In this document: positions 1 through 64,000 of the stretch, piece after piece
Numbering within the stretch: the stretch's first letter is position 1
How the letters are laid out: each line of letters starts with the position of its first letter
Assembly: GCF_963678975.1 (NCBI RefSeq)
Contig: NC_089274.1
Location: 45,600,075 to 45,664,074 of the forward strand
Length of the DNA stretch: 64,000 nucleotides
Reading direction: 5' to 3'
Source of the DNA: Dysidea avara
Taxonomy: Eukaryota > Porifera > Demospongiae > Dictyoceratida > Dysideidae
Notes under the pieces: model-generated
What the model was told of the DNA's origin: nothing
Seen by the model: only the letters and a program-made list of their open reading frames with translations
Databases searched by the model: none
Position numbers and translations under genes: made by a program

Positions 1-509
1 AGTATTTCCAGAGTATCAGCAAATGGCTGTGACAGTCAATCAGTACATTCGTACAATACATCGTGTTGCCCCAGACGGTAATTGTTTGTTTAGAGCATTG
101 GCTCATCAGGCTTTTGGTGATCAGATCTACCATGCTCAAATGCGTAAGGCACCGGTCACGCTGATCAGTGACAATTTGGAGATATACAAGCCCCTGTATA
201 TGGGAAGAAGAAATGGATTTGAGGAGCATGTTGACAGGATGTCTAAGGATGGAATATGGGGTACACAGTTGGAAATACAAGCGGCGTCTGATTGTCTAGG
301 TGTACCCGTGTATGAGTTAATGTACTGCTCTGCCACAAGTAGCCACAAATGGATCACCTTTAAGCCGTGTCATGTGTTGATTACCCATGACGTGATACCA
401 CAGCCACATTTTCCATTTACAGTACATCACATTGAACTGCTTCATAATGGATATCACTATGACAGTATCACATCCAGTAATCATTGCAAGTTACAAGCAC
501 CCCATCCAG
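1..509 (+). CDS. OTU-domain cysteine protease, exon (partial at left edge)
   Basis: The reading frame is open from base 2, so the exon may begin left of the window; the first ATG is at 23. The protein shows the OTU deubiquitinase signature: an Asp-Gly-Asn-Cys block (PDGNCLFRAL, residues 17-26 from that ATG) supplies the catalytic Cys, and a His in NGYHYDS near residue 145 fits the catalytic His at the end of the fold. The length (about 160 aa) matches one OTU domain. A consensus splice donor CAG|GTATGT lies at 509/510; reading through it runs into the minisatellite and stops at 580, so the last ~24 codons of the unspliced frame are probably not native. A giant transposon is inserted within the first bases of this intron. 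OTU genes are widespread and also occur inside transposons, so host gene versus mobile cargo is undecided. Confidence 0.72.
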
Positions 510-514
510 GTATG

Positions 515-528
515 TCCAGGTTTGCCAA
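515..528. repeat. Left terminal inverted repeat of the KDZ element
   Basis: TCCAGGTTTGCCAA; its exact reverse complement is at 25193-25206. The apparent 17-bp match (512-528) includes three bases contributed by the partly palindromic target duplication. Confidence 0.7.
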
Positions 529-559
529 ACAATATCCCTATGTTGTCAAAAGTTGTCCT

Positions 560-2860
560 ACAGTCCAAAGGTTCAACTAAAGGAGGTCCAGAGGTTGCTG
601 TCTTCAAATCCCAATGTCCAGAGGTCCAAAGGTTCCATCACAGGACTGAGGTATTATCCTTGCATTATCCCAAGGTCCAGAGGTTGCTGTCATCTAATCC
701 CAAGGTCCAGAAGTCCAAAGGTTCAACTACAGGACTGAGGTATTATTCCTGCATTATCCCAAGGTCCAGAGGTTGCTGTCATCTAATCCCAAGGTCCAGA
801 AGTCCAAAGGTTCAACTACAGGACTGAGGTATTATCCCTGCATTATCCCAAGGTCCAGAGGTTGCTGTCATCTAATAGAGGCCCAAAGGTTCACTATAGG
901 ACTGAGGTATTATCCCTGCATTATCCCAAGGTCCAGAGGTTGCTGTCATCTAATCCCAAGGTCCAGAGGTTCAAAGGTTCACTATAGGACTGAGGTATTA
1001 TTCCTGCATTATCCCAAGGTCCAGAGGTTGCTGTCATCTAATCCCAAGGTCCAGAAGTCCAAAGGTTCAACTACAGGACTGAGGTATTATCCCTGCATTA
1101 TCCCAAGGTCCAGAGGTTGCTGTCATCTAATAGAGGCCCAAAGGTTCACTATAGGACTGAGGTATTATCCCTGCATTATCCCAAGGTCCAGAGGTTGCTG
1201 TCATCTAATCCCAAGGTCCAGAGGTTCAAAGGTTCACTATAGGACTGAGGTATTATCCCTGCATTATCCCAAGGTCCAGAGGTCCAAAGGTTCAACTACA
1301 GGACCGGGGTATTATCCCTACGTTATCCCAAGGTCCAGAGGTTGCTGTCATCTAATCCCAAGGTCCAGAGGTTCAAAGGTTCACTATAGGACTGAGGTAT
1401 TATCCCTGCATTATCCCAAGGTCCAGAGGTCCAAAGGTTCAACTACAGGACCGGGGTATTATCCCTACGTTATCCCAAGGTCCAGAGGTTGTTGTCATCT
1501 AATCCAGAGGTCCAAAGGTTCAACTACAAGACTGAGGTATTATCCCTGATTATCCCAAGGTCCAGAGGTTGCTGTCATCTAATCCCAAGGTCCAGAAGTC
1601 CAAAGGTTCAACTACAGGACTGAGGTATTATCCCTGCATTATCCCAAGGTCCAGAGGTTGCTGTCATCTAATCCCAAGGTCCAGAAGTCCAAAGGTTCAA
1701 CTACAGGACTGAGGTATTATCCCTGCATTATCCCAAGGTCCAGAGGTTGCTGTCATCTAATCCCAAGGTCCAGAGGTCCAAAGGTTCACTATAGGACTGA
1801 GGTATTATCCCTGCATTATCCCAAGGTCCAGAGGTCCAAAGGTTCAACTACAGGACCGAGGTATTATCCCTACGTTATCCCAAGGTCCAGAGGTTGCTGT
1901 CATCTAATTCCAAGGTCCAGAGGTTGTTGTCATCTAATCCAGAGGTCCAAAGGTTCAACTACAGGACTGAGGTATTATCCCTGCTTATCCCAAGGTCCAG
2001 AGGTTGCTGTCATCTAATCCCAAGGTCCAGAAGTCCAAAGGTTCAACTACAGGACTGAGGTATTATCCCTACGTTATCCCAAAGTCCAGAGGTTGCTGTC
2101 ATCTAATCCCAAGGTCCAGAGGTCCAAAGGTTCACTATAGGTCTGAGGTATTATCCCTGCATTATCCCAAGGTCCAGAGGTTGCTGTCATCTAATCCCAA
2201 GGTCCAGAGGTCCAAAGGTTCAACTACAGGACCGAGGTATTATCCCTACGTTATCCCAAGGTCCAGAGGTTGCTGTCATCTAATTCCAAGGTCCAGAGGT
2301 TGTTGTCATCTAATCCAGAGGTCCAAAGGTTCAACTACAGGACTGAGGTATTATCCCTGCTTATCCCAAGGTCCAGAGGTTGCTGTCATCTAATCCCAAG
2401 GTCCAGAAGTCCAAAGGTTCAACTACAGGACTGAAGTATTATCCCTACGTTATCCCAAAGTCCAGAGGTTGCTGTCATCTAATCCCAAGGTTCAGAGGTC
2501 CAAAGGTTCACTATAGGACTGAGGTATTATCCCTGCATTATCCCAAGGTCCAGAGGTTGCTGTCATCTAATCCCAAAGTCCAGAGGTCCAAAAGTTTAAC
2601 TATAGGACTGAGGTATTATCCCTACGTTATCCCAAGGTCCAGAGGTTGCTGTCATCTAATCCCAAAGTCCAGAGGTCCAAAGGTTCAACTACAGGATTGA
2701 GGTATTATCCCTGCATCATCCAGAGGTTGCTGTCATCAAATCCCAGGGTACAGTGGTTCAAAGGTTCAACCATAGGACTGAGGTACGTATTATCCCTAAA
2801 TTATCCAAATACCAAAAGGCTGCTGTCCTTATATTTAAAGATCCTGAGGTCCAAATAAAG
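560..2860 (+). repeat. Left subterminal minisatellite array (~89-bp compound unit)
   Basis: About 2.3 kb of tandem units built from two related modules: one with CCAAGGTCCAGAGGTTGCTG followed by TCATCTAAT, and one with GTCCAAAGGTTCAACTACAG followed by GGACTGAGGTATTATCC. Some copies lack a module, and subtypes (CTACAGGAC or CTATAGGAC; TGCATTAT or TACGTTAT) alternate. Long ORFs through the array exist only because the unit happens to lack stops in some frames; they are not genes. Units degrade toward the inner edge (2700-2860). Confidence 0.93.
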
Positions 2861-5078
2861 TGTATGTCATGCGTATGAAGTTTATATTGTTTTAGTTGAT
2901 TTCTTGCATTTACGTTGTGTATAGATTATTTATATAATTGTATATATGTGATTCTAAATCTATATGCCACATGTCAGATAACCAGAAAGTGTAATATAGC
3001 CATGTATTCAGTCACTTAAGTTATAATTGTAATTTAAAACAAATTGATTGTGGAGAGAATACAACTGACTATAAATCATTCATGTACAATGAAATGTATA
3101 GTAGTAATTTTCTACATATAGCTAGATGATTTTAACTTGATCAACTCTTTGGCGTTGTGTAAATGGCAAATGTAAGTTAGGAAGAATGTGTATACATGTT
3201 GGTTCATTCTCTTTGTCATCTTTCCAAAAGCTGACATCCATGAAAACGTCTGCTCACACACTTCTGTGTCCACCTAAGGAAATAAGCAGCAGGACATAAT
3301 AATGGTACTAGATAAACATTATAAAAATAAAAGAGAACTATATTTATCATTTTAATTCTCAATAATGCATGTCCTGCAGTAAATTGTAATTGTACAAATC
3401 AGGTGGTCAATCAAAGCATATAAACGTTATGTCTAGGGTGGTGGAGCAACTAAAGCAGATGGGAACTTTAGAGATGGGGTTATACAATGACATTTGAAGC
3501 AGTATTATGTTGATATTATGGGACTCTGAAAATCACAGCATACTTTTCAAGCTTTCTACTTATCCAATGCTATCAATTTTATTGAATCTTAATAGAGATG
3601 TATGTGTGGAAATTTTAAAATATTCTATCCCTCATCAAGTACACTGACCTAAATAGCCAGGAATTATCAGCATACTATTGGTTGGTCCTGAGATATATGT
3701 ACTGTATAAGTGTATATATATAAAATTTTAGTCAACTAAGAAGCAGCTCACCCAGATGCAATGTAACTATATACATAAAAGCAAAGCAACTCCGGCAGCC
3801 ATGTGAAACACAGATATAATTGCTGCCCAGTGAACCAACACTGGGATGCCTGTGCACCACTCAAGCACGTATGCCTTGTGCAGGTAAATCCTCCTAGGGC
3901 GGGGCTAGTAATCTGCAGGAGGACTGTCCAGGTCTCATGGAGAGAGGTCACGGAACCCAAAGTTTCACAACAACCCCACCACCACTAAGCAAGACAATGA
4001 TAGTTGGGCGTTTGCTTCCCCAGGTATCCATCGATGTGGTTTCAAGGGTATTCTATCACATATTGAACAGTCATATTTGATTCCAGTAAATAGCGATTTA
4101 AGTAACAGGGTGAAAGTACAGGTACTGTAGTCTAACTTAACTAATTGTGATAGCTAATAATACAGCCATACAGGTAGGTGCCTGGGTATGGCATATAAGA
4201 TACTGTGCTAGGTACGCATAGCAATTCATAATTATTAATGAGAAACATGGGAATGCTATGCTAATAATTTGCCAAATTTTATTTTTTCCAGCAGTGGTAT
4301 TGTTTTTTTCCTCTAATTTCACTTGAAATCGTCACACACAGATCTCTATTCAGACTGAATGGATATGCATAGTTTCCATAAAATTATGGTCAGATACAGG
4401 GTGGGTTTGACATGTCTACTGCAGTGATAGAATGATTTTATTGATTGACTCTTGTTCTTTAGTGATCTCAATTTCACACAATTACATTTTAAAAGTATTC
4501 TTATCAAAACAGCACAGTATAAGTACTGTTTAAGTAGGGATCGCCCCAAAACTGGTACACACCACCAAAAATGCCACCATTAAAAGTCATCAGTTACAGT
4601 TGACATTACATTTGTTTTGCCCTTAGTAAAATGGCTGATAGTTTGCACCCAAGGCACTTTTATGGTCACAAATCTTCATTGCACACCTTTATACAGTGTA
4701 CACTATAATAATGTGACTGGAATCACTGGTGTGGGAAAAGTAGTCTTATTGCCCATGACAATAAGCTTGAATTTTAGTCCCAAATGTATATAGCTACATT
4801 AATACACTAGTTATTAAATTTCACTCTCATAACCAGCCAGATTTAAGTGGTCTGCTTCTGTTGACTGTGTTTTCCAAGCACAGTGTGGTGAGCCTTTCTA
4901 AGTCCAGTGCCTTGATGAAGCTATGGCCAATCAGGAGGTGGCTATGTGTATGGCGGTACAGCTCCATGGTATTGGATAAATAAGTTTTCTTTGTATCTTT
5001 AGCTAATTGTGGTCCCCATGACTTAGCCTAATACACACGACACATTCCTGTTTCATTATTTCATTAATCTTTTCCTTA
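2861..5078. other. No gene recognised; AT-rich interior between left array and MITE
   Basis: No ORF or splice-supported exon was convincing. The block at 3740-4010 contains GCAGCCATGTGAAACACAG, related to 29720-29775, so it is probably an old dispersed repeat. The missing C-terminal exon(s) of the minus-strand KDZ gene could lie here or at 5710-6180. Confidence 0.4.
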
Positions 5079-5709
5079 CACTGTTAAAATGAGGTGTTAC
5101 AGGTGCACCCATCGTAAAGGTGTTCATGTACACCCATGGTATTTACAACACCCTAAGGGAGTACTGTAGCACTAGGGGTGTTATTGAACACCACAAATGT
5201 CACTTTATTCCCCATAATAGCTAAGCCACTGTAAGGGTGTTTGCCTACACCTTGGTATATTGAAACCCACAATCGGATGCTTCTATTAAAAATTAGGTTA
5301 TAAATACATTTTGTTAACTTCTATAAGAGTGACTTGGAAACAACCATGTGATAAGTATAAAAATGTTGCAAAAATATAATTGTGTACTGCTAATGTGGTT
5401 TGTTGTTGTTAATCATTGCGTATAAATTGAAATCAACATGAAGGTTACCGGAATGTTATAGCAAGCCTACATTTCTTTTCAACAAAATGCCACCATGGAG
5501 AGCACTAGAACACCTTTAAAGTGTACTGTGACGCCTTTATTGCTATTCCTAGAACACCCTTAGGGAGTATTGTAATGCCTTTGTAACACCTTTTAGTTGC
5601 TCCTAGAGCACCCCTGGGGAGTACTACAACTCCCTTCAAAGGAGTTTAATTTAAACAGCAGTTAGAACTCCTCTAAAGGTGATTGGATTACACCCTATTT
5701 TTAACAGTG
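5079..5709. mobile_element. TA-flanked MITE with CACTGTTAAAA ends
   Basis: Starts CACTGTTAAAA and ends with its complement TTTTAACAGTG, flanked by TA on both sides (5077-5078, 5710-5711), as expected for a Tc1/mariner-superfamily MITE. The interior repeats short blocks around AACACCCTTAGGGAGTA. A second copy of this family, split by a nested insertion, spans 53394-58146. Confidence 0.72.
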
Positions 5710-6179
5710 TACTTTGGCCCTTTTTCTGTTACACCTTATTAACTATAAGTCATTGAAGTCTAAATCATTGTATTTAGGTTAGGTAATCCAAAGGCTGCAA
5801 CACAAGTTGCTGTCAGACCTTCAGTGCTGGTCACTGTAAAGTGTTAATAATAATAACCTTTTGCCCTCCTCTCCACCCACTACTGCTCACCTGATACAGT
5901 CAATCTGGATCAACCTTGGTAAAACCCATCTAAAATGGCAGGAAACCTATCTATTGGCTACCTGTTCTTCAGTGGATCATTTAAGGAATTGGCATGAAAG
6001 CAAAACATGTGAAAATCTTGTGCACATAGCTACAAGAATTGGTGAACTACAACACTCAAAACCGGTATTTCTTAACAGTTAATTGTAAACAGATGATACT
6101 ACCAGTTATTACAGAGACAGTCTCAGATGGAAATTTGGCATTTGTATATTAATAACGTCATACAATTCATATAACTTAC

Positions 6180-9100
6180 ATCATTAAGCTCTTCAAAATT
6201 GTTCGGATCACAATTTTCAGCACACCACTTGTCAACATGTCCTCTCATGTGTAGCTTATCTATTACAATCTCTATCTTAGCCAGTGCAGCAGCAGCTGAA
6301 GACACTTCATTACGTTGGGAGTTTCTGGCATACTTTCTCAAGTGACATCCATCATCATAACATATAAACTCTATATTTAAATATAGAATATATTTGGGTT
6401 ACATGGTTATGCTTGTTTATAGTGTGTAGCCTTATTAATTTGTTTTGCATGTCTGACAATTGATCACAACTGTATGGAGACATAATGGTGTGTACTAGTA
6501 TTATTGCAAGACAGTCACATACAACCATTATCTGTAATTCATGATGCATCAATTATTGTCAAGAGTGGTAATAGTAAAAGGCTTCATTACAGACCTACAT
6601 CTTAAATGGTGCAGATAATGCAGAGTGGATTTTGATGTCTAGCTGGAATCTCTTTGACAAAGGAACTTGGAGGAAACTGGATTGGCACTAACAGGCTTGT
6701 AGCTAACCACAAATCAACAAACCACATCCACCATTCTCTAAGCTAGTAAGTCATACACTAGTACCTAGCACCTTAAAGTAAATTACTTTAGAGTACAATT
6801 GCAAGCAGTGGTGGGTGTAGGGGGGTTGCAATAGTTACAGCTAAATCCCCCTCTGAAAATAGCACACGTTCCCCTAATATATTTACAATTCGTGTGGGTG
6901 ATAACATCACCAAGAGTTATACATAGTGTATATATTATATTAGGACTTTTTCTACTGGCCAAACTTCATACTTTTCCTTTGAAATCACCATTACGACATT
7001 CAACAGCGGGTAGTTGCATTTTTCTTTGGTCTTTGACTTAAAACTAGGCTAAAGTTACTATTCCAGAGTGGAATTCCCCTTTCATAAAGTCTGGATCTGC
7101 CCCTGACAGTTATTAAAAACTTCCTCAACCTGAAACCCCCACTGAAAAACTAGATCAACCACTGACAAGGATGCAGTAAAATTATTCTATCACCTCCCCT
7201 TCAATTACCTCAAAGATGCAAGAAGTCAAAGTCTTACTATGGTACAATGGACATGATAGCCCTTGCATAATTATATTTTGCTTACATTAATCATTATAGC
7301 AGGAACACATACACAAAATCACATAACAAAGTGTGAGTTTTGTGCTTTTTGTTGTATAATACATACACTCCTGATTATAATAATAACAACTTACTTATAG
7401 TGGAGCAGACATCAGGGAATGTATTGTACATGTCATACAAGTATCCATATACAAGCCCAATTGACTCAGAACAATACAGTTCATTAAGTGATGTTATGAT
7501 TCCACACGGCCACATTGTTGCAAGTACACCTAAAATTGTATAAATTTATCACACATGCCACATTAGCATAAAATTCACTAATATACGTGTAATAAAGTAT
7601 TGCAAGTTATCTACATTCCATAATCTGAATGTTGGTGCACCATATAATAGTATGTAGTTTGGAGTTAGAAACATTTTGTAGAATCATCCTTGGACCATGA
7701 ATTGTTCAACTAATTCTAATTCAATGCTTAATAAGTCGGCACAAAATACATTTGCAAACTCCATGTGCTCACAGGCACAGTCCCGGTAACATTTGTACAT
7801 CTCTAACTTGTCCAGAAACATTTTTGGCATATTCTAATTATAAAGAAGATAAATTATAGACCAAAATTTTGCTCTTTTATCAGCACAAAATTTCTCAACC
7901 TTAAACATTTATTAGCAATAAAGTTATATATATGTACCTGCTGTTCTGTGATTCAAACGCATGTTCTTATCCTTCTCAGTATTGCACTTCAACTTATCTT
8001 CCTTCATATCATTATCCATGAGTTTCCTGGTAGAGCAGAACTTAAAGTCACCATAGATGTGATTGTCTTATTTATATGTACAAGTAAATGTAATTTTTGA
8101 ATTTTTTAGCTAGGGATCATGGTAGAAATAAAAAGTAAAGATACAAGGGTGATTGCCTACACCTCCAGCCATATAAATTATACTAGTGAACATATAATCA
8201 CTACTAGTCATGACATGAAAGGATGTAGACTGAAGTATATCCATTAGTATATAGGTGATCATCCCTATGAACTTATCTTCGTTTACTCTTTGTAACTAGC
8301 TAGTGAACCCAAGCATACAAAATAATGGATCCAGACATCTGAACATGCATACCAATAATATTAATCAGTGAAAAGTCAATGGGTCATTCCGGTTCACTTT
8401 TTTTGTTCAGCACTTTACAAATGAAGAATAGCATTAGAACCACCTCTACAATCAATCCAGTCACTATAATTATGGAAAATAGGAAAGATTCACTCATCTA
8501 AACACTCGTGCCCCAACCATCAACTTGTGAAAGTTACTGTACTATGTTCAGCCCATTACACAGTGTCACAAAGTACAAGATTGTGTGGAGCATGTCTGCA
8601 GTTAGTATGGATAATATGGACATTTACTGCATGGGAAGCCACAGTGATGCACTACTATGAATCGACACCTTACACTGTCAGCAAAAGCATTGGGACACAA
8701 AAGAGGTAAGTCCATGATGCATTCATTGTATGTACTGCAGTATGCCAAATTGCACCAGTCAGGATGAAGCGACGTCTAACAGGGAAAAAGTAAGCCCTTA
8801 GCCTTAACTGTTGTCAAGTTATGCTTGTCTGAAGGCATCAGTTACAGTAGTAGTCAATCAGTAGAATAATTTCTTAGCAACCTAACATACACATAATTGG
8901 CTGCTCTGAAGACACTTTTGGGCTTAATTCCACTGAGCCATGAACATGATCATTACTAGATTAGAAACCCTAGCTTCATTGCAAAAAGGAACTTTTCCTG
9001 GGTTCCCAACCTAATATTATTATATGAAGGTGAGTAAGAGAGATTTAATAAAATGCTGTTCCACACTTTGAAGTGACAAAACAACCTTCTCCTTATCTGA

Positions 9101-12100
9101 CAACAGAGCTACTACAATTTAATTAGTACTGCAATTTCATACTGACAGTCACTACGTATACATGGTGAAATTTTAGCTAGACAGTAGAAAATTTCCATTA
9201 ATTTTGAGCAAAATAGATATTATCTTGGAACAAAACTATGGAGTACAATTGGTAGAAAAAGCAAAATAGCATAGTGATACACAAACCAACAGGGTTGGAT
9301 TCAGCCAAGAACAGGTCTGATTGCTTGCTAAATATAGTAAGACTACTGGGTTGCTACATAGATGAAGAAAGCAACTACAAATACTTAATTAATACCTATT
9401 AACTACAAATAATGTGTGAAGAAGTTTAATTGATGCTGATTCTTAATTTTATTAATATTACAATGAAAATTTATTCTAAAGGTATTACTGTCACATATAC
9501 TGTAGGATAAAGCTGACACATTTTATGACTTGCAATTTAAATAATAAATAAATAAATTTATGGTTATAAAAAATCATAACCAACCACACACATCTACCAA
9601 CGCCTTAATGCATGCAGGCCCAAACAAATATATCTATCAACCAATATAAACTTTCTGCTTTCATAAATATCACCAAGGTGGGATTTATTCTTACCCTTGT
9701 GTCATTACTGTTTCATCCTCTGTATCAGTGCGTCTTCTTTTGGCACTATGATCTTTGCTTTGATCATCAGCTTCTTTATTGTCATCTTCATTATCATCTT
9801 CATGTCGTTTATAGTCCTCCACCATTTCTTTAGTAACATTAGATTCTGGTTCCCAAGTAACTTTATCATTTGGTCCAACACATAAAACCTTTAATTTTGC
9901 ACAATCATAATGATACACACTGTCGCACTATTGAATTTACATTTAATTTTGTATAAAATGCACCACATAGACCCTGCAAAGAAATGGTATACTGTGGTAT
10001 TTCAAAATTAATACGTTTATGTATATGCAGTTGTGGGACTAGAATAATGGACTGGACCACTGGACTTACATAGGTATTGCTCTAACACTTTTTAAAGTTC
10101 ATGCAATAATGGCTTCACATGGTAGACGTACATACAGCTAACTGATTAGTTGATTTGAGTTCGTTTCAGATTTTAAAGCTCTGAGATAGCTTTTTAAAAT
10201 TGCTGGCTAGAAACTTACAGCTTTTAAAAATGTTTCTATTTTATTTGTACATAGCCTTATACCAGCATGCTGTGCATTAGTGTTGTTTTACTACAACTAA
10301 AACTAAAAGTACTTTAGTAAGACAAATATGTTTTAGGTACCTAAAACTATAACTAAAAGCAAATCCATATAAATCTATAATTAAAAAACAACTAAATAAT
10401 TTCATATCAAAACATTTGTCAACTTTTACCATACATTATAAAAATCCGTAACATAAAAAAATACGCAAAAATTATACCGACTGCTAAATACGGCACCATA
10501 ACTTCCGCATACGTTCATTTACGGAGATCTACTATGGCTCATCAGAATCCTTAATCAATGGCGATTCGAGTGATATATAGGAGTTTGTGAAGTAACTAAG
10601 AGAAACGGCAGAATAGAGCCTTGTATCGCTAGATTATGTGTTCAGATAAGTAATAATTTAGCAGAAAATAACTGTTTTTTCGTATGTTTTGCAATGTAAC
10701 TCTGTACAACAATTAGTTAGACACTTACTTCGGGTGGATTCTTAATCAGCAAGTGTCGATACGTAGAATGATACCAAGTTTAGCGAATTTGGTTGAGGGT
10801 AACACATTGCTTTTTTGGGGTTTCCCACCCGATTAATTAAATTCTCCATAGGAAATTGTATGGGGGCACGTATTATGTTGTAATCAACAGTAAATAACTT
10901 TTACTATGGTAACAGTAGAGGGTTACTTCGGGCGGAATCGTGCATAGCAATGCAAGGGCTTTATTTTGTTGTATAATGTCCTGTAGAGATTATGGGTGCT
11001 AATGGTTGCTTTTTGTATTTAGTATAAAATCCATGTATTTTGAATGGGGGAAGAAATAATGGCTGCCGACAAGGTTTTTCAACCAACTGGTTTGACTAAG
11101 TTATGAATACCAAAATGACGTGGAGTTGATTTTAAACTATTTTATTACATAATTCATAAGATGTAATAGTAAAACTTGATGTTATGCAAAATTTTGTTTA
11201 GACCGCTTCGGTTTACAACTCCCAATAGAATGTTTTGATATGTGCCAAAACTAAATCTAAGAATTGGGAAGAATAACTAAAACTATCTTATGCACAACTT
11301 AAACTATAACTAAAACTAAAAGGTTTTCATGTTCTTAAATAAAGCTATAACTAAAACTAAAATGACACAAGCAATATAACCATAACTCAATCTATAACCA
11401 AGAAGAATTACTAAAACTAAACTCATTGAAGAAACTAGCTAGCGACGTAAGACTAAGTAAAACTAAAACTCCTTACTAAAACAACACCATGTTGCTTAGA
11501 TCACTGCATGTATATAAGTTAACATACGTTCTACAGGTGGAACGAAATTAATTATAGCTTTAGTTTAAAAAGTAAAAATCTTTTAGTTATAGTTTTAGTA
11601 AAATCTATAAAAAACCTTTAGTTTTGGTTACAGTTTTAGCTGTACATAAAAAAATTGCATTGCATTGCATAGTGCTTGTATTAGTGCCGGTAATAGGCAA
11701 GTTATCTTCAATGAACTATGCAGTTATACTACCAATGAGATTTAACAAATAATGTACAAATTTTAGTGCCATGGTGAGTTACTTCGTGGTTAAGCAATAA
11801 AACAAAACAACCAGTCCAGTCTTGTAATCCATCCAGTTAATGTATATATATCTAATATTGTGGAAAATATTGTACAGGTCACACTTGTACCAATAGCTCA
11901 TAGAATACCAAACCTATCAGTTGCTTTGGTTATAATTATTAGAAACTGCGTTGTTTGTAAACCAAATCACGGTAAGTACCTTGTATAATTGGTTAATATC
12001 TATGCAAGTATCAATGTGTAATGAATGCTGAGGCATAATATGTTAGATACAGACAGAGTTTAGACTGAAATGGTCAAACAAAAGTGGTTGAATTTGCGAA

Positions 12101-14208
12101 AAGGGGTCTTCCCCACACATCCAATTCTGTGAACTCAGAAGACCATAACTCAGTGTTCAAGAAACATAACATTCTGAAAAATATTCCATCCACTAATCTA
12201 TGTTGGTACTTAGTACTGGTCAAATTTCAAGTCAATAGCCTTTTCCAATCTGAAGTTATGAGATGTCAATGTTGGTAAATTGGATGTGTGTGTAAGACCC
12301 TTTTTTGCAAATCCGGTCACAAATTGTCCTTTATCCATTATGAATCATTATGAATGTAATAATCATTACTGTATACCTGATAATATATTCCAGCACGTGT
12401 GGTCTTCTTGGCTGTAATGACTTTAAGTGGCTGTTCATTTGATGCCCCTGACAATGAAGTATGATCAGCACAGTAGCGGCTTTTGTAAGCTGGTGTATTA
12501 ATACAACCAGTCTTTATCTGACCAGGAAGATTCATAAACTCAATGTGCCCTGAATTCTTTGCAAAGCATATGTCTCTGTGGTTTTTCATATTTCCGTCAA
12601 TCACTAGCACATATCCACAGCCTGGATATAAGCACCTGTGAGCTGCACATGCAAATAAATACATTATACATAAATACTGACTTACAAACCTGAGTATCTT
12701 TGTTTAAAAGCTAAACAGAGCTTTGGGTTAATTTCTTTCAGGGTATAGTGTATGTCTGGTTTGATTGTTGTATCACTAAACACCTCCGGAAAACTTCTCT
12801 GGATACGAAGTACCGCAAACCGCAAATGCGCATTTTCCAGCCTCCTTCTATCAAGTGGTGTTCTGTTGCTACAATAATGGTCAATATAAAATATAAATAA
12901 GAGTTGCTACTAGACAAGCTATATACACCTAAGCAATACCCATTATACACAAGAAACTGCAAATTCTAAGTGGTGATACATGTAAAGGTCACATTTTATA
13001 TGTACCAAATTGAAATAATTATGGTTTGTGTATGTATGCATGCAGGGCTGAAATGTTATTGGGAAAATCAATTTTGTAGTTAAAGTTATCCATAGTAAAT
13101 TTTGTAAAATGACTAAAATGTTTACTCCGGCGTAGAAGCAGTTCATGAACCTGAAATTATTGTTGGACATCTGCTATTTTATTACAAAATCTGGCTAATG
13201 TTTGAACACATTTAGAACAGTACTATTGAGTATGTCCAACCACATAACAGGACTGATTTGTCATCATTTCCAAAACATAATTTCAGACTCTGGAGTAGGA
13301 AATTCTGTGCAAATGAAGTTATACTGATACTTTAAATACATATCTATTAGCAACAGGAGTCAGAATGCTAGTGTAATCATTTTACATAACAAGTGGTATT
13401 ATATCAGACTGTCTAATTAAATTCCTTTAGAAATTATTTGGGATCTGTATTTCATGTGGCATCAGACTAACCTTTTACATGTTTCACTTGTAAGAAGCAC
13501 CTCATCACTTTGAAAAGTTTTACTCTTCTTTTTACTATCTAATTTGGTGTTGCGCTTCTTGAAGCTGTCATAGCATTGGTAATGGTTGTAAATGTCGGCC
13601 TTTTGGTTGTATGATAATTGCCCAATTAAAAGCTCTGAGTCCATCTTCTTCAAAAATTCTGTCTCAAATACCGTCTCTTGTGAGGAAACGAAGTATGGGA
13701 GGTCTGCCCAATTATCATCATACTGTGCACCAGATTTCAGCCCACTAGTTACATAGCCATAGTGTTGTACAACTTTACATTTGGGATTTTTGCACAACTT
13801 ATGGTAGTGCATTCCAACAGTAGTACCCACTGATTCAGAATAAATCGTGACTTGGCTAGGACGATCAGACCTTAGTCTAAGACTGTTGCCACACTGGAAA
13901 CACGAAGATTTATCGGAAATCAAAACCACGCCCAACTCTCCGCTTCCGTCGCGCTTTTGCATGTGCACCAGTTCCTCTGCGAGCTCTCTGTCAGATATAA
14001 ATGCAGCAGGATAAATGGTCCTGAGATTTTGCAAGGCTATTTGTAGCTTCCTTTTAAAACTCTCTTCCAAGACATCTGGGTTGTCACCTGTAGCGAACTT
14101 AACCACCGTCTCCCAATAAAGAGGATACTCCTTTGGTAAAGCAGCAGACACGAAAATTAACCGTCTACGTACAACAGCACTTGGAACTAGTGTACACAGT
14201 ATATCCAT
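6180..14208 (-). CDS. KDZ transposase (CxC5, CxC6, chromo-like, KDZ), 7 exons, C-terminus unresolved
   Basis: Exons on minus, with GT-AG boundaries and matching phases: 14208-13472, 12868-12690, 12642-12377, 9927-9695, 8026-7938, 7529-7395, 6370-6180; together 1830 nt, 610 codons, no internal stop. Residues 103-144 hold a CxxC...C(x4)C cluster like the CxC5 domain tied to KDZ transposases. Residues 309-366 (CLYPGCGYVLVIDGN, then C331, C352 and a final CADH) match CxC6. Residues 398-434 (TWEPESNVTKEMVEDY) resemble a chromodomain end. The KDZ block has a Cys exon ending HRTAG, WPCGII at 508-513, YDDGCH at 551-556 and DKLHMRGHVDKWC at 584-596, the family's conserved acidic and Cys/His positions. 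The first in-frame ATG is at 14208, but the frame stays open upstream to about 14319. A further ~100 residues usual after FEEL were not found. It probably catalyses mobilisation of the surrounding element. Confidence 0.8.
7690..7840 (-). other. Unassigned coding-like stretch in a KDZ-gene intron
   Basis: After an acceptor-like TATAATTAG the minus strand is open for about 50 codons and Cys-rich (KCYRDCACEH) before a stop. Its phase does not fit between exons 8026-7938 and 7529-7395, which join cleanly without it. It could be an alternative terminal exon, a remnant, or chance. Confidence 0.2.
8527..9060 (-). repeat. Dispersed repeat 'R', diverged copy in a KDZ intron
   Basis: Carries the family hallmarks in inverse sense: GTTCAGCCCATTACACAG, GTAAGTCCATGATGCATTC, GTTGTCAAGTTATGCTTG and CTGAAGACACTTTTGGGCTT. 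Related to copies at 18930-19540, 45940-46575, 51395-51967 and 61905-62400. Confidence 0.6.
10270..11495. mobile_element. Probable inserted element with AACTAAAACT-rich subterminal repeats
   Basis: GTGTTGTTTTACTACAACTA near 10275 and the complement of GTGTTGTTTTAGTAAG near 11480 form imperfect inverted ends. Both flanks carry many AACTAAAACTAAAA-type repeats, with more of them in the opposite sense at 11560-11640. It lies in the 2.4-kb intron between KDZ exons 12642-12377 and 9927-9695. Boundaries are approximate. Confidence 0.45.
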
Positions 14209-14476
14209 TGGCGATAGGTTATCAATGGGCCAATTTAACGTCGCGTCGGAATTCCGGCTCCTTATAATTAACTTCCGCAAGAACTTCAGCCATAGGTAAT
14301 TTACGAGTACATTAGTGTTTCACAGTGGATCCTGAGGGTATCCGATCCGGACTTACTTCCCATTATGACGTAAACGTTCACTGTAAATTTCCGCGGGTGC
14401 TTGACTCATTTCTTTGCATCACCAAGTTCTTGCAACCATTTGAGTCTTAGTTTGTTGTAGTTAGCTACAGCGCATA
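14209..14476. promoter_or_regulatory. Shared divergent promoter region with CRE-like and AP-1-like sites
   Basis: Only about 270 bp separates the KDZ ATG (14208, minus) from the DUF3987-like ATG (14477, plus). It contains TGACGTAA (14366-14373), a CRE/ATF-like site, and TGACTCA (14402-14408), an AP-1 consensus, plus several CTTCC cores. One bidirectional promoter could drive both genes; factor use is inferred from motifs alone. Confidence 0.5.
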
Positions 14477-17400
14477 ATGAATAGCACACTGAAGGAATTT
14501 GTGTCTACCAGCCAAGCGAAGGTTAGCGCAGAAGCTGCTGAGACGAGAAGAAGGTTGGAGAGATGCTGGCCTTTTGACGTGAATTGGGATCTTTACCCCA
14601 AAAAGCTTTCTCTTGTAAGTTAACAATACATGAATAGCGAAAATAGACTTGTGCATAAACTAGCTACGTTGGATACTATAGATAGCAGAATGTAGCTACC
14701 TACTGATTAGCTACCTATATTCTACCCTGAGTAGCTTTTGTGTATCACAGCCGGCAGTGACCAACACCGAAGGTCTAACTGCAACTTGTGCTGCAGCGGT
14801 CTTAGGATTACATGCATGTAGCTACTTTCATTTAATTTTTGTATCTGTAAGTGTTTAGTGCTGTATATGGAAGAATGTTCCAAGAGAATAAATAGATTTT
14901 CTTCATAGGGTTGTAAGCAGTTTGGAAAGTCTCTTGGAGTTCCATCAAGTTGTATATTGGCCGGGCTTGTAATCCTATGCAGTTTTATGTTGTCTCCAGC
15001 CCAAGTCGCTGTCCCAGGAACAAGCTGGACAGAACCAGTTCTTGTATGGATCACAATGTCGATGTCGACAGGTTCTAGGAAATCAACTATATATAGTCTG
15101 CTATCCAGGATTGTCAAGGATGTGAAAGAGAAAGTTGGGATTAAAGGTGAGGTTTTGTTTACCAGAATGTTCTTTATATAAAAAAATTATCATGGTGTAT
15201 CTAGGCACACAAAACATTATTAAAACTGTGTATTGTTTCTGCAATCAACACTAGTGTAAGATTTTACTGATCCAGTAGCTACATGGCTTCATAATTACTT
15301 ACTCCATTTTACACCACTTTAAAAATCACTTACTATTTACAATTTAAAATGTCACAAGTCTACTCCTTAGAAAAGTTTCTAAGTGCATACAGCCCATTAC
15401 AATTATGTCACAGTAGAGAGTCCAAGCAATTCATTAGACTGAACTTCTTGTAGCTACAGTAGCTACCACCAGGTGAATGCATAACATTGATAGGAAGAAG
15501 CAATTATTGTTTGCATTTCTACTGCTGTGAAAGGATAGCAAGACATCCTGTATATAATTAACACTATAATAATCCCTGTGTCCATGGTTACAACCAGGTG
15601 GATGGTCTTAGTGTTACAAAAGTGCTACACAGTGAATGTCACTGAAGCAGCTGGTTACAATGTTGTGCAGATATATTCTCACCTGTATGGCTAACTATCA
15701 ATGTGTGAGCTGAAATCGTTAATGTTCTTCATGTACAGTAGATATAATGACATGAAATGGCTACTGTTTGATATGAAATAGCTACAATTTGAGCCTTAAA
15801 AACCACACTCATGGGGAGTTTGGAGAATGTGAGCTATAGCTATATGCTAGCTATAGCTATATGCTAGCTATAGCTACATGCTAGTTCAAAGGGTTACATT
15901 GTATGCCTGCATTTTGTTTAGAAACAAGATCATGGGAAATGAAGGACACAAGTTTTCAGAAGATGGGAGAACTAATGGCAGATAACGATGGAAGACTTTT
16001 GGGAATTTTTGATGAACTCTCCTCATTTTTGGCCAAAATAAATATTTATAATGGCAAAAGTATATGTGACTCCAACGAACTATCAATGCTATTAGAGCTA
16101 TATAATGGCAATGGTTGGTCAAGGAACACTGGTAAGTTATTTTTTGTTATTGCATGAATAATCCTGTTAATACAATAGCCAGAACGTAGTGTCACAGTCC
16201 CAAAATAACAGTTCACATATATTTTATATATACATGCACACATCATGATTAGTATTATCATGATAACATGTCATGCAGCTATGAACAAATGGATAGTCAT
16301 CACTATACACAGAATCCAAGAAAACTTTATTTTCAACAGTATGGATATGTAGTACTATCATACACTACAGTAGTACTGCATATCTGGGGATGATTAGAGT
16401 CTCAGAGTAGCCAAAAATGTTGCTAGCCAAGTAGCTATGAAATTTAATTCAGTGGAATTTGTGCTGACTGACCGGTTTAATTTAGTGGAATTTTCTGCTG
16501 ACTGACCGATGCCTGCCTTCATACAGGTGTAACTCCATAACAGCTAAGGTTACAGGCTTGATTTATTCACTGTTAGACATTATATACTTCAGCCCAATTG
16601 GTATATTGCAGCATAATTATATTAATTTCATTAAATTTTAATTATGAGGCAAGCTATGTAAAGAAAGCCAAGCTATTTTGCATTAAACTAGTTGTCTTAC
16701 TTGCTAGTTTTTCTACATGCCTTACTTTGTAAAATGTGAATTCTACCTTGAATCTATATCTATATATATCCAATGTAAAGGTTTGCAACTGCACCAAGGG
16801 GGTTAGAATTTTTAGAACAGTTTAGTTACTATTAAAAGTGTGTGGGTGCCAAACTTTGGACAGTTTTTGTTTTCAATGTTCTATCTTCACCATGCAAGCA
16901 AATCATTTCATACGGTGATAAAACCTATTCTATGGTGCATCCGTCCTGCAAGTTTCATTATAATATCTCCATCAGTTCAGGAGCTATGCTCCAAAATTCA
17001 ATTGTGTGTAATTTTCGTGAATGTTTGTAACTGCGGACACTTGTTATTACGCCTGAAACAATGTTTCAGAAGATGATTTCAAATTTTAAACACTGCCACA
17101 TTTAACTTAATAGCATCTATTTCCCACTTCGTACTCAAATTTGAAAGTAATAATTCTTGCATTGTCAAGTTTTGGAAATTTCAATCAAAGTGTATTTCGG
17201 CAAGTTTAAGTGCAGTTTGAATGAGACTGGCTCATACAAAATCATCCATAATGAGTATTTGGCTGATTGAGTGACTGTAAACGAATGGAACTTGGTACAG
17301 TGGTAATTCATAGTAGGCATTTCTGCCCTTTTTAGAAAATGGACATTTTATATGCTCATTGTATAGATAGAGTATTGATCGCTGATCTCAGAAATATATT

Positions 17401-20400
17401 ATTTTGTTGGGTTGGAATTGGCTACTTTGGCATGCACAGTTCTTTTACAAGGCTCCAGAGCTCCACATACATTTTAAAAGAAAATATGGCACAATTGAAA
17501 TAGGAAGCCATCTAGTAACATGGACTGTCTAGAAATTTCTATAGTTATGCAGTAGTTGCAAGTTTGTACATGTAATGAGAGTAACTTTAGGTTTTGTTGA
17601 TACCCAGTGACCTTAGTATATACGCCTTGTGGTGAACAAATACTGATGTTTCACCAAATGGGCACTTGTCAATACAATGCTGTATAGTTACCCAATGCAA
17701 GGCAAGTGGCTATCTCAAGTAAGTGAAAAATATTAAAAGTTAACAAGTTATAAAGGTAACAACTGAAGTGGAGGTGTGTCACAATGATGCAACAGTATTC
17801 CTGCCTTGCCAGTGGGAATTCATAGAGAATCTTTTATTTTAAAAATCTTGGATACTGAAATGCCTATTCGTAGTTGTATTCTGTGCTGTACTAAAATCAG
17901 CTAGATAGCACTATTTGCTTCAAATATTGAACATCATATCTCAAAAAGTAGCTGCTGTATTTATTTGAGATGAATGCTTCATTTATGATGATACTATGAT
18001 TCCAAAATGTACTGCTAGTTAAGGTGACTGACTGATGCATTCAGACAAGCGTAACTCGATAACGGCTGGCTTGATTTTTTCACTATTTGGTGTCACTTTG
18101 GTCCGAGAGGTGCCTTTTGGCATACTACAGTGCGTACAATACTATGCATGACAAAATTATCAAAAATTCATCGCACTTGGTGTGCAACATAATGCTATGT
18201 CTTAACACATTAGTTCAAATCTATTGTTTTACTGTAGTGTCAGGTGAAGCCAACTTTCAAATGCCAAGTACAAGCTTGACAGTTGGGGGATTTAATCAGC
18301 CACCAATAGCACGAAGCCTGATTGAAATACAGCGAAACGCTGAGAAAGGACTGTCACAACGATTTATGTGGTTTTTCCCCAAGCCAATTTGTGGAAAACT
18401 TCGTGATCTGCAGCCACTGGATAAAATCTTTTATGATCAGCTTGGTATGAAATAAACATGTAAATACATGCAAGTATCTCTTTGTTTGTATAATTTAAGT
18501 CAATTTTGTTGTTTATGTGTTTGTCAGTTTCACAGGGTAGTCAGGCATGAATGCAGTTTCATTGTAAACATACCTGAGTGTTAAACTATGGTGTACAGTG
18601 TCCCACCTACTTCAAAAATCACCTAGCACAGAACAGTGTTATTATTTCAACCAGAGTAATTATCAGTGAAAAGTGAGAATCACAACATTCAGTAAACATT
18701 TTCTGACCTGGCAAAATATTGGGAAATGGATGGCAATCTTGCTAATTGGTCGGCAAATGGCTGATGGCCAACTGTTACTGTCATCCTAAGCACATTCTTT
18801 CCTGAGTATATATTTTACATAGCTGTTCTCAAGTAGATATTGTTTTAGGGTGTACATTATGTCTAATATGCAACAGATGGCTCCTTTATCAATGTAACCA
18901 TACGGCACAGTATCACAGGGAGTCATAATCATGCAGTACGATATACTGTATAGTAGAGTCCACAAAGATGCGGGTGTGGCCCATAAAAACAACATTTAAA
19001 ATCCTGCATCATTTCCCCTAACAATGATGAAGCAGTATTGGTTAGATAAAACTAAGCCCACAAGCCTTCAGATTGACCCAAAATGCTTTCAACAAGTTGC
19101 TAAGGGATTTTAAAAATATATGTTTAACAGAATTTCTACTAACTGACTGACTGACTGATGCATTCAGACAAGCGTAACTCGATTACGGCTGGCTTGGTTT
19201 TTTCACTATTTGGTGTCACTTCGGTCCGAGAGGTGCCTTTTGGCATACCACAGTGCATATAATGCATTCTTCATGGACTTACCAGTGGCCTCCTTTATGT
19301 CCAATTCATCTTTGCTGATAGCAAAAATCAAAGTGTCGATTTTGGCAGTAGCACGTGATGGCTTTCCTTAGGCTACTTTGATTGCAGAGGTGCTTTTTGA
19401 ACAGCTCTTGATTTTTAATGCTGTGTAATGGGTAGAACATAGCTGATACACTTTTAAGATGATAACTGATAGCTGGGGTACACGGTATCATTTCTTTCTT
19501 TTGATGCGGTATGCATAGGTTCACCAGTCATAGTAATTTTGTTTTACAAACAAAGTTAACAAACAAGTACACAAAAGAGTTTGGAATTTTCGACAGAGTA
19601 GGGACCATTACTTGAGCACAGTAGGGATATACACTTCTTATGGCTTTACTGTGATTATATTTTAATACTGTGCACTACTTCAGCTTGTTTCAGAGCTTTT
19701 ATCAATGTGTTATGGTTCCTACTCTAGTTGAAATTCCAAACTATTTTGTGTACTTGTTAAGGAAAACAATGTCCCTGAAGCTACTACAGACTTTTAAGAG
19801 TCTGTGTTGCCAATGATGCTATGTTATGTAGCAGTGAATGTCCACAACATATTTATGCTCCAAATGGGAAGCACAATGACTATATACACGGGCTGAAACT
19901 AAATGGATATAATACATTCATGCAAAACTACCACAAATTTATTGGAGACAGCAATATAAGATGTCAATGTAACTATTGATATTTGTCTATTCTGTGTTAC
20001 AAGTCACCCCTGAACTATGAATACAACATACCAAATAGTTGGTAACACATACATTGATTTGGATATCTGATTTATAAACACAATACTTGGAGCTGCATTT
20101 ATAAAACAAAACAACTATTGCCACATTTCCTTGAGCATTATATTTACAAATCAGATATGGGTAAGTATATATTAACTGTTACTTAAATATAATATTTTAG
20201 TTGACTTGTTTTTTGAAACCTGGCAACGTGGAAATGATGACTCAGATGACTGCCTGACAACTCGTGAATTTATATTTTTAAATGAGCACTTTGCTACTAA
20301 ATATGATGAAATTCAAGAGGCAGTAAGCAAGTTGGCAGGTTTAGATGATTTGCTTGCTGGTGAGATATGCATAAGTTTATGCGTATATGCATGTAGCAAG

Positions 20401-23278
20401 CCTAGTCAAGATACACTAATATACAATATAATAATATTATCATGTAATAACACATGTGTATGAAGAAACAGTGACTTTGTAAATGTTAGTGAGTACACAA
20501 CAAATCATAATGGGTAATGATGTGGATAGCATAACCCTGTATCATGCAGATACTATTATTATGTGCCTTCCACACACATGTCCATTTTATTAACTTTGGT
20601 AATTCATGACGTCACACTGGTAAAAATATTAATGTAAAATTTGGTCAGTATTGAGCACTAACATAGCTTAGCAGATGTTTTTAGTCTAAAAAACATTTAG
20701 GTATGTCTATAAAAACAATCCAGTGGTAGCACTCGTGTTGGCTGGGGTGGTTGACCACTCAGCATGGTGAGAGATATCAGCCTTCACCGGCTTGGGTGAT
20801 TAGTTGTACTGGCATGAGCGCTGTGGGCTATTAGCCTGCACTAGAGCAAACTGTTCTTTATTGCCCACAAAGAATGCTTTATTGCACGACAAAGAATGCT
20901 TTATTGTACTATTGAAGTACTCTTTGTGGGCAATAAAGCACTGTTTGCCGTCATAAAGTGTACTTTATGAAATTTAAAATACACTTTTCCTTTGATCTTG
21001 CCCATGCAAAGCTCTATAATTATATTATAATGTGTAAACCAGAGAAACAATGAAAGTACTATACACGGATGATAATTACAGCTCAAATATTTCATAATCT
21101 TATACTGTGTTCACTCACATCCTGGCTGAAATTTGGAAAGAATGATCTGACTAGCTAGACTTAGAAATGCACTAAGATTAAGCATCATTTCAACAGATTT
21201 GTGACAACAGAGTCACTGTGTGTACTTTACTGATAAAATGCAGCTAGTCGTGGCAAACTTAATATTATTTTTAAATTGTAGAGATAGTGCACACAACCAG
21301 TATATGGAACCGTTTCCAAACATAATGCAATGTAGTCAAATTTTATGTACTCCTCGCATCAGGGACTGTGACCAAACTGTTGGAAATCAGCATGTAGTAC
21401 CAACAATCGTATTGTAATGCTTAATGTTACTACTTTTACTTTATTAGGCATGCTCAGCAAATCAACTGGTCAAATACTAAGAGTGGCAGCATGCTTCAAT
21501 GTGTTGTTCAGGATCCGTGATTCAACTGAGCCATGGCCAGAAAACAATCCAGAAGACAAGATTATTCATGATGCTATAAAAGCCGGGTGTGATTTTGTGG
21601 ACATATGCTGTATTCACACAGCATTCATGGCTGGGAGGTCAACCTCATTATCAAAAACGCAGGAACTTAAAACAAGCGATGAGAATTTTTTCCTTGTATT
21701 TCCTGGCGGTGTATTAATTTTAAGTGATATCATAAATGCAAGAAGGTTTAAGAGTAGGGGGAAAAAGGATGAGGCTGTAACTGCTTTAACAGCACTGCAA
21801 AATGATGGCTTGGGAACACTGAGTGACTTACCATCATCCAAGCATTCTGCACACACTGTGAGTGTCATGTGTAGTAGTATTATTGTGTTGATACAAAAAT
21901 CACTTATTGCACTACAACAGAATAGTGTATGAATAATGATGTAGGAGCTCTCCTATTATTAACTATGATGAGAAATTGACCATTAAATTCATGTCCTAGT
22001 TATTGTATGATATATAAGTTTGATTTGCACACTTATAGTGGTCTAACTCACAGAATGCGTGAATAGCAATCTCAGCAAAATTGCAACATCTTGAGAATTT
22101 AGGACCCGTGCATTATAGACTCGCGTAGCCAGACTGCTTTTTTCTTTTGTGTGGGCATCGGGGAAAATCCCTGACACCCACATAAGTAAAAAGCTGTCTG
22201 GCTACATGAGACTATGCATTATATAGCTCCAGAAACATTAAATATATACAGCAGTGCATGGAGTTAATAGATGTTTATGTAAAAGTGTACTTTAGGTCAT
22301 GTACACTTTCTCGTCCTTTCCTGGGTCTGACTACATCAAAAAAATTTTGGTACTGCTCATGGTTGATTGCAGATAGAACTGTATACGTAAGTTGGTTACT
22401 TGCTAGAAAAGTCTAAAAATTTACATTTCATATCATAATTATGAACTTTCTAATTTCTATCGATGTAGCTAAACGCACCTTCTCACATTGTAATCAAGTT
22501 TATGTTGCATAAATTCAAATTTGCTCTCATTTTAATTGTTTATTATTATAGGATGTACAAATAACGCAGTATGCTTAACTACATATACTACTATATAATG
22601 TAAATCATACATGTACAAATTATCTGATAGGCATATCAATTCACTAAGGCTAAGGTGCCAGATTCACCAGAAGGTAAAGAAAAGTTTGCTGCTGCCTTGA
22701 TGAAGCACGGGGTTTCACTGGAGGAATATGTAGAGGCATTTCAAAAGCCAAACTTCGTACATGCACCGTAAGCAATTTATTATATAGATGATTTGTGTTC
22801 CAAGTTGACAATACTACAAACAATACTTACCAATGATATTGTTATAATCGTGAAGTGTTCTCGATCAATGTTCTACCCATACTTGCCAAAGTAGTTATCC
22901 AATTGTTAGCAGCAAACACACCTTAGTTTACAGCATACAACACTAAAACTTAAACTGAGATTTCTGCTTATTGCCCAATAAACACCTTAGTATCTAATTA
23001 CAGTTAAAAAGCTACATCATTGTCCTACTATCACTCTATCAATCATACGTATAGTATTACAAGTAAAACTACAGATGCTAAGCATTTATCCAGTCATATA
23101 ATTTGTATACAGTAGACAATTTTACTGTCAATCATAATTGTAAAAATAAAGATTTATAATTTATTACTTTGATACATATGTTTTCAGGCCATCAAAGAAG
23201 AAGAGGGCAATTATAGAGCCTGGTGAACAGAGCAAAACCAAAAAGTCCAAGGAGGTTGCAGAGTCAGATGAGGACTGA
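14477..23278 (+). CDS. DUF3987-like P-loop protein, 9 exons, complete (561 aa)
   Basis: Exons: 14477-14614, 14751-14846, 14909-15146, 15922-16131, 18238-18444, 20201-20359, 21448-21857, 22631-22767, 23188-23278. All introns are GT-AG, all phases agree, and the sum is 1686 nt ending in TGA. Residues 129-138 (SMSTGSRKST) are a Walker A-like loop with Arg where Gly is usual. Residues 181-190 (GRLLGIFDEL) are Walker B-like. QRFMWFFPKP near 268-277 resembles the block that follows in DUF3987 proteins (PF13148), which in bacteria and phages often accompany primase or replication functions. The C-terminus has a basic PSKKKR signal (533-538) and an acidic end. Pairing with a KDZ transposase inside one set of TIRs suggests an accessory ATPase in transposition or element replication; that role is inference. 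The DUF3987 assignment was made by eye. Confidence 0.78.
18020..18160 (+). repeat. Dispersed repeat 'R', fragment
   Basis: Contains CATTCAGACAAGCGTAACTC and GGTCCGAGAGGTGCCTTTTG, near-identical to the middle of the copy at 18930-19540. It lies just upstream of exon 18238-18444 of the DUF3987-like gene, so the intron tolerated the insertion. A weaker match lies at 16480-16560. Confidence 0.65.
18930..19540 (+). repeat. Dispersed repeat 'R', full-length copy
   Basis: About 600 bp, starting near CTGTATAGTAGAGTCCACAA, through GCAGTATTGGTTAGATAAAA and a short ACTGACTG run, to GATGCGGTATGCATAGGTTC. Short frames within it are not conserved between copies. It is immediately followed by the palindromic element at 19561-19757, an arrangement partly repeated near 58560-58920. 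Confidence 0.7.
19561..19757. mobile_element. Palindromic foldback MITE (family V)
   Basis: The arms begin CAAACAAGTACACAAAAGAG and end with the near-complement CTATTTTGTGTACTTG. Internal blocks GAGTAGGGACC and GGTTCCTACTC pair, giving a hairpin of about 200 bp with a loop near 19640. Related palindromes lie at 29785-29962, 33776-34068 and 58613-58921. Confidence 0.7.
20690..20960. repeat. Dispersed repeat with terminal hairpin (second copy at 43020-43220)
   Basis: Shares CAATCCAGTGGTAG, GCCTTCACCGGCTTGGGTGA and CTATTAGCCTGCACTAGAG with 43040-43175. The end folds on itself: TTTATTGCCCACAAAG (20857-20872) pairs with CTTTGTGGGCAATAAA (about 20922-20937). Confidence 0.7.
22115..22212. mobile_element. 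Short foldback element
   Basis: CTCGCGTAGCCAGAC and GTCTGGCTACATGAG form imperfect inverted ends about 95 bp apart, with TGTGGGCATC pairing the later CACCCACAT inside. It lies in the intron between exons 21448-21857 and 22631-22767. Confidence 0.55.
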
Positions 23279-23739
23279 ATGAGTACAAGCATGCACTAAC
23301 ACTGCCGTATATCGCACTACCATAATAATAATGGATAAGTAACAGTAATGCATGCAGCACTAGCAAACTTGATCACTTTTTGTCACTATTTGCACTGTAT
23401 TACAATATTTAATTGTCACATACAAATAAGTCTTAATTTTCCTTAATGGCTTAAACGCATAGTTGCTTTCACAAAAACTATAAACAAGTCAGTTAGACAT
23501 CTTCTTTATGGTGTAAGTCACGTTATCATTTCATCACCTCATTGAGTACACTTCTTGCATCTATCTTCAATCAACCTGCACGCGTAATAAACATTAATGA
23601 CGTGCAATTTTATAACAAATAGAAAAGTAAACATACTATGTATCACACACAAATAGTATACTAGTCAATACAAATACACTCATAATACAGTAATATTGTA
23701 TATTAGGAATCATGGAGGTTTGCATTTTCTTACAAAAAA

Positions 23740-25190
23740 TTTTTGGACATCAGGACATTGGGATTTGATGGCAGCTACTTATGGACCTTGGGATATAGCT
23801 TATGGATAAAACCTCAGTTGTATATTTGGACCTCTGGACTTAAAGGATAACACCTCAGTTGTATAGTTAAACCTTAGGACCTCTGGATAACTAAGGAATA
23901 GTACTTCAATTGTACAATTAAACCTTTGAACCTCTGGACCTTGGGATTTAATGGCAGCTATCTCTGGACCTTGGTATATCTTTGGGATAATATATTAGTG
24001 AACCTTTGGACCTCTGGACCTTGGGATAACTAAGGAATAGTACCTCAGTTGTATACATAGTTAAACCTTTGAACCTCTGGACCTTGGGATTTAATGGCAG
24101 CTACCTCTGGACCTTGGAATAACTTTGGGATAATATATTAGTGAACCTTTGGACCTCTGGACCACTAAGGAATAGTACTTCAGTTGTATAGTTAAACCTT
24201 TGAACCTCTGGACCTTGGGATTTAATGGCAGCTACCTCTGGACCTTGGAATAACTTTAGGATAACATATTAGTGAACCTTTGGACCTCTGGACCTTGGAA
24301 TAACTAAGGAATAGTACCTCAGTTGTATAATTAAACCTTTGAACCTCTGGACCTTGGGATTTAATGGCAGCTATCTCTGGACCTTGGTATATCTTTGGGA
24401 TAATATATTAGTGAACCTTTGGACCTCTGGACCTTGGGATAACTAAGGAATAGTACCTCAGTTGTATACGTAGTTAAACCTTTGAACCTCTGGACCTTGG
24501 GATTTAATGGCAGCTACCTCTGGACCTTGGGATAACTTTGGGATAATATATTAGTGAACCTTAGGACCTCTGGACCACTAAGGAATAGTACCTCAGTTAT
24601 ATAGTTAAACCTTTGAACCACTGGACCTTGCGATAACTTAGGGATAACACTTCTGTTGTATAGTTAAACATTTGGACCTGTGGACCTTGGGATAACTAAG
24701 GGATAACTACCTCAGTCCTATAGTTGAACCATTGGACCTGTGGACCTTGGGATAACTAAGGGATAGTACCTCAGTCCTATAGTTGAACCATTGGACCTAT
24801 GGACCTTGGGATAACTAAGGGATAACTACCTCAGTCCTATAGTTGAACCATTAGACTTGTGGACCTTGGGATAACTAAGGGATAGTACCTCAGTCCTATA
24901 GTTGAACCATTAGACCTGTGGACCTTGGGATAACCATGGGATAATACCTGGGATGCATTGGACATCCGGATAACTTAGGGATAACACCTCAGTTTTATGG
25001 TTGAACTTCTGGACCTTTGAATAGCTTAAAGATAATACATCAGTTGTGTACTTGAACCATTGGACTTCTGGATAACCTTGAAACCTGAAGATTTAATGAC
25101 AGCAACCTCTGGAGGACCTTGGGATAAGGTAGGGATAATCACACAGTCCTATAGTTGAACTTTTGGACCTTTGTATAACTAAAGGACTTT
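23740..25190 (-). repeat. Right subterminal minisatellite array, inverted copy
   Basis: Reverse-complement members of the family at 560-2860: the strand shown reads ACCTCTGGACCTTGGGAT and CTCAGTTGTATAGTTAAACC repeatedly. Spacing is more variable than on the left, with variants such as ATAATATATTAGTGAACC. The orientation opposite to the left array is what terminal inverted repeats of one transposon would show. Confidence 0.92.
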
Positions 25191-25192
25191 TA

Positions 25193-25206
25193 TTGGCAAA
25201 CCTGGA
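25193..25206. repeat. Right terminal inverted repeat of the KDZ element
   Basis: TTGGCAAACCTGGA, exact complement of 515-528, at the outer edge of the right minisatellite and followed by CATGTATG, a one-mismatch copy of the left flanking octamer. Confidence 0.7.
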
Positions 25207-26827
25207 CATGTATGAAACATAACTACATTGTAATGACTTCTTTTGCCTTAACATATTGTCATAATGACAAATTGAGTGATGAATCTGATTTATAAACACA
25301 ATTTCCGAAACCTAAAAATTAATCTCTGCCTCCACTTTGTAAACCAACACAAAAGGAACAGTCATGCTTAGCGTAGCTCAGTGGATACTTGCAATAGCAT
25401 TTCAAAAGCAAATAATAAGTTTTTTCAACAATGAATCTTTCTATCAAGACACACGATAGTGTGTTGTGCGGCCAAGTACAGCCAGTGTGGGCGCGCAACA
25501 GACAAGTGTGTAATTTACAAACAAGTCACCCAATAGGGAGTTTATCTACAGTCAAGTCACCCTTCAACTAGTACCAAAAACAAATTACCCTTAGAGAGTT
25601 CAGTTACAAACAAGTCACCCTGTAGAGAGTTCAGCTACGTGTCAAGTCACCCTGTGAAGAGCTTAGTAGAAACAAGCAACCCTGTAGAGAGATCAGCTAG
25701 AAACAAATCACCCTGAGAGAGATCAGCTTGATCAAGTCACCCAGTAGGGAGTTCAACTACATTTCAAGTCACCCTGTAGAGAGTTTAGCTAGATCAGCTA
25801 GAATCAAGTAGAGAGTTCAGCTATAAACAAGTCACCCTGAAGAAAGATCGAGTCAGCTAGAAACAATTCACCCTGTAGAGAGACCAGCTAGAAACAAGTC
25901 ACCCTATAGAGAATTCAGCTACATTTCGTAGAGTGTTTTAGCTAGAAATAAGCAACCCTGTGGAGAGTTCAGCTACAAACAAACTCTCAGTAGAGAGATA
26001 AGCTAGAAGCAAGTTATCCTGCAAAGAGTTCAAATACATTTGAAGTCACCCTGTAGAGAGATCAGCTTGAAACAAGTAACCTTGTAAAGAGATAAACTAC
26101 ATTTCAAATCACCCTGTAGAGAGATCAGCTTGAAACAAGTAACCTTGTAAAGAGATAAGCTACATTTCAAATCACCCTGTAGAGAGATCAGCTCGAAACA
26201 AATCACCCTGTAGAGACATCTGGTAGAAACAAGTCACCCTGTAGAGAGTTCAGCCAGTAAGAAGTCACCTTGTAGAGAAATCAGCTAGAAACAATTCACC
26301 CTGTAGAGATCAGCTAGAAACAATTCACCCTGTAGAGATCAGCTGGAAAGAAATCACCCTGTAGAGAGATCAGCTAGAAACAACTCACTCTGTAGAGAGA
26401 TCAGCTAGAAACAACTCACCTTGTAGAGAGATCAGCTAGAAACAAGTCACCCTGTGGACAGTTCAGCTGGAAACAAGTCACCCGTATAGAGAGATTAGCT
26501 AGAAACAAATCACCTAGAGAGAATTCAGCTACATTTCATAGAGAGTGATTCAGCTAGAAATAAGAAACCCTGTGGTGAGTTCAGCTACAAACGAACCCTC
26601 TCAGTAGAGAGATCAGCTAGAAGCAAGTTATCCTGCAAAGGGTTCGGCTACATTTGAAGTCACCCTGTAGAGAGATCAGCTAGAAACAAGTAACCTTGTA
26701 AAGAGATAAGCTACAATTCAAATCACCCTGTAGAAAGATCAGCTTGAAACAAATCACTCTGTTGAAAGATTAGTTAGAAACAAGTCACCCTGTAGAGAGA
26801 TCAGATAGAATGAAGTCACTGTGTAGC

Positions 26828-27540
26828 ACTACCCGAGAACAGTGCCATGAAACACCTATGGATTATCCATGAATAATAAAATAATCCCCATAAAGTGCCA
26901 TGAAAGTCATTTCATGAATATTTCATGGTAATATCCATCAGCGGCGGAGGAAGTAGTTGATATGAGGGGGGGCTCTGCTGAGCTGATCCAGACTTATTTC
27001 TATAGTTTGGTAAGGTGAGACCAAAAAAAAAAAAAAAAAAGGTCACAACCAACTCACAAGAGCTTTCCACCTCACCAGCTACCATTTCTAGCTGATAAAC
27101 TACATAAAAATCCTTACATAGCTCGCTACACACTGACTACTTTATTAGAGTGACTGCTCTATTAGAGTATCTCGATCTTTATCACGGTTTTCAGCCCCAC
27201 TCCAAGAAAGATAATTTTCGGTGTGATATCATTCTGAGGGGGGCTAAGCCCCCCTCAGCAGACCTAGGGGGGGGCTTTAGCCCCCTAGCCCCCCCCCTTT
27301 CCGCCGCCTATGATATCCATGCCACGAAATACTCATGAAAAGTGGAGATTTCCTAGTAATTTTATAGCATTGACAAATTATTTCATGGCACAATAAAATT
27401 CATGGTTGCAGTGGCCATGAATTGTAAAGTTTTCATAGGCAGTGTCCATGAATTGTCAAATTCTCACAGGCAGTGTCCATGAAAACTACATGAAATTTCA
27501 TGGTCTACCATGGCATTTTCATAGGCTGTTCTCTGGTAGT
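26828..27540. mobile_element. Foldback MITE nested in the satellite
   Basis: The left end ACTACCCGAGAACAG and the right end CTGTTCTCTGGTAGT are inverted repeats with one mismatch. The interior has many CATGAAA/TTTCATG palindromes. Satellite sequence resumes directly on both sides, showing insertion into the array. Confidence 0.72.
26939..27312. mobile_element. hAT-like MITE with perfect 8-bp target duplication, nested in the foldback MITE
   Basis: Flanked by ATATCCAT at 26931-26938 and 27313-27320. The ends are GC-rich and inverted (CAGCGGCGGA and CCGCCGCCTATG), with further pairing of GGGGGGGCTCTGCTGA and CCCCCCTCAGCAGA. An 18-base A run lies at about 27023-27040. The 8-bp duplication and size fit a hAT-superfamily MITE. 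Confidence 0.78.
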
Positions 27541-28606
27541 CCAGCCAGAAATAAGTCAGATCAGCTAGAAACAAATCACGCTGTAGAGAGATCAGCTAGA
27601 CAAAATCACTCTATAGAGAGATCAGCTGGAAACAAGGCACCTGTAGAGAGATCAGCGTAATCAAGTCACCCTGTAAGAGCCCAACTAGCTACTTTTCAAG
27701 TCACCTCATGGAGAGTCCAGCTATGAACAATCTCTCAGTGGAAAGATCAGCTAGAAATTAATCACCCTGTAGAAAGATCAACTTGAACAAATCACTCTGT
27801 AGAAGGATCAGTTAGAAACAAGTCACCCTGTAGAGAGATCAGATAGAAACAAATCACGCTGTAGAGAGATTGGCTAGAAAAAATCACTCTATAAAGATAT
27901 CAGCTGGAAACAAGGCACCCTGTAGAGAGATCATTGTGATCAAGTCACCCTGTAAGAGCCTAACTACTTTTCAAGTCACCCCATGGAGAGTTCAGCTACG
28001 AACAAATCTCTTAGTAGAAGATCAGCTAGAAATAAATCACCCTGTACAGTATTCAGTTAGAAACAAATCCCCCTGTAGAGAGATCAGTTAGGAAAGTTAC
28101 CCTGTTACCTGCAAAGAGTTCAACTATTTTTCAAGTCACCCTGTAGAGAGCTCAGTAGAAACAAGCAACCCTGTAAAGGGATCAGCTAGAAACAAATCAC
28201 CCTGTAGAGAGATCAGCCAGAAACAAATCACCCTGTAGAGAGATCAGCTGGATCAAGTCACCCAGTAGGGAGTTCAACTACACCCTGTAGATAGTGTAGT
28301 TAGCTGAGAATGGTGAGTTCAACTACAAACCATTCACCATGTAGTCAAAGAGTACAGTTACATTATGAGGCTCCCTGTAGAACCTTCAGCTACATACACA
28401 TTTCCCTGTAGAGTATTCAGCTGCAAACAGTTCAACCTGTGTGACTTATATTTATGATCAATCAAGAAAATTGTAAATTATTGCCTAAATGTAGCTAAAC
28501 AAATCATTAAAATCTTCTTCTTCTTCATAATAATAATCTTCTCTCTGTGGTAAAGAAAAAGACAAGTTAAAAGAAATACCTAAAGCTGGCCATAGGCTGG
28601 CTTTAG

Positions 28607-28966
28607 GTATGAAATTACAAAAAGAAGTGGTATCTAATCAAAAACAGCCAAGCTGTAAAAAAAGGGTGCGGCATCCAAAAAAGCCAAGGTGAAAAAAGAT
28701 GTGAAATCAAAGGTGGCGGCCAAGAAATGGCTGTGATGGTAGGTTAATGGCAAAAATTTTAATAACAACAATTCAGGTGAATTTTATGCCGAATCCTAGT
28801 GAAACTTGGAGAAGGCAACACAAATTCACCTGAATTGCCATTATTAAAATGCTTGCCATTAACCTACTATCACAGCCAATTCTTGGCCGCCACCTTTGAT
28901 TTCACATCTTTTTCACCCTGGATTTTTGGAGGCTGTACCCTTTTTTACAGCTTGGCTGTTTTTGAT
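28607..28966. repeat. Foldback 3' end of element Z copy a
   Basis: Arms of about 160 bp: AACAGCCAAGCTGTAAAAAA, GTGGCGGCCAAGAAATGGCT and TTCAGGTGAATTT on the left pair with complements on the right, around a loop near 28780-28815. Homologous foldbacks lie at 41004-41325 and 54030-54205; a decayed half copy is at 33095-33260. Confidence 0.85.
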
Positions 28967-28989
28967 TGAAAACTCTAGTTGGACATGCA

Positions 28990-29714
<725 letters not shown>

Positions 29715-29784
29715 CCTATGGCAGCCATGCGAAACACAGCTATTGCCGCCTAGCAAACCAGCACTGGGATGTTTTTACAAAAAA

Positions 29785-29962
29785 AGGTCCATAAACAAGT
29801 ACAAGTAAAAATTAGGAATTTTAAACTAGAGTAGGGACAATGTAGCTAGCACCCCAATAAAGAAGTATGAAACAAGCTGAATTGGAGTAGTCCAATCCAG
29901 CTTGTTTTAGTAATTTTTATTGGGGTGCTAGCTACATTGTCCCTACTCTAGTTTGAAATTCA
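29785..29962. mobile_element. Palindromic foldback MITE (family V)
   Basis: AAACTAGAGTAGGGACAATG with TAGCTAGCACCCCAATAAA on the left is mirrored by TTTATTGGGGTGCTAGCTA with CATTGTCCCTACTCTAGTTT on the right, a near-perfect hairpin centred near 29893. Confidence 0.82.
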
Positions 29963-30417
29963 TTTTTACTTATTTCTAATTTTCTTGAGCAAGGAATCTC
30001 TGAGAGTGTCTGAGGCCTAACCCTCCTATCACCATGTGCAAGTGATTGAGTAGGTAATCATTAATCCAATTGCAAAAAAGTCTCTGGGCTATTGGAAAAA
30101 TGAGGATTCCTGGCATTCCAGACCAGAATTTCACTCTCATCACATGATTCAAATAATGGGGTAAGTAGAATTCTAGGATAACAAGAATGGGATGGAAATG
30201 ACCAATGGAAAATTCCTGATAAAGGTCATCATGTGAATATACAGGATGGATTTTATAGCATGATGTTCCTTTGCAGCATTGTTGCTAAAATGATCGAAAC
30301 ACTCCAATAGAACAATCACCTACTTTAGTAGAGCAGTCAAGAATGCTTTGTTTACTGTCGGATCTACACTGAAAGCCTTTGAATTGAATTGATGGACTAT
30401 AGCTGTAGGTATATATA

Positions 30418-30657
30418 CAGTGGAACCTCAGTTATCCAAACCCCTCGGGACCAGGGGTGATCCATAAGTCTGAAAAGTCCGTATCTCTGAAGCTGTGTAT
30501 AAATAACCTTAAAATAGCACAAAGAACATTTTATAAAATTTTTAGGATTATCAACTACTCTAATAAAACAGTCACTACTTTAATAGAACAGTTATTTCCG
30601 TAGTTTGGTTAACCGAGAATCCAGATAAGTGGGGTCTGGATAACTGAGGTTCCACTG
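30418..30657. mobile_element. Pogo/Tigger-like MITE
   Basis: Ends CAGTGGAACCTCAGTTATCC and the complement GGATAACTGAGGTTCCACTG, flanked by TA within TATATA on both sides. This terminus is typical of the pogo/Tigger branch of Tc1/mariner. About 240 bp, non-coding; it contains the CTCTAATA-type motif twice. Confidence 0.85.
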
Positions 30658-30659
30658 TA

Positions 30660-33094
30660 TATAGACTAGCTAAGTTATCAGCTATTCCTTTAAAACCACA
30701 AACATTTTAAACATATTCAACTCAGTGTTAAACATTAAATACTGATGAAGAGGTTCACAAAGTATTCTAGTTAACTGACATAGGCTTCGGAAGCTGCACC
30801 TACATGCTGCTTCCCAATAAGAAGTCATATGATGGGAGTATGCATGCAGCAGTATGCTTGTGAGGGTCCCAATATTGTCCTTAGTCTCCTTGTTGGTACT
30901 GTCTACACATACTGCAGCTGCGACATATTCCATCATGTGACATTTATCCAGAGGTGCAGGTACAACTTCCCAAATTATATGCAGGCACTGCCGGTAAATT
31001 AGAATAGTTTGTAAAACATTTAACAGTTGAATTGTTTAAAATATTTATGATTCCAAGGGAGTAGCTAACTTTTAGTAATGATGACTTAGTTAGTCTATAT
31101 ACCTAATCTATGACAGCTATAGACAATCAATTTACAAGCTTCAATACCTGATGGGATAGTTAATGAAACATCCTGACTGCTCTATTAGGGTATTTTAATG
31201 CAGGTGACTGCTCTATTAGAGTGTTTTGATTGTTGTAGAGGAAGGATCTGCAAAAGAAACATTGTACTGTAAAATCCAACTGTAGATTCATTATTATGAT
31301 GACCTTTACTATCAGGAATTTTCCATTGGTCATTGTTCCCGCTTTCCATTCCCCTCCCATTCCTGTTTCCTAGAATTTACTTATGCCAAATAATGTAATA
31401 AATAAATAAATAATGTTATAACAAGTTATTCCACTAGACATATCCTACTGACTGCATTAAGAATATTAAAATATACAGCATGATTTTAGTTCTTCAAGCA
31501 GGTCCATTGCAGATTACTTGGAAGACCAGTGTACCTCACCCAGGTCAATTGGTATGTGGGTTAAATGATTTAGCAACCCAGAAGACAGGAACTTAGACCA
31601 AAGGTAGCAAATGAAGCCAGAGCAGCCAGTTAAAAAAAAGTTCAGTACCTCCCAACAGAGGTAGATGTTCTCAAGATATCTAGTCAGCAGTAATGATGTG
31701 ACCAGCAGGGGACCAATCGCTATTGTCAAAGCAGGGTCTGAAATGTAACTGGCCATGCAGGTGTAGCATCACTGGTCACAGGAGCTACTAGTAAAGCCAC
31801 AACAGAAACATACAACAAAGTAACAATCAAGACACTAACTGAGTGGCAGCAATGAAGAAGATCTTCAGCAACCAGCTGGCAGTGCACAAGATAGTTGACA
31901 ATAGTATTGGAGGTAGAGGAAATTGCTCTAAGTGGATACTAGGACAGAGATATACTGCCATTTACCAGCAAAAGCTGCATCACATCAACTTACAACAGCC
32001 GCCTACACCAGTATAATGGCTCCACCATTCCAACCACAGGGAGATCATAAATGGTAGTGCCAACAGTGGGGTGTGTGCCCAGGATTTTCAAGGGAAGTTT
32101 CCAACAGCAACATTAAGTTACAAGTGGGGTATAGCTCTCATCGCTGAGAGATTTAAACATAAAATGGTCAAAAACTCAACAGATTGCTATATTTCAAGGA
32201 TGAATTATATAGTACATTGAATAAGCTATATTTGTACAATCTGCCTGTGAAACAGCTAGTTAGGCCTACGCATGCAGACATGAATCCACTGACAAGAAGG
32301 AATGACCTGTAAGCAATCACAACATTATTTTGAATTCTGACTGCTATATCTGGGATTGAACATCCATGTGTATCTATGATGTAAATACAATGATGTAAAT
32401 ACAGGAGGCCCATGACTAAAAAGCTGAAGACGCTCAGTTTTGCATCACCCACATCTATAATGCACGATGTCTGGTCTAGAAAAATTTCTTCCCTAATGAA
32501 ATCAACACTCTACATTAGTTCCTTCTCACATTATGAATGCACTGCTCTATTAGAGTATCTTGATCTTTTTAAAGAAAAGCTTCAAGATGGGATCCTTCCC
32601 TAAGAGAGATAATATGTTGTAATGTTGTACTGCATGCTGTTACTCACTCCTTTTTGTGCTGCCAATTTAGTGAGTGAGGTTCCTAATGAAACCTTAGCAA
32701 TCTAAATTTCAAAGGGAGTTTCCGAAAATCCTTGGGAACCTCTCCTTATGCCCTGAACAGAGTGAGCAATCCATCATTGCCAGCTATAATGTTGATAGTA
32801 AGAATAACCAACTCTCAATACCAGCTGTTATGCTTTGAGATTAGATGGTTTACAGTGTTGCCTACTCCATCCAGTGCTAGGAGATTTTCTTTAAAAGGTT
32901 CTCCCTTTGTTTTCAGGAAGAAGCTTGGTTTAACAATCAGAATGGAAACTGACTGAGAGAGGGCAAGGTCTGCTAAAGTCATCCCATTCCTTTTGAGTAT
33001 GTGAGAAGGTTGAGGAAATCATCTGACGGTTAGAGCAAATTGGCCATAGTGTGTGGCAGCTTTTATAGCTGTTACAACAAAGAGTATATATAGC
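30660..33094. other. No gene supported
   Basis: Several open frames of 60-95 codons (for example minus 30682-30936, 31514-31756 and 32168-32452) lack recognisable domains and splice context. Doubled CTCTATTAGAG motifs occur at 31172-31225 and 32540-32570. It may include decayed transposon sequence. Confidence 0.35.
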
Positions 33095-33775
33095 ATGCAA
33101 AAACAGCCAAACTGTATAAAAAGGGCGCAGCCTTCAAAAAGCCTGGGTGAAAAAAGTTGTGAAATCAAAGGTGGCGGCCATGATATGGTTGCAATGATGT
33201 GGATGATAATGAAATTAGTTTTAATAATGGCTTTGTTCATTAATTATCATCAACATCATAAGCATTAATTATGCCAGCATGATAGATGCTTTTTAATTAA
33301 AATGTGTAATGTATGTGCCAAAAATATGAAAAATAAGAAATGTTATTATTTTTGCTGTTTCTTGGCTGATTATTCCCACTTTGTGGAATAAAATTGAGAT
33401 ACTCTAATAGAGCAGTCATTTACTCTAATACGGCTGTCAGGAAATTCTGATAAAACAGTCAGTTCTCAAACACACTATTGATTTGAAAGCATAATTTTGA
33501 ACATAATAGACTCAAGTTTTGAGTACTGCTCAAAAGCATAATAGACTATTTTCAAAGCATAAGTCTCTCTGCATTTTGTACAAATTTCAGTTAACCCAAA
33601 TCTGTGTATCCAGATGATCCCATTATCAATATTGAATGCCTAGATATGAATGTTAATGATGCTTGTCTTGTTCAGAAAGTAAGCTAACAGTAAGGACATT
33701 TTGCTTTTGGCTTTGCTGATTTTCGTTTGATGAATGTAGTAAACAATCACCGGCAAGGCCAGAGGATACTAATAC

Positions 33776-34068
33776 CAACAAATATAAGGAATTTTAAATT
33801 AGAGTAGGGACAGTGTATAGTGCTGCAATAAAAAGTACTGAAACAAGCTGGATCAGAGTAGTATGTAATGTCCAAATACTGTAAAACAATAAAAATTGAA
33901 TATTCCTACTGTGCTACACTCAATGCACAGTAGGGATATTTACTTCTTATTGTTTTACAGTATTTGGACATTACGTACTACTCCAATCCAGCTTGTTTCA
34001 GTACTTTTTATTACAGCACTATATACTGTCCCTACTCTAATTTAAAATTCCTAATTTTCTTATACTTG
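33776..34068. mobile_element. Palindromic foldback MITE (family V)
   Basis: GGAATTTTAAATTAGAGTAG, GCTGCAATAAAAAGTACTGA and ACAAGCTGGATCAGAGTAG on the left are mirrored on the right (TACTCCAATCCAGCTTGT, TCAGTACTTTTTATTACAGC, CTACTCTAATTTAAAATTCC). The centre is near 33910. Confidence 0.85.
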
Positions 34069-34183
34069 TTTGTGAACTTTTCTAGCAAGCTCATGACCAC
34101 TAAATAGCCTGCTTTCACAAAACCAGTTACAATAAATATTAATCACAGCACTATATAATGACTCATACAATAACAACTGATTA

Positions 34184-34456
34184 GTGGGCATGCCTCTACA
34201 TAAGCCTGCAGACAATGACGAATGTGAATTCGTACATACCTACAGACTGATAAATGGGCGTGACTACCATATGCCTACAGACAGTAATATACATAAGTGG
34301 CTCACAAAAGAAGCAGGGCTATACTATGACGTGTTACCACACGTCCACATCATTACACTAATTAATTTAGCACGTGATCCAATCCGGGTCAGATCCGGAA
34401 AATCTGTAAAGCGGGACCTGGATGACCCAACACTGTTACTAAACTATATTTATTGA
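34184..34456 (+). other. Open frame of unknown significance
   Basis: About 90 codons open from a GTG; no ATG start, no recognised domain and no flanking splice evidence. It contains restated phrases (CATGCCTCTACATAAGCCTG and CATATGCCTACAGACAGTAA) suggesting repeat-derived sequence. Probably not a gene. Confidence 0.12.
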
Positions 34457-35149
34457 CTTACACATGGCTAGTTGGCCGTAAGTTACTCTCACTGATTGAT
34501 AACTGTAATATATTAACACTCAACGGTAGAACCTTGACTGATGGCCATGGTAAAGAAGGATAAAAGGTAAGACAATAGTGCAAGCATTGTATGCTTATCA
34601 ATATACCAAAGGTTTTTTCTTCATCAAATCAGAAACGTTTCTGTGAAAAAAATTAGGACTGTAGCTGTAGCCAGTTTTCCGCTACGCTTGACTGAACATG
34701 TCAGGCAGGCATTAGAAAAAAAAAAAAAATATATATATCAAGACACACGGTAGTGTGTCGTGCGGCCCAAGAAGCCGGCGCGCCACACCGTGAGTATATT
34801 GACAGGAAGAACGAAAACGTCATTTTCACACCTTTGTATCTCGGTGATCACTTACCTGATTGGAACCAAATTTGCTACACAGTTGCCCGCCAGCCAAGGG
34901 AGTCTACATTCCAAATTTGAAGGAAATCGCTCCAGCCATTTCCGAGATACGAGCTGCCAAAGTTTCGTTTTTTTTTCTTCGTTTTTTTCTTCTTCTTCTT
35001 CGTCTTTTCGCACACTTGCAAAAATTGCTGTAACTCGCAAACGCGTACTCCGATCGCCTTGAAATTTGGCACACAGAAAGGGAGTCCAAAGGCGAATCCT
35101 AGCATCAACTTTGGTACAAATCCGATGAATGGTTCAGGAGTTATGACCG

Positions 35150-35535
35150 ATTATTCGCGTAAAACAAGATCGATTTGTTGTCACGCCTACAGGGTAAACC
35201 GCTTCATGGAATGAGTTGAAAATTGCTATGTAGATGGAGTAACCATCGTAGGAGTGCCTTTTGGTGGTTTGAAAGGAATCGAGATAAAGACCATGGAGAT
35301 ATGACACAAAACCCAACCTGTGTCACAATTACGCGATCGATTTTTTTATAAATATAAAAGTATTAGTTTTCACGCCTACTAGGCAAACCGCTTAGAGCAA
35401 TGAGCTGAAAATCGGTGTATAGCTGGAATAATCTTCATAGAAAGTCCTTGCAGTAGTACAGAAGAATCGGATTACAAACCACTGAGTTATGATTCGAAAG
35501 CCAACTCCGTGTAGCAAATGCGAGATCGAGATACT
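35150..35535 (+). repeat. Two ~190-bp imperfect tandem repeats in the Z leader
   Basis: Each unit has GATCGAT..., TCACGCCTAC, AAACCGCTT, a GAGTTGAAAAT or GAGCTGAAAAT block, a GGAGTAACCATC or GGAATAATCTTC block, and a closing GAGATAAAG or GAGTTATGA block (first 35169-35300, second 35337-35500). The same two-unit structure is present inverted in copy c (about 57150-57540). Confidence 0.65.
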
Positions 35536-35609
35536 CTAATAGAACAGTCACCCTAATAGAGCATTCTGATAATTTATTTATTCCATTATAGAATTTTATT
35601 ACATCACAG

Positions 35610-38600
35610 TTATTCTGTAGGGAGTTCAGCTGCAAACAGTTAATCTTATAGACAGTTCAGCAAGAAGACAGTCACCATGTGGAGAGTTAAGCAAATATAT
35701 CACTATAGAGATTCAGAACATTACAAGTCACACTGAAGAAAGTTCAGCTATAAACAAGTCATGCACTGTGTAGAGAATTCAGCTACAATTAAGTCACTCT
35801 CTAGAGAATTCAGTTACACAGAATTCAGCTACACACAAGTCACTGTGGAGAGAGTACAGCTACAAACAAATTACCCTTTAGAGTGATCAGCTACAAACAA
35901 AACACTTTGCAGGGTGTTCAGCTGCAACAAATCAACCTTTCGAGCGATCAGCAATGAACAAATCAACACAAATCTACCTGTAGAGAGATAAGCTAGAAAC
36001 AAATCACCCTGTAGAGAGTTCAGCTACAAAAAATCACCCTGTAGAGACATCAGCTAGAAACTAGACACAATGTAAGGAGTTCAGCTACAAGCAATCACCC
36101 TGTAGAGAGTTCAGCTAAAACAAATCAACCTGCAGAGAGATCAGCTACAGACAAAACACCTTATGGAGAGTTTAGCTACAAACAGATTACATGTAGAGAG
36201 ATCGGCTACAAACAAATCAACCTGCTGAGAGATCAGCTACAGACAAATCACCTTATAGAGAGTTTAGCTACAAACAGATTACATGTAGAGAGATCGGCTA
36301 CAAACAAATCAACATGCAGAGAGATCAGCTACACACAAATCAACTTGTAGAGAGATCAGCTAAAACAAATCAACCTGCAGAGAGATCAGCTACAAACAAA
36401 TCACCTTGTAGAGAGATCGGCTACAAACAAATCAACCTGCAGAGTGATCAGCTACACACAATTCAACTTGTAGAGAGATCAGCTACAAACAAATCTCCCT
36501 GTAGAGAGATCAGCTAGAAACTACACACAATTTAAGGAGTTCAGCTACAAGCAAATCACCCTGTAGAGAGTTCAGCTACAAACAAACCAACCTGTAGAGC
36601 GATCAGCTAGAAACAAATTACCCTGAAGAGAGGTCAGCTACAAAAAATCACCCTGTAGAGATATCAGCTAGAAACAAATCACCCTGAAGAGAGGTCAGCT
36701 ACAAAAAATCACCTTGTAGAGAAATCAACTACAAACAAAACACTTTGCAGAGAGTTCAGCTACAAACAAATCAACCTTTAGAGCGATCAGCAACAAACAA
36801 ATCAACCTGTAGAGAGATAAGCTAGAAACAAATCACTCTGTAGAGAGTTCAGCTAAAACAAATCCATCTGCAGAGAGATCAGCTATGTACAAATCACCTT
36901 ATAGATAGTTCAGCTAGAAACAAATTACCTTGTAGAGAGATCGGCTACAAACAAATCACCCTGCAGAGAGAACAGCTACAAACTAGACACAAAGTATGGA
37001 GTTCAGCTACAAGCAAATTACCCTGTAGAGATTTCATCTACAAACAAATCAACCTGTAGAGCAATCAGCTAGAAACAAATCACCCTGAAGAGAGGTCAGC
37101 TACAAAAAATTACCCTGTAGAGAGATCAGCTAGAAACAAATCACCCTGAAGAGAGGTCAGCTACAAAAAAATCACCCTGTAGAGAGATCGGCTACAAACA
37201 AATCAACCTGCAGAGAGATCAGCTACACATAAATCAACTTGTAGAGAGTTCAGCTACAAACAAATTACCTTGTAGAGAGATCGGCTACAAACAAATCAGC
37301 CTGTAGAGAGTTCAGCTAAAACAAATCAACCTGCAGAGAGATCAACTACAAACAAATCACTTTATAGAGAGTTCAGCTACAAACAAATTACCCTATAGAG
37401 AGATCGGCTACAAACAAATCAACCTGCAGAGAGATCAGCTACACACAAATCAACTTGTAGAGAGATCAGCTACAAACAAATCACCCTGTAGAGGGATCAG
37501 CTAGAAACTACACACAATGTAAGGAGTTCAGCTACAAATAAATCACCCTGTAGAGAGTTCAGCTAAAACAAATCAACCTGCAGAGAGATCAGCTACAAAC
37601 AAATCACCTTTTAGACAGTTCAGCTACAAACAAATTACCTTGTAGAGAGATTGGCTACAAACAAATCAACCTGCAGAGAGATCAGCTACACACTTGTAGA
37701 GAGATCAGCTACAAACAAATCACCCTGTAGAGAGATCAGCTAGAAACTACACACAATGTAAGGAGTTCAGCTACAAGCAAATCACCGTGTAGAGAGTTCA
37801 GCTACAAACAAACCAACCTGTAGAGCGATCAGCTAGAAACAAATCAACCTGCAGAGTTATCAGCTACAAACAAATCAGCTTGTAGAGAGATCAGTTACAC
37901 ACAAATCAACCTGTACAGAGATAAGCTAAAAACAAATCAGAATTCAGCTAAAACAAATCAATCTGCAGAGAGATTAGCTACATACAAATCATCTTATAGA
38001 TAGTTCAGCTACAAACAAATTACCTTGTAGAGAGATCGGCTACAAACAAATCACCCTGCAGAGAGATCAGCTACACACAAATCAACTTGTATAGAGATCA
38101 GCTACAAACAAATCACCCTGTAGAGAGATCAGCTAGAAACTAGACACAAAGTAAGGAGTTCAGCTACAAGCAAGTTACCCTGTAGAGAGTTCATCTACAA
38201 GCAAATCAACCTACAGAGCAATCAGCTAGAAACAAATCACCCTGAAGAGAGGTCAGCTACAAAAAATCACTCTGTAGAGAGATCAGCTAGAAACAAATCA
38301 CCCTGAAGAGAGGTCAGCTACAAAAAAATCACTCTGTAGAGAGATCAGCTAGAAACAAATCACCCTGAAGAGAGGTCAGCTACAAACAAAACACTTTGCA
38401 GAGAATTCAGCTACAAACAAATCAGCTTGTAGAGAGATCAGTTACACACAAATCAACCTATCGAGAGATAAGCTAGAAACAAATCACCCTGTAGAGAGTT
38501 CAGCTACAAGCAAAACACCCTGTAGAGAGTTCAGCAACAAAGAAACCACCATGTAGAGAGTTCAACTGCAAACAAATCACCTTATAGAGAGTTCAGCTAC

Positions 38601-40795
38601 AAAAAAAATCACCCTGTAGAGAGATAAGCTAGAAACTAGACACAATGTAAGGAGTTCAGCTACAAGTAAAACATCCTTTAGTGAGTTCAGCTACAAACAA
38701 ATCAACCTGCAGTGAGATCACCTACAAAAAGCACCTTGTACAGAGTTCAGCTACAAACAAATTACCCTGTAGAGAGATCGGCTACAAACAAATCAACCTG
38801 TAGAAAGATCAGCTACACACAAATCAACTTGTAGAGAGATCAGCTACAAACAAATCACCCTGTAGAGAGATCAGCTAGAAACTAGACACAATGTAAGGAG
38901 TTCAGCTACAAGTAAATCACCCTGTAGAGAGTTCAGCTAAAACAAATCAACCTGCAGAGAGATCAGCTACAAATAAATCACTTTATAGACAGTTCAGCTA
39001 CAAACAAATTACCTTGTAGAGAGATCGGCTGCAAATTAATCAACCTGCAGAGAGATCAGCTACACACAAATCAACTTGTAGAGAGATCAACTACAAACAA
39101 ATCACCCTGTAGAGAGATCAGCTAGAAATTAGATACAATGCAAGGAGTTCAGCTACAAGCAAAATCACCCTTTAGTGAGTTCAGCTACAAACAAATCAAC
39201 CTGCAGTGAGATCACCCACAAAAACGCACTTGTACAGAGTTCAGTTACAAACAAATTACCCTGTAGAGAGATCAGGTAGAAGAATTCACCTTGTAGAGAG
39301 TTCAGCAACTAGGGACCCGCCGATTATGCTCATAATTTTACCTATTATGCTATGCTGCACTGCTCAAAAATTTACCTATTATGCTTAAATTTATGCTCAA
39401 TACTTACCCATTATGCTCAAATTATGCCCAATTATTTATGCCTCAGTTCTCATGCTCTGCTAATAATTTCCAATCTATGGATAAATAATAAGTGGCTGAA
39501 GCACAAACTTACTTGTCAAAATGCATATCACAGAAAAGATCGATATACTCTAATAGAACAGTCAGCTATGTGATTGTTCTATTAGAGTTACTGACTGTTC
39601 TATTAGAGTATATCGATCTTTCTGTGATAGCTATTTTGATAAGCAAGAATTCATACTATTACACAAATATTCTACCTATTATGCTAGCATTATGCTCAAT
39701 GCTTTCAGACACATATTATGCTCATAATTATGCCAGCATAATCGGCGGGTCCCTATCAGCAACAAAGAAACCACCATGTAGAGAGTTCAGCTGCAAACAA
39801 ATCACCCAGTAGAAAGATCAGCTAGAAGAAGTTACCTTGTAGAAAGATCAGTTACAAAGAAACCATCATATAGAGAGTTCAGCTACAAAGAAATTACCCC
39901 GTAGAGAGTTCAGCTAGAAGAAGTCACCTTGTAAAGAGTTCAGCTACAAAGAAACCATCATGTACAGAGTTCAGCTACAAAGAAACCACCTGTACACAAT
40001 TCAACTACAAACAAATCACCCTGTATAGAGATCAGCTAGAAGAAGTTACCTTGCAGATAGTTCAGCTACAACAATTCACCCTGTAGAGAGAGCATCTAGA
40101 AGAAGTCACCTTGTAGAGTGTTCAGTTACAAAGAAATTATCATGTAGAGAGTTCAGCTGCAAACAAATCACTCTGTAGAGAATTCAGCTACAATGAAACC
40201 GCCATGTAGAGAGTTCAGCCTCATACAAACCACCTTGTAGAGAATTCAACTACAACAAATCACCCTGTAGAGAAGAAGTTACCTTGTAGAGAGTTCAGCT
40301 ACAAAGAAACCATCATGTGGGGAGTTCAGCTACAAAGAAACCACCATGTAGAGAGTTTAGCTGCAAACAAATCACCTGTAGAGAGTTCAGCTAGAAACAA
40401 ATCACCCCGTAGAGAGATCAGCTGGACAAAGTCACCTTGTAGAGAGTTCAGCTACAAAGAAACCATCATGTAGACAGTTCAGCTGCAAACAAATCACCCT
40501 GCAGAGAGTTCAGCTACAAAAAAATCACCCTGTAGAGAGTTCAGCTAGACGAAGTCACCTTATAGAGAGTTCAGCTACAAAGAAACCATCATGTAGAGAG
40601 TTCGGCTACAAAGACACCACCATGTAGAGAGTTTAGCTGCAAACAAATCACCTGTAGAGAGTTCAGCTAGAAACAAAACACCCTGTAGGAAGACCAGCTA
40701 GAAGAGGTTACCTTGTAGAGAGTTCAGCTACAAAGAAACCATCCTGTATATAGTTCAGCTACATTTCAAGTCACCCAGTAGAGAGATCAGCTGCA
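35610..40795 (+). repeat. ~31-bp satellite array (copy b)
   Basis: About 5.2 kb of monomers such as AGCTACAAACAAATCACCCT followed by GTAGAGAGATC. Higher-order order is visible: blocks recur with a distinctive GAAACTAGACACAATGTAAG variant roughly every 400-700 bp (36060, 36530, 37505, 37745, 38130, 38635, 38880, 39125). The 3' third (39760-40780) shifts to variants with AAAGAAACCATCATGTAGAG and AGAAGAAGTCACCTTG. Confidence 0.93.
39312..39753. mobile_element. TA-flanked MITE inside the satellite
   Basis: Ends GGGACCCGCCGATTATGCTC and its complement (ATAATCGGCGGGTCCC), flanked by TA on both sides. The interior is rich in TTATGCTC words and holds a hairpin of the GATCGATATACTCTAATAGA motif (39540-39628). 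Satellite continues on either side. Confidence 0.82.
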
Positions 40796-41003
40796 AAAAA
40801 ATATCCTGTGGGGCATAATGGGCATGTAATAAATATATGTATATAATTTGTATAATTACTAATAAAATCAAAAATAATTGAAGTACAAAATTCTTCTTTA
40901 AGTTCTTTTCTTCTTCCTGTAGTAAAGAAAAAAACACATGGGTTAAAAAGCCCCAAAGCCAGCCATAGGCCGGCTTTGCAGTATACAAATACAAAAAGAA
41001 ATG

Positions 41004-41325
41004 ATATCTAATCAAAAACAGCCAAGCTGTAAAAAAAGGTGCGGCCCCCAAAAAGGCCATGGTGAAAAAAGATGTGAAATCCAAGGTGGCGGCCAAGAAA
41101 TGGCTGTGATGGTAGGTTAATGGTTACATTTTAATAACAACAATTCAGGTGAATTTGGTGCCAAGACCAAGCGGCACAAAATTCACCTGAATTGTCGTTA
41201 TTAAAATGTAACCATTAACCTACCATCACAGCCATTTCTTGGCCGCCACCTTGGATTTCACATCTTTTTTCACCATGGCCTTTTTGGGGGCCGCACCTTT
41301 TTTTACAGCTTGGCTGTTTTTGATT
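41004..41325. repeat. Foldback 3' end of element Z copy b
   Basis: Near-perfect arms of about 145 bp around a loop at 41158-41180. AACAGCCAAGCTGTAAAAAA and GGCGGCCAAGAAATGGCTGT pair with their complements at 41222-41318. Arm identity is higher than in copy a. Confidence 0.9.
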
Positions 41326-41344
41326 AGATATATATATATTTAAA

Positions 41345-41580
41345 ATTCTGTAGCAACTTGACAAAACATTTCTGGTCGATCTGAAGACACTTTTGGGCTT
41401 GATTTTTACCCAACCAATATTGTCATGGTGTTGTGAGGAAAAATCGAGGCAGGATTTTGGATATTATATCATGGGCCACGCCCACACCTTTGATGTCCCT
41501 ACTATACAGTATGATATGATAGAGGATTTGGGTATTTACCAATATCCGATATTGACGTCACCAAAAGAACCTGATAATTG
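41345..41580 (-). repeat. Dispersed repeat 'R', 3' fragment
   Basis: GTAGCAACTTGACAAAACAT, CACTTTTGGGCTTG and GTCCCTACTATACAGTATGA match the outer part of R copies at 46400-46575 and 51405-51550. Confidence 0.6.
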
Positions 41581-41852
41581 ATAGCCAACCTGATGTATTT
41601 TATAGTTATAACATGCTTACAAGGGATATGTACGCACTCGTGCCTGTGGCGCTCATGCATATATTTCTGTCATATCCCGAGTAATCGTGTTATAACTGTT
41701 ATATCCAACACCCCAGTAGATGAAACAATTATAGATAGCAAGGTATAGTGAAACAGCATCTGTTGAGTAGACATCCTTGATGGATCAGACGTTTTAGATT
41801 CTTTAGTGGTGCCACGCCCATCCACTCGCGATTAGTGAAGGAGACAAGAGTT

Positions 41853-42087
41853 AGTTTTTTTTTTCTCTTTTAAATTGGTAATTTATATCAATACAAGAAA
41901 AGGTTTTCACATTCAAACAGTGGGCAGAGAGGCAAACTCTGCCTAATCCTGTGATGAAGGAATTGTTGCCATCACAGAAGCAGCATTGCCACGCTGAACA
42001 TTGATAGCAACCTTCTGAATTAAAAATTGGGTTGCCCTATTATCACCAGACTGAGCAGCATTGCCACTCTTGTCTCCTTCATTAGAG
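41853..42087 (-). pseudogene. 5'-truncated processed retrocopy (mRNA 3' end) with 21-bp target duplication
   Basis: Flanked by a 21-bp direct repeat beginning TTAGTGAAGGAGACAAGAG at 41832-41852 and 42088-42108. Read on minus, a frame of about 45 codons (containing FLIQKVAINVQRGNAA, then ending PSSQD and a stop) precedes a 3'-UTR-like stretch and an A-rich tail (T run at 41855-41864 on plus). Tail, truncation and long duplication are the marks of LINE-mediated retroposition. The parent gene was not identified. The flanking unit itself is duplicated again at about 42178-42285. Confidence 0.62.
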
Positions 42088-42179
42088 TTAGTGAAGGAGA
42101 CAAGAGTTCATCAAAAATCCTCCTTGCTCAGGTGAATGATTCTAGGCTCTTGTCAGTATTAGAGACTTGAAATTCTTGA

Positions 42180-42290
42180 TGGATCAGGCGTTTTAGACTC
42201 TATAGCAGTGCCACGCCCATCTACTCGCGATTATTGAAGTTAGTGAAGGAGACAAGGGTTAGTAAAGGAGACAAGAGTTCATCGAAAATT
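42180..42290 (+). repeat. Second copy of the retrocopy target unit
   Basis: TTTAGACTCTATAGCAGTGC, CCACGCCCATCTACTCGCG and GTTAGTGAAGGAGACAAGGG repeat the block at 41795-41852, so the region underwent local duplication before or after the retrocopy inserted. Confidence 0.6.
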
Positions 42291-42563
42291 GCTCAGGTAA
42301 ATAATTGTTGGTTGATTTAGGCGCTTGTTATTAGAGACTTGCTTATCGTTTAGATAAGAATATCGTGGAATGTGTGAAGTTACACCATATATGGTAAGCG
42401 TAGCCACAAAGCATGGTATATCAGTTATATACCACAGTTTGCCGTAGTATATCAGTTATATACCACAGCGTGGTGCTTTTGATCTCAACCACAGGTGTGG
42501 TATATTTGTGTATATACCAGTTAAGAATTACACAATAAATTGGACTACAGCATTATGTATATG

Positions 42564-42719
42564 TTAAAGCATAGCCGCGGGTGCTATATGAAAAATAAAG
42601 TACGAGGCGCGCGGCCGAGATGCTAATAAAGCACGAGGCGAAGCTGAGTGCTTTATTAGCATCGAGGCCAAGCGCCGAGTACTTTATTTTTCATATAGCA
42701 CGAGCAAGGCTATGCTTTA
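42564..42719. mobile_element. GC-rich perfect-arm foldback
   Basis: AAAGCATAGCCGCGGGTGCT, TATGAAAAATAAAGTAC and ATGCTAATAAAGCAC are mirrored by GTGCTTTATTAGCAT, GTACTTTATTTTTCATA and AGGCTATGCTTT. Hairpin of about 155 bp, centred near 42642. Confidence 0.75.
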
Positions 42720-43019
42720 AATGATTTATGGAACTTTCTAGTCGTGTAGCTTCACCATGCACTAGGACTCATAATTAACACGCGTTGCATGAATTATTAG
42801 CAGCCTGAAAGCACACAAACTACTTTAACAAAGTAACTCATGCGTATTTCACCATAGTTTGGCATGGTAGACATTCATCGCGTATTTTGGCAGGTTTTGC
42901 TCGCAACCCACAATCGATTTTATTGTGAGTCACATGGTGAAATATTTCCGTGATATCTCCAGGACTTGTCCGTTTACATTAACAATCGTAACAGCAATGT
43001 TACCTTCTCCCACCCATCA

Positions 43020-43220
43020 TCGAAGCATTTAGGTATGTCAAAGCAATCCAGTGGTAGAATTCGTATTGGCTGGGGTGATTGATCACTCAGAGCGGCAAGG
43101 CTATTAGCCTTCACCGGCTTGGGTGATTAGTCGTACTGGCGTAAGCCCCGCAGGCTATTAGCCTGCACTAGAGAAGGTGGGCAACTGTGCTTTATTGCCC
43201 ACAAAGAGTGCTTTATGTAA
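43020..43220. repeat. Dispersed repeat (second copy of 20690-20960)
   Basis: Shares CAATCCAGTGGTAG, TTCACCGGCTTGGGTGATTA and TTATTGCCCACAAAGAGTGC. Followed at 43250-43345 by an inverted repeat: CTGATATGCACACCCATGCT pairs with AGCATGGGTGTACATATCAG. Confidence 0.7.
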
Positions 43221-43414
43221 TAGTTGTATCATGTACCTGAGTGGTTTGCCTGATATGCACACCCATGCTCTCGGGCCGTTATATGTACACCCAAGCTCGA
43301 GGGCCGTTAGGCCCAAGAGCATGGGTGTACATATCAGGCAAATCACGAGGGCACGTGATACAACTGATATGCACCATGCCAATGCAGGCTAAGAGCCTGC
43401 GGGCGACTAATCAC

Positions 43415-43835
43415 CCAAACCAATGAGCCTTATCCACAATGACGTTTTATGACATCACAAGAATAAAGATGGCCGCGATAGTTGGGGGACTGTTACACAG
43501 GTGCCTATGGAGAAAAATTTTTAATTGCTCATATTTCAGCCAGAAAAGAAGATATTGAGTTCTAAACAACAGGTACAGTCAAGTTTTATATAAGACATTA
43601 CGATGAGCAAGTTTTGTTGCATTTCAAATTTTTTTCTAAATAGCATACGTTTGCAATAGCTTTTGCTACTTCGTATACAAGCCTGTCGGTTAATGGTCGA
43701 TATCTCCATGTCTAGCTGAAATATGAGCAATCAAAAATTTTTCTCCATAGGCGCCTGTATAACAGTCCCCCGACTACCGCGGCCATCTTTATTCCTGTGA
43801 TGTCATAAAACGTCATTGTGGATAAGGCTCATACG
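43415..43835. mobile_element. Long foldback with ~130-bp arms
   Basis: GAGCCTTATCCACAATGACG, ATGACATCACAAGAATAAAG and GGTGCCTATGGAGAAAAATT on the left are mirrored on the right (AATTTTTCTCCATAGGCGCC, CTTTATTCCTGTGATGTCAT, CGTCATTGTGGATAAGGCTC). The TGACGTTTTATGACATCA-type arms carry CRE-like half sites. It lies upstream of the THAP gene. Confidence 0.82.
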
Positions 43836-44280
43836 AGGCCAACCACCGAATTCATTATATAGACCAACTTGTGAAATTCGATTATGGGACAGCAACAACT
43901 AACGTTGTGACTACGTTTGTTAACATAAACGGGCAAATCCTATGGATATCACGGAAACACTCAATTTAGCAATTTTACAAGTGTTTCAAAGTTGCTACAT
44001 CACTTAAACACTGTTTACACAGTTTTCTAAACAACTAGAAGGGTAAGCTTCGCTGTAGAGTGGTTACCTCGTGATATACGAAAAGTGGGCGTGGTACATA
44101 ATCAAACACGCGGACAAGCGCTTGTAAATTACCCATGACACTAGTTCTCACCTTGAACTTTCGTTTGTCAACTCATAGGGTGGTGAGGGAGTCGAATTGC
44201 CTCCATCTGAGTGCTGTAGGATGGAAAATCGGCCTCATGGTTTTCATCACGTGAGCAATAATAAACTCCCACTTTTGGGC

Positions 44281-44345
44281 CTTATCCGAAATTACGTCAC
44301 AAATAAAAATGGCGTCTTTAGTAGGGGGACACGTGAACTGATTCA
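44281..44345 (+). promoter_or_regulatory. Proximal promoter of the THAP gene with CRE
   Basis: TTACGTCA (44292-44299) lies about 50 bp upstream of the ATG at 44346. The same octamer stands just upstream of the SAP-domain ORF (59783-59790), and a related TGACGTAA lies between the two genes of the KDZ element. Confidence 0.4.
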
Positions 44346-45752
44346 ATGGAAGATTCGAGCGATTTGGAGAATATCTCCGTAGTAGTGGAAGATATTAAGA
44401 GTTTTTCTACAGGTATAACAGCACCATGGTATAGCGAATTAATTTTATTCCTACTTTACAGCGCGAGAGGCACGAGGCTGCTCAGCTGATGTTGGCGATT
44501 ATGACGGTGCCGAAGACAATGACGGCGAATTCGATTACAATGAAGAAGTGAAGTATAGACCGCCCACCAAGAAGGCACCAAATGATTGTAACAAGCCTCC
44601 AAGTCCAAATGGCATTATCGTTGGTGAGCGCACTACACTAGTGCCGGCGCAAGGTGAGTAGTTGAAGTTGGATGTACAGTTTCTGTATGGTTTAGCTTGA
44701 ACGATGTGCGGATTAAGCCATTACATCTACTGTTGCTGCTGCAATTAATTTTGCCTTGTATTTTTATAGGAGATGTAAATGCTGCACAGAACCATTTGGT
44801 ACACCTCTCTAGAAGTAAGGAGGAATGGCGTGGAGATTATTGTTGTGTGCCACTTTGCCGAAATTCTAGTGCCCAAAATGCACGCAGAGAGGAGCTAGGA
44901 TTGCCTAGAGTTTCTTTTCATAGCTTTCCAGATGTGAACACGGAAAAAGGGAAACAATGGATAGCAAAAATACGCCGAGATCCAGGTTTAGCTTTTACTA
45001 TTAACAAGTACACTAAAATTTGTTCACAACACTTCACTGCTGATGACTTTGTAACCTCACCTGTGCCTGGATGCTCTCCAGTGAGATCCCGTTTGAAAGC
45101 ATCTGCTGTTCCAACAGTTTTTTCGTGGAATGCAAAGAAACAACGTGAAACTGTGATATCTAAAATAGCCTCCTTAGCCATTCAGCATAAAGACTATCAG
45201 TTGTTAGATACAGGTGGAAGTTCAGATGTCCTGAGCATCAATGAGGATGTTGATTCCTTTCATGTGGAAGATTCTTTTGAACCAGTTAATCTTTTGGATG
45301 AAGTTGACCATTTGAGGGAAAAAGTTTCTCAGTTACAAGCTGAACTTGAATTGGCAAAGGATGCTGCCACAAAGTCACTTTTTTGCCTACAGAACATCAA
45401 AGATAATGATGAAGATGTGAAATACTATACAGGATTTCCAGATTACGCTACTCTCTTAGCTTTCTTTGAAGTGCTTTTAGAATCAGATGCAACTGTTATG
45501 CGTCAGTGGGATGGCAAGAACTGTAAGAGTAACTATGATGATGAAAGCAAACGTGGACGGCATTGCAAGTTGCCATTACTTGAACAATTTTTTCTAGCTG
45601 ATTTTGATTGTGTAATTAGATTGTTTATTCATGTAGCTTTGTGTCCTGGGGGAAAAATCAAATCTGCTGACATGGGTGATAAGACCGGTTTTCTCAGGCT
45701 GGGTCACATTTGTCGATATTTAGGCTTATTTTGCTATTGTTTAGTCCACTGA
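44346..45752 (+). CDS. THAP-domain protein with transposase-like, shortened C-terminus (413 aa, 3 exons)
   Basis: Exons 44346-44412, 44462-44653 and 44770-45752 have GT-AG borders and consistent phases and total 1242 nt with stop. The N-terminus (1-86) is acidic and disordered. Residues 109-204 form a THAP zinc finger: Cys112 and Cys116 (or 111), a Trp in the KQWIAKIRR block, C171-x2-H174 and the closing AVPTVF. A coiled coil (HLREKVSQLQAELELAKDA) follows, then YYTGFPDY...FF and a KRGRHCKLPLLEQFFL-like block resembling the start of DDE_Tnp_4-type transposases. After FFL the sequence no longer fits and stops before any catalytic Asp, so the transposase core appears lost; downstream is an R repeat. 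It may be a decayed transposase or a THAP DNA-binding protein. The long open frame in exon 3 also reads from a TTG at 44697, but the spliced start is better. Confidence 0.72.
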
Positions 45753-45939
45753 ATAATGTAATTTAAGTCTTGCTGTAGATGACAATGATCCTGTTCTGAG
45801 TGAATGACACAGTATAGAACACATTGTCTGCAAATAATCTGATAGATGAAGTTATATTGGTAGTAATGTCATTGATGTACAATAAAACCATAAGTGGGCC
45901 TAAACTGTTCCTTGAGGAACACCTGAATCAACATGGACG

Positions 45940-46575
45940 TAAGGTAAGCCAGCTGAATATCAATTATTGTCTGAAAAGTGAAGTATCCATTACGCTTTGT
46001 TGTTGGCTATGTTCAATCCATTACACAGCAGTACGAATGATAACGAATCAAGAACTGTTTGAAAAGCACCTCTGCAATCAAAATAGCCACTATAAAAAAA
46101 TACAGATGATTTCCGTTACGAAGGGAAGCCATCACGTACTACCACCAAATTAACACTTTTCGCTGTCAGCAAAGATGAATGGGACACAAAGGAGAACACT
46201 GGTAAGTCCATGAAGAATGCATTGTACGAACTGCGGTATGCCAAAAGGCACCTGTCAAGCCAAAGGGACATTGAACAGTGAAAAAATCAAGCCCATAGCC
46301 TTAGCTGTTATCGGGCTGCGCTTGTCTGAAGGCATCAGTCAGTTACTCAGTCAGTCACTAGAAAATTCTGTTAAATAATTTTTAAAAAATTCCATAGCAA
46401 CTTGTTGAAAGCGTTTTGGGTAAATCTGATAACTTGTTTCAGCTTAGTTTTACCTAACCAATACTGCCTCATTGTCATCAGGGAAAATTGAGACTGGTTT
46501 TTGGGTGATGTTATTTCATGGGCCACGCCTACTCCTTTGTGGTCCCTACTATACAGTACGATAACAGTACTATTG
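45940..46575 (-). repeat. Dispersed repeat 'R', full copy (inverse)
   Basis: Reverse complement of the copy at 51395-51967, over nearly all of its length: TGTCTGAAAAGTGAAGTATC, GAACTGTTTGAAAAGCACCT, GTAAGTCCATGAAGAATGCA, GCAACTTGTTGAAAGCG and GGTCCCTACTATACAGTACG. It begins about 190 bp after the stop of the THAP gene. Confidence 0.8.
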
Positions 46576-46619
46576 TACTGTATGATTGCCAATTTGTTAA
46601 AGAGTTGATCAAGAGTTCA

Positions 46620-48870
46620 TAATATATAACTCTTGATTTGATCTAAGGTCATCTGAACAACAGATATTGATACAACCATGTATCCTCTATGCACCACAAG
46701 GATCTCTGATACTGTAGCCAAGCCAAGTTAAGTAAGCAAACTGTATATCTGTGAAGACTTCTGTTCACAGTAACCCCAATACACCCAGGAACAGACAAGT
46801 GAAACATGTGCAGATGTGTACACCTTAAACCGACAAGGTTACTCACATACCTCATATCCTATTAGTTGAGCTCCTTCCTCACCTAGGAGCACAAGTACGC
46901 CTTATACAAAATGCCTCAGGGAGAGTAAAGTACAAAGATCACATGACTGGTTGGACTTCTAGCCATGTACTTAAAATTTGTGTCCGACTTGTTGGATCTG
47001 TGGCAACTTTGTGTTTCAAAATCTTGCCATAAAATCTTTGAAATCTTGCACCTGTATTACATTTCAGAGATCTATGTATGTATAAGGAAATCCCATGATC
47101 TATACAGAGTTTAAGCAATCAGGAGGATGTGAGATTAGGAACTGGTGTGTTGTAGTGGCGAAAGCCATGAAATCAAAAATAACTGCTTGACACATACACT
47201 GGAGTCATATACAAGAAGTTAAAGGCAGAGCAGAATTCATTGAACTAGGTTTCAGCAACAGTATACGTAGCTTCTTACCACTAAATGAGTAGCTTCTTAC
47301 CACTAAACGAGTAGCTTCTTACCACTGAATGGGAGACATTTGGCTTTTGATGCTTATAGGCTGTATAATTATATTTGCATTGTAAACTTACTGTAACATG
47401 CTAACTTGCAGGATTACCTATCTACACTGCATCATTATATAGCCAGAAATAATATCATTTTGAAGAAGCAAGTTTCCATTTGTCACTACAAAACAAAGGT
47501 TGGACTTATCAAAGTAAACACTTCCCTGTAATTTTGGAGAATAAAACGTAGCCTGCAGCATGACAACTGTAACATCATTTTGCTCCTTATAGATAGACAG
47601 GCCAGTTGTTTCAACTCCATGAAAAGGTACAAGTAACTTTTTAATTGATAATAGCTAACTACCAGCAGCAGAGCATGGGGTTCTATTGAGTAAAATTACT
47701 ACACTACAGCTGTATGTATACATCAGTTTTCAAGTAAAAGGGCTCTTTCTAAACACAATAACAGATTTACATAATAAAGAAGTGATTTGTAGTGACAAAT
47801 TGTGGCAGCTTTTACCGTACAATTCTACTGAGAAATGAGATTAATGCATATACCAACAGAAAAAATGGAAATTTATACTGATAGAAAACAAAATTTCTGA
47901 AGAGGGATTCTTTGGGACTTCTGATACCATATGTGTTTTGTTTTAAAATGATACCAAACTTTTTTTTATATCATTTTTTCAGGTTATAAGCTTCATCTAC
48001 CAGACTACAGTGCATTTAAATTTGTGTATATCACATAACTGGCAGTGACTCACATATTATCATAAACCAAATATCATTTCCATAAACTGAAGTATACAGA
48101 AGGTTATTTTTTTCTACAAATTTAATTCGTAAAAACTTATGTACAGTTAATACATCAAAGTTTTTGATATGTTAACAGTAAGACAATCTGCCATTTACTC
48201 AATTTCCAAGATATTGTAAAGGTGCAGCTAAAATTCTAATAACTGTTGGAAGAGTCACACTAAATATACTACTACTCTATTATAACAAAACAATCAGATA
48301 TATAGAACAAACTATGAAATAAACTATTCTAATATAGCAGACAGTAATAGTGACTGGTCCCGCATGTGGGCACTCTGTCATTTAACAAATAATATCTCAG
48401 TATTGGAATAGAATATTGCATTCTGTAACTTGCATTATAAACCCATTTAAATATTTAATACAAGCTGAAAAGTGCATGATCATAGCACAATGACATTAAA
48501 AGTTAGAGTTTGTAAAAATATGCAAATTTTATGTGCCTGCACGCCCTGGCCCAGTCACAATAAGAGAATGCAAGAAACTTATTTATAATAAATAAACATT
48601 CTTTGGCCAAAGATAATGGCACATTTTGGAAATAATAGGCATTTCTTACAGATGGTGTTTTTGAACACTGCTCAATAGCATAATGCTCTTGGCTGTGTGA
48701 CTCACTACCTTTGAATGCCCACAGAAAAGGAGTATTTGGTAACCTATATATCTATATATGCCATCCTCTGACAATACAAATACGTACATGTAAAGTTAAT
48801 ATAGGGAGCACACACACACATATTACACATCAGTTACACAGAATCGCCTTATAAAGCACTAAAAAAAATG
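46620..48870. other. No gene recognised
   Basis: AT-rich. One short threefold direct repeat (GTAGCTTCTTACCACTAAAT type, 22-bp period) lies at 47271-47335. No other element borders were evident. Confidence 0.4.
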
Positions 48871-48879
48871 CACACACAA

Positions 48880-51331
48880 CTAAAAGAAAGTGTCCACAGC
48901 ATCATCATATTTAGCTTTCTCCAGCATTTTTAGTATCTTATCAAAATCTTTATTTCCATCTACAAAATAATTATAATTCATACATTCATAAATACTTGTA
49001 GTTTAATACACAAGTACAGTATGTACATGCCCTTCGGTCTGCTAAATTATCCTTCTTGGAGTGGGGCTGAAACTGTGAAAAATCAATATACTCCAATAGA
49101 ACACTCAAATACTCTAATAGAGACGTCCAAGTGTTTCATAAAAACATGTTCTAAAAGTAGTCTAAAACAGAAAAAAATCTTATTCTACAACAGGGGAATC
49201 AAACCACTGACCTCTTATGTACTTTGACAGTTGGTACACCAAGTGTTTCCAAGTGTCTCTGAATCAGGCACAGTTCTAAGGGGGTTTCACTGGTTCCTGG
49301 AAACCAGTCAGCTTTTTGAGATTAAAAAAATAATTAAATGCTTAATGAGTCAAGCCTAAAATAGACGCATTTAGCTACTTGGATAGTTTATTAAGTAACT
49401 GTTAGTGATGAAATTACTCTCTCTCCTACTATACAAAGCAATCCAAAATGCTTCTTTTGCACTTTCAAGTGCATTAAGCGCCTCTAAAATAATTATTGCT
49501 TTTGATTCCATAACTTCTGTAACTGCTCAATCAGGTAGTAAATCTCTTTGTATAGGCTAAGAATGAGCAGATTTTACATTTTAAGGTGATTTTCACTCGC
49601 AGATAACTGAATAAACTATACAGTAGGTTCTAATTCCAATACCACTGTATGGACCCCGCCCCAACCCTATAAAACTGGAAACCAGTTAGCATTTTTTCTA
49701 GAACTGCTCTGGTCTTAATGTTGTTTTGTACTGCTTTTAACTTTTAAATTCTGTATGTTTATTACAACAGCCTTTTGTTCTAAAATCTTTGCTTTTATTG
49801 ACTGCAAATAAATACTTTTAACTAAAAAGTTGATGTTTAGTTGAAAAAGCTTCAAATTATACCAATAAATTAATTCTAGTGAACTTTGAGACATTGTGAA
49901 GCTAAACTGGCTACAGTGTTTGGGGGCACATGCACAACCCTGACCCCGAGATTCTATACTCTGGTCAGCCCCCTTACATCAACTACTTCCTCCACCACTG
50001 TGAAAATTTACCTGCAGTTGTAAATAATGGATTTTCAGTTGATTTTTCACCTTCAGCATTAATCCAATCAGCATGCTGCAATTCATTATTCACCACACCA
50101 GGAATGTCTGTTTCCCACTTGGAATATGTCCAACAATCTAATCCAACAGTAAATTCGTTTATAGTTATATTAGTATGAACTATCTCTATGCATGTCTTAG
50201 TGATGTACAATATTAAAAATCTATATATGTAGTACATTATTTATAAATGGGGGGAGTTGAGTTGTAGCACCTGTGGTGTTGTACACCTGAAGGTTATAAA
50301 GTATGGAACAAACATTGACTCTTCACTATATAAATATAGAGACCTGTTTAAAACTAATCTTTTTAATTATCCAATTGTTGAATTCTAGATTACATTATTA
50401 CATATATTTAAATGTGGGTAATCATGTTTATGAAAGTTGCACATTTTTCCTGTTGTTGTACTCTATGTACAGCCATGCTGTGTACATACTGTACTTGGCA
50501 AAAATATTTGCTTGCATACAGTGTGTAGTTTACTGTGAGTACATGTGCTCAAGCATGAGCAGAAAATACTCAGAATGGGCAATTATTTCATAATACTGCA
50601 TATTAATGTGCACTCCTACACTGTAGCAACCTGAATTTCACATTGTGTGCATGTGTGAATACATAAGTAACTTTTCTAATTTTTAAGGGATAGCATGCAT
50701 ATAGCTATAGGTCATGAGATATGACTTTTTTTCAAGTTCATGGTTTTCCTATACATTGTCTACTATAAGTGAGGGGGCAACAGTTACCCATTCTGGGAAA
50801 TCACATAGGTAAACCATGTTGTAAAAAAAATCCTCTAAATTTCACGCTATTTATGGGTGTGAACACGAAAAATGATCTCTCCAAAATGGATGGTCATAAG
50901 ATAAGACATTTTAATTCCCATACATCATGTATGTGATTACCCAGAAGAGTAATGCCCCCTCATATAGACTGCCAAGTTCAAAATATCATAATCATCTCAT
51001 GACCTATATATGGTATCCTTTTAGAAATTGGACAAGTAATTCACATCTACAAATAATGTAAAATTCAGTTTACTAGGGGCACAGTTAATTTTTCCTTATT
51101 ACTATTCAACCTTACCAATGTCATCAAGTTCTTTATTGGATAATGCAGTTTCAAGGATGTCATCTACGTATACAAATGATATTGAGCAATAAAAATCTCT
51201 GCATTTTCATTTTTTATATACATATGTACATTACTCAAAACATTGTTTTTTTGTGTGTCCTTACCAGATGTACCAGCAGTTGATTGTGATTTTGATGTTG
51301 ATGTTGATTTCATAATGATGTTGCTTCTCAT
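48880..51331 (-). CDS. Small 4-exon gene of unknown function (122 aa)
   Basis: Assembled by eye from splice sites on minus: 51331-51265, 51163-51116, 50185-50012 and 48959-48880. Every intron is GT-AG (donors GTAAGG, GTAAGG, GTAAAT), all three junctions are phase 1, and the total is 369 nt ending in TAG. The protein begins with a Ser/Thr-rich segment (KSTSTSKSQSTAGTS), then an acidic helix-like stretch (DDILETALSNKELDDI), a central block with GLDCWTYSKWETDIPGVVNN, and a C-terminal DGNKDFDKILKMLEKAKYDD. No domain is recognised. An acceptor just before the ATG (51338-51339) leaves open a 5' exon and a longer protein. It converges with the THAP gene; the two could be cargo of one element, though no enclosing TIRs were found. 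Confidence 0.6.
49020..49900. other. Intron of the 122-aa gene; no separate gene
   Basis: Holds a doubled CTCTAATAGAG-type motif near 49085-49130 and AT-rich sequence otherwise. Open frames here show no domain. Confidence 0.35.
50705..51015. mobile_element. Foldback element in an intron of the 122-aa gene
   Basis: ATAGGTCATGAGATATGA and GAGGGGGCAACAGTTACCCA pair with complements at about 50940-51008 (TACCCAGAAGAGTAATGCCC, TCATCTCATGACCTATATAT). The arms are diverged. Confidence 0.6.
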
Positions 51332-51394
51332 TGTGTCCTATATGTAAATCATAAATTAATGTTATATTGAAATTCATTAGCAATAAATATTCAT

Positions 51395-51967
51395 ACAGTA
51401 TGATAGCACTGTATAGTAGGGACCACAAAGGAGTAGGCGTGGCTACGAAATAACATCCCCTATTTTCCCTGACGATGATGAGGCAGTATTGGTTAGATAA
51501 AACTAAGCCCAAACAAGCTTTGAGATTGACCTGAAACGCTTTCAACAAGTTGCTACAAAATTAAAAAAATTATTTAACTTAATTTTCTATGATTGACTGA
51601 CTGACCGAGTAACTGACTCACTGATTCCTTCAGACAAGCATAACTAATGTCTAAGGCTATGGGCTTAATTTTTTTCACTGTTCGATGTTGCTTTGGTCTG
51701 AGAGGTGCCTTTTGGCATATCGCAGTACGTACAATGCATTCTTCATGGACTATCCTCCTTTGTGTTCCATTCATCTTTGCTGACAGCAAAAAGTGTTGAT
51801 TTGACAGTAGCATGTGATGGCTTCCCTTTGAAATGGAAATCATCTGTATTTTTTATAGTGGTTACTTTGATTGCAGAGGTGCTTTTCAAACAGTTCTTGA
51901 TTCATACTGCTGTGTAACAGGTTGAACATAGCTGACAATGAAGTATAACGGATACTTCACTTTTCAG
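51395..51967 (+). repeat. Dispersed repeat 'R', full copy
   Basis: CACTGTATAGTAGGGACCAC, GCAGTATTGGTTAGATAAAA, a GACTGACTGACC run, GAGAGGTGCCTTTTGGCATA and TCATGGACTATCCTCCTTTG match 18930-19540; it is inverted relative to 45940-46575. It ends against a Z-like 5' terminus at 51968. Confidence 0.8.
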
Positions 51968-52060
51968 ACGATAATCAAGACTCACAGTAGTGAGTTGCAC
52001 AGGCAAGGAAAGTAGGGCGCATGACTACCGTGAGTTATTTACACGAACAACTAACTCTAA
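51968..52060 (+). repeat. Diverged Z-like 5' terminus without array
   Basis: ATCAAGACTCACAGTAGTGA followed by a GGCGC-containing stretch resembles the Z start (ATCAAGACACACGGTAGTGT), including the hairpin-forming ACTCAC/GTGAGT arms. No satellite follows. Confidence 0.45.
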
Positions 52061-53150
52061 TAGAACGCACACCTAAAACCTACATTTAAAACTATCATTT
52101 TGTAAAAAAAAACCTCGCGATACAACAAAATCTTTGGTATATTGTTATATAAGTGTATTACTAAGTAAGTAATCCCTGTTATATTTTAGTAACACCGCAT
52201 GAAATTTTGCTGAAAACATCATATTCTTCTCCTTCTTCTTCTCCTCCTCCTCCTTCTTCGCATACTCGTTAGCATGAGCCACCCATTCTTTTTACTCTTA
52301 TATCTTACACTGTGATTATTCCACAGCCTTGGATTTGCTATCACAAGTTTTTTTGGCTAGTTAAGTTTCTTCAGTACAAATCTTGAAACTCCACCTCTCT
52401 TGCGAAAGCCACCATAAGCGATTTTCTCAAAGTTTGATTCTTTCGATCTTCCACTTCATGGGACAATCTTTGATATGTAATTAAACATATGGAGTAGTTT
52501 CACTTGATTATGACCTGTCATTTTTCTGGGAAGTGGTGAGTTAATTTCCATACGTGATAATAACATCACCTACGCTAATTGCTGATTTATTTTGCAGTCT
52601 TTTAGAACCCCATCTTAAATTCAAGACACCTCTAAATACAGTAGCGTTTATTGACAGTCGATGAACTCGGTGCAAATTCAGCCATAACCATCAATGCTAG
52701 GTGAACATGATCAGAGTAGTAAGCTCAATGAACTTGCTATCACTCATGCTATTTCGTAAGTGTTTGTTATTCAGTTGTTATTTAATAATGGGTCTAAAGT
52801 AGCTAACACAGCCCACAATACAGCTTTGTTTGTGCATTTCAACGGACAAACCAGTGCAATAAGAAGTTTGGGGCACATTCTCACCTGCTGGGAAATGGCC
52901 TTTACTCAGTCGGTTCACTGATGGTTTTAATCAGAAGCCATACCCTACTGAGGTTGCAATACCAACAAGTACCTGCCTACTTGTACCAAACTACATTCTT
53001 TGGTTTTGCCACTTCATGTCCCAAGCTATGATGTGGTACACAAAATAACTGTTGAAGCTGTTGTGATATCCTAAGGTGGCTTGTATGAAACTAGCTATTA
53101 GCTTTATGCATAAATTTTTTTTGTTCTTGCTCAGTGACAAAAATGTGTGA
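52060..53150. other. No gene recognised
   Basis: Contains a CT/TCC-rich tract (52230-52260) and no supported exon or element border. Confidence 0.4.
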
Positions 53151-54019
53151 TATCCTAAAACAAAACAGCCTTGGGGCTGTAAAAAAAGGGCGCTGCCATC
53201 CAAAGTAAGATCAATCAAACAAGCTTATTCAACATGACTGGTAAGAACAAGAACTGATATCAAGTTGCGGCCAAGTAGATTGGAATATTACCATGTTCAA
53301 TCTTTTAAACAACTGGTAAGAAGAAGGACTGATATCAAGTTGCGGCCAAGTGAATGCAGCATTACCCATTCTCTTTGTATCTAGCTATAGCTACACTGTT
53401 AAAGTTGGGTGTTCTCAAACACCCATGTTGCTGTGTTACCTAAACACCCACACCTGTTATGGTGTAGTAGGAACACCTTTGGATGTTTGCACTGCACTAA
53501 TTCAATTTTGAACACCTCTTGGTGTTTGTCAACACCCTTTGGTGTTATGTACACCTGGTTTAGTTAAGAAAATTAACACAATTCGGTCACGCATTAAGTT
53601 TGTAAGTCAATAAGAGCATACAGGCAAACAAAAATATCTTCCAGCATTGCACATACATTAAATCATATACAATGAAGAAGGAAAAACAATGGAAGACATA
53701 TAATGCATGTGACTCTACCACTGATGTATGTCATGCATGCATAAGATGTAGATGCAATAGATTTGTGTAGGTGTTAATTACAGTGAGATGACAGTGTGAT
53801 GGCATTATCATGTACCTGTACAGTATTATTTCTTGTGACAACCATGCAGTAATTTATTTCAGAGCCTTTTAAAATGAAACCCACAATCGAAAGCCATGGT
53901 TATTGGTTACGTTATAAATACAAACTGAAAACCATAAGAGGTAGGAAGAGTTGATGATACTGAATGTATATATTACTATCATATATCCATGTTTCTTGTA
54001 TGTTCTTTGTGTCAATGAT

Positions 54020-57000
54020 ATCTAATCCAAAACAGCCAAACTGTAAAAAAGTGTGTGGCCCTCACCTGAATTGTCGTTATTAAAATTTTTACCATTAACC
54101 TACCATCACAGCCATTTCTTGGCCGCCACCTTGGATTTCACATCTTTTTTCACCATAGCCTTTTTGAGGGCCGCACACTTTATTACAGCTTGGCTGTTTT
54201 GGATTTGATTTCACTTCTTTTTGTATTTCTTTACCCCAAAGCCGGACTATGGCCAGCTTTGGGACTTTTTTAACCTAACTTTTTTTCTTTACCACAGGAA
54301 GAAGAAAAGATGAAGCAGATGTACCTTAAATATTTCTGATTTTATAAGTAAATGTACAAATTATATATATAATACATATATTTATTACAGAACTTTCCAT
54401 GGTGGTTTCTTTGTAACTGAACACTCTTCAAGGTAACTTCTTCTAGCTGATCTCTATACAGGGTGATTTGTTTGTAGCTGAACTATCAACAAGGTAACTT
54501 CTTCTAGCTGTTCTCTCTACAGGGTGATTTGTTTGTAGCTGAATTCTGTACAGGTGATTTCTTTGCTGCTGAGCTCTTTACAGAATGGTTTCTTTGTAGC
54601 TGAACTCTCTACAAGATAACTTCTTCTAACTGATCTCTCTACAGGGAGATTTGTTTGTAGCTGAACTCTCTACAGGTGATTTGTTTGCAGCTGAACTACC
54701 TAGATGATGGTTTCTTTGTAGCTGAACTCTCTACAAGGTAATTTCTTGTAGCTGAACTCTCTACATGGTGGTTTCTTTGTAGCTGAACTCTCTACAAGAT
54801 AACTTCTTCTAACTGATCTTTCTACAGGGAAATTTGTTTGTGGCAGAATTTTCTACAGGGTGATTTCTTTGCAGCTGAACTCTCTACAAGGTAATTTCTT
54901 CTAGCTGATCTCTCTACAGAGTGATTTGTTTGTAGCTGAATTCTGTACAGGTGATTTGTTTGCAGCTGAGCTCTTTACAGAATGGTTTCTTTGTAGCTGA
55001 ACTCTCTACAAGGTAACTTCTTCTAATTGAACTCTCTACAGGGAGATTTGTTTGCAGCTGAACTCTCTACAGGTGATTTGTTTGCAGCTGAACTACCTAG
55101 ATGATGGTTTCTTTGTAGCTGAACTCTCTACAAGGTAACTTCTTCTAATTGAATTCTATACAGGGAGATTTGTTTACAGCTGAACTCTCTTCATGATGGT
55201 TTCTTTGTAGCTGAACTCTCTACAAGGTAACTTCTTCTAGCTGAACTCCCTACATGGTGGTTTCTTTGTAGGTGAACTCTCTACAAGGTGATTTCTTCTA
55301 GCTGATCTTTCTACAGGGTGATTTGTTTGTAGCTGATTTTTTACAGGGTGATTTGTTTACAGCTGAACTGTCTATATGGTGGTTTCTTTGTAGCTGAACT
55401 CTCTACAAGGTGACTTCTTCTAGCTTATCTCTCTACAGGGTGATTTGTTTGTAGCTGAACTCTCTTCATGAAGGTTTCTTTGTAGCTGAATTCTCTACAA
55501 GGTAACTTCTTCTAACTGAACTCTCTAAAGGGAGATTTGTTTGCAGTTAAACTCTCTTCATGATGGTTTCTTTGTAGCTGAACTCTCTACAAGGTAACTT
55601 CTTCTAGCTGAATTCCCTACATGGTGGTTTCTTTGTAGCTGAACTCTGTACAGGTGATTTGTTTGCAGCTGAGCTCTTTACAGAATGGTTTCTTTGTAGC
55701 TGAACTCTCTACAAGGTAACTTCTTCTAGTTGATGTCTCTACAGGGTCACTAGTTTGTAGCTGGATTCTCTACATGGTAGTTTCTTTGTAACTGAACTCT
55801 CTACAAGGTAACTTCTTCTAGCTGATCTTTCTACAGGGTGATTTGTTTGTAGCACAGGTGATTTGTTTGCAGCTGAGCTCTTTACAGAATGGTTTCTTTG
55901 TAGCTGAACTCTCTACAAGGTAACTAGTTTGTAGCTGAACTCTCTACATGGTGGTTTCTTTGTAGCTGAACTTTCTACAAGGTAACTTCTTCTAGCTGAT
56001 CTTTCTACAGGGTGATTTGTTTGTGGCTGAACTCTCTACAAGGAAACTTCTTCTAGCTGATCTCCCTACAGAGAGATTGGTTTGTAGCTGAACTCTCTAC
56101 AGGTGATTTGTTTGCAGCTGAACTCTCCACATGATGGTTTCTTTGTAGCTGAACTCTCTACAAGGTAACTTCTTCTAGCTGATCTCTCTACAGGGTGATT
56201 TGTTTGTAGCTGAACTATCTACAAGATAATTTCTTCTAGCTGATCTCTCTACAGGGTGATTTGTTGGTAGCTGAATTCTGTACAGGTGATTTGTTTGCAC
56301 CTGAGCTCTTTACAGAATGGTTTCTTTGTAGCTGAACTCTTTACAAGGTAATTTCTTCTAGCTGATGCCTCTACAGGGTCACTAGTTTGTAAATGAATTC
56401 TCTACATGGTGGTTTCTTTGTAACTGAACTCTCTACAAGGTAACTTCTTCTAGCTGATCTTTCTACAGGGTGATTTGTTTGTAGTGGAGTTCTGTACAGG
56501 TGATTTGTTTGCAGCTGAGCTCTTTACAGAATGGTTTCTTTGTAGCTGAACTCTCTACAAGGTAGCTTCTTCTAGCTGATGTCTCTACAAGGTCACTAGT
56601 TTGTAGCTGAACTCTCTACAAGGTGGTTTCTTTGTAACTGAACTCTCTACAAGGTGACTTCTTCTAACTGATCTTTCTACAGGGTGATTTGTTTGTAGCT
56701 GAACTCTCTGCAAGGAAACTTCTCCTAGCTGATCTCTCTACAGGGAGATTTATTTTTAGCTGAACTCTCTACAGGTGATTTGTTTGCAGCTGAACTCTCC
56801 ACATGATGGTTTCTTTGTAGCTGAACTCTCTACAAGGTAACTTCTTCTAGCTGATCTCTCTACAGGGTGATTTGTTTGTAGCTGAACTCCCTACATGGTG
56901 GTTTCTTTGTAGCTGAACTCTACAAGGTGATTTCTTCTAGCTGAACTATCTCTTTCTATAGTTGCATGAATTCCCTACAAGGTAACTTCTTCTAGCTGAT

Positions 57001-57942
57001 CTCTCTACAGGGTGAATTGTTTGTGGCTGATCTCTCTACAGGGTGACTTGTTTGTAGCTGATCTCTATACAGGTTACTTGTTTCTAGCTGATCTCTTGAA
57101 TTCTCTTCAGAGTGACTGCTCTATTAGGATGACTACTCTATTAGAGTATCTCGATCTCGCACTTGCTACACCAAGTTGGATTTCGTGTTATAACTCCGTG
57201 ACTTTAAGTCTGATTCTTCTACACCATTGATGAGCCTTTCTAAGATGATTACTCCATCTGTACAACGATTTTCAAAGCATTACCCCAAGCGGTTTATCTG
57301 GTAGGCGTGGCAAGCAGTCATTTTTTATTAGCTAATCTCGATTGCATAATTGTTACACACTGTTGGTTTTTTCGTTGTATCTTCCTGGTTTTTAGCTCGA
57401 TTTCTTTCAAACCACAAAAGGTTTGAGGTTCAATAGTTAACCTATTTACCCACCGATTTTCAGCTTCTTCCCATACGCGGTTTACCCTGTAGGCGTGACA
57501 ACATATTGGTGTTATTTGTCGTGAATAATCACTCATAACTCTTTGCCTGTTTATTGTATTCCAGCCAAAGTTGGTACCGAGATGCGCCTTTATACCCCCC
57601 TTCTGTGTGCCAAATTTCAAGGCGATCGGATATGGCGTTCGCGTTTTATAGCAGTTTTTGTAAGTGTGCGAAAAGAGGAAGAAAATAAGAAAAAAACGAA
57701 GAAACTAAGCCAATTTGTGAAGTCGCATATCTCGGGAACGCTTGAAGCGATTTCGCTTAAATTTGGAATGTGGAGTGCTGAAGTTGTAGCGAGTGTCCAC
57801 AGCTAAAATCGTCTTGTTTCGTCAAGGCAGCACAGAGCTACGGAGGTGCGAAAATTGCGTTTTCCTTCTTCCTGTCAATATACTCACCGGTGTTGCGCGC
57901 CGGCTTCTTGGGCTGCACGACACACTACCGTGTGTCTTGATG
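54020..57942 (-). mobile_element. Element 'Z', copy c (inverse)
   Basis: Inverse of copy b. The right end reads ACACTACCGTGTGTCTTGAT, the left end ATCTAATCCAAAACAGCC. It contains a shortened foldback (54030-54205), satellite (54388-57113) and leader (57114-57942). It is flanked by AATGAT at 54014-54019 and 57943-57948, a plausible 6-bp target duplication. Y2 sequence continues on both sides, so this is an independent insertion, not the far end of a larger element with copy b. Confidence 0.75.
54388..57113 (-). repeat. ~31-bp satellite array (copy c, inverse)
   Basis: Units of the form GGTGATTTGTTTGTAGCTGA plus ACTCTCTACA, the complement of the a and b monomers. The variants with GGTTTCTTTGTAGCTGA and AAGGTAACTTCTTCTAGCTG match the 3' third of copy b (39760-40780), showing common array descent. 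Confidence 0.92.
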
Positions 57943-58146
57943 AATGATGATGTTTGAAATTGTTTGGTGAAAGTGTGATTGGCTGTATAACAAAGAAAAC
58001 AGTCCATTTCCATTTTCTTTTAAAATATCTTCTACGCCTCATGGGTGTAATTGAAGTACCCTATGGGTGTAACAGAACACCCTCAGAGGAGCCTGGTGTA
58101 AATGGCAGCTATAATGGTGTTTTACAAACACCTTTTTTTAACAGTG

Positions 58147-58285
58147 TATATAATAAAACTAGAGCAAATACACATGCAATTGTTATTAAATTGTCATTTG
58201 GCTGCTTTTTAAAATCACACACTACAAAAAAAAGTGGCCAAATGACAATTTAATAACAGTTGCATTTGCTCTAGTTTTATTATAT
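58147..58285. mobile_element. Small palindromic element
   Basis: TATAATAAAACTAGAGCAAA and GTTATTAAATTGTCATTTGG are mirrored by CCAAATGACAATTTAATAAC and TTTGCTCTAGTTTTATTATA around a loop near 58215. It lies between the Y2 end and the right W arm. Confidence 0.8.
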
Positions 58286-58612
58286 AGCTATAGCTAGATA
58301 CAAAGAGAATGGGTAATACTGCATTCACTTGGCCGCAACTTGATATCAGTCCTTCTTCTTACCAGTTGTTTAAAAGATTGAACGTGGCAATATTCCAATC
58401 TGCTTGGCCGCAACTTGATATCAGTTCTTGTTCTTACCAGTCATGTTGAATAAGCTTGTTTGACTGATCTTACTTTGCTTGGCAGCGCCCTTTTTTTACA
58501 GCCCCAAGGCTGTTTTTGTTTTAGGTTGATATAGTTGGGGCACGTGGCTCCATTTCAGATGCGGTATGCGTGGGTTCACCAGTCACAATAATTATTTACA
58601 AAAAAGTAAACA

Positions 58613-58921
58613 AACAAGCAAACAAGTACACTAAATAATTTGGAATTTTCAACTAGAGTAGGGACCATAGCACATTGATAAAAAGTACTGATACAAGCTA
58701 GAGCAGTGCATGATATTAAATCACAGTAAAACAATAAGAAGTGTTATATTCCTACTGTGTTCAAGATGCCATAATAAAAATTTGCAGAAGGGATATAACA
58801 CTTCTTATCGTTTTACTGTGAATTATAATTAATATCATGCACTGCTCCAGCTTGTTTCAGTACTTTTTTATCGATGTGCTATGGTCCCTACTCTAGTTGA
58901 AAATTCTTTTTTTGTGTATTT
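58613..58921. mobile_element. Palindromic foldback MITE (family V)
   Basis: GGAATTTTCAACTAGAGTAG, TGATAAAAAGTACTGATACA and ACAGTAAAACAATAAGAAGT are mirrored by ACTTCTTATCGTTTTACTGT, TTTCAGTACTTTTTTATCGA and CTACTCTAGTTGAAAATTC. It is preceded by a fragment of repeat R (GATGCGGTATGCGTGGGTTC). Confidence 0.82.
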
Positions 58922-59188
58922 GTTCTAATAAGTGTTCAAACACATGTCAATAGCAGTAGTGGATCCAAGGGGGGCACAAAGGACATGTACCCCTCCCCCC
59001 CCAAAAAAAACAACAACATACAAGATTGAATAGATCAGTCAGTTAAATACTCTAATAGAACAGTCATCACACAATAGACCATATGCGCAGTCTAAAAACT
59101 CGAACGGAAATTTTTTCAAAAAAAAGTTGATGGTGATCGACTATCGAGTTGTAGTTTTGCGAGGCATACAGTGTGACACTGAAAGCTC

Positions 59189-59602
59189 ATGTCTAGACGA
59201 CAGTGTTGTATATGGGCTTGCCATAATAAAAAGGGACGATGTGCGGAAGATATTGATGGAAATCGGCTGTGCGGATGCCCAGTGCTTCAAGTAGATGGCT
59301 GTCCCCAACCGGAAATATTGACTCTTCACGCCATCGACAGAATGCCAAAATTGGTCAGAGAGGAGGTCATTCATAAGATAAACGGTACCAGACAAAATCC
59401 CCGTGGTGGCAAGTGGCGTCCTCCTCAAGGCGCCTTTATTTGCAATATGCATTATTACGATTTTAAAGGGCCAGGTAAAGCAAACAGAGATGTTATTCCA
59501 GTCTATTTTAAAAAGCCTAATAGCCGTGGTTCTACTCCTCCTCCAAAGAGAAGAAGAGTGTTACAGAGAGGATGCTCAACTCGGTTATCTGGAATGGTAT
59601 AG
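59189..59602 (+). CDS. THAP-like zinc-finger ORF (137 aa)
   Basis: ATG at 59189, single exon as read. The N-terminal Cys pair (CCIWAC, residues 6-11), a Trp in GGKWRPPQG, a C-x2-H pair (ICNMHY) and a following DVIPVYF block occupy the order of a THAP C2CH finger (C...C, W, C..H, AVPTIF-like). The C-terminus has PPPKRRR, a basic nuclear signal. The spacing between pairs is longer than typical and contains extra Cys (C18, C28, C30), so this is a divergent THAP-like domain. The last 71 bases overlap the SAP-domain ORF on the other strand. It could be one exon of a longer gene. Confidence 0.55.
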   Translation: MSRRQCCIWACHNKKGRCAEDIDGNRLCGCPVLQVDGCPQPEILTLHAIDRMPKLVREEVIHKINGTRQNPRGGKWRPPQGAFICNMHYYDFKGPGKANRDVIPVYFKKPNSRGSTPPPKRRRVLQRGCSTRLSGMV

Positions 59603-59759
59603 CTTTGATATCTTCCTCGAGCCTGTCTGTGTGCACAATATCCGTCACTTTTTGAACCAGTTCTTTCTTGTTCCCTGACAGTGGAATCCGCCTTTCTCGT
59701 AAGAAGGCTTTCAGCTGTTCAACAGTCCAGGAACGATACGATTCATCACTTTCAGCCAT
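59532..59759 (-). CDS. SAP-domain ORF (about 75 aa)
   Basis: ATG at 59759 opens a protein with SWTVEQLKAFLRERRIPL followed by SGNKKELVQKV: the helix-turn-helix of a SAP DNA-binding domain (residues 8-36). It continues to a stop at 59532; the true exon may end earlier at a donor such as GTAACA within the last 40 bases. A CRE octamer TTACGTCA lies 24 bp upstream (59783-59790). Antisense overlap with the THAP-like ORF is confined to both C-terminal tails. Probably a first exon or a small chromatin-binding protein. Confidence 0.6.
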   Translation of the reverse strand: MAESDESYRSWTVEQLKAFLRERRIPLSGNKKELVQKVTDIVHTDRLEEDIKAIPFQITELSILSVTLFFSLEEE

Positions 59760-59958
59760 TATCCGTTCACCGTCAACTATTATTACGTCACTAAAAATCA
59801 CGAGATATTTAGAAACTTACGGCATGCATATGGTCTATACTATTGAGAATCCACCATAGTTGCTGAATGTGAAAACTAGCATCTACAGCACTACCCCATG
59901 CATGGGCACACTTATCCTGCTCAGGGATATTTTGTAAATCAAGTGCACATGGTATTGT

Positions 59959-60764
59959 CAGGGGCGGATCTAGGATTTATAAAAGGGGGGGGGGGCTAAG
60001 TCAAGGTACTAATTTCTTGGGTAGAGGTGTGCGAAGCATGCTGGAACTAGGGGGGTCTGGGGGCATGCCCCCCAGGAAATTTTGAAAAATTGATGCTAAA
60101 ATACTGTAATTTGGAGACATTTCCACATAAAATCCCTAATATTTTCTACCTGTAGATATTTTATATACTGCATGCCTTTAGATTATAGGTATGGCTTTGC
60201 TAATGGAAAAGTTTGGGTAGGTACAGACAACCAAGAATAGGTGCATGTTAGAATAATAATGTTGAAAGTGGAAAATTTTGAAATTTGAACAATACAAGAT
60301 TGAATTTGAGAGCATTTTCAATGGTAATTGTGTACCTGAATTAAGTATTGCCATACATATTAACTACACAAGTAGATGAATGAAGCCCTTTAAACAGACC
60401 AATGCACTTCATTGTATGTATAGGTGCAGGCAGATTTGGAAAAATTCCATAACAGAACCAACTACATGTTTCCAGTGAATGTTCTATTAGAGTAGTTAGC
60501 TGACTGCTCTATTAGAGTATCTCGATCTTGTACACCTCCAATGCTGATCCGGGTCCTTGTTGCATAAACTTTAGCATAAATCCACTGATAATACCTTGGA
60601 AAGATGTTTATAAGGTGGTTTTATGAGTAGTATTTGTATTATTAGTGATCATATAATTATGCTAAGACAAAATTTCATTATAATACTCAGCATATTGATC
60701 AAGTAAAGCCTAAATATGAAGGGGGGGCTTCAGCCCCCAAAGACCCCCCCTGGATCTGCCCCTG
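59959..60764. mobile_element. MITE with CAGGGGCGGATC ends
   Basis: Left CAGGGGCGGATCTAGGAT and right TGGATCTGCCCCTG are imperfect inverted ends, with G-rich (left) and C-rich (right) subterminal runs. It is flanked by ATTGT on both sides. Such ends are common in invertebrate hAT-like MITEs. It carries a doubled CTATTAGAG motif at 60482-60528. Confidence 0.75.
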
Positions 60765-60779
60765 ATTGTGTATGCCATT

Positions 60780-61900
60780 CTTTAGATCCAATAGCTATAG
60801 CTGGCTAAACTAATCATGACTGTCCATCCATGCAAAAAATTCTGGATCAACATAGTCCACTTTGAAAGCATTATGATTTAGATATTGTGCAAAATTAAAC
60901 CACTCTACATCAAAATTTTAATCCTAAAACATATGAAATAGCTTTAGCTTAGGGGGGTTGTGCCACCAAGACCCCCTGCTCCATATCTCTACTATCCTGG
61001 TACACCGATCCGCCCCTGAATAGTTTATATTAAAATCATTATTTTTTCTTTCCCAATGTGATATATAGAATGTATTTCCCTTGCACACCTTATATGTTGT
61101 ATCTGATTTCTTTGCTGTTGCACGTTTCCAGATGTTTTGCAAATACTTCACCACCTGAAAATGTAGGAAACTAGATAATAAATGTTGTAAGAACTGTTTG
61201 GCTTATGTATTTTGCTGTATAGGTGAATATGTACATTATATAAATCAAGACGCTGCAGTAGCTATACAAAATAGCCAAGCTGAAATGGTATGCTTCTTTC
61301 AAAAGGTGAGGGTACTGTATATATATATGCACCATCACTAAAATTCTTTTGTTTCTTGCACACTTATCAAAACCTACCATTAACATACAAAGGTATATAT
61401 TTAAATTATGAAGAAAATAAAGAGTGATTACTGAAGCTTTACATACGTATAGTGTATGTACTGCAATACACAGTTGTTATTTACTGTACTCTGTAGCAGG
61501 AAAAATTGACAAAATTGACAAATGAACAGTGTTTCATTCATTCAAATCCTGCCAAATTGTTTCAATTATTAAAAATTCACAAAAAATTTTCTTCCTGGTG
61601 ATATCCTATTCACCCTTAGGCCTCATACAAAGTTTACATGTATACAGGAAGTAACTAAACAATGCAGAGTGCTGTATAGCAAACATACAAACCTCTTTGT
61701 TTCTTAGAATATGAAAAAAGAATATTGTAGCACCCTAAAGAGAACAGAAACATATACGCATTGTGTAATTAATGTTTCATGATGGAGATAGATATTATAG
61801 AGTGCATTGAAACATACTTAATATATACAAGCATTGAATTTACCATACAGAACCATATAGGTGGGATCATGATGATTTGTGCTTCCTGAAAGTAAATATT
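60780..61900. other. No gene recognised
   Basis: AT-rich; contains a CCGCCCCTGA scrap near 61010 and a G-rich GGGGGG run near 60953, remnants of another CAGGGGCGG-type element (about 60945-61020). Confidence 0.4.
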
Positions 61901-61904
61901 GCTT

Positions 61905-62400
61905 CACTAAACTATCATGGTGCCTTAGCAGTACTGGTTAAGTGCAATCAAGCCCAAATGTACTGTACAAAACACTTCTGATAACAAATCTAAAAATATG
62001 TCTGGTGGAATACTGTAGTCTACTGGCTGACTGATTGACTGACTAACTAACTATCTGCTTCACTGACTCAGTGACTGACTGACTGACTGACTGACTGACT
62101 GACTGACTGACTGACTGACTGACTGACTGACTGACTGACTGACTGACTGACTGACTGACTGACTGACTGATATATTCAAACAAGTGAAACCCAATAATGG
62201 CTACTGCTAGCTACATGATTGATATTTGTCCTTTAGCCAAACAAGTGTTTGGTATGCTACAGTATGTACACTGTATACATCATGGTCTTATGTTCAATTG
62301 CCCTCCCATTTTTGCTTGCAGTGTAGATAAGGTGCTGAATCATGGTTGTGCATTGAAGGATTCATCTGCAGTATACAATGAAAGCTAGGATACAATGGGA
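61905..62400 (+). repeat. Dispersed repeat 'R', diverged copy with expanded (GACT)n
   Basis: GCAGTACTGGTTAAGTGC, AAACACTTCTGATAACAAATC and CCAAACAAGTGTTTGGTATGC match R order. The internal ACTGACTG run, short in other copies, is expanded here. Confidence 0.6.
62073..62170. repeat. (GACT)n microsatellite, about 24 units
   Basis: Uninterrupted tetranucleotide tract inside an R copy, grown from the short ACTGACTG run normal for that family. Confidence 0.95.
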
Positions 62401-63049
62401 ATCATCCACATTGTTGCATCACGTATTCCAGTCAGTGTATACAGACTGATTCAAGATTACCGTAAATGACAAACTTTTGGTGTGACTAAAGTTTGTGGAA
62501 AATTAATGGAAATTAGCCAACTTTATTTGCCAATTACTATTAAATAGCTATTATATTTATATAATTTAGGATTGGCTGCATGACAAATTTGCCTAACTTT
62601 CACCCACCAACCTAATTCAAAAACTGATTCACCAAACTTTAGTCATTTATGGTACAGCTTTGTGTATTATACTCTGTATGTAGAAGGACTATGTAACTGA
62701 CAGAGCATAGCAAGCAAAAATTTAGCTTCTTAATAATGGACATGTTTTGTCATGCAATTATATGCAGCCTTGTACATCTGGTATCAGTGTTTCCTAGGAT
62801 CTGGTGTTATAGAATATGAGTGCAGTAATGATGAAATATATAGCTAAAGAATTAACAAACAAGTGTAAGGAAAATTAACCTACTGTAGTAAGGATCATTA
62901 CAGCAAACAAGGGAGATCATCACATGAAGTGTAAATTTAATCCCTACTTTAGCCTGTATATATTATAGCAATAAAACAGCATTACTAAAGTTATAATTCA
63001 GGTGATGATGATCTTCCTTGCTTAAGAACTTCTTTGTCATACAGAATGG

Positions 63050-63260
63050 TAGTACTATATAGTGAAGATCATGGAGGCTTGCACTTTCTTGCAAAAATAT
63101 TGACATATTGACCAGAAACCAGCCTCACAATACCTTGATGGTGCTCTGGCAGTATTGGTCAAACCCAAAAGTTTCTTCAGAGTGGACAAAATGCTTCTGA
63201 CAAGTTGCTACAGCAGTTTTGTCTAGCAGAATTTTCTGCTGACTAACTGCTAACCTGCAG
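63050..63260 (+). repeat. Dispersed repeat 'R', fragment
   Basis: GATCATGGAGGCTTGCACTT, GCAGTATTGGTCAAACCC and AATGCTTCTGACAAGTTGCT match R. The first phrase also occurs at 23710-23735, at the inner edge of the right array of the KDZ element. Confidence 0.6.
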
Positions 63261-63349
63261 AACATGCCAGAATAATTTTGGGAATAATACACCTGTAGGT
63301 GGTAAAAAGAATCAGGAATAACTGGACGATTTCCAGGAATAATTAATTA

Positions 63350-63850
63350 AACCCCATAAGTTTTACTTGCAGTATAACGGAGACACCTCTCAAACCCTCT
63401 ACGAGATTTAGAAAACTTGAAGGCCCTGGGTTGTAGCACCCAAGTGCAGCAGGGCACTACTAAGGGCCTGAAATCCCATAGAACCCATTGGTCATTGACA
63501 TCAATCTTATTTAGACTACGACTCGTTATTGTACCTTGAGTTGACCACTGCTTGTAAAGCAGAAATGTATTGTCAATTAGTAGAAACAAGCCCTCTACAC
63601 CTCCCTCGAATTCAGCATAGCTGTTACCATCCATATAATTAAACTCCCATGCATTGCCAATGTTACAGGTGCGTGCTTTCCATGTAATGTTTCAAAGTAT
63701 ACAGAAACCAATTGGACTACAACTCATTGTTGTGACTTGACAACAGCTTGTAAACAAGAAATATAGCATTGATTAGTACAAACAAGTCCACTACACCTTC
63801 CTCTAATTCTGTATTGCTGTTACTTTTATACACCCATGCATTACCAATGT
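63350..63850 (-). repeat. Direct duplication of a ~190-bp coding-like block
   Basis: Two units on minus (63840-63675 and 63660-63490) each open with ACCTGTAACATTGG and read TCNIGNAW, followed by an acidic EGGVEGLF or EEGVVDLF phrase. The lower unit is open for about 90 codons (63634-63347); the upper meets stops. It may be a duplicated exon with one decayed copy, or a repeat with chance coding appearance. Confidence 0.35.
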
Positions 63851-64000
63851 TACAGGTACTAATTGCTGTGTTTTGTATTGCCTCAGAGCATGGTTTCTAT
63901 AAGACATGAGCATGGCATTATGGCATTATGGCATTCAGAGACCATGTTTTCAGCCAATGTAAATTTCAATATCAAATGTGTTGTAGTCTAGGGATCATAG

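Follow-up and report, generated by a model that had tools for sequence, protein, structure and literature searches.

A complete KDZ-superfamily transposon of Dysidea avara with minisatellite inverted ends and a divergently paired DUF3987 ATPase gene

The 64,000-nucleotide stretch of Dysidea avara DNA analysed here (the window; C3:45600075-45664074) contains what is almost certainly a KDZ transposon: a complete KDZ-superfamily DNA transposon of 24,708 bp with borders at 507 and 25214. It carries two divergent genes, one for a KDZ transposase and one for a DUF3987 P-loop ATPase, and inverted minisatellite arrays lie beside its terminal inverted repeats (TIRs). KDZ elements count among the largest DNA transposons of eukaryotes. 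We consider it probable that this is a recently moved KDZ transposon in which the arrays act as cis sites and the ATPase as a co-factor; our confidence in this combined reading is set at that level because CxC5 is not listed on the joined transposase protein.

Borders, copies and target-site duplications

The assembly searched comprises 550.8 Mb in 108 contigs. It yields 34 homeodomain matches, with several near one another on C10, as would suit an animal genome. The exact 14-mer TCCAGGTTTGCCAA, which forms the ends of the element, occurs in it 11 times, against 0 control matches, and six of these matches form three inverted pairs approximately 23-25 kb apart, so that the other loci with the same ends anticipated in the original prediction were indeed found. 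These pairs delimit the three full copies of family A, namely the window copy, C14:4.66M (copy 2) and C14:7.85M (copy 3). A fourth copy is represented by its right end, at a further match (C1:58.60M, L016), with 96% identity across 3.1 kb. The unpaired matches L015, L017, L018 and L019 were rejected as copies, since no element sequence adjoins them and they look like chance occurrences.

The perfect 14-bp inverted ends described in the original prediction are present at 515-528 and 25193-25206. The octamers outside them, CAGGTATG and CATGTATG, do match at 7/8 positions, as was also claimed, but they are not flanking sequence: all three full copies start with the former and finish with the latter in differing flanks. 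This identity at 3/3 full copies rules the octamer out as a target-site duplication and makes it the terminus of the element, and the borders, placed earlier at 515 and 25206, therefore have to be moved outward by 8 bp at either end. The main features of the ends are as follows.

507-25214, no strand: whole element, 24,708 bp; same termini in 3 copies, left border from paralogous empty sites
507-528, plus strand: left terminus and TIR, CAGGTATG followed by the perfect 14-mer
25193-25214, minus strand: right terminus and TIR, CATACATG and the left 14-mer, read on the minus strand
499-506, no strand: the 8 left-flank bases next to the element, the expected duplication ACCCCATC, absent on the right side
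584-2785, plus strand: left minisatellite array, period 89, approximately 24.8 copies (TRF)
23745-25130, minus strand: right minisatellite array, inverted, of the left-array family; outer limits set by eye
23877-24634 and 24577-24949, minus strand: TRF rows of the right array, periods 143 and 59, respectively

The left border is fixed at 506/507 because three other copies of the left-flank repeat (98.6-99.0% over 506 bases) match the window through base 506 and then diverge. A fifth match to this repeat in the assembly, at 77%, lies on C2, and the repeat itself (window 1-506) contains an OTU-like protease reading frame (50.9 bits). The empty-site check proposed earlier thus succeeded for the left flank, with three paralogous empty sites, and failed for the right flank, which in the assembly search matches nothing but itself; the element therefore probably inserted aberrantly or was later rearranged on that side. 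An 8-bp duplication was sought at the window copy with up to 59 nt of filler allowed on one side, and none was found; a continuation of the left-flank repeat was also sought within the window and is absent.

The Zisupton-type 8-bp target-site duplication, absent at the window copy, is present in copy 2 and in relatives. In copy 2 it is perfect, ATAGGTAG, and lies immediately outside the termini; copy 3 has GGCTAGTG at both sides, with eight extra bases ahead of it at the right end. The duplication survey covered 12 copies seen at both ends (three of family A, three long and five short copies of family D, and one of family C9). A duplication at each copy had been proposed as a check, and this held in part: six of the 12 copies carry a perfect 8-bp duplication directly at their termini, in three others a filler of 4 (C5:5.51M), 8 (copy 3) or 20 bases (C9:34.27M) intervenes, and the remaining three, the window copy and two family D copies on C6, have none. 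These two C6 copies (C6:31072070-31119338 and C6:31301904-31322199) have both flanks in common, so one is a segmental duplicate of the other and they were counted as one event; a distance of 47 kb separates the ends of the former, which suggests that it has taken up a large internal insertion. All three fillers adjoin the CATA-type end, as read by eye from the flanks, and two of the three consist of CAGG, the tetramer with which the opposite end begins. The fillers between the CATA-type terminus and the duplication are (CAGG)5 at C9:34281983-34282102, CAGG at C5:5529672-5529791 and CCAGCATA at the right end of copy 3.

The cores of the three full copies diverge by 0.16-0.18%: the window differs from copy 2 at 31 of 19,888 bases and from copy 3 at 32 of 19,905, and copies 2 and 3 differ at 35 of 19,895. 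Substitutions are no fewer in the exon blocks than elsewhere. This low divergence speaks for recent movement and is uninformative on selection. An extra 253 bp is found in copy 2 only. A 633-bp insertion bounded by short inverted ends (CTGTTAAAA..) is nested at 5077-5709 of the window (no strand) and is absent from both sister copies.

The transposase gene and its DUF3987 neighbour

The two genes between the arrays have the following layout, with approximate splice points.

3106-14196, minus strand: gene 1, KDZ transposase
~14196-13465 (CxC5-like), 12870-12688, 12640-12368 and 9888-9727 (chromo-like), minus strand: exon blocks of gene 1
~7995-7927, 7542-7396, 6374-6126 and 3276-3106, minus strand: exon blocks of gene 1, continued
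14522-23278, plus strand: gene 2, DUF3987 P-loop ATPase
~14522-14614, 14909-15145, 15933-16133 and 18237-18443, plus strand: exon blocks of gene 2, of which we take the second to hold Walker A and the third the Walker B region
~20200-20361, 21414-21851, 22652-22768 and 23181-23278, plus strand: exon blocks of gene 2, continued

The original prediction of two intact divergent genes is correct as to their divergent arrangement, and both are multi-exon; 'intact' is borne out just for the open conserved exon blocks. Blocks of both genes align with those of families D and C9 at approximately 33-68% protein identity; codon-position identities from these alignments were left out of account, since selecting the matches for protein similarity biases them. 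With its exons joined by hand, gene 1 passes the Pfam KDZ cut-off (PF18758; 28.0 bits, cut-off 26.6), a single exon scoring 18.5 bits and falling under it. Single window exons also remain under the cut-offs for CxC5 (20.0 bits, cut-off 26.9) and Chromo (16.0 bits, cut-off 25.1), and neither domain is listed on the joined protein at E values up to 0.1. Among single exons of family C9, CxC5 scores 31.4 bits, above the cut-off of 26.9, and Chromo (20.9 bits, cut-off 25.1) and KDZ (19.1 bits) fall below theirs. In Pleurotus, according to extracts of one study, intact KDZ elements are preceded by CxC2 and never by CxC5 or CxC6 (PMC7641404), a pattern which, by analogy, would count against a role for CxC5.

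Gene 2 reaches 76.0 bits against DUF3987 (PF13148; cut-off 27) when its exons are joined by hand, single window exons scoring 21.6, 17.2 and 18.2 bits, all below the cut-off; in family C9 one exon alone reaches 57.1 bits, above it. In gene 2, several splice contexts fit GT-AG and appear normal. A minus-strand ORF at 14725-15186 was rejected as a gene, being the antisense of the Walker A exon. Relatives of gene 2 were not found in a phage collection, two weak Bartonella plasmid records are annotated YfjI, and a match to a solved structure (E 0.51) was discarded as meaningless. In the sections consulted of PMC5862659, DUF3987 is a predicted helicase in mobile elements of bacteria and archaea and accompanies primases in prokaryotic ones.

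The pairing of the two genes recurs throughout the genome. Among the best-scored candidates, 24 matches to the transposase exon merged into 23 loci and 33 matches to gene 2 into 19 loci; 13 of the 23 and 13 of the 19 lie as pairs no more than 20 kb apart, where 0.03 would be expected. All 13 paired loci, across several families, are divergent, and they include several copies of one family and so do not represent 13 independent events. Among the matches listed, no partner was detected for 10/23 transposase loci and 6/19 gene 2 loci. The DUF3987 profile alone matches three places in the genome, every one of them at a transposase pair. Another 39 KDZ-profile matches over the cut-off, several with stops, belong to further KDZ lineages that the genome contains, and none of the 39 lies within 20 kb of a listed match to gene 2 or to the window-type transposase. 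The association with DUF3987 therefore looks particular to this transposase lineage, as judged from these profile and exon matches. The second gene, which had been described as part of a two-gene cargo, is a DUF3987 ATPase recurrently and divergently (13/13) paired with the lineage.

Minisatellite arrays and gene-less relatives

Inverted arrays of one minisatellite family do lie by both ends of the window element (584-2785 and approximately 23.75-25.13 kb), as originally described. The left array of family A has approximately 24.8 units in the window and approximately 18.8 and 16.8 in the two sister copies. In family D (C6:31.30M), with TIRs CATAAATGTCTAGGATTTCC and CAGGTAGGTCCAGGATTGCC, the left array has 24.7 units of 80 bp, and the right end has 4.6 units of this unit, inverted, plus 21 units of a different repeat, of 81 bp. 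The inverted arrays of family C9 (C9:6.84M) comprise 18.5 and 10.8 units of 88 bp; its TIRs are imperfect (29 of 38), with no CA at the start of the left one, and its duplication, CCCTCAGA, is perfect. The minisatellites of families A, D and C9, all read at both ends, are unlike one another, yet inverted 80-89-bp arrays stand beside the TIRs in 3/3. For a fourth family (C14:9.35M) two features had been predicted beforehand: an array, the main prediction, is present with 3.5 units of 80 bp on the single side that was read, and the word ATCCCAAG, the weaker one, is absent. At a C2 end (35.24M) there are at least 20.9 units of 89 bp.

The array units of families A, D and C9 have in common the word ATCCCAAG, followed by GTCC. 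In shuffles, any shared 8-mer arose in 64/8000, any 7-mer in 33/2000 and any 6-mer in 221/2000. As a universal array word ATCCCAAG was rejected on its absence from the fourth family, of which one side was read, and words common to all four units compared are not above chance in the shuffle tests.

The TIR-like pattern CANNNANGTCYAGGWTTKCC has 52 matches in the genome, against 1 in the control; 11 inward-facing pairs, with members no more than 60 kb apart, account for 22 of the 52, and the other 30 are not paired in this way. Five pairs span 8.5-11.5 kb and represent short relatives of family D. They were chosen by the TIR pattern alone, with their arrays still unseen, and no listed match to the transposase or to gene 2 falls inside them. 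The copy on C4 was read throughout and the other four over approximately 1.2 kb per end. Inverted arrays of the 81-bp type are present at both ends in all five, and four have perfect 8-bp duplications, the duplication of the fifth following (CAGG)5. In the fully read C4 element the family D genes are absent and one 50-bp interior stretch is shared with the family D interior; a 268-aa ORF inside it (L063, 3786-4589) has no Pfam match. Arrays that occur without the genes had been put forward as a test of the prediction, and this gene-less C4 copy retains exact TIRs and an 8-bp duplication.

Elsewhere in the window, 31-bp minisatellite arrays lie at 25578-28280, 35825-40801 and, inverted, 54401-57096, and a THAP-domain ORF (44658-45749; 62.4 bits) is situated between oppositely oriented 31-bp arrays. 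These arrays and the ORF perhaps represent a second element with tandem-repeat inverted ends.

Proposed mechanism and relation to known systems

In the cut-and-paste mechanism that we propose, the transposase would bind many sites in the arrays and form a large paired-end complex, the arrays offering it many binding places on the analogy of Galileo, as presented in extracts of PMC3688188. Cutting at the TIRs would be followed by insertion with an 8-bp stagger. The DUF3987 ATPase may serve in trans as a co-factor resembling a helicase or a regulator, whose part could lie in unwinding or remodelling, in commitment to a target or in the repair of gaps. The short copies would have been mobilized in trans, since they retain their ends. 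We find it fairly likely, on comparison of the families, that the arrays are functional cis sites, and infer with more strength than the original prediction that they may be multi-copy transposase-binding sites.

The arrays may possibly be passive, with no recognition role: TIR-adjacent sequence would then have been expanded by slippage, by unequal exchange or by imperfect repair of gaps. The differing number of left units among near-identical copies points in this direction, as do the unrelated sequences of the families and the chance-level outcome of the four-unit shared-word tests; the repeated occurrence of inverted arrays of similar unit length, in 3/3 families read at both ends and 5/5 short relatives, and the one 8-mer common to three families argue for recognition instead. 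That the DUF3987 gene is hitch-hiking cargo with no role in transposition seems to us somewhat unlikely. A divergent layout constant over several families, protein blocks conserved among families A, D and C9, and DUF3987 Pfam matches confined to transposase pairs all speak against it, whereas the transposase loci with no detected neighbour among the matches listed are in its favour, together with the accessory genes of unknown role that other KDZ elements carry, according to portions of PMC12477816. On the evidence of this pairing we lean slightly towards an ATPase that serves transposition.

A replicative element, in which copying would start from ends, or from a circular form, opened by DUF3987 and the arrays would be iteron-like origins, is improbable. 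It draws on the company that DUF3987 keeps with primases in prokaryotic mobile elements (extracts of PMC5862659) and on the two family D fillers, CAGG and (CAGG)5, which equal the start of the opposite end and would fit joined ends; no primase or polymerase match was found among the scanned pieces, however, and the plain 8-bp duplications in half of the surveyed copies are as expected for a DDE transposase. Least credible by far is an old, non-mobile segmental duplication with repeats. The window copy without a duplication and the C6 pair, one copy duplicating the other, might be cited for it, but it is already contradicted by the borders, with exact termini in different flanks, and by the 8-bp duplications.

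Within the reading of a mobile element with arrays as cis sites and an ATPase co-factor, a more specific proposal is tentative and, in our judgement, doubtful: a eukaryotic two-component system in which a KDZ transposase, assembled on iteron-like end arrays, works together with a bacterial-type DUF3987 ATPase that is dedicated to it and inherited with it. Such a system would, by analogy, be closer in manner to Tn7, Mu and IS21 than to single-protein eukaryotic transposons. The lineage is a candidate two-protein transposition machine, for which test material exists in several families, in full copies that are almost identical and in a derivative without the genes. If true, DUF3987, hitherto a predicted helicase of prokaryotic mobile elements, would enter animal transposition, and how long KDZ elements find and pair their ends would become addressable with expandable multi-site ends.

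KDZ transposons (Zisupton, Kyakuja and Dileera) were reportedly described by Boehne in 2012 and by Iyer in 2014. The window lineage agrees with Zisupton in its KDZ transposase domain, its TIRs and its 8-bp duplications. Kyakuja, in extracts of a recent account (Kojima, 2025; PMC12730594), has CA..TG ends like most ends here and differs from the window lineage in its 7-bp duplications and lack of TIRs. In the same extracts the accessory gene of fungal KDZ elements is a TET/JBP dioxygenase, in place of the DUF3987 gene of the window lineage, and minisatellite ends, present here, go unmentioned for Zisupton, Kyakuja and Dileera (PMC12730594). Zisupton elements of Pristionchus have TIRs, but no duplications were found for them in the part consulted of PMC9297572. 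KDZ1-KDZ3 of Cryptococcus have been shown to move and share with the window lineage a KDZ domain, TIRs, 8-bp duplications (4-8 bp in KDZ2/3) and, putatively, a zinc cluster; unlike the window element, they are 9-11 kb long with TIRs of 139-241 bp and a CxC1 cluster, and a term search of the available text returned no minisatellite or subterminal array (PMC12810828). The giant KDZ elements of Ectocarpus and Chlamydomonas reach 30 kb and, as here, have accessory genes and nested insertions; a text term search of the accessible portions returned no DUF or minisatellite (PMC12477816).

Large size (up to 30 kb) and accessory genes are already known for KDZ elements, as extracts of PMC12477816 attest, and the DUF3987 partner and the minisatellite ends are apparently new, no report of either joined to KDZ having been recognized in the open literature (a largely title-level search, with subscription journals and Repbase reports outside its range). 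The window ends resemble those of Galileo, of the P-element superfamily, which, in excerpts of PMC3688188, are long inverted tandem-repeat ends with several transposase-binding sites; Galileo belongs to another superfamily with a THAP-domain transposase, and binding has been shown for it, whereas the window element is known from sequence. For DUF3987 and eukaryotic transposons together, the open-literature search yielded just a bacterial study. Tn7, Mu and IS21 combine a DDE transposase with a dedicated P-loop ATPase. These systems are bacterial and their ATPases are of other families; in the window lineage the divergent pairing is conserved, and the partnership is a putative one.
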